Below, piece by piece: positions 1 to 46,105 of a stretch of 46,105 nucleotides of DNA. Origin of the DNA: Oscillospiraceae bacterium (GTDB lineage Bacteria; Bacillota; Clostridia; Oscillospirales; Oscillospiraceae). The translations under genes and the position numbers were made by a program. Location of the stretch: contig JAFVWL010000131.1 in the NCBI GenBank assembly GCA_017501695.1, positions 1 to 46,105 on the forward strand, in the 5' to 3' direction. Below the pieces are notes generated by a model. That model did no database searches, was not told the origin of the DNA, and was given only the letters and a program-made list of their open reading frames with translations. Numbering within the stretch: position 1 is the first letter of the stretch; every line of letters starts with the position of its first letter.

Positions 1-209
1 AAAATTGTATCTAAACTGCTTCCGCAGCTCAAATCATTTTTTGAATAATTTGCTTCTAGCAATAATTACTCAAGAATTTCGTTGGCTGTTAATTTCGATT
101 TTACATCGCTTAAACAATCCATTAATTGTCCAAGGTGTTAATTTGGTTCGTTTTTGTGTTATTCAATTTACAAGGTACAGTTGCTTTCCGTTTTGCAGAG
201 AGCTTTTAT
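1..209 (-). other. AT-rich leader, probable rRNA operon leader
   Basis: No convincing gene is seen here; short open frames are AT-rich and lack ribosome binding sites. The stretch lies just downstream of two tandem consensus promoters that read towards position 1. On the minus strand at about 182-155 it carries CTGTACCTTGTAAATTGAAT, which resembles the CCTTGAAAA-type sequence common in rRNA leaders and spacers of Bacillota. I infer that a 16S rRNA gene starts beyond the left edge. The 16S gene itself is not in the window, so this is not proven. Confidence 0.45.
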
Positions 210-238
210 AATTTAGCACAGCTTTCGGAATTTGTCAA
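210..238 (-). promoter_or_regulatory. Strong sigma-A promoter P2 reading left
   Basis: The minus strand has a perfect -35 TTGACA (233-238), a 17-nt spacer and a -10 TAAATT (210-215). It is the second of two tandem promoters with perfect -35 boxes and 17-nt spacers, an arrangement typical of rRNA operons. Confidence 0.65.
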
Positions 239-311
239 GAACTTTTTTCATTTTCTTTCAATTTTCTTTTTGCTTTGCTTCATTTCGGTGCGCTCTCACA
301 AGCGCTCGGAT

Positions 312-340
312 ATAATATCACCTCCTTCCTGTTTTGTCAA
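312..340 (-). promoter_or_regulatory. Strong sigma-A promoter P1 reading left
   Basis: The minus strand has a perfect -35 TTGACA (335-340), a 17-nt spacer and a -10 TATTAT (312-317). It starts just after the stop of the germination gene and reads away from it, out of the window. The spacer contains AGGAAGGAGGTGA, which looks like a ribosome binding site, but no open frame follows it. Confidence 0.6.
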
Positions 341-362
341 GCATTATTTTTGCTTTTTTCGC

Positions 363-1817
363 TTATTTTTGATTTCTTTTATCTTCCGGATGCAGCGCCG
401 CATTTCTCTGCTTCATGTTCTTCAGCTTGTTCCTCAGAATGCCGCTTCCGGTTCCTGTTGACACTGACAGGTACGCGTTTCCCATGCTTTTCATACAAGC
501 AAGCCGAATTAACAATCCAATCACTCCGGCTGCCGCGCCCCAGATTCCTGTTACCGCTCCCAAAAGCGAGATTATGAATCTCCATACCCGCACCGCGTTC
601 GCCAAATCCCTGTTTGGCAGAACGAATCCGCACACGCCCGCGATACTGACGATAATCAGCACCACCGGAGAGATCAATCCTGCTTCCACTGCCGCAGTTC
701 CTACTACGATACCCCCAATAGTAGATACTGATTGTCCAATGGCTTGAGGCAAATGTATGCCGGACTCCTGCAGCAGTTCGTAGGCTATCAGCAGCGCCAG
801 CACCTCTCCCCCGGCGGAGAACGGAACATCCTGTCTGCCGTTCAAAATCACGTTCTCCAGAATATCCGGGATCCACTTAGGGAAGTACCCTACCAGCACC
901 GTATAGATTGCCGGAAGCAAAAGGCTTGTCAGCAAGGCAGCATAGCGTAATACCCGGACACAGGATGCGGAAATGTAGTCCCGGCTTCGATCCTCGGGAC
1001 TATCCATCAGGTACCCGATGTTTACGGGTGCCAGATATCCAAGGGGCATACCGTCTACCAGCAGTCCTATCCGACCGTCCAGAATCCCCTGGCAAAACCG
1101 GTCCGTCCGTTCTGTATATTGCAGCAGAGGAAAAGCGGTAGTACGGGACCCGGTTACATATTCCTCCACCGCCGAAGGAAACAAAAAACCGTCAATGTCG
1201 ATGGTATCCAGCCGAGCTTTCATTTTCTCCACCAGATCCGGCGATGTGATCCCTTTCAGCCAAACCACCGATACGTTGGTCAATGATCTTCTTCCTACTT
1301 GAGTTTCATAAATTCGCAAATCCGGGGATCGCAGATGTCGGCGGATCAGGCTGGTATTGGATCGAACCGTTTCGACAAAGGCATCCTTCGGACCCTTAAG
1401 CGTATTTTCGACCTCCGGAGCGGACAGGCCTCGTTTTTCCCCGGTTTTTACTTCATAAGCCACCGCCCCCACCCCGGGAAACAACAACACGCAAAAACCG
1501 TTGACAAGTTTTACCGCCACTGTATCCAAATTCTCACAGCGGTCCGCTACCGCGTTGTATATCACTCCATTCAAAGCCTGCTGATACAGTTCAGACAATG
1601 TCCGTGCCTCCAGATTCTGGCAGATCGGCTTCAGAACATAATCCGAAATATCTCCACCGGATACCAAGCCGTCAATGGAATACAAATATAATGACCAGGG
1701 GCCGCACTGGATCTTTCTGTGGACAAAATCTCCCGCGTCCCGAAAAATATTACAGATATTGGCATCACTCAGTTCTCCCGGATACATAGGGTCCGGCCTG
1801 GGGGTATATTGATCCAT
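363..1817 (-). CDS. GerA-family spore germination protein
   Basis: Membrane protein of 484 residues in the GerA/SpoVAF family, subunit A of germinant receptors in the spore inner membrane. The first about 270 residues form the soluble N-terminal domain with family-typical stretches (WLKGI, DIDGFLFPSAVEEY). Then come LLVDGMPLGYLAPV and about five membrane segments, including the conserved RQDVPFSAGGEVLALLIAYE region. I chose the ATG at 1817 because GAGGTG sits about 5 nt upstream; an in-frame GTG at 1835 has no such site. Receptor A subunits normally stand next to B and C subunits. Neither is here: the gene is followed by outward-reading promoters. It is therefore an orphan, or its partners are elsewhere. 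A SpoVAF-like role is possible. Family assignment is firm; the germinant is unknown. Confidence 0.9.
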   Translation of the reverse strand: MDQYTPRPDPMYPGELSDANICNIFRDAGDFVHRKIQCGPWSLYLYSIDGLVSGGDISDYVLKPICQNLEARTLSELYQQALNGVIYNAVADRCENLDTVAVKLVNGFCVLLFPGVGAVAYEVKTGEKRGLSAPEVENTLKGPKDAFVETVRSNTSLIRRHLRSPDLRIYETQVGRRSLTNVSVVWLKGITSPDLVEKMKARLDTIDIDGFLFPSAVEEYVTGSRTTAFPLLQYTERTDRFCQGILDGRIGLLVDGMPLGYLAPVNIGYLMDSPEDRSRDYISASCVRVLRYAALLTSLLLPAIYTVLVGYFPKWIPDILENVILNGRQDVPFSAGGEVLALLIAYELLQESGIHLPQAIGQSVSTIGGIVVGTAAVEAGLISPVVLIIVSIAGVCGFVLPNRDLANAVRVWRFIISLLGAVTGIWGAAAGVIGLLIRLACMKSMGNAYLSVSTGTGSGILRNKLKNMKQRNAALHPEDKRNQK

Positions 1818-1873
1818 TTTTGTCACCTCGCCCACTATTGTCCCTGAGAAAGCGCAGAATATACGGTTGCCAA

Positions 1874-1902
1874 TTGCTTTTTTACTTTCCCAATGCTATA
1901 CT
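1874..1902 (+). promoter_or_regulatory. Sigma-A promoter of the NUDIX-mnmE operon
   Basis: -35 TTGCTT (1874-1879), a 17-nt spacer, and -10 TATACT (1897-1902) preceded by TG at -15/-14 (extended -10). It lies 32 nt before the NUDIX start codon. Confidence 0.7.
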
Positions 1903-1933
1903 ATATTAATAACGAAAAGCAGGAGGTCTGTGT

Positions 1934-2542
1934 ATGGATCGTGTGAAAGGCATTAAGAAGCTGACAAACAACCGCTTTTTGAACCTGTACGAGCTGGACG
2001 CCCAATTCCGGGACGGTTCTGCCGCCCCCTATTACGTTGCATCCCGCAGAAAAACCACGGACGCCTTGAAAGCTGCGACCCACGATTCTCATCCCGACGG
2101 CGTAATTCTATACGGTGTTTATGGTGAGAACAAAGATAAGGTAGTACTGGTCAGGCAGTTCCGGTACCCCATCAACGGTTATGTTTACGAATTCCCGGCG
2201 GGGCTGGTAGAACCCGGCGAGGATATGCTCCAGGCCGGCATCCGGGAGATGTACGAAGAAACCGGGCTGGAATTTACGCCGGTGGACGGCGGTGCTTATT
2301 CCCGCCCCTTCTTCACTACCGTGGGCATGACCGATGAAAGCTGCGGCACTGTATTTGGCTACTGCTCCGGTATTCCCACCAACAGTCATCAGGAAGGTAC
2401 GGAAGATATTCAGGTGATCCTGGCGGACCGTACCGAATGCCGACGGATTCTGCTGGAGGAAAATGTGGCCATCATGTGCGCCTATATGCTGATGCACTTT
2501 GTTGCCACGGAAGGGGATCCGTTGAAATTCCTTCACGCATAA
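1934..2542 (+). CDS. NUDIX hydrolase, ADP-ribose pyrophosphatase type
   Basis: Protein of 202 residues, cytoplasmic, expected to hydrolyse nucleoside diphosphate-linked substrates such as ADP-ribose. A complete Nudix box runs from G90 to about residue 113 (GLVEPGEDMLQ, then the catalytic REMYEETG). The preceding VRQFRYP and YVYEFPAG stretches are typical of the ADP-ribose pyrophosphatase branch. The start ATG is preceded by AGGAGG at 1921-1926. It is the first gene of an operon: the next gene, mnmE, starts 19 nt after its stop. The exact substrate cannot be told from the sequence. Confidence 0.88.
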   Translation: MDRVKGIKKLTNNRFLNLYELDAQFRDGSAAPYYVASRRKTTDALKAATHDSHPDGVILYGVYGENKDKVVLVRQFRYPINGYVYEFPAGLVEPGEDMLQAGIREMYEETGLEFTPVDGGAYSRPFFTTVGMTDESCGTVFGYCSGIPTNSHQEGTEDIQVILADRTECRRILLEENVAIMCAYMLMHFVATEGDPLKFLHA

Positions 2543-2561
2543 CTGATAAAGGAGTAAATCC

Positions 2562-3923
2562 ATGTCTCACACCATCGCTGCCGTATCTACCGGCAACCAA
2601 ATTTCCGCCATTGGCATCATCCGCATGACCGGCGACGACTGTGCCGCCATCGGCAGCAAAGTATTTACCTTAAAAAGCGGTTTATCCCTGTGCCAGGCTC
2701 CCAATCGGAAGCTGGTGCTGGGCAGCCTCCATGATGCTCAGGGCCGGGTCATCGACTCCTGCTGTGCCATTTATACCCGGGGACCTCACAGCTACACCGG
2801 AGAGGATACGGTGGAATTCCACTGTCACGGCTCCCCTGCCGTTCTGGCCGCGGGACTGGAAGCCCTGTACCTGGCAGGGGCGAAGCCTGCCCAGCGAGGC
2901 GAATTCACCAAGCGGGCTTTTCTCAACGGACAGTTGGACCTGACCCAGGCGGAGGCTGTCATTGATCTGATTGAAGCGGACACCGCTGATGCCGCCGCCA
3001 ACGCCGCCGGACAGGTAGGCGGTACGCTGCAGAAAAAGTTGGCTCCCGTGTATGACGATCTGGTGAACCTGTGCAGTCATTTCCACGCGGTGCTGGATTA
3101 CCCGGACGAGGATATCGAGGATTTCGGTCTATCCAGCTACGAAAGCATTCTGAAAGCAGATGCCAAATCTCTCCAAAAACTGCTGGACACCTACGGCCAG
3201 GGTCGAATCCTGCGGCATGGTGCTGCCGCGGCCATCGTGGGCAAGCCAAATGTAGGCAAATCCAGTCTCCTCAACGCTTTGGCAGGCTACGACCGGGTCA
3301 TCGTTACCGATATTCCCGGCACTACCCGGGACACGGTGGAGGAAACTGTGGTCGTGGGACATACCCGGCTTCGACTCATTGATACGGCGGGCATCCGGGA
3401 GACCGCTGATACTGTGGAAGCCATCGGCGTGGAACGGTCCAAGAAGGCCATCGAGGAAGCGGATCTGGTGATTTTCGTCTGCGATGGTACAACCCCCCTG
3501 ACGGAGGAAGACGAGACTATCATGGACCTTTGCAGCGAGCACCCCAAGGCCATTGCCCTGATCAACAAAGCCGATCTGGGAACATGCGTAGAACCCAGAG
3601 AGCTTCCCTTTATGAACGTTATTCACCTCTCCGCCAAAGCCGGTACCGGGCTGGACCTGCTGGCAGACACAGTCGACACACTGTTCGAAGGAGACGCGCC
3701 CTGCGACGGCAGCATCCTGACCAACGCCCGGCAGCAGGACGCGGTCCGGCGGGCTTACGAAGCCATTTGCCGGGGACTGAAGGGACTGCATCGCGGTCTG
3801 ACTCCGGATATGGTCCTCATAGATGTGGAAGAGGCCATGGAAGCCATGGGCGAAGTCACAGGTGCCACAATCCGGGAAGACATCACCGCCCGTATTTTTG
3901 AAAGGTTCTGTGTAGGCAAGTAA
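2562..3923 (+). CDS. mnmE: tRNA modification GTPase MnmE
   Basis: Protein of 453 residues, full length for the family. With MnmG it installs the (carboxymethyl)aminomethyl group on C5 of wobble uridine 34 in certain tRNAs. The N-terminal folate-binding domain has GPHSYTGEDTVEFHCHG (74-90). The GTPase domain sits in a helical domain: P-loop GKPNVGKSS (227-235), DTAG (274-277) and NKAD. The C-terminal CVGK corresponds to the family's CxGK end. GGAG precedes the ATG. In many Bacillota mnmE stands beside mnmG near the origin; here it lies between a NUDIX gene and a cysteine desulfurase. The latter could supply sulfur for 2-thiolation of the same uridine, which is inference. Confidence 0.97.
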   Translation: MSHTIAAVSTGNQISAIGIIRMTGDDCAAIGSKVFTLKSGLSLCQAPNRKLVLGSLHDAQGRVIDSCCAIYTRGPHSYTGEDTVEFHCHGSPAVLAAGLEALYLAGAKPAQRGEFTKRAFLNGQLDLTQAEAVIDLIEADTADAAANAAGQVGGTLQKKLAPVYDDLVNLCSHFHAVLDYPDEDIEDFGLSSYESILKADAKSLQKLLDTYGQGRILRHGAAAAIVGKPNVGKSSLLNALAGYDRVIVTDIPGTTRDTVEETVVVGHTRLRLIDTAGIRETADTVEAIGVERSKKAIEEADLVIFVCDGTTPLTEEDETIMDLCSEHPKAIALINKADLGTCVEPRELPFMNVIHLSAKAGTGLDLLADTVDTLFEGDAPCDGSILTNARQQDAVRRAYEAICRGLKGLHRGLTPDMVLIDVEEAMEAMGEVTGATIREDITARIFERFCVGK

Positions 3924-3931
3924 TTTCCGTC

Positions 3932-3963
3932 ATTGCGAACCAGTGCACACACTGGTTCGCAAT
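3932..3963. repeat. Perfect inverted repeat between mnmE and desulfurase
   Basis: A perfect 14-bp stem (ATTGCGAACCAGTG, 3932-3945; complement at 3950-3963) with a 4-nt CACA loop. No T tract follows, so it is not a typical terminator. It looks like a REP-type palindrome of the TCATTGCGA kind that I recall as common between genes in gut Clostridia. It could also act as an mRNA stability or processing hairpin inside the operon. Confidence 0.7.
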
Positions 3964-3999
3964 CCCGTCGATATTTCAAACAGTAAGGACGAAACACCT

Positions 4000-5124
4000 A
4001 TGATCTATCTTGACAATTCCGCCACCACCAAGCCCTGTCCGGAGGCCGTTGGGGCTATGACCAAGGCGCTGACCGAAAGCTGGGGAAACCCCAGTGCCCT
4101 GTACAATTTCGGTATTGATACCGCCCATCAGCTCCGGGATGCCCGGATCGCCGTGGCAAAGGCCATGGGCGCGGAATACGACCGTGTATTCTTCACCTCC
4201 GGCGGCACAGAGGCTGACAACTGGGCCATTTACGGCACCGTCAAACGGATGAGCAAACGGGGCAGGCATATCATCACCACCGCCATTGAACATCACGCCA
4301 TCCTTAACTGCATGAAAGACCTGGAAGCACAGGGCTTTGATGTCACCTATCTGCAGCCCGACTGCTTTGGCAATATCTCCCTGACATCCCTGCGGGACGC
4401 TCTGCGGAAGGACACCATTCTGGTGTCCATTATGATGGTCAATAACGAGGCCGGTTCCGTCATGCCCATCGATAAAATGGCGAAGCTGACCCACCGGATT
4501 TGTCCAAACGCCATTTTCCACACCGACGCGGTCCAGGGCTTCCTGAAAGTCCCCTTTTCCGCAAAGACCCTGGGCGCGGATCTGATTTCTGTATCCTCCC
4601 ACAAGGTCCACGGTCCCAAAGGCTGCGGTGCCCTGTATATCAGTCCCCGGTTGAAATCCTTCCCGCCCCTGTTGCTGGGCGGCGGCCAGGAAAACGGCTA
4701 CCGCAGCGGCACCGAGGCCACCCCGGCCATTTTTGGCTTCGCCGCCGCCTGCTCCGCAGGAGCCGCCACGTTCCGGGAGGATATTCAGCGGGAAAAGGTT
4801 CTGCTTTCCGGCCTTGTGGAGAAGCTTTCAGGTCTGGAAGGCGTGGTCATCAATGGTGCCCACGAAGCGCCCCACATTCTCTCCCTGTCCATCCCCGGAG
4901 TTCCCACCCAGAATTCCATCAATATTCTTCAGGACGCGGGGATTTGTGTGTCCGCAGGCTCCGCCTGCGCCAAAGGACACCGAAGCCATGTGCTGGAAGC
5001 CATGGGTACCGCTCCGGAGGTCATGGACGGATCCTTTCGGGTTTCTCTGTGCCGGGATACTACACAGGAGGAACTGAACGCCCTGGTGCAGGTTATCCGG
5101 CAGAACATTCTTCCCAGGAGGTAA
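4000..5124 (+). CDS. Cysteine desulfurase, NifS/IscS family
   Basis: PLP enzyme of 374 residues that takes sulfur from cysteine, giving alanine and a protein persulfide for iron-sulfur clusters or tRNA thiolation. Visible marks: the N-terminal MIYLDNSATT, the TSGGTEADN cofactor region (66-74), the PLP lysine K202 in SSHKVHGPKG, the RSGT segment, and the catalytic C323 in SAGSACAKG. The ATG at 4000 is supported by alignment of MIYLDNSATT with family N-termini and by AGGA upstream; an in-frame GTG at 3943 lies inside the hairpin. It follows mnmE and precedes an HEXXH protein. No iscU or mnmA is in the window, so its sulfur acceptor is open. Confidence 0.94.
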   Translation: MIYLDNSATTKPCPEAVGAMTKALTESWGNPSALYNFGIDTAHQLRDARIAVAKAMGAEYDRVFFTSGGTEADNWAIYGTVKRMSKRGRHIITTAIEHHAILNCMKDLEAQGFDVTYLQPDCFGNISLTSLRDALRKDTILVSIMMVNNEAGSVMPIDKMAKLTHRICPNAIFHTDAVQGFLKVPFSAKTLGADLISVSSHKVHGPKGCGALYISPRLKSFPPLLLGGGQENGYRSGTEATPAIFGFAAACSAGAATFREDIQREKVLLSGLVEKLSGLEGVVINGAHEAPHILSLSIPGVPTQNSINILQDAGICVSAGSACAKGHRSHVLEAMGTAPEVMDGSFRVSLCRDTTQEELNALVQVIRQNILPRR

Positions 5125-5127
5125 GCC

Positions 5128-5538
5128 ATGGGAATCTTATTCTTTCGTCTGTGGCAATGGACCTGGGGATTCCCGCAAAGTCTTTTGGGATTTCTCCTGC
5201 GTATGAGTCTCAGGGACAGGCCCCATGGGCATTATCACGGGTGCGTCGTTACCCACTGGGAAAAAGGCGGCAGCATGAGCCTGGGGATGTATCTGTTTCT
5301 GGGAACCGGGGCCGATGATTCCGTCTGTGTCCACGAATTCGGTCACGCGGTCCAGTCCGCCATTCTGGGTCCGCTGTATCTGCCGGTCATCGGCATCCCC
5401 TCCTGGCTTTGGTGCAACCTGAAGGTATTCCGGAAGCTGCGGAAGGAAAAGAAAATCTCTTACTACCGCTTCTATCCCGAATCCACCGCCAATTGGCTTG
5501 GGACCAAGGTGACCGGGGAGCCCTCTCCTTCAAAATAA
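5128..5538 (+). CDS. Small membrane protein with HEXXH motif, unknown function
   Basis: Protein of 136 residues. It has HEFGH (69-73) followed by QSAILGPLYLPVIGIPS, a stretch I recognise from conserved uncharacterised membrane proteins of Bacteroidota and Bacillota. Hydrophobic segments lie at about 5-25 and 75-100. HEXXH can bind zinc in metallopeptidases, but no further zinc ligand or known peptidase fold is recognisable, so protease activity is unproven. The ATG starts 3 nt after the desulfurase stop, with AGGAGG overlapping that gene's end. It is thus translationally coupled and is the last gene of the NUDIX-mnmE-desulfurase operon. A strong terminator follows. Confidence 0.8.
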   Translation: MGILFFRLWQWTWGFPQSLLGFLLRMSLRDRPHGHYHGCVVTHWEKGGSMSLGMYLFLGTGADDSVCVHEFGHAVQSAILGPLYLPVIGIPSWLWCNLKVFRKLRKEKKISYYRFYPESTANWLGTKVTGEPSPSK

Positions 5539-5543
5539 TAGTG

Positions 5544-5580
5544 ATGCCCACGCGGAATTCCCGCGTGGGCATTTCTGTTT
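5544..5580 (+). terminator. Rho-independent terminator of the mnmE operon
   Basis: Perfect 12-bp stem (5544-5555 with 5561-5572), 5-nt loop, then ATTTCTGTTT. It lies 5 nt after the last stop codon. Confidence 0.85.
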
Positions 5581-6085
5581 AATTCAGAGACGACAAATAA
5601 TTGCGGAGCTGTCGTCTGTTTTTGAAGATAAAGATATTTTTCCCGGTTTGCCTGGATAACAGTTCCCGGTAGCGTTTGCGGTTTTTCTTGTTAAAATTCC
5701 AAATCCAAAAAGCCATTTCCGGGTCGAACCATTCGGCGCAGCCCTCGGTCATATCCTGCCTTGCTTTTCCCCAGTTTTGGACGACCCGTTTCAGCCAGCT
5801 TCCCAGGCAGACAAAACGGTTATAATCCAGATAAAACACCGTATCCGCCTTTTCCAGGCGGGCTTCCAGGGTGCGGTTGAAATTTCCGTCCAGGATCCAC
5901 CTGGGCTTCTCCATTTCCCATGCAAGCCGTTCGTCAAATTCCTCACGGTCCAGGTGCCGCCAATGTCCCGGTGCCCACCAAATCTGATCCAAATGCACCA
6001 CCGGCAGGCCGGTCTTCTCTCCCAGGATCCGGGCAAGCGTGGACTTGCCGCTGCCGCCGCACCCGATGATCATAACGCGCTCCAT
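5579..6085 (-). CDS. P-loop NTPase, FlaR/adenylate kinase-like
   Basis: Protein of 168 residues with a Walker A motif GCGGSGKST near the N terminus, then GLPVVHLDQIWW and RWILDGNF. This pattern is typical of small proteins annotated as DNA topology modulation protein FlaR or as adenylate kinase-like. They are probably small-molecule or nucleotide kinases; the true substrate is not known. The C-terminal half is rich in basic and aromatic residues. I chose the ATG at 6085 because AGGAGGGG lies 4 nt upstream; an in-frame start at 6106 lacks this. It is convergent with the preceding operon and lies downstream of proS on the same strand. Confidence 0.82.
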   Translation of the reverse strand: MERVMIIGCGGSGKSTLARILGEKTGLPVVHLDQIWWAPGHWRHLDREEFDERLAWEMEKPRWILDGNFNRTLEARLEKADTVFYLDYNRFVCLGSWLKRVVQNWGKARQDMTEGCAEWFDPEMAFWIWNFNKKNRKRYRELLSRQTGKNIFIFKNRRQLRNYLSSLN

Positions 6086-6104
6086 ATTCCCCTCCTGACA
6101 GCAC

Positions 6105-6143
6105 AAACGGCACAGTCCACCTTTACGGTAGACTGTGCCGTTT
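6105..6143 (-). terminator. Hairpin after proS, probable terminator
   Basis: Perfect 13-bp stem AAACGGCACAGTC (6105-6117) with its complement at 6131-6143, 13-nt loop. Read on the minus strand it follows proS by 35 nt. Only three U residues close the stem, so termination may be partial, allowing read-through into the P-loop gene. Confidence 0.55.
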
Positions 6144-6177
6144 TCAGATTGCTCTTAAATACGACAGATTATTTGAA

Positions 6178-7614
6178 TTAATAAGCGATGCCCCAGTAGA
6201 TCATCTTCTGGGCAGGCTTGCCGCAGCAGGCGCAGGTATCACCCAGATGCTCCTGAGCAAAGGGGATGCAGCGGGAGGACATTCCGGCCACTTCCTTCAT
6301 CTTCAGTTCGCAATCCAGCTCGCCGCACCACATGGTCTTGATGTAGCCGCCGTTCTTCTCCTGCAGCTCCTTGGCCTCCTCCAGAGAGTGGGCCTCGAAA
6401 ATGTGCTCGTCCAGGTTCTTCTTGGCCCGGGCGAACATACCCTGATGGACCAGCTCCAACTGCTGGGCAATGGCGGACTCCAGATCCTCCAGCTTGCAGA
6501 CGATCTTTTCCCGGTCGGTCCGGCGGACGATGACACACTGGCCGTTCTCCAGATCGCGGGGACCGCACTCCACACGGACGGGCACACCCTTCATCTCGTA
6601 CTCGGCACACTTCCAGCCCATGGAGTTGTCGCTGTCGTCCAGCTTCACCCGGAAGCCGGCATTGATCAGCCGATCCTTCAGGCCGTTGGCAGCATCCAGA
6701 ACACCGGGCTTATGCTGGGCCACGGGCAGTATCACCACCTGGATGGGAGCAACCTTGGGAGGCAGCACCAGGCCGTTGTTGTCGCCGTGGGTCATGATGA
6801 TGCCGCCGATGAGACGGGTGGAAACGCCCCAGGAAGTCTCGTGGGGGTTGGTGCGCTTGTTGGTCTTGTCGGTGAACTCAATGCCAAAAGCCTTGGCGAA
6901 GCCGTCGCCGAAGTAGTGGGAAGTGCCGGCCTGAAGCGCCTTCCGGTCGTGCATCATGCACTCGATGGTATAGGTAGCCTCGGCACCGTTGAACTTCTCC
7001 TTGTCGGTCTTCTGGCCCCGGGTCACGGGCATGGCCAGCACATTCTCGCAGAAGTCGGCGTAGACGTTCAGCATAGTCTCGGTGAAGGCCTTGGCTTCCT
7101 CGGCAGTGGCATGGATGGTATGGCCCTCCTGCCACAGGAACTCCCGGTGCCGCAGGAAGGGACGGGAGGTCTTCTCCCAGCGCATAACGCTGCACCACTG
7201 GTTATACTTCATGGGCAGATCCCGGTGGGACTGGAGCACCTGTGCGAAGTGCTCACAGAACAGAGTCTCGGAGGTGGGGCGGATGGCGTAACGCTCTTCC
7301 AGCTTCTCACCGCCGCCATGGGTAACCCAGGCACACTCGGGGGCGAAGCCCTCCACATGGTCCTTCTCCTTCTGGAGCAGGGACTCGGGGATCAGCATGG
7401 GCATATAGACATTCTCCACACCCTGCTTCTTGAATTCGGCATCCAGGATCCGCTGGATGTTCTCCCAGATAGCATAGCCATAGGGACGGTAAACGAAAAC
7501 ACCCTTGATGGAGGAGTAGTCAATGAGCTGAGCCTTCTTGCACACATCGGTGAACCACTGGCCAAAGTCTACCTCCATATCGGTGATCTGTTCAACTTTC
7601 TTATCCTTTGCCAT
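6178..7614 (-). CDS. proS: Prolyl-tRNA synthetase, short (type 3) form
   Basis: Class II aminoacyl-tRNA synthetase of 478 residues that charges tRNA-Pro. The length, the lack of the editing insertion found in the long bacterial form, and the C-terminal zinc-type extension ending in WGIAY mark the archaeal/eukaryal-like short form. Motif 2 appears as [12 protein letters not shown] and motif 3 near [18 protein letters not shown]. The C-terminal CACCGKP cysteines fit the zinc-binding module. It is monocistronic or weakly joined to the P-loop gene. Its leader is too short for a T-box. The start ATG has AGAGGATG upstream. Confidence 0.96.
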
Positions 7615-7655
7615 TTCTTTTCATCCTCTCGAAAAGTAATATTTCCGTACATAGT

Positions 7656-7684
7656 ATTGTATCACGCTTGTCAAGAGGTGTAAA
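7656..7684 (-). promoter_or_regulatory. Sigma-A promoter of proS
   Basis: Minus strand -35 TTTACA (7679-7684), 17-nt spacer, -10 TACAAT (7656-7661). The start codon follows about 41 nt later. It is divergent from the serine dehydratase promoter. Confidence 0.65.
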
Positions 7685-7720
7685 GATAATTTGAACCCCA
7701 GCATTTATTTTCCCAAACCA

Positions 7721-7749
7721 TTGTATTTTCCCTGTAAATTTGATATACT
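7721..7749 (+). promoter_or_regulatory. Sigma-A promoter of L-serine dehydratase
   Basis: -35 TTGTAT (7721-7726), 17-nt spacer, -10 TATACT (7744-7749), 31 nt before the start codon. Confidence 0.7.
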
Positions 7750-7780
7750 GACGGAAACTATGAAATACGGAGGTATCTCC

Positions 7781-9007
7781 ATGAAATCCATCCGCGAGAT
7801 CTACAAGATCGGCAAAGGCCCCTCCTCCTCCCACACCATGGGGCCCGAGCGGGCATCCCACCTGTTCAAAAATCAGCACCCCGAGGCCGACTCCTTCCGT
7901 GTGATCCTCTACGGATCTCTGAGCAAGACCGGTGTGGGCCACGGCACGGACCGGGTGGTCCGGGAGGTCCTGGCTCCCCTGCCCACGGAGATCGTGTTCT
8001 CCAAGGAAAAGCTCCCCGGTTCCCATCCCAATACCATGGACTTCATCGCCCTGAAGGACGGCCTGCAGACTGGCTTTCTCCGGGTGGAATCCATCGGCGG
8101 CGGCGACATCCGGGTTCCCGGCTCTGCCCTGGCGGAAACCGAGGATGTGTACCCCGAAAACTCCTTCGCGGAAATCGCCGATTTCTGCAAGTGGCGGTAC
8201 ATCAACACCCTGTCCGAATATGTGGAAATGACCGAGGGTGAGGAAATCTGGGACTACCTCATGGAGGTGTGGATGGTCATGAAGCAGGCCATTGCTGACG
8301 GCCTGGAAGCAGAAGGAACCCTGCCCGGCGGTCTGAATGTCCAGCGAAAAGCGAAATTCCTGATGGAGCAATCCGTTCCCCATCATATCCCCGGCCTGGT
8401 GGAGTTCCAGAAAATCGCCGCCTATGCCTACGCTGTGGCGGAGCAAAATGCCGGTAACGGGACCATCGTCACCGCACCCACCTGCGGTGCCTGCGGTGTC
8501 CTGCCCGCGGTGCTGAAATACGCCCAGGATACCCACGGCTTCACCGACGAGCAGGTGATTCGGGGCCTGGCCACCGCAGGCATCATTGGCAGCCTTACGA
8601 AACGGAATGCCTCCATCTCCGGCGCGGAGTGCGGCTGTCAGGCAGAGATCGGCACCGCCTGTTCCATGGCCGCGGCGGCCCTGGCAGAGCTGTGCGGACA
8701 GAATCTGGACCAGGTGGAATACGCCGCCGAGGTTGCCATGGAGCATCACCTGGGTCTGACCTGCGATCCTATCTGCGGTCTGGTGCAGATCCCCTGCATC
8801 GAGCGAAATGCCGTAGCCGCCATGCGGGCCATGAACGCATGTAACCTGAGCTATTTCCTCACCGGCTCCCGAAACATCAGCTACGACATGGTCTGCCGCG
8901 CCATGAAGGAAACCGGCCTGAACCTGAGTCACCAGTACAAGGAAACCAGCGAGGGTGGTCTGGCCAGAATCTACAGCCGCCGGGGAAACGTAGGAAGCCC
9001 GGATTAA
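7781..9007 (+). CDS. sdaA: L-serine dehydratase (single chain, iron-sulfur)
   Basis: Protein of 408 residues that deaminates L-serine to pyruvate and ammonia using a [4Fe-4S] cluster. The beta domain comes first (GKGPSSSHTMGPERA) and the alpha domain second (TAPTCGACGVLPA, SGAECGCQAEIG, LTCDPICGLVQIPC), so the two subunits that are separate in many Bacillota are fused here. Cysteines in the latter two stretches are the likely cluster ligands. The ATG at 7781 is chosen for its CGGAGGT site. It stands alone between its own promoter and a strong terminator. A role in amino acid catabolism is expected. Confidence 0.95.
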   Translation: MKSIREIYKIGKGPSSSHTMGPERASHLFKNQHPEADSFRVILYGSLSKTGVGHGTDRVVREVLAPLPTEIVFSKEKLPGSHPNTMDFIALKDGLQTGFLRVESIGGGDIRVPGSALAETEDVYPENSFAEIADFCKWRYINTLSEYVEMTEGEEIWDYLMEVWMVMKQAIADGLEAEGTLPGGLNVQRKAKFLMEQSVPHHIPGLVEFQKIAAYAYAVAEQNAGNGTIVTAPTCGACGVLPAVLKYAQDTHGFTDEQVIRGLATAGIIGSLTKRNASISGAECGCQAEIGTACSMAAAALAELCGQNLDQVEYAAEVAMEHHLGLTCDPICGLVQIPCIERNAVAAMRAMNACNLSYFLTGSRNISYDMVCRAMKETGLNLSHQYKETSEGGLARIYSRRGNVGSPD

Positions 9008-9020
9008 AAAGACCCATATG

Positions 9021-9074
9021 CAACCGCAACGGGATCAGGCAAATGCCTGATCCCGTTAATTACGTTTGCGGTTG
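9021..9074. terminator. Convergent terminator between sdaA and locus A
   Basis: Perfect 13-bp stem (9028-9040 with 9045-9057) around an AAAT loop, inside an outer 9-bp inverted repeat (CAACCGCAA, 9021-9029, with 9066-9074). It serves the rightward serine dehydratase gene and probably also the leftward SGNH-LRR gene, whose stop codon is within it. Confidence 0.75.
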
Positions 9075-10472
9075 AATTTTGGTGCCGTATACAGACCAGA
9101 AGTAATCCGTCCGGTAAGCGGACAGGCGGTCCGCAGGCACAAATATGAGGGCATCCGTGCCTTCCAGGAGGCCTTGTCCCACCACACAGGAGGAAGGGTT
9201 CCCCTGCTCCATTCGGATGGCTGTCAGCGCCTCACAGCCCGCAAAGGCTCCATCCCCGATCCGCCGGATATTCTGCTGAACCGTAACGGTTTCCAGCGCT
9301 GCGGCTTTTGAAAACGCCCCCGAGGCGATGGCGGTGACCGGAAGGCCCTCCCATGTGGAGGGAACCGTCAAGGACTGCCGAAGCAGGCCCTCTTCCGTCA
9401 GTCCGGTGACGGTCCAGGCTTCTCCCTGGCGCTCATAGCGGAAGCAAGCCGCGTCCGTATCATCTCCCTGCCACAGGGCAGGTTTTTCCAAGTCAGGCAT
9501 AGGCGGGATGGCGATTTCCGTGGTGCTGGAATCTCCCAGCTCCGCCTTCAGGCTCCGGGCCAAAAGACGGGTGTAGAGCTGCCTGCCGCTGGAATTCAGG
9601 TGGAAATTGGTATCGTAGAACCAACCCGCATCCAACACACTGTTCCGCGGATCTCCCAAAAGCGGAATCTCAAGTTTTTCCAGCAAAAGATTATAATAAT
9701 CTTCCACTGTCGATTCTCCGGTAATGGCAAAAGCGTTCATAGGGCAGAAGCCGTAATAAACCCTGGCCCCACGTGCTTCCGCAGCGTTGGCATAGGCGTT
9801 GACCCGCTCCACAAAATCCTCTTCCAGCACATCGGCATCGAAGCGAATGGGCGTATTGGAATCCCAGCCACCGGCCATTACATTCCGGGCGCACAGAGAA
9901 GACTCCACGTCACCGTATTCATTGAAGGAATCTCTGGAATAGACCCCCTCCGGCTGGGGCATCTGTCCCCGCAGGAACCAGGCGAATTTCTCTCCGGCAA
10001 AGGTCGGAAGGGCCCCCAGCATCATCCCAAGCTGATCCCGGCTCAGACAGGTCAAGAGTTCGTAGGCACCATCCACACCCTGCCACATAACATCAGGGTC
10101 GAAATAGGCAGAAAGGGTCTGGTTTTGCTGTTCCGGGATCAGGACCACCAGGTCACCCTGTCGAAGCAGGTTTTCCGAAAGATCCAGCATCACTGTGGTG
10201 CCCAGGGCAGCGTACATTCCGAAATTCACAACGTGATACTCCGGCAGCTCAGCTTCCAGGGCCGCGCTGTCCACGCCGAAGGCCACACTGCTGCCCCCCA
10301 CCAAAATCAGCCGTTTTCCGGGAGTGTTTTCCAGCAGATCCTGCTTGTATTTCAATTCACCCATAAAAGTACCGTCATATTGAGCCGGCACCAGGAAACA
10401 CCAGCACAGCAGCGTCACCGGAATGCTCAGCAATAGCAGCACCGTCATGGTTATGATCGTTTTTTTATTCAT
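9060..10472 (-). CDS. SGNH-type acyltransferase/hydrolase with C-terminal LRR (locus A)
   Basis: Protein of 470 residues. An N-terminal hydrophobic helix (about 7-28) anchors it, probably facing outside. An SGNH-like domain follows: block I GGS (59-61) and the block V-like WFYDTNFHLN with D287 and H291. A C-terminal stretch (about 355-455) carries two to three BspA-type leucine-rich units (AIASGAF, RIGDGAFAGCEALTAI). Proteins of this SGNH type act with MBOAT partners to move acyl groups onto extracellular polymers, as in DltD or AlgX/AlgJ; here the MBOAT gene ends 4 nt upstream. The ATG at 10472 is chosen for this coupling; an in-frame ATG at 10502 overlaps the MBOAT gene. It is a paralogue of the gene at 29803-31257. 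The acceptor polymer is unknown. Confidence 0.82.
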   Translation of the reverse strand: MNKKTIITMTVLLLLSIPVTLLCWCFLVPAQYDGTFMGELKYKQDLLENTPGKRLILVGGSSVAFGVDSAALEAELPEYHVVNFGMYAALGTTVMLDLSENLLRQGDLVVLIPEQQNQTLSAYFDPDVMWQGVDGAYELLTCLSRDQLGMMLGALPTFAGEKFAWFLRGQMPQPEGVYSRDSFNEYGDVESSLCARNVMAGGWDSNTPIRFDADVLEEDFVERVNAYANAAEARGARVYYGFCPMNAFAITGESTVEDYYNLLLEKLEIPLLGDPRNSVLDAGWFYDTNFHLNSSGRQLYTRLLARSLKAELGDSSTTEIAIPPMPDLEKPALWQGDDTDAACFRYERQGEAWTVTGLTEEGLLRQSLTVPSTWEGLPVTAIASGAFSKAAALETVTVQQNIRRIGDGAFAGCEALTAIRMEQGNPSSCVVGQGLLEGTDALIFVPADRLSAYRTDYFWSVYGTKIQPQT

Positions 10473-10476
10473 AGGC

Positions 10477-11862
10477 TCAGAATTGGAAGTAAATAAAGGC
10501 ATTTTGTCCGTTTCCGGACAGAACGGTCAGCCATCCCACGCAAATCGCCAGAACGGCATAGAAATATCCCAGGGCACGGGTTTGGGTCGGAACCTTTTTG
10601 CGGTAATCCATTCGCTCCGCCAGGGTCAGGCACAGCAGAATCATCCCCAGCCGAAGGAAGTCCCAGTCAGGCGCGCTTCCCCACCCTGTGCTCAACTGTC
10701 CCAGCAGGATTCCCAGCTCTTCAAGATTGGCCGCGCGGAAAGGCAGCCAGGAAAGGCTCACCAAAGTAAATGTACACGCCCAGCCCACCAGAGGGTGGGG
10801 CTTTTTCACACCTGTCCGGTCCAGCAGGACCTCGCAAATCTGCATCAAGCCATGAATGGCACCCCAGATCACAAAGGTCCACTCCGCACCGTGCCACAGG
10901 CCGCTGAGAAGGAAAACCACCATAAGGTTCAGGCAATGACGGGCCAGACCCTTACGGCTGCCGCCCAGGGGAATATACACATAGTCCGTAAACCAGGAAG
11001 TCAGGCTGATATGCCACCGCTTCCAGAAATCCCGGACGGATATTGCGCTGTAGGGACGATGGAAGTTTTCCATCAGGTCAATGCCCAGAAGATTGGAGGT
11101 TCCCCGGGCGATGTCGGAATAACCGGAAAAATCGCAGTAGATCTGGAACCCAAACAGAATAGTTCCCAGAATGACCATGGGGCCGGTGGCGGATTCCGGT
11201 GCCGCAAATGCGCCATCCACCAGCACCGCCAGGGTATCGGCAACCACAAGCTTTTTGAAGAAGCCCCGAATCATCAGAAAACAACCCCGGGGCAGATTTT
11301 CAGGTTCCCATTTCCGTTCCCGGACCAACTGCGGCAGGAGATTTCCCGGACGTTCAATGGGACCGGCCACGAGCTGCGGAAAAAACGACACATACAGCGC
11401 GAACATCACGGGATCCCGCTCCGGCTTCATCCGGCCCCGGTAAACATCAATGGTATAGCTCATGGTCTGGAAGGTATAGAAGGAAATACCCACAGGCAGG
11501 ATCAGATCAAATTCCGGCATCCGTGTATCCATCCCCATCAGGGACCAAAGGCTGTTGAAACCGCTTCCAAAGAAATCCAGGTACTTGAAGGAGAAGAGCA
11601 AGCCAAGATTTACAAAAATACTGGTCATCAGCAAAAGCTTTCGGATCCCGGAGGATTCCCGAAACCGTTCCATACCCAGGCTGCAGGAATAATCCACCGC
11701 TGCGGAGAAAATTATCAGCAGGATCAGCACCGGATTCCAGCACATATAGAAGAAATAAGAAGCCGCAAGGAGCCAGTATTTCCGAAGCTTGTGGGGAAGC
11801 AGCCAATGGATGATAATGACCGCAGGAGCAAACAGCAGGAATTCCAAGGAATTGAAATTCAT
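10477..11862 (-). CDS. MBOAT family O-acyltransferase (locus A)
   Basis: Multi-pass membrane protein of 461 residues in the AlgI/DltB branch, which carries acyl groups across the membrane for O-acylation of surface polysaccharide or teichoic acid. Key parts: ILPVGISFYTFQTMSYTIDV, FPQLVAGPIERPGNLLPQL, IYCDFSGYSDIARG, FWKRWHISLTSWFTDYVYIP with H284, and the catalytic H324 in SGLWHGAEWTF. The ATG at 11862 has GGAGG upstream. It overlaps the preceding small membrane gene by 4 bp and is coupled to the downstream SGNH-LRR gene. The locus B copy is alignable almost without gaps through residue 330, with both histidines at the same numbers. Confidence 0.93.
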   Translation of the reverse strand: MNFNSLEFLLFAPAVIIIHWLLPHKLRKYWLLAASYFFYMCWNPVLILLIIFSAAVDYSCSLGMERFRESSGIRKLLLMTSIFVNLGLLFSFKYLDFFGSGFNSLWSLMGMDTRMPEFDLILPVGISFYTFQTMSYTIDVYRGRMKPERDPVMFALYVSFFPQLVAGPIERPGNLLPQLVRERKWEPENLPRGCFLMIRGFFKKLVVADTLAVLVDGAFAAPESATGPMVILGTILFGFQIYCDFSGYSDIARGTSNLLGIDLMENFHRPYSAISVRDFWKRWHISLTSWFTDYVYIPLGGSRKGLARHCLNLMVVFLLSGLWHGAEWTFVIWGAIHGLMQICEVLLDRTGVKKPHPLVGWACTFTLVSLSWLPFRAANLEELGILLGQLSTGWGSAPDWDFLRLGMILLCLTLAERMDYRKKVPTQTRALGYFYAVLAICVGWLTVLSGNGQNAFIYFQF

Positions 11863-12089
11863 AAGTCTGCCTCCTTTCCGGTCAGAGGAACCAGGCTGAC
11901 TGCGCAGGGCAGCAAAACACCCGTCAGCACCTGCTCCAAAGTCCAGCCCCAAACCAGGGCCGCCAGCACCGCGGCAGCACCGAAAGCCATGGACAGCACC
12001 GAAGAAAGGCCGGTTCGCCGGAAAGCCAGGAGTCCGGCACACAGGAACAGTATCAGCGGCAGCCAGTTGGCCAAAAGCAAATCTATCAC
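11859..12089 (-). CDS. Small membrane protein of MBOAT locus A
   Basis: Protein of 76 residues, nearly all hydrophobic, with about three membrane segments (WLPLILFLCAGLLAF, VLSMAFGAAAVLAALVW, VLTGVLLPCAVSLVPL). I prefer the GTG start at 12089 because AAGGAGG lies about 7 nt upstream; an in-frame ATG at 12110 has no such site. The stop overlaps the MBOAT start by 4 bp, so the two are coupled. A protein of the same size and character sits in the same place in locus B (34540-34773). The function is unknown; its position recalls the small DltX protein of dlt operons, but no homology is visible. Confidence 0.75.
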   Translation of the reverse strand: MIDLLLANWLPLILFLCAGLLAFRRTGLSSVLSMAFGAAAVLAALVWGWTLEQVLTGVLLPCAVSLVPLTGKEADL

Positions 12090-12123
12090 CGGGCATCCTC
12101 CTTCCCTCATGTCAGTTTTGTTA

Positions 12124-12152
12124 ATTATATCACAGGATCATCGGTTTGTGTA
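12124..12152 (-). promoter_or_regulatory. Promoter of acylation locus A
   Basis: Minus strand -35 TACACA (12147-12152), 17-nt spacer, perfect -10 TATAAT (12124-12129), about 35 nt before the GTG start of the small membrane protein. Confidence 0.65.
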
Positions 12153-12156
12153 GCAC

Positions 12157-12192
12157 AAAAAAGCTCGACCGCCCCCGGTTTCCCGGGGGCGG
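12157..12192 (-). terminator. Rho-independent terminator of glycan operon 1
   Basis: 10-bp GC stem (12169-12178 with 12183-12192), 4-nt loop, then six U residues on the minus strand. It ends the operon GH78-transporter-GH3-membrane protein. Confidence 0.88.
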
Positions 12193-12210
12193 CCTTGAAG
12201 AGGAGAGAGA

Positions 12211-12630
12211 TCATTCCTTGACGGTGTCAAAGAAAGAAGAGATCACAGCGACGATGGTAGCCACCAGGCAGCCGGCGATACCAACGATGCAGCTGACCAG
12301 GTCAGCCATATTCTTGGCGTTGTTCTCGAAGGTCATGACCGCAGCAATGGCGTTGACACGGGTGTTGACCAGCAGCAGAGTAGCAGCCATCAGCAGAGCG
12401 GCAGCGACGACAGGCAGGACATCAGCCCAGGTCTGGACACCCTTCATGTTGACAACGACATAGACGATCACAGCAGCAATGGCAGCAACGGTGCAGCCAA
12501 CGACAGCGGAATCAACGCCCAGGTTGGCAAAATAGTTGGTGCCGCAGTTGATCAGGTAGCCGACCAGGCCCACCAGGGCAGCGACCACGGTGACCACAGA
12601 AAGGATAAAACCGACAGATTGCTTTTTCAT
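12211..12630 (-). CDS. Four-helix membrane protein paired with GH3 (operon 1)
   Basis: Protein of 139 residues with four predicted membrane segments (about 7-27, 43-63, 72-90, 108-130) and few charged residues. I do not recognise a named family. It starts 19 nt after the GH3 stop, with GAGGT upstream, and is the last gene of the operon. A similar protein (130 residues, same helix count, the shared N-terminal ALVGL..Y....G.N pattern, the same end KE) follows the second permuted GH3 at 37952-38344. This recurrence suggests that the two proteins work together in the membrane, for example as a complex with the GH3 anchor helices; that is inference. Confidence 0.78.
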   Translation of the reverse strand: MKKQSVGFILSVVTVVAALVGLVGYLINCGTNYFANLGVDSAVVGCTVAAIAAVIVYVVVNMKGVQTWADVLPVVAAALLMAATLLLVNTRVNAIAAVMTFENNAKNMADLVSCIVGIAGCLVATIVAVISSFFDTVKE

Positions 12631-12649
12631 AGCTATTTTACCTCCTTGA

Positions 12650-15600
12650 TCAGTTTTCCTTGCGCTTCAGAGACTGGATGTACATATAGGCACAGCCCAG
12701 AGTCAGCACACCGAAGACGATCTGCATACCGGTGATGACATTGTCATACCAGGTGCGGACGCTGACCAGCGTGGAAGAAGCGGCCAGGCCGTCCATAGCG
12801 TTGGAGTTGGCCAGAGCGTAGTTCTGCCAGGTCATAGCCTGCTTCAGGGCAGCCATCAGCTTGGCGTCCTTGCTGACATTCTCGACAGTCCAGTAGGTCC
12901 ACTTGCCGGAAACAGCCTCCATGGAGTTCTCACCGGTGTTACAGGTCATGGTAACGCCGTTCAGAACAGCTTCCTTCAGCACGGTGTAGTTGGCACTCAT
13001 GATGAAGTCCTCGGAGATCAGGCCCTTGTAGCCCCACTCCTCGCGGAGGATGCCGACCATCAGACCGGTGTGAGCATTGGCGGTGATGATGCCGACGCGG
13101 TTGAAGGCGGTCATCAGGCCCAGGCAGCCATCCTCAACGATGGCCTGGCAGCCACGCAGCTCGTTCTCACGGGCCTGCTGCTCGGTCATGAACACGGAGA
13201 TACCGGTACGGTTGATCTCAGTGTCGTTGAAGGCATAGTGCTTGGGAGCGATGATGCAGCCGTATTCCTTACCGGCCTGGATGTAGGAAGTACCCTGCTC
13301 CACAGTCAGGACAGCGTCCTCGGAGTAGTACTCGTGGTTACGGGCATTGTAGGGCAGACGGTGGATGTTGTTGCCGCAGCCCCAGAAGATGGTCAGGTTG
13401 GCCCACAGGGAGTAGTTACCGATAACGCGGCCATACTCAGCAGCCAGCTCCTTGGAGAAGGTGGCGGCGATAACGGTCTCATTACACATGGTGCCGAACT
13501 TGTAGGACAGGTTGGGGTCGTCAGCGGTGGTGGTGCAGGGGTCACCGGAGTTCTTGTCGGTGTTGGCGTACTGGCCCAGGGTGTAGGAGTTGATGCCGTT
13601 GGGGCCATCGTTCTGGATGGTCAGGGGGGACATGATGGACTCGATGGCCTTGGAGCTGGTGCCGCCGAAGCCGGTACGGATCATGCACTCCTCCAGCAGG
13701 ATCTGATCCATCAGGACAGACCAGCGAGGATCGTCGAGGTCGGAAACACCCTTCAGGTCGGCCAGAGTCAGGCCGTTCTTGGCGCCGAAGGTAACGGAGC
13801 TGGGATCGCCGTTGGCCGTGATCTCGTAGATGTCGTTATCCAGGTAGGAGATCATGGTATCGGTGGCGGTCAGATCCTTGTAGGTCTTGGGCCAGGTGCC
13901 CTGCCAGTCGGAACGGGACAGCCAGGTCACAGTGCCGGGCATCCAGTAGTTCAGATCCATGTCAGCCAGCTGGTTCTCAACAGCCACGCCAGCCTTGGAG
14001 ACGGAGAAGGTGGTGGTGTCCATGTTGGCCAGCTTCCAGGTCTTGACGTTGTTGGCGTTGCCGTCCTCGGTCATGCCGTTGGCAACAGTCTTGCCCTGAG
14101 CGGCCAGGATGTTGTTGGCAGCCTCATGGGCGCCGTTGCCGATGGTGAAGTAGTAGTCACCGGCATCCAGCATCCAGACACCCTTGGTGCCGGCAGCGTT
14201 GTCGGCCTTGGAGTCCCAGGAAGCCATGTTCTGCATATCGGCCACGATGGTCACAGTGACGGACTCATTGGCAGCCAGTTCCTTGGTCTTGCCGTAGTCC
14301 AGCAGCTGGACGCCGGCCTTTTCGATGCCGTTGGCCTTGTCGTAATCGGTGTAAGGCAGGGAGACATACAGCTGCACCACAGCCTTGCCGGGCACGGAGC
14401 CGGTGTTCTTGACGGTGACCGTAGCGGTGACGGTCTTTGCATTCACATCGACATCAACCTTATCCAGGGTCTGGGTGAAGGTGGTGTAGCTCAGGCCGTA
14501 GCCGAAGGGGTAGGAAACTTCGTTGTTATAGCTCCAGGCCTTGCCATCGGTGCTGCCCACAGCGGAGGTAGCATTGCCCTGGCCCAGGACGGAGTCCATG
14601 TAGCGGGTCTCGTAGTACTTGTAGCCGATGTAGATGTTCTCGGCCTCCACCAGGGTGGAGTTCATGGACCAGTCGCGGTTGCCGTTGGTCCAGGCGAAGT
14701 TGCCATAGTTCTGAGCCGCGGGAGAGTTGGCGTTGACCACGGCATAGGTGTCGGCCAGGTGGCCGGAGGGGTTGGCAGCGCCGGACAGGATATCGGCAAC
14801 ACCGTAGAAGCCGTAGCCGCCGGGCAGACCGATCTCCAGGATGGCGTCGACGCCGTCATTGTTCTTGATCTCATCGATCTCCAGAGCGGAGGCGTTGTTC
14901 AGCAGGACGATAACCTTACCGCCGTTGGCTTCCTTGGCAGCCACAGCAGCGGCGATCAGGTCGCGCTCATCATCGGACAGGCCCAGGGGGTCAGTCTGAT
15001 TCAGGTTCTGCTCAGGATTGACACCGGCCACACCGGGGGTGTAGTCCTTGTTCTCACCAGCCGCGCGGGCGATGGTGATGATCATAACGTTGTCGTTCTT
15101 CAGCTCATTCTTCCAGTTGGCATTGGTCTCAGCCATCTGAGCCTGAGAGGGCTCCATGCTGGTGAAGACACCGCCGATGGAGGGAGCAGTGATGCGGGTG
15201 TAGGTGATGCTGCCGCCCCAGCTTGCGACCTCGGTCACAAAGTAGGGTTCCAGATCCTTATACATCTGCTGCAGATTGGCGTTGATCTTGAAGCCCTTGG
15301 CGTTCAGGGCCTGAACAAAGTCAACGGTGTCGGCGTCGGTGCCGACGTTCACAGCCAGGCTGGAGCCCATGTCACCACCCATGACAGGGTAGTAGCTGGA
15401 GAAGCCCAGCAGGGAGACCTTCTGGGTCTCTTCCTGAGTCAGAGGCAGAGCGCCGTTGTTCTTCAGCAGAACGGTGCCTTCCTCGCTCATCTTCTCACCC
15501 AGAGCTTCGATGGCGTCCAGCAGTTCCTTGGTGGAATTGTAATCGGAATGGTAGGTATACAGGTCATCGGCGGAAACGCTGTCGTCGGTCACGACAATGC

Positions 15601-15751
15601 TGCTCTGGGTGCCCAGGAACTTGTCGATGTCCGTACGGAAGCCATTCACCATTACCTGGCCCACCAGCGCAATTACCAGCAGGACTGCCATGACGGTGGT
15701 CAGACCGCGCCAGCGACGCTGTGCGGCACGACCGGATTTCTTAGTGTTCAT
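12650..15751 (-). CDS. Circularly permuted GH3 glycosidase, anchored at both ends (operon 1)
   Basis: Protein of 1033 residues. The usual GH3 order is reversed. The GH3 C-terminal alpha/beta sandwich comes first (GTVLLKNNGALPL, IGLPGGYG, ANPSGHLADTY), then the fibronectin III-like part after FPFGYGLSYTTF. The catalytic barrel domain comes last (GCGNNIHRLPYNARNHEYYSE in two parts, APKHYAFNDTEINR). The likely nucleophile is D915 in GLISEDF. A hydrophobic helix lies at about 15-35 after a basic N terminus, and another at about 1005-1025 before KRKEN. Positive-inside charges place both ends in the cytoplasm and the enzyme outside. The ATG at 15751 has AGGAGG upstream. Reversed GH3 order is known in rumen Clostridia. 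A beta-glycosidase is expected; the sugar is unknown. Confidence 0.9.
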   Translation of the reverse strand: MNTKKSGRAAQRRWRGLTTVMAVLLVIALVGQVMVNGFRTDIDKFLGTQSSIVVTDDSVSADDLYTYHSDYNSTKELLDAIEALGEKMSEEGTVLLKNNGALPLTQEETQKVSLLGFSSYYPVMGGDMGSSLAVNVGTDADTVDFVQALNAKGFKINANLQQMYKDLEPYFVTEVASWGGSITYTRITAPSIGGVFTSMEPSQAQMAETNANWKNELKNDNVMIITIARAAGENKDYTPGVAGVNPEQNLNQTDPLGLSDDERDLIAAAVAAKEANGGKVIVLLNNASALEIDEIKNNDGVDAILEIGLPGGYGFYGVADILSGAANPSGHLADTYAVVNANSPAAQNYGNFAWTNGNRDWSMNSTLVEAENIYIGYKYYETRYMDSVLGQGNATSAVGSTDGKAWSYNNEVSYPFGYGLSYTTFTQTLDKVDVDVNAKTVTATVTVKNTGSVPGKAVVQLYVSLPYTDYDKANGIEKAGVQLLDYGKTKELAANESVTVTIVADMQNMASWDSKADNAAGTKGVWMLDAGDYYFTIGNGAHEAANNILAAQGKTVANGMTEDGNANNVKTWKLANMDTTTFSVSKAGVAVENQLADMDLNYWMPGTVTWLSRSDWQGTWPKTYKDLTATDTMISYLDNDIYEITANGDPSSVTFGAKNGLTLADLKGVSDLDDPRWSVLMDQILLEECMIRTGFGGTSSKAIESIMSPLTIQNDGPNGINSYTLGQYANTDKNSGDPCTTTADDPNLSYKFGTMCNETVIAATFSKELAAEYGRVIGNYSLWANLTIFWGCGNNIHRLPYNARNHEYYSEDAVLTVEQGTSYIQAGKEYGCIIAPKHYAFNDTEINRTGISVFMTEQQARENELRGCQAIVEDGCLGLMTAFNRVGIITANAHTGLMVGILREEWGYKGLISEDFIMSANYTVLKEAVLNGVTMTCNTGENSMEAVSGKWTYWTVENVSKDAKLMAALKQAMTWQNYALANSNAMDGLAASSTLVSVRTWYDNVITGMQIVFGVLTLGCAYMYIQSLKRKEN

Positions 15752-15830
15752 GTTTAACCTCCTAATCTTTTCTTTTCGCTGTGATTTTAACAAAAGCGCC
15801 GGGGCGCAATGTTACGTACAAACCGGAAGC

Positions 15831-17273
15831 TTATTTCTTCCGGGCGGCGATGGCAGCCTGCTCCTCGGGCAGGTTCTTCTCCACAGTGAAGAAGAAAACC
15901 AGAACGGCACAGACAGCAAAGGCAATGGTCTCGATCCAGATATAGCTGACGGAAATAGTGGACTGGACCGCGGCGGACTGAACGGTGGCGGCGGCATCAT
16001 AGCCGGCAGCACCCAGCATCGCCATGAACAGGGAGTTGCAGATGGGAGTGGCGGCGACCATCAGAGAGGAGTAGATGGACATGGTCAGGCCGTCGGTACG
16101 GATGCCGGTGGTATACTCAATGTGATCGATAACGTCAGCCAGCATAGCCAGGATCACATAGCAGGCGGGAGAGTTGCCCAGGCACTTCAGGGCCACACCC
16201 ACGGAAACCAGGATGATATTGCCGTTGGCAAGGCCGGCGATAACACCGCCCACGACACCAACGATCATACCAACACAGACCACAATACGCTTGCCGAACT
16301 TGTTGGCCAGAGGCATAACGATGGCAGCGGCAGCGGCCATGGGGATGGCACCCATGATGCTGAGGATGGTCTGAGCGAAGCCCCAGTCGCCGCACACCAG
16401 GGAAGCATCCACGACCCACTGGCAGAAGTAGCTCATGGAACCGTTCTTCATGGCACCGGACCACTGGAAGCCCAGGTAGAACAGCATAACGAGCCACCAC
16501 CACTTCTCGCCGGTGACAGCCTTAAGCTGCTGACCCAGGGAGACGGTCTTCACTTCCTTCTTTTCGGAACCGGCATTGGTAACCATATCCTCTTCGGTAA
16601 CACGTTCCCGGGTGAACTTGTACTGCAGGAAGATGGTCAGTCCGGTGAAGATGGCCACGGCAACCATGACCAGCAGCCACATATTGGGATCTTCCTTCAT
16701 CACATTGGACACCAGGATGGGGAAGATCATGGAGCCGCAGCCCATAACCGCCAGGCCGGCGATGTTGGTGAAGGAGGCCAGGCTGCCGCGCTGCTGGCTG
16801 TTCCGGGTGGAAACCGGGATCATGGTAGAGTTGGCAGTGTTGTAGATGGGGTAAGCCACAGCGTAATACAGGTTGTACGCAATGGCGACCCAGATCATCT
16901 TTGCCACGCCCTCAAAGGGCACCACGAACATCAGCAGGCAGGAGACGGACAGGGTCAAAGCGGACAGCAGCAGCCAAGGACGGGCCTTGCCGGCGCTGGC
17001 CTTGGTGCGCTCGATGAGCTGGCCCACGATCAGGTTGGCAGCCACAATGAAGAAGGTGGACACCAACTGAAGGCCGGTCAGGAAACCGGTATCCAGCAGC
17101 AGAACGTCCGTAAAGTACTTGTTCAGGAAGCTGGTAAAAATACCGGAGGAAAGGAGCGCGCCGAAAGGTCCGATGAGATAACCGATCAGCATCTCGGGCA
17201 TCTTCACGTCATCGGTCTTGATGGCGGAGCTGGCCAGAGGGCTGTTCCAGAAATCTTTTTTCTGATTGCTCAT
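15831..17273 (-). CDS. GPH-type sugar:cation symporter (MFS)
   Basis: Membrane protein of 480 residues with about twelve helices in the glycoside-pentoside-hexuronide (MelB-like) family. Visible marks: MLIGYLIGPFGALLSSGIF near the start, the QLIERTKASAGKARPW loop typical of this family (an R.K...GK.RPW pattern between helices 2 and 3), and the YPIYNTANSTMIPVSTRNSQ stretch. It would import a glycoside with Na+ or H+. It sits between the cytoplasmic GH78 rhamnosidase and the surface GH3. A rhamnose-containing saccharide trimmed outside by GH3 and finished inside by GH78 is therefore a reasonable guess for the substrate. Confidence 0.9.
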   Translation of the reverse strand: MSNQKKDFWNSPLASSAIKTDDVKMPEMLIGYLIGPFGALLSSGIFTSFLNKYFTDVLLLDTGFLTGLQLVSTFFIVAANLIVGQLIERTKASAGKARPWLLLSALTLSVSCLLMFVVPFEGVAKMIWVAIAYNLYYAVAYPIYNTANSTMIPVSTRNSQQRGSLASFTNIAGLAVMGCGSMIFPILVSNVMKEDPNMWLLVMVAVAIFTGLTIFLQYKFTRERVTEEDMVTNAGSEKKEVKTVSLGQQLKAVTGEKWWWLVMLFYLGFQWSGAMKNGSMSYFCQWVVDASLVCGDWGFAQTILSIMGAIPMAAAAAIVMPLANKFGKRIVVCVGMIVGVVGGVIAGLANGNIILVSVGVALKCLGNSPACYVILAMLADVIDHIEYTTGIRTDGLTMSIYSSLMVAATPICNSLFMAMLGAAGYDAAATVQSAAVQSTISVSYIWIETIAFAVCAVLVFFFTVEKNLPEEQAAIAARKK

Positions 17274-17332
17274 AATTTCATTTCCTTTCTTTTCATTTTT
17301 GTATTATCAGCTTGCACAAAGCGGATAACCGG

Positions 17333-19885
17333 TCAAAGATCGCAGCCAAAACTGTATTCGCCGCTGCCCAGGGACTTCTCTTCCCCGTTGGGCATAGTCA
17401 GACGGCAGGAGGTTCCCACAGGGACCTGAACCTGAATAGAGAATTTGCCGTTTTCAGCAGTCCAGTGGACACCGGCCTTACCGTAGGGGGTCAGCACATG
17501 GGTCTTGGCCCAGGTCAGGCCGCCGCCCAGCACCGGTTTCACGGAGAAGGTCTTGTAACCGGGCTCCACCGCCTCAATGCCCGCCACCCGGCGGTACAGG
17601 AAGTCACCCACCGCGCCGCTGGCGTAATGGTTATAGGAGATCATGATGTCGGTGCCATCGTCGCCGATGGGGCACTCGCCGTTTTCATCCAGACCGTCCC
17701 AGCGCTCCCAAATGGTGGTGGCGCCCATTTTCACCTGATACAGCCAAGAGGGACACTTGGTATTCAGCAGCATCTTGTAGGCCGTATCCACATGACCGTT
17801 GTCCGCCAGGGCGAACAGGATGAAGGGCGTTCCGGGGAAGCCCGTGCCGATGCAGTGATCGCTGCGTTCCACCAGGGACACAAGGTTCTTTGCGGCCTTG
17901 GCCTTGACCTCCGCATTGGGGAACATATCCAGATGCAGAGGCAGCACATAGGCGGTCTGGAATTCCTCCAGCAGTTTGCCGTTGCCGTCGGTGAACACGG
18001 AGCAATAGGCATCCGCCACCTTCTCGCTCAGGTCCTTATAGTAGGCAACATCTTCCGTTTCACCCAGGATTTCCGCAATCTGAGAAACAAGGGCGGAGGT
18101 GTTTTTCAGGCTGGCGGTGCCGGTCCACTTGCCCCGGGCCTGCCACTGGCTCATCTGAGGCACATCCGGCGCCACCCAGTCGCCGAAGCACAGCACACCG
18201 GGAACATCCCAGATGTAACGGTTCTTACCAAAGCTCAGGAGTCCTGCCCAGAAACAGCAGGCCTTGACGTACTTCTTCATGCCGGGGTAATATTTGCGCA
18301 GGATCTCCACATCGCCCCGGGCCCGGTATTCATTCCAGGGCACAAGCACACAGGCATCGTCCCACCAGGCCACGGCCATAACAGGCATGGTCGCAGGGAA
18401 GCCAAAGCCGTTCAGGGGGATGGTGTTGGGAACGCCGCCGGAAGGAAGCTGCTCCGCCGCCAGATCCAGCATCCACTTGTTCAGGAACCGGCTGGTATCG
18501 AAATTGTAACAGGCCACAGGAGAGAACACGGCGATGTCGCCGGTCCAGCCCATACGCTCGTCACGCTGGGGGCAGTCCGTGGGGATGTCCACAAAGTTGG
18601 ACTTGGAACTCCAGATGATATTGCTCTGAAGCTGATTCAGCAGTTCATTGGAACAGGCGAAATCACCGGTGCGCTCCATGTCGGAATAAAGCGCCAGGGC
18701 GGAAATTTGGATGTTTTCTTTCGCCACGCCCTCTACGCTGACATAACGGAAGCCCATATAGGTCAGCTTGGGAGAATAGGTCTGAGTACCGTCCACGCAG
18801 GTGTAGGTAGCGGCTGCCTTTGCGGTACGCAGGAACTTCACATTCAGGCTTCCGTCAGGATTCAGCAGCTCCGCGTGTTTTACCGTAATGACCTGGCCCT
18901 GCTTGCCGTTGACCGTGAATTCCACCACACCGGCAAAGTTCTGGCCAAAATCGTAGATCAGCTTGCCGTCATGCTCCACGCAGGAGATGGGTTCCAGGCG
19001 CTCATGGGCCACCACAGGGGCACCGTAATCCGCCATGATCGCAGGATCCACCCGAAGCTTCTCCTCCGCGGCGGCGCGCCAGCGGATGCTGTCAGCCGTG
19101 ACAGTGGCATCATAAGTCTCGCCATCGTAGATATCCGCCATCTTGTAAGGACCGTCCTCGGTGACGGACCAGCTTTCATCGGTACCGATCACTTCCTCGG
19201 TTCCGTCTTCGTAACGAATGCGGATCTCCATCAGCAGTGCCTGGCGGTCCGCCATGACCCGGTTCTTCCGGGTAAACACGAAGCTGCCCACAGCCCAGCC
19301 GCCGGCGACCACCGTCTCGATAACTGCCTCGTTTTGGAGCTGCTCGGTCACATCATAGGTCTGGTACTGCAGATTGGTCTTGTAGGAAGTAAAGCCGGGG
19401 GCAAAATACTGATTGCCCACCTTGCGGCCGTTGATATTCAGCTCATAGATACCCATGGCCGTGGCATAAATCCGGGCACTCGCTACCTTCTTTCCGGGCT
19501 TGACGGTCTTGCGGAAGGTCATGGGGACAGGAGAAACACCCTTCTCAGTGAAGCGGTACTCCGGATCGGTGATCCATTTTGCCTCCCAGGGATGCTCCAT
19601 CCGGCCCATTTCAAAGGACAGCTCCGCCTGGGCCGTCTCACCGGCGTCATCCGTAGCAGTTACCTTGACAGTGTACCGGGTAAAGGGCTCCAAGCCGGGA
19701 CCGTCGTAGCGGATGGCCACCTGGGTATCCGTTTCCGTCTTCCAATCACCGACCTGGATCACCGCCCGCTTCAGGGAAACGTTTTTCCGGTCGCTTTCCA
19801 GATAGAAGGAGAAACGGGGATGGGCCACATCCGTAACACACCCATGGGCAAGGTTTTCCACGGTGAATCGTTTGATTGCCAACAT
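17333..19885 (-). CDS. Alpha-L-rhamnosidase, GH78 family
   Basis: Protein of 850 residues without signal peptide or membrane segment, so cytoplasmic. It removes terminal alpha-L-rhamnose. Domain order follows the family: N-terminal beta domains (about 1-95), a carbohydrate-binding-like domain (about 100-290, with YELNINGRKVG), a concanavalin-like domain with IYDFGQNFAGVVEF (310-323), then the (alpha/alpha)6 catalytic domain with DCPQRDERMGWTGD (437-450; acidic residues D437, E443 and D450) and a C-terminal beta domain. The ATG has AAAGGAG upstream. It is the first gene of the operon, 59 nt before the transporter gene. Confidence 0.94.
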   Translation of the reverse strand: MLAIKRFTVENLAHGCVTDVAHPRFSFYLESDRKNVSLKRAVIQVGDWKTETDTQVAIRYDGPGLEPFTRYTVKVTATDDAGETAQAELSFEMGRMEHPWEAKWITDPEYRFTEKGVSPVPMTFRKTVKPGKKVASARIYATAMGIYELNINGRKVGNQYFAPGFTSYKTNLQYQTYDVTEQLQNEAVIETVVAGGWAVGSFVFTRKNRVMADRQALLMEIRIRYEDGTEEVIGTDESWSVTEDGPYKMADIYDGETYDATVTADSIRWRAAAEEKLRVDPAIMADYGAPVVAHERLEPISCVEHDGKLIYDFGQNFAGVVEFTVNGKQGQVITVKHAELLNPDGSLNVKFLRTAKAAATYTCVDGTQTYSPKLTYMGFRYVSVEGVAKENIQISALALYSDMERTGDFACSNELLNQLQSNIIWSSKSNFVDIPTDCPQRDERMGWTGDIAVFSPVACYNFDTSRFLNKWMLDLAAEQLPSGGVPNTIPLNGFGFPATMPVMAVAWWDDACVLVPWNEYRARGDVEILRKYYPGMKKYVKACCFWAGLLSFGKNRYIWDVPGVLCFGDWVAPDVPQMSQWQARGKWTGTASLKNTSALVSQIAEILGETEDVAYYKDLSEKVADAYCSVFTDGNGKLLEEFQTAYVLPLHLDMFPNAEVKAKAAKNLVSLVERSDHCIGTGFPGTPFILFALADNGHVDTAYKMLLNTKCPSWLYQVKMGATTIWERWDGLDENGECPIGDDGTDIMISYNHYASGAVGDFLYRRVAGIEAVEPGYKTFSVKPVLGGGLTWAKTHVLTPYGKAGVHWTAENGKFSIQVQVPVGTSCRLTMPNGEEKSLGSGEYSFGCDL

Positions 19886-19944
19886 TGGTTTTCCACTCCT
19901 TTCAATGAACCTGTCATGTTTTGCGAACTCATTCTCTTGATGAT

Positions 19945-20011
19945 ACTATATCATAAAAAATTCATTTTTGTATAGTTTTTCACAAACTGTCAATAATTTA
20001 GCACAATCCGT
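19945..20011 (-). promoter_or_regulatory. Activator-type promoter of glycan operon 1 with LytTR-like direct repeats
   Basis: On the minus strand a -10 TATAGT (19945-19950) has no good -35 at 17 nt. Upstream are two 9-bp direct repeats, ACGGATTGT (20003-20011) and ACAGTTTGT (19982-19990), with a 12-bp spacer. The proximal repeat is 31 nt from the -10 box. ACAGTTTGT fits every defined position of the known AgrA/LytTR consensus (W-M-M-GTT-N-R-K). The same geometry recurs upstream of operon 2. The binding protein is probably the LytTR regulator encoded at 21401-22111, by inference. Confidence 0.6.
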
Positions 20012-20040
20012 TTCTCTGTTTGTAAGATTCCACAAAGGAA

Positions 20041-20077
20041 AAACCCGGAACTTGAGCATTTCGCCAGTTCCGGGTTT
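20041..20077 (-). terminator. Terminator of regulator-kinase operon 1
   Basis: Perfect 12-bp stem (20041-20052 with 20066-20077), 13-nt loop, then TTTTT-CC on the minus strand. It follows the kinase stop codon. Confidence 0.85.
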
Positions 20078-20087
20078 GTTGATTCCA

Positions 20088-21404
20088 TTATGCTTCATGA
20101 CTGGGGATCAGGATCCGCAATTCAAACCAGCCGCCTTCTGCCCGCACCGTAGCGGACCCACCGTATTTCTCCGCCGTGGCGCAAATGCTTTTCAGGCCAT
20201 AGCCATGAAACCGCTTGTCCGTTTTGGTTGTTCCGGGAAGCTCTGTGCCCACAATCAGACTATCCGTACACCGGTTTTCCACCCGGATGCGGACAAAGCC
20301 CTTCTGCCTGGATACACTCAGGTGGATCAGCCGCTGCTCCGGGTCCGGTATCTGACCAACCGCCTCAATAGCATTGTCCAGAGCGTTTCCAAACAAGGTG
20401 CTCAGCTCCATAACGCCCATAAAATCCACGGCACCGCCATCCACCACACAGGTAAACCGGATATCGTGGTTCTGGCAGAAGACGCTTTTACTGGTGAGGA
20501 TGGTATCCAGGACCTTGTTGCCCGTTTGGTTCAGGGCTTCATAAGCCCGGATCTCCTGCTCCATCTGATCCAGACAGTCCAGCTTCTGTTCAGTGCCGAT
20601 CTCCGTCCGCAGAACCTGGATCTGATGCTTCAGATCATGGTATTTCCGGTTCACCAGGTCAACGGACTCCTGACTCAGCCGGTAGTTTGTATACTGCATA
20701 TTCAAAACACCCTGCAGGGCGCTCAATTCCTGCCGCATATGGGTATCACAAAGCTGCAGGTGGAACGCATACAATATCGCCACACCGCCCAGGTACACCA
20801 GGGACCGAATGTTGAAGGCCTGGGCATAGGTATCGCCGGACAGGGGTGTTTCGATGGTGGAAAAGCTCAGGCTGCTGAGGAAATAAATAATAAAAGCGAT
20901 CAGGATGGTGGTGCCGGCAATGGCGGGAGAAATCTTCAGCTCCCGGATCTCCTTTTCCCTGCCCCGCTCCAGCAGGTACATGACCGCCACGGTACCCAGG
21001 CATCCCGTAAGCAGGAAAATGATTTGGCCCACCATGGATGCCAGCATTTCACTGCCGCTGGCGTAGTACACATAGAACTGCCAGGTCAAAGATACGGCAA
21101 AGCCACCAAGAATGAATCCACGGGCACCGTAATACAAAGTCTCCGTCAATGGGAGCGTACTGAGCATAGCCAACGGCAGCACCGTAAGCACCGCGAAGCC
21201 ACACATGCCCAGGTTGAAAGCAACACCGTCCAGGCCCGCCACAATACCATGATACACAAACAGCACCGCCAGAAATCCCACGGAGATGGATACGGTCTGC
21301 CATTTTCCCAGCCGCCGGGGCATGAAACCCAGATACAGATTCATGGACAGCCAGTGGGAGATCACAGTCCACACCGAAGGAATGTTCTGGATCTGGCTGC
21401 TCAT
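20088..21404 (-). CDS. GHKL sensor histidine kinase, AgrC-like (system 1)
   Basis: Protein of 438 residues. About six to seven membrane helices fill the first 220 residues, then a short coiled coil and a GHKL kinase domain. The phospho-accepting histidine is H256 in KYHDLKHQIQ, the N box is LFGNALDNAIEA, and the glycine-rich box is GYGLKSI. This layout matches AgrC, BlpH or VirS sensors that respond to peptides or other extracellular ligands. The gene overlaps its LytTR regulator by 4 bp (ATGA). No agrB-like protease or propeptide gene was found nearby, so the signal may come from elsewhere. The paralogous kinase at 42507-43814 has the same size and place relative to a GH3 operon. Confidence 0.92.
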   Translation of the reverse strand: MSSQIQNIPSVWTVISHWLSMNLYLGFMPRRLGKWQTVSISVGFLAVLFVYHGIVAGLDGVAFNLGMCGFAVLTVLPLAMLSTLPLTETLYYGARGFILGGFAVSLTWQFYVYYASGSEMLASMVGQIIFLLTGCLGTVAVMYLLERGREKEIRELKISPAIAGTTILIAFIIYFLSSLSFSTIETPLSGDTYAQAFNIRSLVYLGGVAILYAFHLQLCDTHMRQELSALQGVLNMQYTNYRLSQESVDLVNRKYHDLKHQIQVLRTEIGTEQKLDCLDQMEQEIRAYEALNQTGNKVLDTILTSKSVFCQNHDIRFTCVVDGGAVDFMGVMELSTLFGNALDNAIEAVGQIPDPEQRLIHLSVSRQKGFVRIRVENRCTDSLIVGTELPGTTKTDKRFHGYGLKSICATAEKYGGSATVRAEGGWFELRILIPSHEA

Positions 21405-22111
21405 TTGGCCACCTCGTTGATATAGTTATTCAGCGCGTCCATGAACGCCTTTTTCCGGGCCCGGCTGATCTGAACCGTATTGGAGCCCACAATGGCTTCC
21501 GTTCCCCGGATTCCGTCCACCTTATCCAGGTTCACCAGATAACAGTTATTGCAGCGGAAGAAAGACCGGCTGTCCAAGGATTCTTCCACTTCCTTCATGG
21601 TGCCGGTGCCGGTGACGATGCCATCCATGGTATGGTAATACAGGTCGTGTCCCTGAACCTCCACGAACAGCAGGCGGGAGCAATCCAGCTTCCGGCCGCC
21701 TTCCTTGCTGTTAATGTACAAAAAGCGCTTGGTGCGGTTCTGAAGCCGGGTAACTGCCCGGTCAATGCGCTGGGAAAAAGCGTAGTAAGAAATGGGTTTC
21801 AGTACATAGTCCAGGGCATCCACCGCATAACCCTTGATGGCATACTGCTGGCTATTGGTAATGAAAATGATCACAACCTCCGAATCCACCCTGCGAATCT
21901 CCTCAGCAGCGGTCATGCCGTCCATATAGTTCATCTGAATATCCATCAGGATAATGTCATATTCCGGTTTGTATCCGATGGCGATCTCATCCCCATCGGT
22001 AAAGGTTTTCAGGGTAAACTTCTCACCGGACTCCTGGCCATAACGGTGCAGATATTCCTGTAGCTGCTTGCGGTAACCGGCGTCATCCTCAACTATGGCA
22101 ATACGAATCAT
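21401..22111 (-). CDS. LytTR response regulator (system 1)
   Basis: Protein of 236 residues. The receiver domain (1-120) has the acidic pair in IVEDD, phospho-acceptor D57 in IILMDIQM, and the K in YVLKP. The C-terminal LytTR DNA-binding domain (about 135-236) contains FLYINSKEGGRK, RSFFRCNNCYLVNL and VQISRARKKAF. LytTR proteins such as AgrA bind pairs of 9-bp direct repeats. A fitting pair lies in front of the GH78 operon at 19982-20011, just past the kinase gene, and is the suggested target. The equivalent protein of system 2 is also exactly 236 residues long, with the aspartate at the same number. Confidence 0.94.
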   Translation of the reverse strand: MIRIAIVEDDAGYRKQLQEYLHRYGQESGEKFTLKTFTDGDEIAIGYKPEYDIILMDIQMNYMDGMTAAEEIRRVDSEVVIIFITNSQQYAIKGYAVDALDYVLKPISYYAFSQRIDRAVTRLQNRTKRFLYINSKEGGRKLDCSRLLFVEVQGHDLYYHTMDGIVTGTGTMKEVEESLDSRSFFRCNNCYLVNLDKVDGIRGTEAIVGSNTVQISRARKKAFMDALNNYINEVAK

Positions 22112-22224
22112 GTTCTCTCCTTCTTTTTCCAGCCGATAACGATTATTCCTATGATATCAGTTTATCACAGTGTCACCGGAATTTGGAGGTCCTGATTTTT
22201 CGAAAAAAGTATCCTCTCTTGCAG

Positions 22225-23178
22225 TTATCGATCATCCCGGTAGCTCTTGGGAGACTTTCCGTAGCAGGCACAGAAGATCCGATGGAAATAGCTGATATTC
22301 TCATATCCCACCGCCACTGAAATATCGGAAACATTCCGGTCCGTATTTTTCAGCAGAAACGCGGCCTGGGCCAACCGCTTCTCCTGGACCAGTTGGGTAT
22401 AGGTCTTTCCGGTCTTGCGCTTGATCTCCCGGGAAAGCCAGCTTGGATCATAATGAAGCTGGGCGGTAATGTCGGCAAAGCTGCCGTGGGCATAGTCCGT
22501 TTCCACATAACGCAGGACCTGAAACACAGCAGCATCCTCGCCCGCCGTATCCAACAGCGTCTCCGTATGGCCCAGAAGCTGCAGGAAAAGCAGCGCCATG
22601 GTCATCTGACTCATTTTGCGTTTGTTTGGGGTTTCGTGAAGCAGGATCCACAGCAGGTTTTCCACCAAATTCTGAACCGGCTGGATCCCGGAAACATCAA
22701 AATGAAGGCATCCGGGGCCCGTATTCACACCGCACAGGCAGTCAACCAAAAATTTCCTCAGGGGCGTTTCCTCCTGCCCGATGGCTGTCAGCGCCGTATC
22801 GAAGAAATCCGGCAGCACAATGAAGTTCACCGCCACATCCGACTCCCCTGCCCTGCATACCTCGTGGGTGGCGCTTTGATTCAGGAACAGCAGGTCCCCT
22901 TCCTCCAGCACGATTTCCTTGCCGTTGACGATATGGGTGGTCTGGCCGGCGCACATATAGACCACTTCCACATAGTCATGGGTATGCTCCGGGAAATGAA
23001 TAAAGCGGGTATGGGGACGGACCGTAATCAGTTTGCCGGAAGCCAGCAGCTTCTTTGCATTGACGATATTGGACCGGTCCTGCATATAGATATCCCGGTC
23101 GATGGTGGTCCGTCCGTCCAGAATCGCCCGTTCCTCCTCCGTAATGGATCTCAGCCGTTCCAGAAGCTCCTGATGCAT
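22225..23178 (-). CDS. AraC-family transcriptional regulator
   Basis: Protein of 317 residues. The N-terminal part holds a cupin-type ligand domain (HFPEHTHDYVEVVYMCAG, VLEEGDLLFLNQSATHEV). The C-terminal 100 residues form the two helix-turn-helix AraC domain (ADITAQLHYDPSWLSREIK; ISVAVGYENISYFHRIF; KSPKSYRDD at the end). Such proteins usually sense a sugar and activate carbohydrate genes. It lies 113 nt upstream of the LytTR regulator on the same strand and near the rhamnosidase operon, so a role in rhamnoside sensing is plausible but not shown. The ATG at 23178 is preceded by GGGGTG; an in-frame GTG at 23184 is an alternative. Confidence 0.92.
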   Translation of the reverse strand: MHQELLERLRSITEEERAILDGRTTIDRDIYMQDRSNIVNAKKLLASGKLITVRPHTRFIHFPEHTHDYVEVVYMCAGQTTHIVNGKEIVLEEGDLLFLNQSATHEVCRAGESDVAVNFIVLPDFFDTALTAIGQEETPLRKFLVDCLCGVNTGPGCLHFDVSGIQPVQNLVENLLWILLHETPNKRKMSQMTMALLFLQLLGHTETLLDTAGEDAAVFQVLRYVETDYAHGSFADITAQLHYDPSWLSREIKRKTGKTYTQLVQEKRLAQAAFLLKNTDRNVSDISVAVGYENISYFHRIFCACYGKSPKSYRDDR

Positions 23179-23211
23179 ACGCACACCCCATTTCAGTCTT
23201 TTCTTTCAAAA

Positions 23212-23240
23212 ATTATAGCACAGAAATTTCCGGTGCGCAA
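23212..23240 (-). promoter_or_regulatory. Promoter of the AraC regulator
   Basis: Minus strand -35 TTGCGC (23235-23240), 17-nt spacer, -10 TATAAT (23212-23217) with an extended TG. It lies between the terminator of the upstream protease gene and the AraC start. Confidence 0.7.
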
Positions 23241-23256
23241 GGTGTTCCAATCGCAG

Positions 23257-23282
23257 AAAGCCTGCCGATTTCGACAGGCTTT
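23257..23282 (-). terminator. Terminator of the site-2 protease gene
   Basis: 11-bp stem AAAGCCTGCCG (23257-23267) with 23272-23282, one G-U pair, 4-nt loop, ending in UUU on the minus strand. Confidence 0.65.
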
Positions 23283-23288
23283 CCGTTC

Positions 23289-23948
23289 TTATCCGATTCC
23301 CAGCAGCAGGCAGGAAAATCTCCAGATCAAATCGTTGACGGTGCTGTTCAGGGTATACAGCACCTCGCTCAGGATTCCGGATACCAGCAGCACCAACAGC
23401 ACCGGCCGCCACCATTCCCGAAACTTCCGGTACAGGCCCCCCACCTGGGGCACCAGGTTCCCCAGGACCTTGGATCCATCCAGGGGCGGTATTGGCACCA
23501 GGTTGAACATAGCCAGACCCACATTCACCGCGGCGCAGTAGGCTGTCAGGTCAAACAAATACAGGGTTACTTCCGTATAGGGCGCGTAGAGAAAAATCAA
23601 CCCACGCAGAAGATAAAAAAACAGAGCCAGAACCAGGTTCACCCCGGGGCCCGCCAGAGCCACCAGGATCAGGCCCATCCGGGGATTCCGGTAGTGCCGG
23701 GGATCCACGGGCACGGGCTTGGCCCAGCCCATACGGAACAGCAGCAGGCACAGGGTTCCCATAGGGTCCAGATGCTTCAGGGGATTCAGGGACAGCCTGC
23801 CCGCCAGCTTGGGAGTGGGGTCCCCCAGGAGATGGGACATCCAGCCATGGGCGGATTCATGGAAAATGATGGCGATAAGCACCGCCGGCAGAATATAAGG
23901 CAGGGCTTCCACATAGGAACGCAGCGAAGCAAGAACGGATTCCAGCAT
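23289..23948 (-). CDS. Site-2 protease-like membrane metallopeptidase (M50)
   Basis: Membrane protein of 219 residues. The zinc motif is HESAH (30-34) in the first helix, followed by GWMSHLLGD. The second catalytic segment is FNLVPIPPLDGSKVL, equivalent to the NPDG motif with its aspartate. Four to five helices are predicted. This matches the short YwhC-like branch of the M50 family without a PDZ domain. Its substrates are unknown; relatives cut membrane-bound factors, but many short members have no known target. It has its own promoter, divergent from the dockerin-LRR gene. Confidence 0.92.
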   Translation of the reverse strand: MLESVLASLRSYVEALPYILPAVLIAIIFHESAHGWMSHLLGDPTPKLAGRLSLNPLKHLDPMGTLCLLLFRMGWAKPVPVDPRHYRNPRMGLILVALAGPGVNLVLALFFYLLRGLIFLYAPYTEVTLYLFDLTAYCAAVNVGLAMFNLVPIPPLDGSKVLGNLVPQVGGLYRKFREWWRPVLLVLLVSGILSEVLYTLNSTVNDLIWRFSCLLLGIG

Positions 23949-23977
23949 AATAATTCTCCTCGGGTTCAGATGGATTC

Positions 23978-24006
23978 AGTATACCAAATAATCCCTTCCG
24001 CCGCAA
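23978..24006 (-). promoter_or_regulatory. Promoter of the site-2 protease gene
   Basis: Minus strand -35 TTGCGG (24001-24006), 17-nt spacer, -10 TATACT (23978-23983). Confidence 0.62.
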
Positions 24007-24027
24007 GTGCAAACCCGGAATATCCGC

Positions 24028-24056
24028 TTGCGGTTTTGCCGTCTTTGGATTATAAT
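24028..24056 (+). promoter_or_regulatory. Promoter of the dockerin-LRR gene
   Basis: -35 TTGCGG (24028-24033), 17-nt spacer, -10 TATAAT (24051-24056), 29 nt before the start codon. The divergent protease promoter uses the same -35 sequence. Confidence 0.7.
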
Positions 24057-24085
24057 GTGGATAATCGCTTACAGGAGGAACTTTT

Positions 24086-26581
24086 ATGAAAAAAGAACAC
24101 TTTTCCTCACACCTTCTTTTTGCTCTGACACTGGTTGCCTTGCTCTTCTGTCTGGCAGGGCGGGGTTATGCGGAAGAGACGGAGATCATTGCCAGCGGCA
24201 CCTGCGGCAGCAACGCAGTCTGGTCCCTGGACAGTAACGGAACGTTGACCGTCTCAGGTACCGGGCCCATCAGTGACTATTCCCACGAAGATCGTATTTA
24301 TCCGGAATGGTACTCCTACCGGGAATCCATTATTTCCGTCCATATCGAAGACGGCATTACCCGAATCGGATCGGAGGCTTTCCGGGAATGCACGGCCCTT
24401 TCGGAGATCCGTATCGCAGACAGCGTGACCGGCATCGGTCACGGTGCGTTTTCCTACTGCGCAAGCCTTACTGAGTTTTCCTTCCCCAGTAAGGTTACAT
24501 CGATTTCCTACGATACCTTCCTGATGTCCGGTCTGACTTCCATATCGCTTCCTGACGGCATTACCACCATCGGTTCAAGTGCTTTCTCCGACTGTTACGA
24601 TTTGGCCACCGTTCAGATTCCTGACAGTGTTACCGAAATAAACAGTTGGGCTTTCAAAAATTGCAGCAGTATTACAGAAATCAAAATTCCCGACAGCGTG
24701 GAGATTCTTGGCAACAGCGTTTTTTCCGGCTGCACCAAGCTGGAATCCATGACGATTCCCTTTATCGGATACAAAAAAGAAATCAGCAGCAAGGATAACA
24801 AATATCCGTTCGGTGCAATCTTCGGCACAACGGATTATGCCTACAGCACACCGGTCTTGCAGTATTACGGCTCTTCAAACGGCAACGGAAGCTGGTCATA
24901 TCATAACGAAATCATGTATTTCCTTCCTGCCTCCCTGAAATCTGTAACGGTTACCGGCGGTGAATGCTTCTGGTACGCCTTCCAGGATTGCCCTCTGCGG
25001 TCTATCACACTGGGAGAAAATGTATACGGTGATATGTGGCGAACATTCCAGGGCTGCTATAGCTTAAAACACCTGGAATTATATGGAGATCTGGAATTAG
25101 GCGACAAGGATTTGGAGCACTGTACCGGGTTGGTCACGGCTGTTATCGGATCCAACGTCACGCATATACCCGCCGGTTACTTTTCCGGCAAAGAGTCACT
25201 TACAACCGTAACACTGGATGCCGGTATTGAAACGCTTTTACCCCGGACATTTAAAGACTGTACCGCCCTTGCCACCGTTAACCTCCCTGAGTGTGTCACA
25301 ACCATTGGCGAGGAAGCCTTCTATGGCTGCACTTCCCTGGCTTCCATTACGATCCCCCGCAGCATCACCTGCATCGATGCGAATGCATTCAACGGATGTT
25401 CCGCCCTTGCCGCCATCGATATTCCCGACGGTGTTGCCCAAATCAGCGAGTTTTTGTTTAGCAATTGCAGTGCTTTGACCACCGTCAGGCTCCCCGCATC
25501 GCTGACCGCCATTGGAAAGTATGCTTTCAGCGGATGCAGCTCCCTGACCGACGTTACCTTCCCAGAAACGGTCACGCAAATCGGCAGCGGCGCGTTCTCC
25601 AAATGCGGCATCCGCACGATCACCATCCCGGACAGTGTTGTCTCCCTCGGAGAGAGCATTTTCAGCGAATGCTCCGGTCTGTCCGCCGTCACCTTACCAT
25701 CCGGGATCACTGAAATCCCGAACTGGATGTTCAGCGAATGTTCCGTTCTCAAAGAGATTCGCATACCCGACAGTGTGCAATCCATTGGCTATGAAGCATT
25801 TGCGGAATGCTCCGGCTTGGTTTCCATCCAGCTTCCGGAGAGCCTGACCTTTATTGGGAACTACGCGTTAAAAAACTGTGACAGTCTGATCACCGTTGAT
25901 ATTCCAAGCGGTGTTGAAACCGTCCGGGGATTCAATTCCTGTGACAGTCTGACCTCGGTGTCCATTCCGGATACGGCCACGACAATCGCCTGGGGTGCAT
26001 TTGAAAACTGCCCCAGTCTTGCATCGATTCAATTTCCGCTCAGCGTAACAGAGATCAATGGGTACGCATTCAACAACTGCACAGGCCTTACTGAAATCAC
26101 TTTCCTGGGCAACGCACCTGCGATCAGTTCATCCGCATTCACCAACGTCACCGCCACGGCATACTATCCTGCCGGAGATCCTCTCTGGACAGGCTGGAAC
26201 AGCGAAGTCAAGGTGAACTACGGCGGTACTCTGACTTGGATTTCCAATTGTCTTGGAGAACACACCCTGGGGCCATGGGAAACCGTCGTAATGCCTACCG
26301 TTGAAACCTGCGGTGAAGAACAGCGGCATTGCCTACACTGCGATTATTTCGAATCCCGGGAAATTCCAAAACTGGAATTCCTCTATGGCGACACGAACGG
26401 TGACGGCAACGTTAACGGCAAAGACCTGATTCTCCTGCGGCAAAAGCTGGCAGGCTGGGATGTGACCCTTGTGGAAGCCGCCGCAGACTGCAACGGCGAC
26501 GGTGCCGTCAACGGCAAGGACCTGATCCTCCTGCGGCAAAAGCTGGCAGGCTGGGATGTGACACTGGGTCCAAACGAATAA
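24086..26581 (+). CDS. Secreted BspA-type leucine-rich protein with dockerin
   Basis: Protein of 831 residues. A signal peptide (basic start, hydrophobic about 8-25, cut near YAEE) is followed by some twenty BspA/LRR_5 repeats of the form SVTxIGxxAFxxCxxLxxIxIP up to about residue 700. A short cysteine stretch (CGEEQRHCLHC) precedes a type I dockerin at about 770-825. The dockerin has two calcium-binding repeats, DTNGDGNVNGKDLILLRQKL and DCNGDGAVNGKDLILLRQKL, nearly identical in protein and DNA. Dockerins bind cohesins on scaffold or surface proteins. BspA repeats often bind host or glycan surfaces. AGGAGG lies just before the ATG. No cohesin gene is in the window. Confidence 0.93.
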   Translation: MKKEHFSSHLLFALTLVALLFCLAGRGYAEETEIIASGTCGSNAVWSLDSNGTLTVSGTGPISDYSHEDRIYPEWYSYRESIISVHIEDGITRIGSEAFRECTALSEIRIADSVTGIGHGAFSYCASLTEFSFPSKVTSISYDTFLMSGLTSISLPDGITTIGSSAFSDCYDLATVQIPDSVTEINSWAFKNCSSITEIKIPDSVEILGNSVFSGCTKLESMTIPFIGYKKEISSKDNKYPFGAIFGTTDYAYSTPVLQYYGSSNGNGSWSYHNEIMYFLPASLKSVTVTGGECFWYAFQDCPLRSITLGENVYGDMWRTFQGCYSLKHLELYGDLELGDKDLEHCTGLVTAVIGSNVTHIPAGYFSGKESLTTVTLDAGIETLLPRTFKDCTALATVNLPECVTTIGEEAFYGCTSLASITIPRSITCIDANAFNGCSALAAIDIPDGVAQISEFLFSNCSALTTVRLPASLTAIGKYAFSGCSSLTDVTFPETVTQIGSGAFSKCGIRTITIPDSVVSLGESIFSECSGLSAVTLPSGITEIPNWMFSECSVLKEIRIPDSVQSIGYEAFAECSGLVSIQLPESLTFIGNYALKNCDSLITVDIPSGVETVRGFNSCDSLTSVSIPDTATTIAWGAFENCPSLASIQFPLSVTEINGYAFNNCTGLTEITFLGNAPAISSSAFTNVTATAYYPAGDPLWTGWNSEVKVNYGGTLTWISNCLGEHTLGPWETVVMPTVETCGEEQRHCLHCDYFESREIPKLEFLYGDTNGDGNVNGKDLILLRQKLAGWDVTLVEAAADCNGDGAVNGKDLILLRQKLAGWDVTLGPNE

Positions 26582-26585
26582 GCAC

Positions 26586-26611
26586 CAGGCCGGAGGAGAT
26601 CCTCCGGCCTG
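26586..26611 (+). terminator. Terminator of the dockerin-LRR gene
   Basis: Perfect 11-bp stem (26586-26596 with 26601-26611), 4-nt loop, followed by AATCTTTCC. The U tract is interrupted. Confidence 0.7.
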
Positions 26612-26639
26612 AATCTTTCCGCTGACCCAAGAAAAAAGA

Positions 26640-26668
26640 TTGAAAATTTCCGTATTCTGTGGTATAGT
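26640..26668 (+). promoter_or_regulatory. Sigma-A promoter of ychF
   Basis: -35 TTGAAA (26640-26645), 17-nt spacer, -10 TATAGT (26663-26668), 61 nt before the start codon. Confidence 0.7.
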
Positions 26669-26729
26669 GTAATAAATATGGCCATTTGGCCCCATGACTG
26701 ATAATTTCACAAAGGAGATTTGATTAAAT

Positions 26730-27827
26730 ATGAAATTAGGTATCGTAGGTCTGCCCAACGTGGGCAAGTCCACTCTGTTCAATGCCATTACCAATGCCGG
26801 TGTCCCCGCCGACAACTATGCCTTCTGCACCATCGACCCCAATGTGGGCGTGGTCAATGTGCCCGATGAGCGGCTGAATTGGCTGGCGGATTTCCACAAG
26901 CCCAAGAAGTTCACCCCCGCCGTCATTGAGTTCGTGGACATCGCCGGTCTGGTCAAGGGCGCTTCCAAGGGCGAAGGCCTGGGCAACAAGTTCCTGAGCA
27001 ACATCCGTACCACCGACGCCATCGTCCATGTGGTTCGCTGCTTCGAGGATTCCAACGTGACCCACGTTGAGGGCTCCACCGATCCCCTGCGGGACATTGA
27101 GATCATCAATCTGGAGCTGGTCATGGCGGACATCGAAATGGTGGAACGGCGCATCGACAAGGCCCAGAAGGCCATGAAGGGCGGCGACAAAAAGTTTGCC
27201 AAGGAAGTGGAGCTGTTTACCGGTCTGCTGAAGCACCTGAACGAGGGCAAGCTGGCCCGGACCTACACCGATGATGCCGAAGAGATGGCTGTGATCTCCA
27301 CCTCCGATCTGCTGACCCTGAAGAAGACCATCTATGTGGCCAACCTGGCGGAGAATGAGATCAACGAGCCTGAGAACAACCGGCACTTCATGGCTGTGAA
27401 GGCCCTGGCCCACGAGGAAGGCAGCCAGATCATTCCCATTTGTGCCAAGCTGGAGGCTGACATCGCCGAGCTGGACGATCCCGACGAGAAGGCCATGTTC
27501 ATGGAAGAGCTGGGCGTGGCCGAGAGCGGTCTTGACCGGCTGATCAAGTCCAGCTATGCCCTGCTGGGTCTGATTTCCTTCCTCACCGCCGGTTCCGACG
27601 AGTGCCGTGCCTGGACCATCAAGCGGGGCACCAAGGCTCCCCAGGCTGCCGGTAAGATCCACACGGATTTCGAGCGTGGCTTTATCCGGGCCGAGGTCAT
27701 TGCCTTCGAGGATATGAAGGCCTGCGGCACCATGGCCGCTGCCAAGGCCAAGGGCCTGGTCCGCTCCGAGGGCAAGGAATACGTCATGAAGGATGGCGAC
27801 ATCGTCAACTTCCTGTTCAATGTATAA
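26730..27827 (+). CDS. ychF: YchF/Ola1-type ribosome-binding ATPase
   Basis: Protein of 365 residues, standard length. P-loop GLPNVGKST at the N terminus, switch II DIAGLVKGASKGEGLGNKFL, and the NLAENE segment that replaces the usual NKxD guanine motif, in line with the ATP preference of this family. A coiled-coil insertion follows, and the C-terminal TGS domain ends in YVMKDGDIVNFLFNV. YchF binds ribosomes and is linked to stress and redox control. AAAGGAG precedes the start. The gene is flanked by its own promoter and terminator. Confidence 0.97.
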   Translation: MKLGIVGLPNVGKSTLFNAITNAGVPADNYAFCTIDPNVGVVNVPDERLNWLADFHKPKKFTPAVIEFVDIAGLVKGASKGEGLGNKFLSNIRTTDAIVHVVRCFEDSNVTHVEGSTDPLRDIEIINLELVMADIEMVERRIDKAQKAMKGGDKKFAKEVELFTGLLKHLNEGKLARTYTDDAEEMAVISTSDLLTLKKTIYVANLAENEINEPENNRHFMAVKALAHEEGSQIIPICAKLEADIAELDDPDEKAMFMEELGVAESGLDRLIKSSYALLGLISFLTAGSDECRAWTIKRGTKAPQAAGKIHTDFERGFIRAEVIAFEDMKACGTMAAAKAKGLVRSEGKEYVMKDGDIVNFLFNV

Positions 27828-27836
27828 TACATCAAA

Positions 27837-27870
27837 TGCCCCAGCCAACCGGCTGGGGCAACATTTTATT
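27837..27870 (+). terminator. Terminator of ychF
   Basis: Perfect 10-bp stem TGCCCCAGCC (27837-27846) with 27851-27860, 4-nt loop, then ACATTTTATT. Confidence 0.85.
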
Positions 27871-28699
27871 TTCGAATCATTTTACGGGCAACCCACGCCA
27901 GGGTCAAACCGCACAGGATTGCTGTAAATATGATAATCAACGGTACCCAGATTGGTCCGTGCTGTGGATCCGTAGTCAGTTCTATGCCGCTGAGCCGAAT
28001 GTACAGATTTTCCTCTTGAAGTACGGGATCGATAGAAATGGAATTGCTGACACCAAGTACCTTTCCGTCCTCGTCCAAATAAGCGAACCTGGCTATTCGG
28101 TAGGTCTGCCGGCAATACCAATAGTCATACTCCGACTGCCGCTCCGGGTAAATCTCATTGTTGGTGTTGTAATCCGTATATGCCGTTTCCCGATCTGCAG
28201 CAAGAGAGATTCCCAAGGTTCCGGCAATTTCGTTAATTTTCTGTTCCTCTACACTGCTCCGAAAAACCTGCATGGTATACTGCCGGCTTTCTCCGTCACG
28301 GAACACGAAACAGTGATCCTCATAATCCTTCAGAAGTTCCTTGTATCGCTCATATGTCTCCCGGGGTACGGAAAAATCGTACTGATAATAAGGCCGGATT
28401 TCACCGCAGGCATCTTTTATATGGAAGGTATAGCTGCGGAAGCCGTCCTGCTGATAGGAAACGATCTCGCTATCCGGTGAGATGCCATACTTCTGACCGT
28501 TGGATTCATGAAACGAAGTATATCCGGGGTCGGATTCTTGGATTGGAAGCAGCATATCCACATATATCGTTCCTTCCGGGATGGCAGCCGCATCAATCCA
28601 GCACCAGAAGTAGGGGTCAGGCACCCAGGCAAAGACCGTCACGGGCAAGGAAATTAACACCAAGGTCACAATTACAGTCAATCTAATATGGCGTTTCAT
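27866..28699 (-). CDS. Exported protein of unknown function with C-terminal helix
   Basis: Protein of 277 residues. An N-terminal signal sequence (KRHIRLT then hydrophobic to about 24, VFAWV) and a C-terminal membrane helix (about 252-272, followed by RKMIRK) give an extracytoplasmic domain of about 225 residues tethered at the C terminus. The domain is rich in tyrosine and acidic residues. I do not recognise a family. The ATG at 28699 has GAGGGGG upstream, six nucleotides away. It has its own promoter and lies downstream of the XRE regulator on the same strand, which might control it. Confidence 0.78.
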   Translation of the reverse strand: MKRHIRLTVIVTLVLISLPVTVFAWVPDPYFWCWIDAAAIPEGTIYVDMLLPIQESDPGYTSFHESNGQKYGISPDSEIVSYQQDGFRSYTFHIKDACGEIRPYYQYDFSVPRETYERYKELLKDYEDHCFVFRDGESRQYTMQVFRSSVEEQKINEIAGTLGISLAADRETAYTDYNTNNEIYPERQSEYDYWYCRQTYRIARFAYLDEDGKVLGVSNSISIDPVLQEENLYIRLSGIELTTDPQHGPIWVPLIIIFTAILCGLTLAWVARKMIRK

Positions 28700-28732
28700 C
28701 AATAACCCCCTCATACTTATACTCACAATTCA

Positions 28733-28761
28733 AGTATATACCGCGAGTGTATTTTTGTAAA
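28733..28761 (-). promoter_or_regulatory. Promoter of the exported protein gene
   Basis: Minus strand -35 TTTACA (28756-28761), 17-nt spacer, -10 TATACT (28733-28738). Confidence 0.7.
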
Positions 28762-28800
28762 GCACTTATGTCATGCAGCGCCGCTTTTCAGTCCGTTGTT

Positions 28801-29589
28801 CTATTCGTTATCCCCAGGAATCCACTCATATCCAGCAATTTCAAAAACTTTGCCATCCTCATTTATAAAAGCTGAGACCACGCTATCGTAAAGACGCTTA
28901 CAGCGATCCTCCCGATCCGTATCGCCACTTTCCGCATAACGCATTCCCATGATTTCCAGCATTTCCAGCAAGCTCTTGCCGCTAAGATTCATCTGAAACC
29001 GGGCCGCATCCAGGCTTGTCTGCCCCGCAGTCAATTTGGCCAGACATTCCATCTTTGTGAAATAAAATTCCGGTATCCGTTCAATAACGGGCGGAATTTT
29101 CTCGTACTCCCCTGTCCTATGGTAAGCTTCCGCCAGAATCCGAAGCACATCACATCTGACTCCTTCATTGGTCGCACAAGCAACAAGTCGAATGCAGGTT
29201 TCGATAAGTTCTTTGTCCCGACCGGGTATTGCCCACAGCACATAAACCAGTACCGTCATAATTGATTCATTGGACGGAAACCGCCGCAGTCCCTCCAACA
29301 ATATCATCTCCGCATGCAACGGATCCTTAAAACGGCAGCGAGCCGCTTCCCGGCAAATACCATCGATAATTCGTTCGTTCTCCAATGCATTGTAGTCAAA
29401 CAGTTCGTCAATGGATACGTCGAAAAAACTTGCAATTGACGGGATCAGACTCACATCCGGTGCCGTTGTATTGGTTTCCCACTTGCTGACTGCTTGAAAC
29501 GTTACCCCCAGGTCTTTTGCCAGAGATTCCTGAGAAATACCCTTTGCTTTTCGCAAGACCTTGATTTTTTCTCCTATTTTCATAGCCAT
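28801..29589 (-). CDS. XRE-family helix-turn-helix regulator
   Basis: Protein of 262 residues. The N-terminal 65 residues are a Cro/C1-type HTH (KIGEKIKVLRKAKGISQESL, VTFQAVSKWETNTTAPDV, FFDVSIDELFDY). The remainder is an all-helical, TPR-like domain that often binds a ligand or partner. ATG at 29589 chosen for AGGAGG 7 nt upstream; a second ATG two codons later is possible. The promoter contains an inverted repeat, suggesting autoregulation. The target genes are not known; the exported protein gene downstream is a candidate. Confidence 0.9.
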   Translation of the reverse strand: MAMKIGEKIKVLRKAKGISQESLAKDLGVTFQAVSKWETNTTAPDVSLIPSIASFFDVSIDELFDYNALENERIIDGICREAARCRFKDPLHAEMILLEGLRRFPSNESIMTVLVYVLWAIPGRDKELIETCIRLVACATNEGVRCDVLRILAEAYHRTGEYEKIPPVIERIPEFYFTKMECLAKLTAGQTSLDAARFQMNLSGKSLLEMLEIMGMRYAESGDTDREDRCKRLYDSVVSAFINEDGKVFEIAGYEWIPGDNE

Positions 29590-29622
29590 AGTATATCCTC
29601 CTAGTTTATTTATCCGACTGTA

Positions 29623-29656
29623 ACTATACGATAGCAAAGTATATGGTATAGTACAA
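29623..29656 (-). promoter_or_regulatory. XRE promoter with overlapping inverted repeat
   Basis: Minus strand -35 TTGTAC (29651-29656), 17-nt spacer, -10 TATCGT (29628-29633). The inverted repeat ACTATAC (29623-29629) / GTATAGT (29646-29652) overlaps both boxes. This is a plausible operator for the dimeric XRE protein. Confidence 0.5.
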
Positions 29657-29767
29657 TAACCGGATATTTGAGAATATTTCAACCATGAGTAGAATTTACT
29701 TACAAGATAACAGACATCTGCACAGGCGTTAGCAACGGTTCTCAACACACAGCTCTTCAATAGGCCA

Positions 29768-29795
29768 ACCGCCGGAAGCGTTTGCTTCCGGCGGT
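29768..29795 (-). terminator. Terminator of acylation locus B
   Basis: Perfect 12-bp stem (29768-29779 with 29784-29795), 4-nt loop, after the last gene of locus B. The U tract is poor (UGGCCUAUU). Confidence 0.7.
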
Positions 29796-29802
29796 GCTGT
29801 TA

Positions 29803-31257
29803 TTAATACGAATAGAGTCGGTCCAAACAATCCTCCCAGGGGTTGGTTTCGCAGCCCTGACCGTCCCGGTACAAAGGGTAGCTTTCCTCCGGCACATACA
29901 CACGGACCTGAGACGCGTTGTCGAAAGTATGCTCCGTTACATCGCACACCCGGCCCCTGTGGGTCAGAATCAGTCGTGTCAGACTGCTTGTCTCCCGGAA
30001 CAGGCCATCAGGCAGCCCCTCTACGGATCCGGGAACCGTCAGCTCCTCCAGTCGGTCCGCCCCGGACAGGGCATCGGAGGCAAAACCTACCACCGGCATT
30101 CCCTGATGGGATGACGGCACCGTCAGCGAGGTTTTTTCCCTGCCCTGTTCCGTTAATCCCGCCACCCGATAGCCAAGGATCCTTCCGGCAGAGTCCTTCA
30201 CAGGGGAAAACGCAAAGCAATCCGCGTCTCCCGAAGTTGTTGGCATTTGCGCGACAGAGTCCGGCATTTCCGGCACCACACAGTCCACCGGCTCCCAGCA
30301 CCCAAGCTGGCTAAGCAGATCCTGGGCCAGATCCCGGGTCCGCAGAACCGCTCCGGCAGAATTCAGATGGAAATTGGAATCATAGAACCAGCCGCTGTCA
30401 TAGATATACCGGTTCGGATCGCTGATCGGCTGGCAGTCAAAGGCATCGCAGCACCGGTCGAAGTATTCCAGCACTGCCTCCCGGGAAGGATCCACCAAGG
30501 CGGAGCGGTTCACGGGACTGAAGCTCAGATATACGGAAGCTCCCCGGTCCCGGGCAAAGTCACAGAAAGCATTGACCTGGTCCGCAAAACCCGCTGTGAC
30601 AGTCACCGCCGCCAGATCTACCGGAGCGGTGGTGTCGAAGCCTAAGGCCATGGTGTTGCCCGGCCGTTCATAGACCATGCTGCAATGCTCGTCAAAGGAA
30701 GCTCTTGCGTAGACTCCCTGAATCAGAGGTGCGGTCCCGTCACGAAAATAGGCCCAGCGTTCCTGCAAATAGCCCAAATAGTTCCCGGCCAGAGCGGAGC
30801 GCTGTGACTCGTTTAGGGCAAACAGCAGCTCCGGCGCGTTTTCCGCGCATTTCCAGAAGGCAGTAGCACCAAAGTAGGCGGACATGGCCTCCGGGTCCGG
30901 TTCCATAGCCAGGATCACCAGATCTCCCGGATTCAGATTCTCCCTGGCCAGTTCCAGCATGGCAGAGGTCCCCACGGCGCCGTACAGGCCCAGAGGACAC
31001 ACCCGGTAGTCATAGCCCTTCTGGGCCAGCAGCGCTTCCAGCAGAGGTACATCCACACCGAAGGCAATATTACTGCCGCCCACAAGGACGATCTTCGGTT
31101 CCTCCGTTTCCCGCAGGCGGCGGTACATGGCAGGAAGCTCAGCGTAATAGCTGTCTGCGTAATAATCGGGCAACACCGCTTCCGCCGTCACCAGTCCCAA
31201 CGGAACGATGGACAGCAGCAGAAGCAGAATCAGAAGCCAGATAACAGGCCTTTTCAT
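29803..31257 (-). CDS. SGNH-type acyltransferase/hydrolase with C-terminal LRR (locus B)
   Basis: Protein of 484 residues, paralogue of 9060-10472. N-terminal hydrophobic anchor (about 5-27); SGNH-like domain with GGS (60-62, in VGGSNIAFGVD) and WFYDSNFHLN (D293, H297); C-terminal short BspA-type repeats (VVGFASDALSGADRLEELTV, LPDGLFRETSSLTRL). It is the last gene of locus B and overlaps the preceding lipoprotein gene by 4 bp. Like DltD or AlgJ/AlgX it probably completes O-acylation outside the membrane with the MBOAT protein. The LRR part might dock onto the polymer or a partner; that is inference. Confidence 0.82.
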   Translation of the reverse strand: MKRPVIWLLILLLLLSIVPLGLVTAEAVLPDYYADSYYAELPAMYRRLRETEEPKIVLVGGSNIAFGVDVPLLEALLAQKGYDYRVCPLGLYGAVGTSAMLELARENLNPGDLVILAMEPDPEAMSAYFGATAFWKCAENAPELLFALNESQRSALAGNYLGYLQERWAYFRDGTAPLIQGVYARASFDEHCSMVYERPGNTMALGFDTTAPVDLAAVTVTAGFADQVNAFCDFARDRGASVYLSFSPVNRSALVDPSREAVLEYFDRCCDAFDCQPISDPNRYIYDSGWFYDSNFHLNSAGAVLRTRDLAQDLLSQLGCWEPVDCVVPEMPDSVAQMPTTSGDADCFAFSPVKDSAGRILGYRVAGLTEQGREKTSLTVPSSHQGMPVVGFASDALSGADRLEELTVPGSVEGLPDGLFRETSSLTRLILTHRGRVCDVTEHTFDNASQVRVYVPEESYPLYRDGQGCETNPWEDCLDRLYSY

Positions 31258-33044
31258 GTTATCCCCTCCCCCAAACCGTCCTGTTCCATCCGTGCCAGCA
31301 GATCCCGGATCCAGATAACTGTATTGTCATATGCGGGCTGGGACAGAAGATGGTAATTGGTATCGTAAAAGTCATCCCGGTTGTACAGAAAATCCTCCAG
31401 CCGGGAGATCAGCACCGGACCGTCCATCTTCTCAACGGCATCCCGGAACAGCGCATCCATCCGGGCCACATTCCCCTTCTGATCATCCGGAACCGCGTCC
31501 ATATTCACGCAGGCGTAGGATACATAGACCCGAACGCCCTTTGCCTGAAAGGCTTCATAACACCTATCCAGGACCTCCATGTTTTCATCCTGAATATAGT
31601 CCGGGTTCAGGAACACATCGTCGGCCAGGTCGTCATAAGTCTGCTCCCGGAAAAAGGGGATGGAGCCGGTGGAATCCAGATAGGTTTGATACTCACTGTC
31701 CTGGTAGGTATCTTCATAACGGCTCCCACCGTTCTTCTTTTCCAGATAATGAGTAAGGCTGTCGAAAACTCCTTCCATGCCCCGGATATCCACCAAAGAA
31801 AACAGGTCGTAATTGTATTCCAGCCCGCACCAGAGATGCTCGTCATAGTCCCGCATTTCCCGGACCAAGCAGAGCTGGGTCCGGCTGGAAAGCTCCGGCG
31901 TGTGGAACAGGATATCCCCCTCCTCCATGTACGCTTCCAGGATCTGCATCTGGACCAGGGAGCTGACGGTGCCGTTGATGGCGGTATTGATGACCCGGTA
32001 GGAATCTCCCAGTGCGTTCTGCATAGCAGGACCGTCCAGATTGTACCACATGGAGCAGCCGCCATAGAACACCAGCTTTTTCTGGCCTTGCGCCAGAATC
32101 AGCAGATCGATTTTATCCGCATACACGCTTTCCCGGCGGAACAGGTAACCGTAGGGCGCTTCCACGGCATTGATGTGCAGGGTCTGCAGATTATTACAAT
32201 CCACGAAGGCACCGTCTTTGATGGATTCGATGTTGTCGAATAAGGTCACTGTGCGCAGGCCGCAGTTTTGAAACGCGCCGTCTTCCACAAACACCAGTGT
32301 CTTAGAAAACACGATTTCTTCCAGGGATTTCTCCTTGAAGGCACCGGCACGGATCCTCACCACCGGATTCCCATCCAGGGTTTCCGGAATCACAACCACC
32401 CCATCACTGCCATGATAGACGCTGATAGCCACACCGCCCTCCACCGGAACGGTATCAAAGGCCGCCGAATCCGTCCAGGGCATCCACTGGGCGTAAAGGT
32501 CCATAGGGATTCCTGCCTCCACAGTGACCCGGCTGCCCAAGCCAACGGATAATCCGGAGCCGTCTGGCTCTGTATTCCAGCACTTCAGGGTGTATCCCTC
32601 CCGATGGAACAGGTCGGTCCCTATGGAGGTATTGGGCCGGACGTGATGGATCAGAGAATAGGAAACCGGCACCGATTCCGTCCCGCCGGACCAGGCCCTT
32701 CCGCCGTTGCCATGATAGCGGACGGTATAGCTGTTGGAAACGAGCTCCAGCCGCACACGGGTGGGCACCCGGACATTACGCAGGGTCAGAATCACCGTAT
32801 TGCCGGATGTTTGCAATTCATAAGCGCCGGCATAGTCCGTGGATGCCAGTACATAGTTCTCCGGCAGACGCAGGCGAAACACGGCATCGCTGCCCGGGGA
32901 TATCCACAGTCCATTATCAGAAACGGATACACCGTCCGTCTCCATAACACTGACCTGAACCAGGGTTTCTTCCCGGTCGGAGCCACATCCGGCAAAGCAG
33001 AATATACCAATCGTCAGGATCAGGATCCGCAAAATACGCTTCAC
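31254..33044 (-). CDS. Lipoprotein with InlB-like repeat, LRR and SGNH domain (locus B)
   Basis: Protein of 596 residues. It begins with a lipoprotein signal ending in FAGC (C20). Then come a Listeria-Bacteroides (InlB B-type) repeat at about 106-187 (YTVRYHGNGG ... MDLYAQW) and BspA-type repeats at about 212-292 (RAGAFKEKSLEEIVF, VEDGAFQNCGLRTV). The C-terminal SGNH-like domain has FYDTNYHLL (D561, H565). The domain order is the reverse of its two neighbours. Block I reads YGGCSMWYNLD: cysteine C330 stands where the other two have the nucleophile serine. The GTG start at 33044 follows GAAAGGAG; no ATG fits. It lies between MBOAT and the second SGNH gene, coupled to both. Confidence 0.8.
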   Translation of the reverse strand: MKRILRILILTIGIFCFAGCGSDREETLVQVSVMETDGVSVSDNGLWISPGSDAVFRLRLPENYVLASTDYAGAYELQTSGNTVILTLRNVRVPTRVRLELVSNSYTVRYHGNGGRAWSGGTESVPVSYSLIHHVRPNTSIGTDLFHREGYTLKCWNTEPDGSGLSVGLGSRVTVEAGIPMDLYAQWMPWTDSAAFDTVPVEGGVAISVYHGSDGVVVIPETLDGNPVVRIRAGAFKEKSLEEIVFSKTLVFVEDGAFQNCGLRTVTLFDNIESIKDGAFVDCNNLQTLHINAVEAPYGYLFRRESVYADKIDLLILAQGQKKLVFYGGCSMWYNLDGPAMQNALGDSYRVINTAINGTVSSLVQMQILEAYMEEGDILFHTPELSSRTQLCLVREMRDYDEHLWCGLEYNYDLFSLVDIRGMEGVFDSLTHYLEKKNGGSRYEDTYQDSEYQTYLDSTGSIPFFREQTYDDLADDVFLNPDYIQDENMEVLDRCYEAFQAKGVRVYVSYACVNMDAVPDDQKGNVARMDALFRDAVEKMDGPVLISRLEDFLYNRDDFYDTNYHLLSQPAYDNTVIWIRDLLARMEQDGLGEGIT

Positions 33045-33067
33045 AGGTTGACTCCTTTCATAAATAA

Positions 33068-34543
33068 TCAGAACCGGAAATAGGCAAACCCCGCCACGTC
33101 CTGGGTCGCCAACAGTGCCAGCCAGCACAGAGCGATGATCAGAATATAATAGACTGCAGCGCTGACGGACCGGGCCATTTGATGGTTGGTTTCCGGCCGG
33201 GGCAGGTCATATTGACCCCAGCGGTGCAGACCCGCCATGGCAACAATGCACAGAACCAGCCGGAGGATCTGTTCCGCGTCCAAGCCCAAAGCCTGCAGGG
33301 TGCTCTGCAGGTATTCATGTCCAAAGCCCCACTGGCTCACCAGCCGGGGAAAAATAACCCCAAGCTGTTCCACCGACACCGCCCGGAACAGCAGCGCCGC
33401 GGGAATGAAGATCAGAAAGGTGGTACCTCGTCGCAGCAGCTTCACCACCGGGTGCTTCAGGTCGATTTTGTGTGCCGCCGCAGCCTGCTCCATGGGCTTC
33501 AGAGTCAGGCTTTCCAGGCACAGCCAGAAAGCGGCATAAATACCCCAAAGGACATAGGTCCAGTTGGCCCCGTGCCACAGGCCGCACAGGGTGAAAACAA
33601 CAAATATATTCATGATCTTACGCACTTTTCCCCTTCGGCTGCCGCCCAAAGGGATGTAGACATACTGGGTAAACCAGCGGTTCAGGCTGATGTGCCAGCG
33701 GCGGAAGAACTCCGTATAGCTTTGGGAAAGATAGGGACGGTCAAAATTCCGCATGAGCCGAACGCCCATGAGCCGGGCCGCGCCGGCGGCAATTTCCGAA
33801 TAACCGGCGAAATCGCAATACATCTGAATACAGAACAAGGCTCCCGCCAGCATAATGGTCAGGGAATTGGCCTGGTCCATATGGGCGAAGACCCGGTTGA
33901 CATAGATGCCACACAGATCCGCCACCACACATTTCCGGAAATAGCCAGAAATCAGGAGGCGGCCTCCAGCGGTCAAATCCTCCCAGTTCAGCTTCTGTTC
34001 CCGCCGGAGCTGGGGCAGCAGGTTTCCGGGATTCTCAATGGGACCCGCAACCAACTGGGGGAAATAGCTGACGTAAAGGGCAAAGGTAACTGGGTCCCGC
34101 TCCGCATGGAAATCCCCCCGGTACACATCTATGGTATAGCTCATGGTCTGAAAGGTATAGAAGGAAATACCCACCGGAAGGATCAGGCCGAATTTCGGAA
34201 TGCGCAGAGGCAGCGAAAGCATGGCGAAAATTTGGTTGACCGTCTCTCCAAAGAAATCCAGATATTTGAAGGAAAACAGCAGCGTTAAGTTCAAACAGAT
34301 ACTGGTCAGAAGCAGCGCTTTCATCACAGGCTTGTTTCCCCGGTATTTCTCAATTCCCAAGCCGCAGCAATAATCCACGGCGGTTGAAAGCAGGAACGGA
34401 AAAATCAGCCAGGGATTCCAGTACATATAAAAATAGTAGGAGGCCGCCAAAAGCCAGTATTTCCGGAATCTATAAGGCAGCAGCCAGTATCCGGCAGTCA
34501 CCACCGGAAGGAATATCAGGAAGGCTCCGGAATTGAAATTCAT
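33068..34543 (-). CDS. MBOAT family O-acyltransferase (locus B)
   Basis: Multi-pass membrane protein of 491 residues, close paralogue of 10477-11862. Shared blocks: ILPVGISFYTFQTMSYTIDV, FPQLVAGPIENPGNLLPQL, MYCDFAGYSEIAAG, RRWHISLNRWFTQYVYIPLG with H284, and the catalytic H324 in CGLWHGANWTY. The ATG at 34543 has GGAGGTGGGG upstream and overlaps the small membrane gene by 4 bp. Together with the AMP-forming ligase upstream and two SGNH proteins downstream it forms a complete-looking acylation operon for a surface polymer. Confidence 0.93.
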   Translation of the reverse strand: MNFNSGAFLIFLPVVTAGYWLLPYRFRKYWLLAASYYFYMYWNPWLIFPFLLSTAVDYCCGLGIEKYRGNKPVMKALLLTSICLNLTLLFSFKYLDFFGETVNQIFAMLSLPLRIPKFGLILPVGISFYTFQTMSYTIDVYRGDFHAERDPVTFALYVSYFPQLVAGPIENPGNLLPQLRREQKLNWEDLTAGGRLLISGYFRKCVVADLCGIYVNRVFAHMDQANSLTIMLAGALFCIQMYCDFAGYSEIAAGAARLMGVRLMRNFDRPYLSQSYTEFFRRWHISLNRWFTQYVYIPLGGSRRGKVRKIMNIFVVFTLCGLWHGANWTYVLWGIYAAFWLCLESLTLKPMEQAAAAHKIDLKHPVVKLLRRGTTFLIFIPAALLFRAVSVEQLGVIFPRLVSQWGFGHEYLQSTLQALGLDAEQILRLVLCIVAMAGLHRWGQYDLPRPETNHQMARSVSAAVYYILIIALCWLALLATQDVAGFAYFRF

Positions 34544-34773
34544 TCCCCCACCTCCGAATTCAGCAGTAAGAACACCAGCAGCACCGTGGCGCATTCCCAC
34601 AGCCCCGCACCCATGACCAGGGCGTATACCGTGGCGCAAACCGCCGTCGCTGTGGAAGCCAGCGTCAGCACACCCCCGGTCGCCCGGTAAATCCGGTCAA
34701 AGATGCAAAGGAACACAGCAAGGCCGTACAAAAGCAGCGCCACGGGCAATTCCAGGATCACAAGTTCTTCCAC
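34540..34773 (-). CDS. Small membrane protein of MBOAT locus B
   Basis: Protein of 77 residues with about three hydrophobic segments (LPVALLLYGLAVFLCIF, LTLASTATAVCATVYALVM, ATVLLVFLL). The GTG at 34773 has GAGGTG 8 nt upstream; another GTG at 34761 overlaps the ligase stop and is an alternative start. It overlaps both the ligase gene and the MBOAT gene, so the three are tightly coupled. Its twin in locus A (11859-12089) has the same size and place. No family is recognised. Confidence 0.78.
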   Translation of the reverse strand: MEELVILELPVALLLYGLAVFLCIFDRIYRATGGVLTLASTATAVCATVYALVMGAGLWECATVLLVFLLLNSEVGE

Positions 34774-36245
34774 GACTGCAGCACCTCCCGGATCTGATAC
34801 TTGTGGAGTTTTCCCGACGGTGTCAGGGGCAAGGAATCCGTAAAATACACACCGGCAGGCATTTCATTTCGGGTCAGCAGGGGTTGGAGTTGGGCCAGGA
34901 GTTCCTCCTCCGTACAGCCGGATGCAACCACCATGGCATAGGGCAGCTCTCCGCACTGGGGATCCGGCAAACCCACCACCGCCGCCTGAGACACCTGGGG
35001 CAAAGAAAGCAGGGCATTCTCGATGCGACGGGGCGACAGATTCACACCGTTGCGAATAATGATATCTTTTTTCCGCCCGCTGATATGAACATAGCCCTCC
35101 GCATCCAGGTAACCCATATCTCCGGTGTGGAGCAGGTCCTGCTGAGAAGCTGCGCCTCCATAATAGCCAAGCATTCGGGCATGGCCATCCACGCAGATTT
35201 CTCCTTCCACGCCGGTTGGAGCTTCGGTACCATCCTCCAACAGAATTTTTCCACGGTTCCGCGGATAAAACCGGCCCACCGTAGTGCTCCGTTTCTCCAG
35301 CGGATCCCGCCAGGAGGAAGAAGTAATGCCCACGCACTCGCTCATGCCATAGGCACTGACCAAAGTCATGTCCAACGCAGTTTCGATTTCACGGAAAGCT
35401 TCCGGAGTGCAGGGTCCACCGCCAATAAATCCGGCATGAAGAGAGGAAAGGTCATACCCCGCTTTCTGCCGCGCCATAGCAAGATACAAAGATGGAACCC
35501 CGTTCATTCGGGTGATCCGCTCTTTTTCGATGGCGGACAGGATCGTCGGAACATCGATTTGCTCCGGCAAATACAGCCGATAGCCCAAAACGCAGATTCC
35601 CGCCATCAGCACCAGGCCAAACACATGATCCAGGGGCAGCACCCCCAGAGCAATGTCTTCTTCCAGGTATCCCCCCAGAGGATGGGCATCCAGCAGGTTG
35701 GCCGCCAAAGCATACTGGTTCAGCACCACAGCTTTCCGATCCCCTGTGGAACCGGAAGTAAAAATCACAAAACCGGGTGCTTTGGGATCCAGGGCTTCCT
35801 CCCGGAATCCGTGGGGCTCCAAAGCAAAGGGATCCATGGGTATCTCCGTGTCCGTTCCAGTTTTGGTCAACGTCAGTCCCCTGCCATCCCAGACTGGATG
35901 GACAGCGGGGTCATTGGAAACAATCGCACGGACAGGAATCTTCACGCCGCAGGATTCCAGGAAACCGGAAGCATCGGTATGCGGCTCCGTCAGCACCGCC
36001 ACAGCGCCCAGGGCTTGCAACGCCAGAATGATCAGGACGGATTCCCTGGACCGGGTGGTCCGAAGCGCTACCAGATCGCCGGAGCCAATGCCCTGCCGGC
36101 GCAAGTGCCAGGCCGTGGTTTCCACCAAAGCCAGCACTTGCTCTGCGGTAAGCCATCCCTGGGGGCAGCCCAAAAGAGGCTTCCGGTGTGAAGCCTCTGC
36201 ATATTCCCGAAGATATTCCAGAAATGTACGTTCTCCGGAAACCAT
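34758..36245 (-). CDS. AMP-forming acyl/amino acid ligase (locus B)
   Basis: Protein of 495 residues of the ANL superfamily, which activates a carboxylic acid as adenylate and passes it to CoA or a carrier. Motifs in order: FTSGSTGDRKA (162-172), AYGMSECVG, HTGDMGYLD, SGRKKDIIIRNGVNLSP, and the C-terminal catalytic lysine K479 in PSGK. ATG at 36245 chosen for GGAGGG upstream. As first gene before MBOAT and SGNH genes it recalls DltA, but the DltC-type carrier gene is not in the window and the substrate could be a fatty or short-chain acid instead of D-alanine. The acyl donor route is thus open. Confidence 0.9.
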   Translation of the reverse strand: MVSGERTFLEYLREYAEASHRKPLLGCPQGWLTAEQVLALVETTAWHLRRQGIGSGDLVALRTTRSRESVLIILALQALGAVAVLTEPHTDASGFLESCGVKIPVRAIVSNDPAVHPVWDGRGLTLTKTGTDTEIPMDPFALEPHGFREEALDPKAPGFVIFTSGSTGDRKAVVLNQYALAANLLDAHPLGGYLEEDIALGVLPLDHVFGLVLMAGICVLGYRLYLPEQIDVPTILSAIEKERITRMNGVPSLYLAMARQKAGYDLSSLHAGFIGGGPCTPEAFREIETALDMTLVSAYGMSECVGITSSSWRDPLEKRSTTVGRFYPRNRGKILLEDGTEAPTGVEGEICVDGHARMLGYYGGAASQQDLLHTGDMGYLDAEGYVHISGRKKDIIIRNGVNLSPRRIENALLSLPQVSQAAVVGLPDPQCGELPYAMVVASGCTEEELLAQLQPLLTRNEMPAGVYFTDSLPLTPSGKLHKYQIREVLQSWKNL

Positions 36246-36558
36246 AACGTGTCCCTCCTGACCATGCAGGTCAACCTTATTATAATGCAGCTTGCCGCAA
36301 GGCGCAAGCATTGGAGCAAACCAAAAACTCCCGATGCGCGTAATGCCCCGGAAGAACCGGGGCATTACAGCGGGAAAGAAAAAGAGGAGAAGAGAATATC
36401 GTATCATATACCCCAGATAGAGGGTTTGTATGGTAACATCCGAAGCGAATCCGGATGGAATGCTCGTATTCATTGTTTGCTGATCATCCCCGGTCCGGAA
36501 AAATCCGGGCCGGGGATTTTCAGGAGGTATGCGTCCCAAGGTTGGGACACCATGTACG
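36246..36558. other. Intergenic region of 313 nt with two hairpins
   Basis: No credible gene. It holds the locus B promoter (36279-36307), a perfect 12-bp hairpin GTAATGCCCCGG (36340-36351 with 36357-36368) without a U tract, and a 13-bp terminator-like hairpin (36486-36498 with 36505-36517). The second follows the esterase gene on the minus strand and probably ends glycan operon 2, although its U tract lies on the plus side. Confidence 0.6.
36279..36307 (-). promoter_or_regulatory. Promoter of acylation locus B
   Basis: Minus strand -35 TTGCGC (36302-36307), 17-nt spacer, -10 TATAAT (36279-36284), 34 nt before the ligase start. Confidence 0.68.
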
Positions 36559-37851
36559 CTAAAAGATTCTTTGCAGGAAATTGTACAACGCCAGATGCCA
36601 GGATCCAATGGAATGATACTGCATGGGATATACATCAAAAGCCGTATTTTCACCGTACCGCAGTCTGGGCTCCATTTCCAGCAGGGACCGATAATCCTCC
36701 AGTTGGTTTACCAGTGCAAAATCAATACTGCCACTGGAAGCATAGAGATACCGGATCGGGTAGGCGGAAAAGCTATCGCTTTGAATGGTTTCCCGGAAGT
36801 ATTCCGCTGTGGTGCGGCTGCCGCTGAAGCCTCCAAACCAAGCGAAATAATCCAGGCTGGCACACAGGGCGGAGTGATACATGGTCACCGCACCCCGGGA
36901 CAGTCCCGCGAACGCCCGGTGATCCCGGCTTGCCGTGAAGCCTTCCGGATCGCAGCTTTCCGCCCAGGTCGAATAGGTACTTTCCACTGCAGGCATCAAA
37001 TCGTACCGCAATTCCTGTGCGAAGAAATAAGTCAGAACATCCAGTTCCGATTGGCAATCGTCTTCTACATAGAACGTGGGTGTCACAATGATCAGCGGAT
37101 CAATATCCCCGGAGGCGATCATGTGATCTACCATGGTCTTGTTGTACGCATGGTCTTCCAGCCAATAGGATTCGTCATCGCCGGTTCCATGCATCAGATA
37201 AAGAATATCATACTTTTTGGTTTCATCGTAACCATAGGGCAGATAGACATAGGCCCGTTTTTCCACGGCTCTTCCGTCCGTCGCATAGGCTTTCGTCTGA
37301 TAGGTGATGGTAGTCACGGTTCCGGCCTGGGTACAGTCCCGGGAGTCAAAGCTTTCCGGAACAGCCCAGAGCTGGTGCGCCGCTGGACCGGAAGTCCCTC
37401 TGGCAATTCCCACCTGGATCACCCAGGTAAGCAGCGCTGCAACAGCCAGGGCTGCCGCGGCCAGAACCGGAAGCCATGGTATCGGACCGGACTTGTGTTT
37501 TTCCCGTGCCGCAAGGATCATTCCCCCTGCCCCGCCGGCAAAAGCCGCCAGAGCCTGGAACAAAAAACCCATATTAAATCCGGATGTGGGCCAGTTGTTC
37601 ATCAGAACAAACAGCACCGCGGCACCGATACCAACGGGCACCAGCAGCACAGGCATACGTCCGCGCCAGGCCGCCAAAGCTGTCAAGATCAATAAGCCTT
37701 CCACCACGATCACGGTTACGATGGAAACCATTTCACCAAGTACCAAATAGCGGATCACATCAACACATCCGATCACCGCCACCGCACAGAAGGCGATTGC
37801 TGTGATCCTGTCACATTTTCGGCTATTTCGGTCACTCAATTTGTTCACCAT
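36559..37851 (-). CDS. Membrane-anchored CE1-like esterase
   Basis: Protein of 430 residues. The first 150 residues hold about five membrane helices (about 17-35, 40-62, 67-84, 92-114, 127-150). An alpha/beta hydrolase domain of the esterase D/feruloyl esterase (CE1-like) type follows: RAYVYLPYGYDE, YLMHGTGDDE (219-228), nucleophile S318 in GLSRG, and a C-terminal histidine in GSWHLALYNFL. It should remove ester groups from glycans outside the cell. ATG at 37851 chosen over a GTG at 37881; neither has a good ribosome site. A 9-bp inverted repeat (37869-37877 / 37928-37936) lies in its leader. It starts about 100 nt after the four-helix gene and probably belongs to glycan operon 2. Confidence 0.83.
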   Translation of the reverse strand: MVNKLSDRNSRKCDRITAIAFCAVAVIGCVDVIRYLVLGEMVSIVTVIVVEGLLILTALAAWRGRMPVLLVPVGIGAAVLFVLMNNWPTSGFNMGFLFQALAAFAGGAGGMILAAREKHKSGPIPWLPVLAAAALAVAALLTWVIQVGIARGTSGPAAHQLWAVPESFDSRDCTQAGTVTTITYQTKAYATDGRAVEKRAYVYLPYGYDETKKYDILYLMHGTGDDESYWLEDHAYNKTMVDHMIASGDIDPLIIVTPTFYVEDDCQSELDVLTYFFAQELRYDLMPAVESTYSTWAESCDPEGFTASRDHRAFAGLSRGAVTMYHSALCASLDYFAWFGGFSGSRTTAEYFRETIQSDSFSAYPIRYLYASSGSIDFALVNQLEDYRSLLEMEPRLRYGENTAFDVYPMQYHSIGSWHLALYNFLQRIF

Positions 37852-37951
37852 AAAAGGCGTTAGGGTTGCCTCTGAAAACACATTCTGATACCGGGAGTGA
37901 GAGAGGCCGGTGATTCAAAAGCGGTGCTTTCAGAGGACCCCGATTGTGAAA

Positions 37952-38344
37952 TTACTCCTTGGTCAGGGGCTTCACGCTGGCGACATAGCCCGCCACGATG
38001 GCCAGAACCAGGCACACCACAAAGGCGATCCAGGCCACATCAAAGAAGCCGCCGTCGATAGAAACCAGAACGTTGGAAGCGAAGAGCATCTCAGTGTTCA
38101 GCAGGACGCCCAGAGTCACAACGTACAGCAGGTAGGGAATGAACTGACCGATCTTGAAGTCCTTAACCAGGACCACGGCGTTCAGCACGATGCCGACAGC
38201 CCAAACGGCGACAGCAGTGCCGGAGACGGGAGAATAGCTGTTACCGCCTCTGACCACGTAAACGATCAGGCCAACCAGGGCCAGAACCATGGAAACGCAG
38301 GAAATATACCAGAAAGTGGTTTTCTTGTTGAGGAATTCGTTCAT
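37952..38344 (-). CDS. Four-helix membrane protein paired with GH3 (operon 2)
   Basis: Protein of 130 residues with four membrane segments (about 11-30, 41-60, 67-86, 102-122). No named family is recognised. It starts 1 nt after the GH3 stop, so translation is coupled. Its twin is at 12211-12630, also directly after a permuted GH3; both share the N-terminal pattern ALVGL..Y....G.N and similar size. The strict pairing suggests a joint complex with the GH3 anchor helices. This is inference. Confidence 0.78.
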   Translation of the reverse strand: MNEFLNKKTTFWYISCVSMVLALVGLIVYVVRGGNSYSPVSGTAVAVWAVGIVLNAVVLVKDFKIGQFIPYLLYVVTLGVLLNTEMLFASNVLVSIDGGFFDVAWIAFVVCLVLAIVAGYVASVKPLTKE

Positions 38345-38345
38345 C

Positions 38346-41300
38346 TTACTTCTCCTCCTTCTTGGTGCCGAAGGTGTGCACGACAGTCATCAGGCCGCAA
38401 ACAGCGGTCAGCAGGCCGGAGACGATCATGCAGGCCATCAGCGCGTTGTTGTACCAGGTGTTTACCGCCACGATCTCCACAGTGGAGGACATACCGTTCA
38501 TGGCAGCGGAATTGGTGAAGTTGTACAGGATCCGGTGAGTGGCCTCACGGAGGTTGGTCAGCAGCTTCAGGTCATGAGCAGCCTTCTCAGCGATGATGGG
38601 GGTAAAGCTCTGGCCGGAGGTACAGAACATCGTGTTGCCTGCCTCGTAAGCCAACTGGGGCTCCATCAGGGACTGAGGCTTCTGGCCGAAGTCGGTGGTG
38701 ACGTTGCCGGTGAAGCCCCATTCGCCAGCCATGACATTGTGCCACAGATTGCCGTAGTGGCCGCTCCAGGTGACACCCAGACGGTTGAAAGCGCCCATAA
38801 CACCGGTGACAGCGGGATCTTCCTCAGTGCCGTCGGTGGAGAAGGGAGCCTGGTAGGCCTTCAGGTAAATCTCACGCAGAGACTGCTCGTTGGCGAAGGT
38901 GCAGACACCGATACGGTTGGTTTCCTGATCGTTCAGGAAGAAGTGCTTCAGGTAGGGAATAACGCCCTTGGCCATAGCGCCCTGAGCCTCAGCCTCAGCC
39001 AGCTCGCCGGAGATGAAGCCGTCCTCAGAGTAGTACTCGAAGTTACGGCCGGAGTAAGGAGTACGGTGCAGGTTCGCGGCAGGACCGTACCAGCCGACAC
39101 CGCCGCCCCACAGACCTTCCTCACCGAAGGAGTTACCGACCTCACGGGCCAGAACCACATTCCAGGTGGAGGCGATGACGGTCTCAGTGGGATACAGGAC
39201 CATGTTTTCCGTGGTCTTCTCAGCGTCAGCGGAGAAGTCGTCGTACTTGACCTTGTAGGTGGACTTAGTCCAGGCAGCAGGACCGTCAACCGCGGTAGTC
39301 TCAGGCTGGCCCACGGAGGGGATAGCAGGTCTGCCCTGACGGGCGAAGTTGGCCATTTCCTCGATGGTCAGCATATCCAGCAGGGTTTCCCAGGCCTCAT
39401 CATCGTAATCCTTACCCATCATGGTGGCAATGTTCACACCGCTGTGCTGGGCACCCAGGGTGATGGAGGAGATGTCGGAGGAGCCGGGAGTATAGGCAGC
39501 AGGGTTGTTGTTCTCATCGTAGAGATCGTTCATTTCCTTGACCATCTGGCTGGTGGCAGCGAAATCCACCATTTCCTTGGGCCAGGTGCCGTCCCAGTCG
39601 GAACGGGTCAGGTAGGTAACCAGATCGCCGTAGTGGTTCAGGTCGACGGTATCGAACTGGTTGGTCACGGTAAAGCCGGTAATGGACTCGGAGTACAGGG
39701 TGTCACCGTTCTTGGTCCACTTGTAGGCGTTGGCGGCGTTACCGTTGGCATCCATGCCGTCAACGGTGGTCTTGCCCTTGGCAGCCAGGATGTTGTTCAG
39801 GGCTTCATGGGCGCCGTTGCCGATGGCGAAGTAGTAATCGCCGCCCTCCAGAACGTAGGTTCTGGCAGTCTTGTAGTCGTAGGAAGCCACGTCGTTGAGG
39901 TCGACCACCACTTCGTAGGTCTTCTCAGCATTGGCAGCCAGCTCGTCGGTCTTCACAAAACCCACCAGGACCACGGAAGCCTTCTCGATGCCGCCGGCGG
40001 TGTAGGGGCTCTGGGCGTAGATTTCAATGACATCCTTGCCCGCCACGCTGCCGGTATTCTTCACAGAAACGGTGACGGTAGCGGTCTTGGCGTTCTCGTC
40101 CACAACCACGTTCTCCAGCTTCTGGGTAAAGGTGGTGTAGCTCAGGCCGAAGCCGAAGGGGAACTGAACCTCTTCGGTGTAGTTCCAGGCACCCTCGGAA
40201 GCGAAGGCACCCTTGGTGGAGGAAGCGTTGCCCTGCTTCAGGACGGTATCCTCATAACGGGTCTCGTAGTAGCGGTAGCCAACGTAGATGCCTTCGGCAT
40301 AGACCAGGTACTTCTGGGAGTCAGAGTTGTTGATCTGGTCAGCGTTGGAGTAGGTGTAGCCGCCGAAGTTCTGCATGGCGGGAGAGGAATAGGAGTCGTA
40401 AGCATAGGTATCGGCCAGCTTGCCGGAGGGGTTGACGTTGCCGACCAGGATGTCCACGACAGAATCCATGCCGACTTCGCCGGGGCCGCCGATGTACAGC
40501 ACGGCATCGATGTCATACTCATCCAGCCAGCCCAGCTCCACAGCGTTGAAGGCGTTGATCAGAACGATCCGCTTGGAGAAGGGACCGTCCTTCATGGCCT
40601 GCAGCACCTCGCGCTCGGTCTCGGACAGGTCCAGATAACGGTCCTCGTCGGAGTTGGCGCTCTTGGTGGTCAGGTCAGCACCCTCGCCGCCGATACGGGA
40701 CAGGACGAAGATAGCCGCGTCCGCGTAGTTGGCATAGCTGCCGGTGACTTCCGCGGGGAATTCAGAGGGAGAGATTTCGGGGATCTTGTAATTGTTGCCA
40801 TAGGTGGGGGTGGTATCGGGGGTTTCTTCGCCGCCACCGCCGCCGGAGCCGGAGCCGCCGCCCTTCTTACGGGTCAGAGCGCCGTCCTTGGCCTGATTGC
40901 CGGCTTCAATCTGAGACAGATAGTAGTCATACAGGGCATCGTTCAGGGCCAGACGGCCATCCTCGGCAAAGGACTTCCGCAGATCGTACTTTCTTTCAGC
41001 AGAGGCAGTCACACCGCCGGAGCCGGTGCCGCCGTAGGCCAGGTCAGCGGAGGAATAACTGAACACAGTCACCTTCGCGCCCTTGCTCAGGGGCAGCGCG
41101 TTGTTCTCGTTGCGCAGGAGGATGGTGCCATCAGCCTGCACCTGGCGGCTGACGTTCCGGGCATTCTCCATCACGTCCTTGTAGTTGGAGAAGGCGCTCT
41201 TGAAGTAGACAGTGTCCACATTTCCGTCACCCTTCTCGACGATCTTGGTGCCCTCGACGCCGAGGTACTTGTTGATGTATCCGGACCATTCTCTCGTCAC

Positions 41301-41393
41301 CACGTCGCCGGCGATGGAGATGATCAGGATAAACGCAAACAAGCCCGCGAGGACACGCCATAGCGTTTTGTTTCCGATCTTCGCCAAATTCAT
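38346..41393 (-). CDS. Circularly permuted GH3 glycosidase, anchored at both ends (operon 2)
   Basis: Protein of 1015 residues. Helix 1 at about 14-33, glycine-rich linker GGGSGSGGGGG (178-188) inside the first GH3 domain, then IGGPGEVG and NPSGKLADTY, and the fibronectin III-like part after FPFGFGLSYTTF. The catalytic barrel domain comes last, with GPAANLHRTPYSGRNFEYYS, KHFFLNDQETNR and the likely nucleophile D901 in NVTTDFGQ. Helix 2 lies at about 983-1005, before GTKKEEK. Charges place both termini inside and the enzyme outside. It shares with the GH3 at 12650-15751 the order, both anchors and the AM[DN]G...WY[DN]N stretch before helix 2. ATG at 41393 has GAGG upstream; TTG at 41402 is an alternative. 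Confidence 0.9.
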   Translation of the reverse strand: MNLAKIGNKTLWRVLAGLFAFILIISIAGDVVTREWSGYINKYLGVEGTKIVEKGDGNVDTVYFKSAFSNYKDVMENARNVSRQVQADGTILLRNENNALPLSKGAKVTVFSYSSADLAYGGTGSGGVTASAERKYDLRKSFAEDGRLALNDALYDYYLSQIEAGNQAKDGALTRKKGGGSGSGGGGGEETPDTTPTYGNNYKIPEISPSEFPAEVTGSYANYADAAIFVLSRIGGEGADLTTKSANSDEDRYLDLSETEREVLQAMKDGPFSKRIVLINAFNAVELGWLDEYDIDAVLYIGGPGEVGMDSVVDILVGNVNPSGKLADTYAYDSYSSPAMQNFGGYTYSNADQINNSDSQKYLVYAEGIYVGYRYYETRYEDTVLKQGNASSTKGAFASEGAWNYTEEVQFPFGFGLSYTTFTQKLENVVVDENAKTATVTVSVKNTGSVAGKDVIEIYAQSPYTAGGIEKASVVLVGFVKTDELAANAEKTYEVVVDLNDVASYDYKTARTYVLEGGDYYFAIGNGAHEALNNILAAKGKTTVDGMDANGNAANAYKWTKNGDTLYSESITGFTVTNQFDTVDLNHYGDLVTYLTRSDWDGTWPKEMVDFAATSQMVKEMNDLYDENNNPAAYTPGSSDISSITLGAQHSGVNIATMMGKDYDDEAWETLLDMLTIEEMANFARQGRPAIPSVGQPETTAVDGPAAWTKSTYKVKYDDFSADAEKTTENMVLYPTETVIASTWNVVLAREVGNSFGEEGLWGGGVGWYGPAANLHRTPYSGRNFEYYSEDGFISGELAEAEAQGAMAKGVIPYLKHFFLNDQETNRIGVCTFANEQSLREIYLKAYQAPFSTDGTEEDPAVTGVMGAFNRLGVTWSGHYGNLWHNVMAGEWGFTGNVTTDFGQKPQSLMEPQLAYEAGNTMFCTSGQSFTPIIAEKAAHDLKLLTNLREATHRILYNFTNSAAMNGMSSTVEIVAVNTWYNNALMACMIVSGLLTAVCGLMTVVHTFGTKKEEK

Positions 41394-41452
41394 ATAGCTC
41401 AACCTCTTTCTTTTTGGGCTCTCGCCCTTTTATTTCTAAAGCCTTGCGGCTA

Positions 41453-42301
41453 TTAGACCTGGGGAAGTGTACGGCTCAGGATCTCTTCAAAATAAGGGGT
41501 CCACCATTCCAAATACCCTGCCTTGAGGGGATGGATCGGGTCACGCATATAAAGTTTATACTGGGAATCCGTAATGTTGTTAAAGTCCGCATCGTTATAC
41601 AGATCGATGATGTGAACCTCATAGCCTTCGATGGCGTTCCATTTCTCCACCAGCTCATGGGTAAGCTGAACCAGCCGGGCATAGTCCGTGCCGGAAGGAT
41701 CCCGGTTTCCCGTCAGGCCGTCATCTCCAAAGTAGGCTCCGGAGTAGAAGTATACCGGACAACCCCAGGTCTCCCAGACGTAGGCAATGATGTACTCCAT
41801 GGCACCCAGAGTAGTTTTCACATCAAAGGAAGCCTTATCGGTAACATCGGCGCCGGTAATCCGGCCCCACTGGGAAAGGTTTTCCGATTTGGCATCATTG
41901 GTGGAAATCTGGCACACGAAAGCATCCACCTTTGCCTGCTTGTCAAAATTCTCGCTGTTGTTCAGCCGGGTAACATAGGAGTCTTCCGACGAAAACCAGG
42001 ATTGGTAGGGCTTATCGATCAAAGTCGTGCCGGAAACCGCTTCCTTGACGCACACCGCGCCGTTTCTGGCAGCGATGTAATCCGCCACCGCCTGCTCTCC
42101 GCTTTCCATACCAAGGGTCACAGAAGAACCCAGCCAGTAGATCGTCTTTCCGGTAAGAGCCGTATGACTGGCAGTAATATTCTGAGCATCGTAAATGGCA
42201 CCGTTTCCGGGCACGAAGGCATAGAAGCCCACCGCACCGGCAGCAACGGCCGCGGCGAGAAGCACCGCGATGATTATGAACCTGATCTGTTTTTTGTTCA
42301 T
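41453..42301 (-). CDS. Membrane-anchored SGNH/GDSL hydrolase (operon 2)
   Basis: Protein of 282 residues. N-terminal helix (about 8-29) as anchor or signal. SGNH blocks: GSSVT with S60, the glycine in AVSGTTL, ISTND, and D254/H257 in DPIHPLKAGY, which is the complete catalytic set. It is probably an extracellular esterase acting on acylated sugars. It is first in the operon, 59 nt before the GH3 gene, so the operon combines one deacylase, one glycosidase and one CE1-like esterase. It is unrelated in motif detail to the SGNH-LRR proteins. GGAGAGG precedes the start. Confidence 0.9.
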   Translation of the reverse strand: MNKKQIRFIIIAVLLAAAVAAGAVGFYAFVPGNGAIYDAQNITASHTALTGKTIYWLGSSVTLGMESGEQAVADYIAARNGAVCVKEAVSGTTLIDKPYQSWFSSEDSYVTRLNNSENFDKQAKVDAFVCQISTNDAKSENLSQWGRITGADVTDKASFDVKTTLGAMEYIIAYVWETWGCPVYFYSGAYFGDDGLTGNRDPSGTDYARLVQLTHELVEKWNAIEGYEVHIIDLYNDADFNNITDSQYKLYMRDPIHPLKAGYLEWWTPYFEEILSRTLPQV

Positions 42302-42323
42302 AATGCCCTCTCCTTTGTTCTTG

Positions 42324-42398
42324 TAATGTACATTATACAGTGATTTTCACCAAACGCACGATTTTGGCAATATCTGCATCCATATCGCCACAATTCGC
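42324..42398 (-). promoter_or_regulatory. Activator-type promoter of glycan operon 2 with direct repeats
   Basis: Minus strand -10 TATAAT (42332-42337), no good -35 at 17 nt. Direct repeats GCGAATTGT (42390-42398) and GCAGATATT (42369-42377) are separated by 12 bp; the proximal one is 31 nt from the -10, exactly as in operon 1. Twelve of the 18 repeat positions are the same in the two promoters. A perfect palindrome TAATGTACATTA (42324-42335) overlaps the -10 box and may be a further operator. Confidence 0.55.
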
Positions 42399-42409
42399 TT
42401 TTTTACAGC

Positions 42410-42439
42410 ACAGTTGGTCGTTTTTCTGGCACGGTTGGC
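42410..42439 (+). promoter_or_regulatory. Second 9-12-9 direct repeat pair, opposite orientation
   Basis: On the plus strand ACAGTTGGT (42410-42418) and ACGGTTGGC (42431-42439) are separated by 12 bp. The first fits the AgrA/LytTR consensus at all defined positions. The flanks are also alike (GCACAGTTGG and GCACGGTTGG). It lies upstream of the pair at 42369-42398 and just before the kinase terminator. Confidence 0.55.
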
Positions 42440-42464
42440 AAGCCATATCATCAGGACGCACAAG

Positions 42465-42500
42465 AAAAGCGAAGAAACCCAACCGGATTTCTTCGCTTTT
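42465..42500 (-). terminator. Terminator of regulator-kinase operon 2
   Basis: Perfect 13-bp stem AAAAGCGAAGAAA (42465-42477) with 42488-42500, 10-nt loop, ending in UUUU on the minus strand, directly after the kinase stop. Confidence 0.8.
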
Positions 42501-42506
42501 CATAAT

Positions 42507-43814
42507 TCAGTTTTCAGAATCCAGGGGGATCAGAATACTCAGGCAGAAGGTATTCTCTGTGATGTTGAAATTGATGTTCCCGCCGTATTTCTGGACAATA
42601 TATCGAATGCTTCGCAATCCGAAGCCATGGCTTTCCTTGTCGGCCTTTGTGGTAACCGGAAGACCGTCCTTGAACGTGAGCTTCTCTTCACAGTAGTTTT
42701 CCATATGAATGTTTACAAAACCGCCCCGGGAAAAGACACGCAGACTGATGATCCGCTTGCTTTCGTCGGTAATTTTGACCACGTTTTCGATGGCGTTATC
42801 CAGAGCATTGCCAAAGAGCGCGTAGATATCCATGTAGCGCATCCTCTGCAGTCCGGCACCGTCCGCCATATAGGTAAAACGGATCCCCTTCTGATTGCAG
42901 AACAGGCCCTTTTCCGTCAGGACGCAGTCCAGAGCATCGTTGCCGGTTTTGGCGTAATTGTCATAGATCATCACCGCGTTTTGCAGTTCCTCGATCTCCG
43001 CCCTGCGTTCGGCGGAATCATCCATGGATTTCAGCGCCGCGATCTGGTGTTTCAGATCATGGCACTTGATGTTGATGATCTCCATGTTGGCCTGGGCCAT
43101 CTCGTAGTACCTTCCCTCCTGGGCAAGCCGGCGTTCCAGCTCGTTGGCATCGCTCTGGAGTTTATTGGTTCGGAACAGGCCAATCAGCAGACAGATCAGG
43201 AATACATCCAGAATCACGGAATAGATTTCGTAGACGATGGCAATGCCGGAATTCTTCAGCAGCTCCCCTTGCATATGGCGGATGTAGATGCCCAGAACAA
43301 TGAGGACCAAGGAAAAGGATGCCGCCAACGCCAGAACCGGGAGGCTGGAAATGGACACATCCGCCTCGAACCGCCGGTCCCGCAGATACAAGAAATAAAA
43401 CGCAGAATAGACCGTCAGATAAAAGACAGAGTAAGTCAGAAAGGATGTGAACCGCTGGGCTTCCAGATCCATGCCCGCAAGAAGAATGACGCCATTCATA
43501 AACAGGCGGCAGAGATGATGGGCAAAGTTCTGGAGCACAAAAGAAAAGACACAGAAATACAGGGCGTTGAACGCGGACATATTGAACATCGTCAAGGATG
43601 CCGCGACCACCGCCAAATAGGGGATCAGGTAAAACAGGTAATAGCTCCAAGGCAGAGGAAGGGCCAGCAGGCTGTCCTGCATAAAATAGAACGAAACGGA
43701 CAGCAGACACAGCGACACCGGGGCCGCAAGCTGAAAAAGCCTGGTCTTGGGAAACCGGTAAAAGAATAAGGCAAAGGGCAGCAAAAGCTGGATAAAAAAC
43801 ATGACCATATCCAT
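42507..43814 (-). CDS. GHKL sensor histidine kinase, AgrC-like (system 2)
   Basis: Protein of 435 residues with about six membrane helices in the first 215 residues, a coiled coil (about 216-245), and a GHKL kinase domain. The phospho-acceptor is H252 in KCHDLKHQIAA, the N box is LFGNALDNAIEN, and the glycine box is GFGLRSI. It resembles the kinase at 20088-21404 in size and layout but differs in its sensor part, so a different signal is likely. It starts 6 nt after the LytTR regulator. No peptide precursor or processing gene was seen. Confidence 0.92.
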   Translation of the reverse strand: MDMVMFFIQLLLPFALFFYRFPKTRLFQLAAPVSLCLLSVSFYFMQDSLLALPLPWSYYLFYLIPYLAVVAASLTMFNMSAFNALYFCVFSFVLQNFAHHLCRLFMNGVILLAGMDLEAQRFTSFLTYSVFYLTVYSAFYFLYLRDRRFEADVSISSLPVLALAASFSLVLIVLGIYIRHMQGELLKNSGIAIVYEIYSVILDVFLICLLIGLFRTNKLQSDANELERRLAQEGRYYEMAQANMEIINIKCHDLKHQIAALKSMDDSAERRAEIEELQNAVMIYDNYAKTGNDALDCVLTEKGLFCNQKGIRFTYMADGAGLQRMRYMDIYALFGNALDNAIENVVKITDESKRIISLRVFSRGGFVNIHMENYCEEKLTFKDGLPVTTKADKESHGFGLRSIRYIVQKYGGNINFNITENTFCLSILIPLDSEN

Positions 43815-43820
43815 AAGACA

Positions 43821-44531
43821 CTACTCCCCTACCTTGGAATAGAATACAGACAACGCATCCAGGAAGCTCTTTTTATAATTCCGGCTGATGCTCAGGGTAT
43901 CCTTCCCTACCGTAACCGAAAAGCCTGCCACATGATTTACATGAGCCAGATTCACCAGATACGATATACCGCACCGGGCAAAACCACGGCCGCTGAGCCG
44001 GGCTTCCGTATCGTTCATACTGGCACGGACCCGGTAGGTCCCAGCCTCCGTATGATAGACAACAAAATGCTTATCGCTTTCAATATAGCGGATCCGGGAC
44101 ACCTCGATTTTCGTAACTCCATCTGCCGTTTCCAAAAGCACAAAGCTTCCGGCATATTTCCTGCGGAGCCGGATGGCTTTATCCATCTTCAGGGAGAAGT
44201 TAAAATACTCTACCGGCTTCAGCATGAAATCCAGAGCGTCCACCTCGTAGCCCTTCAGGGCGTATTTTGCCATATTGGTGACAAAGATCAGGGACACGGT
44301 CTGATCCACAGCCCGGAGCCGGCGGGCCGTGGCCATGCCGTCCAGCCGGGGCATTTCGATATCCATAAACACAATATCGCAATCTCCGGTGTAATCCGCG
44401 ATAAACTGCAGGCCGTCCGTGTAATGGCTCAGCCGATAGGCTTCCCCGGATTCCTCGAAATACTTTTTCACATACCGCTCCAAGAGCTTGGCGCTGGAAA
44501 TGTCGTCTTCCACAATGGAGATATGAAGCAT
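43821..44531 (-). CDS. LytTR response regulator (system 2)
   Basis: Protein of 236 residues. Receiver domain with IVEDD at the start, phospho-acceptor D57 in IVFMDIEMPRLDG and the lysine in FMLKP. The LytTR DNA-binding domain follows (IRYIESDKHFVVYH, GRGFARCGISYLVNL, LSISRNYKKSFLDAL). ATG at 44531 chosen for GGGAGGCGG upstream. Likely targets are the direct repeat pairs at 42369-42439 in front of the SGNH-GH3 operon. Its own promoter is clear and constitutive-looking. Confidence 0.94.
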   Translation of the reverse strand: MLHISIVEDDISSAKLLERYVKKYFEESGEAYRLSHYTDGLQFIADYTGDCDIVFMDIEMPRLDGMATARRLRAVDQTVSLIFVTNMAKYALKGYEVDALDFMLKPVEYFNFSLKMDKAIRLRRKYAGSFVLLETADGVTKIEVSRIRYIESDKHFVVYHTEAGTYRVRASMNDTEARLSGRGFARCGISYLVNLAHVNHVAGFSVTVGKDTLSISRNYKKSFLDALSVFYSKVGE

Positions 44532-44560
44532 AGAGCCGCCTCCCATCCGATTTTTCGATT

Positions 44561-44589
44561 ATTATAGCAAGTTCTTTTTCAGGATACAA
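44561..44589 (-). promoter_or_regulatory. Promoter of regulator-kinase operon 2
   Basis: Minus strand -35 TTGTAT (44584-44589), 17-nt spacer, -10 TATAAT (44561-44566) with extended TG, 29 nt before the start codon. Confidence 0.72.
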
Positions 44590-44696
44590 CCATAAATTCG
44601 ATTCTTTTCCGGGCTTCAGTTGCAGTTTTTCCACAGCATCGAGAAGGCACTTCCCTTGCCGCAGGGGAATCGATAGCATTTGGAAATATGAAAAGA

Positions 44697-44726
44697 AAAA
44701 AAGACATCCAAAAGGATGTCTTTTTT
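44697..44726 (-). terminator. Terminator after the flavin-type protein gene
   Basis: Perfect 13-bp stem AAAAAAGACATCC (44697-44709) with 44714-44726, 4-nt loop; U tracts on both strands, so it can act in either direction. The rest of the 335-nt stretch 44532-44866 holds the promoter of the regulator operon and a GAAACT motif cluster, but no gene. Confidence 0.82.
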
Positions 44727-44750
44727 GAATTAGTTTGATAATAATGATAC

Positions 44751-44832
44751 GGTTTCAAAAGGGTTCATTTGGTTTCACTCAAAAAACGAAACTATTAAGC
44801 GGGAAGTGAAACTCTCTTTTAGGACTGAAACT
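44751..44832. repeat. Cluster of GTTTC/GAAAC motifs at about 20-nt steps
   Basis: GGTTTCA (44751), GGTTTCACT (44771), then CGAAACT (44787), TGAAACT (44807) and TGAAACT (44826). The first two are inverted relative to the last three, and steps within each arm are 19-20 nt. It lies in AT-rich DNA downstream of the flavin-type gene. The meaning is unknown; the repeats are too short and irregular for CRISPR. Confidence 0.4.
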
Positions 44833-44866
44833 ATGCTAATCAGTTTGTCGAATTGGAATTGGTCAG

Positions 44867-45295
44867 TCACTTAGAAAAATCAATATCATAACGAGTTCCG
44901 TGAGATAACAGTAATCCGTGTGTTAGTTCAATTCGCAAAATGCATGTATTCACATCGTCAAAATTATTATGTCCGTTATCAATCCATTCAGCAAACATGG
45001 TGCGCATCAAATTGGCAATTTCTTTGTTCTCTTCTTTGCCGAAATATCCCAGATTCACACCTTTTCCATGGGCAGTGAACCAATCACCTGCGATTGCCAC
45101 CACGGGATTTTTGGCAATCTGTTTCATCTTGTTTGACAAGCCATAAGTAAGTACATAAAATGCGCTATCAAAATAAAAGGCATTTACGTTGCGCACATAG
45201 GGCGTTCCATCAGCCATTGTTGCTAATGCAATAATGCTGTCTTTTCCAAAACGTTCAATAAGTATCGTTTCTGCTTCTTTTGTTAATTTCTTCAT
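44867..45295 (-). CDS. Pyridoxamine 5'-phosphate oxidase-like flavin-binding protein
   Basis: Protein of 142 residues. The pattern SIIALATMADGTPYVRNVNAFYFDSAFYVLT followed (in part) by KMKQIAKNPVVAIAGDWFTAHG is typical of the split-barrel FMN-binding superfamily that includes NimA-like and general-stress proteins. ATG at 45295 has GGAGG upstream. The reading frame is markedly AT-richer than its neighbours, with A/T-ending codons, which suggests recent acquisition. It has its own promoter and terminator. The substrate or redox role is not known. Confidence 0.85.
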   Translation of the reverse strand: MKKLTKEAETILIERFGKDSIIALATMADGTPYVRNVNAFYFDSAFYVLTYGLSNKMKQIAKNPVVAIAGDWFTAHGKGVNLGYFGKEENKEIANLMRTMFAEWIDNGHNNFDDVNTCILRIELTHGLLLSHGTRYDIDFSK

Positions 45296-45332
45296 TTTTC
45301 GTTCCTCCGTCAAAGTCAAGTTTGTCGAATAG

Positions 45333-45361
45333 ATTGTATCAAATTGCTGTATAAATATCAA
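45333..45361 (-). promoter_or_regulatory. Promoter of the flavin-type protein gene
   Basis: Minus strand -35 TTGATA (45356-45361), 17-nt spacer, -10 TACAAT (45333-45338). It lies just after the tRNA terminator. Confidence 0.68.
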
Positions 45362-45370
45362 CCAATATAG

Positions 45371-45411
45371 AAAAAGCACGATGGTTTTGTATCAAAACCA
45401 TCGTGCTTTTT
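45371..45411 (-). terminator. Terminator of the tandem tRNA-Leu unit
   Basis: Perfect 18-bp stem (45371-45388 with 45394-45411), 5-nt loop, five U residues on the minus strand. It begins right after the CCA end of the first tRNA. Confidence 0.92.
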
Positions 45412-45499
45412 TGGTGGGCGAGGCGGGACTTGAACCCGCACGTCCGCAGTGAACACTAGAACCTGAATCTAGCGAGTCTACCAATTCCACCACTCGCCC
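45412..45499 (-). tRNA. tRNA-Leu (anticodon CAG), downstream copy
   Basis: 88 nt including an encoded CCA. Acceptor stem GGGCGAG pairs with CTCGCCC, discriminator A, long variable arm as in leucine tRNAs. The anticodon stem CTAGA/TCTAG encloses the loop TTCAGGT, giving anticodon CAG for CUG codons. The T arm carries GTTCAAGTC. Differs from the other copy by one base in the variable arm region. Confidence 0.96.
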
Positions 45500-45529
45500 A
45501 TATGTAATTAAGTGAAGTTTAATAGAGAC

Positions 45530-45617
45530 TGGTGGGCGAGGCGGGACTTGAACCCGCACGTCCGCAATGAACACTAGAACCTGAATCTAGCGAGTCTACC
45601 AATTCCACCACTCGCCC
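45530..45617 (-). tRNA. tRNA-Leu (anticodon CAG), upstream copy
   Basis: 88 nt including CCA, same anticodon loop TTCAGGT. One base differs from its neighbour (plus strand CGCAATGAAC against CGCAGTGAAC). The two genes are 30 nt apart and are co-transcribed from the promoter at 45661-45689. Confidence 0.96.
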
Positions 45618-45660
45618 ATCTCTATTCTCTTCTCGCCAAGCCTTCGCTCAACGCTAGAGT

Positions 45661-45689
45661 ATATTAGCACAGGAAGCGAAATTTGTCAA
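45661..45689 (-). promoter_or_regulatory. Strong promoter of the tRNA-Leu pair
   Basis: Minus strand perfect -35 TTGACA (45684-45689), 17-nt spacer, -10 TAATAT (45661-45666), 43 nt before the first tRNA. Confidence 0.75.
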
Positions 45690-45718
45690 CACATTTTTTT
45701 GCTTCCGGCGAATATTTT

Positions 45719-45916
45719 TTAATCCTTGTAGTACAGCATACAATGGCAGTAGCCCTTAAAATTGGGGTCCGCCACCTGTTCCCGGAACTCCTGGCAGATG
45801 CACTTGTTCTCTTCCGTCCGTTCCAGCCGGCAGGGGCAGTAGCCGCCGGTGCGCTTCAGGCCCTCACGGATGGTTTTCACCATTTCCTTGTCCTCGTTCA
45901 GTCTGAATGCCGCCAT
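45719..45916 (-). CDS. Small ferredoxin-thioredoxin reductase-like protein
   Basis: Protein of 65 residues with six cysteines in three CxC pairs: CPC (27-29), CIC (39-41) and CHC (57-59). This is the pattern of the catalytic chain of ferredoxin:thioredoxin reductase, which binds a [4Fe-4S] cluster next to a redox-active disulfide. The spacing between pairs differs from the plant-type enzyme, and the protein is much shorter, so thioredoxin reduction is not certain. ATG at 45916 follows GGAAG. A -10 TATAAT lies at 45939-45944. It is upstream of the tRNA promoter on the same strand. Confidence 0.8.
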   Translation of the reverse strand: MAAFRLNEDKEMVKTIREGLKRTGGYCPCRLERTEENKCICQEFREQVADPNFKGYCHCMLYYKD

Positions 45917-45997
45917 AGATAACACTTCCTTTCAAAATGATTATATCATGGCTGTCAAGGCAGTAAATTGTAGTTTATATCAGCACCGCACCCCTTG

Positions 45998-46090
45998 CCC
46001 CCCGCATTTATGAGGGGGGTGGCCCGAAGGGCCGGGGGGAGAAAAAAGAACTCCCCCAGTCAAAAATCGGTTCCGAAGAGCCGATTTTTG
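45998..46090. repeat. Structured GC-rich intergenic element, cut at window end
   Basis: Four hairpins follow each other: CCCCCC with GGGGGG (45998-46003 / 46014-46019), GGCCC/GGGCC (46021-46025 / 46029-46033), GGGGGA/TCCCCC (46035-46040 / 46051-46056), and CAAAAATCGG with its complement (46061-46070 / 46081-46090). No gene is present. This looks like a dispersed structured repeat of the kind common in gut Clostridia, or the end of an adjacent RNA gene; the window edge cuts it. Confidence 0.5.
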
Positions 46091-46105
46091 CCAGCCCCCT
46101 CTTGA

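Follow-up and report, generated by a model that had tools for sequence, protein, structure and literature searches.

Repeated LytTR/GHKL modules beside double-anchored permuted GH3 enzymes in an Oscillospiraceae bacterium: candidate inducible units for surface glycoside processing

Introduction

Two loci on contig JAFVWL010000131.1 of an Oscillospiraceae bacterium (assembly GCA_017501695.1) place a LytTR response regulator and a GHKL histidine kinase ahead of an operon encoding a permuted glycoside hydrolase of family 3 (GH3), and each is interpreted here, with moderate confidence, as a self-contained inducible unit for processing glycosides at the cell surface, equipped with swappable accessory enzymes. 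The window, meaning the whole stretch of DNA analyzed, comprises 46,105 nucleotides. In the proposed mechanism, a multi-helix GHKL kinase would detect a signal tied to the target glycoside and phosphorylate the LytTR regulator, which would bind 21-bp direct repeats, a spacing of two helical turns, and switch on the neighboring operon. The operon product would be an exo-acting permuted GH3 with its catalytic part outside the cell, anchored to the membrane through its two terminal helices. The four-helix protein encoded right behind GH3 in about one third of cases may act as its partner or anchor platform, and exchanges of accessory genes (GH78, GH2, esterases, lipoproteins, and in some copies a GPH transporter) could suit the copies to different substrates.

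The sensing and ordering of carbohydrate use are less clear in gut Clostridia than in Bacteroidetes, and a recognizable repeated unit offers a handle on them. With the four-helix family and the 21-bp repeats as markers, such loci could be listed by computer, and kinases could be matched to the glycosides that induce them.

Organization of the two loci

The features of the two modules and their flanking genes are as follows.

Module A
21401..22111 (-), LytTR response regulator, 236 aa (Pfam Response_reg 5.7e-18, LytTR 2.9e-14)
20088..21404 (-), GHKL histidine kinase, 438 aa, 4 hydrophobic segments (Pfam HATPase_c_5 2.3e-25; Kyte-Doolittle)
19886..20087 (-), 202-nt kinase-operon gap with terminator hairpin
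17333..19885 (-), GH78-type alpha-L-rhamnosidase, no hydrophobic segment called (Pfam Bac_rhamnosid6H 3.8e-102)
15831..17273 (-), GPH/MFS_2 sugar transporter (Pfam MFS_2 1.3e-63)
12650..15793 (-), permuted GH3, helix at both ends (Pfam GH3_C 107-436, Fn3-like 472-553, GH3_N 771-934)
12211..12630 (-), four-helix protein, 139 aa (4 hydrophobic segments; no Pfam/NCBIfam family)
11859..12089 (-), 76-aa membrane protein before MBOAT (no Pfam family)
10477..11862 (-), MBOAT acyltransferase (Pfam MBOAT 5.3e-33)
9060..10472 (-), SGNH-like membrane-anchored protein with LRR stretch (SGNH by eye; LRR_5 slightly below cut-off)

Module B
43821..44531 (-), LytTR response regulator, 236 aa, longer ORF to 44546 (Pfam LytTR 4.2e-17)
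42507..43814 (-), GHKL histidine kinase, 435 aa, 5 hydrophobic segments (Pfam HATPase_c_5 2.4e-29)
42302..42506 (-), 205-nt kinase-operon gap with terminator hairpin
41453..42301 (-), SGNH hydrolase, N-terminal hydrophobic segment (Lipase_GDSL_2 3.5e-6, below the curated cut-off)
38346..41402 (-), permuted GH3, helix at both ends, ATG start at 41393 (Pfam)
37952..38344 (-), four-helix protein, 130 aa (4 hydrophobic segments; family in common with module A)
36559..37782 (-), CE1-like esterase, N-terminal membrane segments, start uncertain, ORF to 37881 (Pfam Esterase 3e-7)
34758..36311 (-), AMP-dependent ligase (Pfam AMP-binding 9.3e-57)
34540..34773 (-), 77-aa membrane protein before MBOAT (no Pfam family)
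33068..34543 (-), MBOAT acyltransferase (Pfam MBOAT 6.6e-27)
31254..33044 (-), LRR/SGNH-like surface protein (Pfam LRR_5 1.6e-12; SGNH by eye)
29803..31257 (-), SGNH-like protein (by eye; no Pfam family)

The ORFs and Pfam matches confirm what a preliminary description had read from the letters, namely the same gene order and strand in both loci, regulators of equal length, kinases of 438 and 435 residues, intergenic gaps of 202 and 205 nt with terminators, and accessory genes that differ between the copies (GH78 and GPH transporter against SGNH hydrolase and CE1-like esterase). The hairpins in the gaps of A and B have energies of -24.2 and -25.9 kcal/mol (z -4.1 and -8.0), and the module A kinase reads HDLKHQ at its H-box when the translation is inspected directly. 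In BLASTP comparisons of A with B, the regulators are 40% identical over 236 aa, the GH3 enzymes 36%, the kinases 36% over the C-terminal 242 aa, and the four-helix proteins 36% over 56 aa (E 4e-5). Because identities lie at 36-40%, the modules are regarded as old paralogues, and a recent tandem duplication is ruled out; the two are members of a set of at least six in the genome.

An MBOAT/SGNH block, absent from the preliminary description, lies downstream of both modules. MBOAT and AMP-ligase neighbors point to glycan acylation in some copies, and an MBOAT block as a part of the core was rejected, with MBOAT within 8 kb of just 4/52 GH3 genes (6-kb flanks). In Gram-positive polysaccharide utilization loci (PULs), a degradative enzyme, a regulator, and a transporter occur together in one locus; module A has all three by virtue of its GPH gene, and no transporter of its own was seen in module B. 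GPH homologues occur within 8 kb of 9/52 GH3 genes.

Permuted GH3 and the four-helix protein

Both GH3 copies carry GH3_C, then an Fn3-like/FnIII domain, then GH3_N in one chain, according to Pfam. Helices, called by a simple Kyte-Doolittle hydropathy window, fall at residues 31-49 and 1019-1037 in module A and at 17-35 and 990-1008 in module B, as described earlier. An alignment to PDB 2x40, with 2x42 carrying Ala at the Asp site, accompanies the survey of catalytic residues: the nucleophile Asp (barrel) and the acid/base Glu (sandwich domain) are present in both enzymes of the window, the Asp in 40/40 rows of the wider GH3 set, and the Glu in 36/38 rows covering the site, the exceptions being L047:7698-10856 and L067. 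The PDB entries of the permuted subfamily are 5k6l, which we take to be GlyA1, and 5wug, presumably the P. barengoltzii enzyme. In domain order and catalytic residues, the window enzymes match the GlyA1-type subfamily, and they are predicted to be exo-acting beta-glycosidases. A glucosylceramide lead was set aside, no paper that brings all of its elements together having been found, and a cleavable-looking N-terminus (A-x-A) is not linked to absence of the four-helix protein (5/38 with it, 13/75 without).

The four-helix genes of the window begin 19 nt (A) and 1 nt (B) downstream of GH3, in agreement with the spacing of 1-19 nt noted before. Among the four-helix proteins collected, 40/41 fall in one BLASTP cluster, and the family matches nothing in Pfam or NCBIfam above cut-off. 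When gaps from -40 to +250 nt were allowed, all 41 genes lay at -40 to +20 behind GH3, on untrimmed starts. Pfam DUF5693 (E 0.007, under cut-off) was discarded as an assignment, as was a known fold by PDB sequence match, where matches were weak (best E 0.0013, Motility protein A). The family is nearly exclusive to the neighborhood of permuted GH3: 28/30 matches lie within 404 bp of such a gene, and the lack of adjacency that the preliminary description had named as refuting its reading did not appear. It seems to be a new family of putative partners. An obligatory role is excluded, since a four-helix gene was found for only 40/120 GH3 genes. Constant across the modules are GH3 and the two-component pair, and the four-helix protein is optional; the surveys support the earlier idea of a conserved core with swapped accessories, except that the four-helix protein had been counted within that core.

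Two-component genes in genome surveys

The genome that contains the window has at least six modules, four of them outside the window loci, and 12 double-anchored permuted GH3 genes. Each of its six detected LytTR genes (6/6) has a GHKL partner and a permuted GH3 no more than 6.3 kb away, meaning that one genome puts every detected LytTR regulator next to one kind of enzyme. A broader survey used the 15 genomes of the family, this one included, that among 150 matched a two-sequence profile at E <=1e-80; the set is chosen for GH3 because it was picked by GH3 profile match. Here, a permuted GH3 is found no more than 10 kb from 44/66 LytTR-GHKL pairs and from 1/19 unpaired LytTR genes; such zones cover about 3.8% of the bases. 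The preliminary description had named a lack of above-chance adjacency as refuting its reading, and the pairs are enriched there. A binomial value for these counts, which takes neighboring genes to be independent of one another, is given no weight. LytTR or GHKL genes are near 47/73 long permuted GH3 genes, 2/10 short ones, and 10/51 other GH3; no LytTR or strong GHKL match within 10 kb was found for 34/83 permuted GH3, in part because of short contigs. A genome holds up to 18 permuted GH3 genes. Among distinct GH3 ORFs flanked by at least 8 kb on each side, 34/39 lie no more than 8 kb from a regulator or kinase gene. Modules were also found in other Clostridia and in Actinomycetota, for example Bifidobacterium, across two phyla.

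Several definitions bear on these counts. The rows entered in the 15-genome count were 85/85 for LytTR, 74/138 for GHKL (at least 48 bits), 134/139 for PF00933, and 117/122 for PF01915, weak or secondary fragments being left out. The 83 permuted GH3 genes are defined by the order of the two outer domains, and the "barrel only" class (25) includes genes with the second domain unmatched in the same frame. Named loci are the best 80 of at least 588, retrieved with a query of 13 sequences mostly from kinase-bearing loci, and all 87 modules lie near GH3 by construction because L040-L070 and L151-L170 were picked around GH3 matches. Later counts use homology-first ORFs because codon-based calling of genes breaks down in AT-rich loci. 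The figure of 4/398 is a lower bound, with two candidates per genome scored.

Strict co-evolution of GH3 and kinase is unsupported: the Mantel correlation of their divergences is 0.33 overall, 0.11 where GH3 distance exceeds 0.4, and, in two of the four genomes taken singly, -0.11 and 0.00. As this correlation is only moderate, module parts have been re-assorted. Between kinase and regulator, the value is 0.66 overall and -0.21 among the six modules of the window's genome.

Direct repeats in the intergenic gaps

At their target promoters, members of the LytTR class typically recognize direct repeats spaced by about two turns of the helix. In module B, 21-bp repeats follow the terminator hairpin at 42438-42429 (CCAACCGTGC) and 42417-42408 (CCAACTGTGC), and a third related element lies at 42397-42386, 20 bp from the second (8/12). 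In module A, a pair with 21-bp spacing at 20008-19997 (GATTGTGCTAAA) and 19987-19976 (GTTTGTGAAAAA) has 9/12 matches, which by itself is within chance; it also lies after the hairpin and ends one base ahead of a -35-like hexamer at 19974. The set as a whole shows the spacing expected of a LytTR regulon, B clearly and A weakly. On the operon side, 12-mers with at least 9 matches recur at 21 bp in 42/76 modules, compared with 2-14/76 for other spacings from 14 to 40, and thinning by kinase identity leaves 38/66 against 1-13. Under a stricter rule, which asks for 10-mers recurring at 21 bp with no more than one mismatch, repeats occur in 18/86 regions downstream of kinases and 11/85 upstream of regulators (block-shuffled mean 0.9, max 4), on the operon side in 14 and on the other side in 4 of 62 co-directional modules, and in 7 and 3 of 14 divergent ones. 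No repeat was found in the C91 module. These repeats in the stretch from the two-component genes to the GH3 operon seem to be new candidate DNA control sites, and their recurrence across modules lends some weight to the earlier proposal that the two-component system may drive the operon.

Alternative explanations

A real if unlikely possibility is that the double-anchored GH3 and the four-helix protein are themselves the sensor input of the kinase, with substrate engagement outside the cell moving the paired helices and being relayed through the four-helix protein to the kinase. The kinases seem to lack an evident large outer domain, as judged from the 4-7 hydrophobic segments within the first 260 residues of 80/87; the four-helix family is associated with GH3, its gene directly behind, and in L151 and L152 the four-helix part is fused to an outer region bearing a Big_3 domain; immediately ahead of the C-terminal helix, 65/120 GH3 have an aromatic pair, W[WYF], against 4/120 random stretches; and two-component genes favor the long GH3 forms over the short ones. 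However, 20/34 GH3 with two-component neighbors have no detected four-helix gene, 2/5 without such neighbors do have one, and GH3 and kinase diverge together only weakly, in two of the four genomes not at all. If true, this would be a hydrolase-coupled two-component switch, re-tooled in up to a dozen or more copies per genome, and in logic a Gram-positive counterpart of SusC/D-type loci.

It is quite unlikely that the modules, together with the MBOAT, SGNH, and AMP-ligase acylation genes, remodel a surface glycan or glycolipid of the cell itself in response to envelope stress. LytTR systems are known in envelope and virulence control, MBOAT blocks stand behind both window modules, and homologues are present in seven further loci (L051, L052, L065, L069, L122, L133, and L149), but the scarcity of MBOAT near GH3 speaks against it, the GH78, GH2, GH16, and GPH companions suit plant glycosides, and as many as 18 permuted GH3 per genome suit dietary diversity better than a single self glycan. 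Quorum sensing of the Agr type, in which the kinase would read a secreted peptide and GH3 expression would track cell density, is very unlikely. The GHKL-LytTR architecture is that of AgrC/AgrA, and the AgrC-type sensor named earlier stands as a generic GHKL likeness, but the Staphylococcus AgrC model, whose cut-off is 500, gave one kinase a weak 28 bits, and AgrB (PF04647) was found in 0/15 permuted-GH3 genomes, the 14 control genomes giving one match, below cut-off, and no strong positive control. Both modules share one 46-kb contig, as chance neighborhood or local duplication without functional link might produce; the 15-genome adjacency counts, the recurrence in two phyla, and the 21-bp repeats make this scarcely credible. 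The reading as inducible glycoside-processing units is preferred; the observations of the preliminary description are confirmed, and its interpretation is partly supported.

Comparison with known systems

AgrC/AgrA systems share the kinase-regulator architecture and also have direct-repeat targets; the modules differ in that the neighboring operon encodes glycosidases and AgrB was not detected. Gram-positive PULs cluster glycosidases, a transporter, and a regulator, and Ros-7 combines a LytTR regulator, a kinase, and a GPH transporter; in the part of that source drawn on here, it lists GH25, GH43, and GH51 and no GH3, and no double-anchored enzyme was seen (PMC5320581). The consulted portion of PMC6344614 holds nothing on LytTR/GHKL-GH3 pairing.

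Contrary to the preliminary description, which knew of no account of the regulator-GH3 pairing, LytTR-GH3 association is in print: in Butyrivibrio proteoclasticus B316, PUL7, PUL21, and PUL33 contain three LytTR regulators, each near a secreted GH3 whose C-terminus carries a transmembrane helix, from which the authors infer a common function and carbohydrate-linkage sensing (Kelly et al. 2010, PMC2914790). That account is one sentence on one genome, in a section without permutation, N-terminal anchor, four-helix protein, or DNA repeats; a LytTR regulator near a C-terminally anchored GH3 is common to both (PMC2914790). The permuted GH3 subfamily has likewise been described, in 2016 with GlyA1 and as frequent in Firmicutes (PMC5104943), and also for BrGH3A (PMC11233000). 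In the text available for the former, "transmembrane", "two-component", and "genomic context" occur 0 times, as does "transmembrane" in that of the latter. As far as these texts describe them, the window enzymes resemble GlyA1 and BrGH3A in the order of alpha/beta-sandwich, FnIII, and barrel, and in the nucleophile Asp and acid/base Glu (PMC5104943, PMC11233000).

Gene Content and Organization of the Two Modules

The gene order, intergenic gaps and terminators claimed for the two loci in the preliminary description were borne out in detail by ORF reading combined with Pfam searches, and the loci are organized as follows.

Module A, 22111 down to 12211, minus strand: LytTR regulator, GHKL kinase, terminator, 202-nt gap, GH78, GPH transporter, permuted GH3 (domain order GH3_C, Fn3-like, GH3_N), four-helix protein
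Module B, 44531 down to 37952, minus strand: LytTR regulator, GHKL kinase, terminator, 205-nt gap, SGNH hydrolase, permuted GH3, four-helix protein

In module B, a CE1-like esterase comes after the four-helix protein. Each terminator folds better than 200 of 200 shuffles, and the GH3 of both modules carries a single hydrophobic segment at each terminus. Since the protein identities between A and B are 36−40%, the modules are regarded as old paralogues. Downstream of both, on the same strand, lie a small membrane protein, an MBOAT acyltransferase, and SGNH/LRR proteins, a block that adds to the preliminary description and is preceded in module B by an esterase and an AMP-ligase. A different genus of the same family, represented by locus L052, keeps the order of module A through to the MBOAT block, with a GH2 gene and one more SGNH/LRR gene as extras.

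The two MBOAT/SGNH blocks of the window occupy 29803−36311 and 9060−12089, and the small membrane protein upstream of MBOAT measures 76−83 aa across six loci. The combination of MBOAT/SGNH and AMP-ligase in the block of module B resembles Dlt-like acylation logic. The window also encodes a BspA-type leucine-rich repeat protein with a C-terminal dockerin domain (24086−26581, about 2 kb from module A) and two adjacent tRNA-Leu(CAG) genes, 30 nt apart and with equal model scores (45412−45617).

The barrel Asp is conserved in all 40 aligned GH3 rows and the acid/base-motif Glu in 36 of the 38 rows covering that position; both align with PDB 2x40, T. neapolitana Bgl3B, for which the Asp is replaced by Ala in entry 2x42. 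Variation of the DGP motif (ENGP, DDN, ENAGN) suggests that the GH3 substrates may be diverse. Directly ahead of the C-terminal segment, 65 of 120 GH3 have an aromatic pair, compared with 4 of 120 random stretches, and an [ND]xxL[GNS] motif follows the N-terminal segment in 70 of 124, a count made without a control set.

Association of Two-Component Genes with Permuted GH3

A strong GH3 match was present in 15 of 150 same-family genomes, including the source genome, and classification by domain order gave 83 permuted, 26 canonical, and 25 GH3 with only the barrel domain matched. A LytTR or strong GHKL gene lies within 10 kb of 49/83 permuted GH3 versus 10/51 others, the latter falling to 4/39 for those not themselves near a permuted gene; among permuted frames of at least 955 aa the proportion is 47/73, and among shorter ones 2/10. 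The expectation that two-component genes stand beside permuted GH3 more often than chance held, with 44 of 66 LytTR-GHKL pairs (and 1 of 19 unpaired LytTR genes) located in 10-kb zones that cover 3.8% of bases. A strict pairing rule is contradicted, because 34 of the 83 permuted GH3 have no LytTR or strong GHKL neighbour and 22 of the 66 pairs have no permuted GH3 nearby.

The source assembly (2.3 Mb, 154 contigs, 87% complete, with the window as contig C126) encodes 13 permuted GH3 in which both domains were detected, and in 12 of these a segment is present at each end. All six LytTR genes found there have a GHKL partner and a permuted GH3 at 1.0−6.3 kb, the modules being co-directional on C126 (twice) and C69 and divergent on contigs C18, C140, and C91. 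Two other family genomes, G089 and G134 (about 3.0 and 2.7 Mb), carry 18 and 14 permuted GH3 genes. A 16-kb contig (L063, shared with L093) encodes four double-anchored permuted GH3 and two four-helix genes, with no two-component genes in view. Elsewhere, a 1054-aa protein adjoining a permuted GH3 (L045:10972−14136) consists by eye of about seven near-identical repeats of ~95 aa and gave only scattered Pfam matches, none making up a full stretch.

Beyond the family, the best 80 of at least 588 named loci include Lachnospiraceae, Butyrivibrio, Bifidobacterium, Thermophilibacter, Demequina, and Cellulosimicrobium, among other taxa. In the window and loci L040−L150, 132 distinct GH3 ORFs carry segments at both ends (116), the N-terminus only (8), the C-terminus only (5), or neither (3). 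A regulator or kinase lies within 8 kb of 34 of the 39 that are flanked by 8 kb or more in each direction, the five exceptions falling one each in L074, L086, L101, L108, and L114. The unit is patchy in distribution, because in the phylum sample the GH3 profile (E 1e-120, two candidates scored per genome) matched at least 4 of 398 genomes, including the source genome, and the four-helix profile (E 1e-10) matched the source genome alone.

The Four-Helix Family

A protein of 85−200 aa with 3−4 segments lies directly 3' of 40 of the 120 GH3 genes having downstream room, and one BLASTP cluster holds 40 of 41 such downstream proteins, whose family shares a pattern recognized by eye, one element of which is an ADV-like motif in the stretch from helix 3 to helix 4. 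Searches of Pfam and NCBIfam gave no family above cut-off for either window copy. When the 15 genomes were searched with a profile, 30 matches at E ≤0.001 came back; for 28 of them a permuted GH3 is no more than 404 bp away, two of these 28 being upstream of it. The remaining two, a partial match and one at E 3e-4, sit on contigs that gave no GH3 match. At E 1e-8, the family occurs in 10 of the 150 family genomes, all among the 15 with GH3. The protein had been proposed as part of a conserved core; its proximity to permuted GH3 stands, but its constancy does not. Since its matches are nearly all beside GH3 and confined to GH3-positive genomes, and only a third of GH3 genes have it, it appears to be a dedicated yet optional partner of permuted GH3. 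At other loci a lipoprotein-like gene is found 3' of the four-helix gene, and at two the four-helix part is fused to further elements.

L151:6991−8622 and L152:6870−8501: 543-aa fusion joining the four-helix part with a fifth helix and a Big_3-containing outer region

Direct Repeats Preceding the GH3 Operon

Direct repeats 20−21 bp apart occupy the region that separates the GH3 operon from the two-component genes in five of the six modules of the source genome (A, weakly, B, C18, C140, and C69), none being seen there in the C91 module. In a scan of 87 modules, all near GH3 by choice of loci, 10-mers repeated at 21-bp spacing with no more than one mismatch were found in 18/86 kinase-downstream and 11/85 regulator-upstream regions, compared with 0.9 on average and never more than 4 in 200 block shuffles. 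For 12-mers with at least 9 matches, the operon side gave 42/76 modules at 21 bp and 2−14/76 at other spacings from 14 to 40, while the side away from the operon gave 17/75 and 3−16, respectively. Thinning to kinases below 55% identity left 38/66 at 21 bp versus 1−13 elsewhere. The 21-bp spacing and the GTT present in the core of many repeats agree with the LytTR site consensus and mark the repeats as candidate regulator sites. In module A, a −35-like hexamer begins one base past the end of the second repeat, and within a single genome the repeat sequences vary from module to module.

Functional Interpretation and Comparison with Known Systems

The link between two-component genes and GH3, the fidelity of the four-helix family, and the repeats are established by computation, and together they favour the reading that the modules are probably inducible surface glycoside loci. 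That the GH3 and four-helix pair instead provides the input of the sensor is considered unlikely. The kinases have 4−7 hydrophobic segments in 80 of 87 cases and an H-box pattern in 72 of 87. Kinase and regulator co-diverge with r 0.66, and GH3 and kinase with r 0.33, the latter dropping to 0.11 at GH3 distances above 0.4 and vanishing inside two of four genomes. AgrB was found in none of the 15 GH3-holding family genomes.

Among the listed papers, drawn from a collection covering few subscription journals, no title or abstract opening mentions the four-helix partner or the 21-bp repeats, which is weak evidence of absence. A Firmicutes PUL survey presents a LytTR/kinase locus without GH3 (PMC5320581). 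The permuted GH3 subfamily was defined in 2016 (PMC5104943) and gained a further member in 2024 (PMC11233000). In B. proteoclasticus, each of the three LytTR regulators is reported to lie near a secreted GH3 that carries a helix at its C-terminus (Kelly et al. 2010, PMC2914790).
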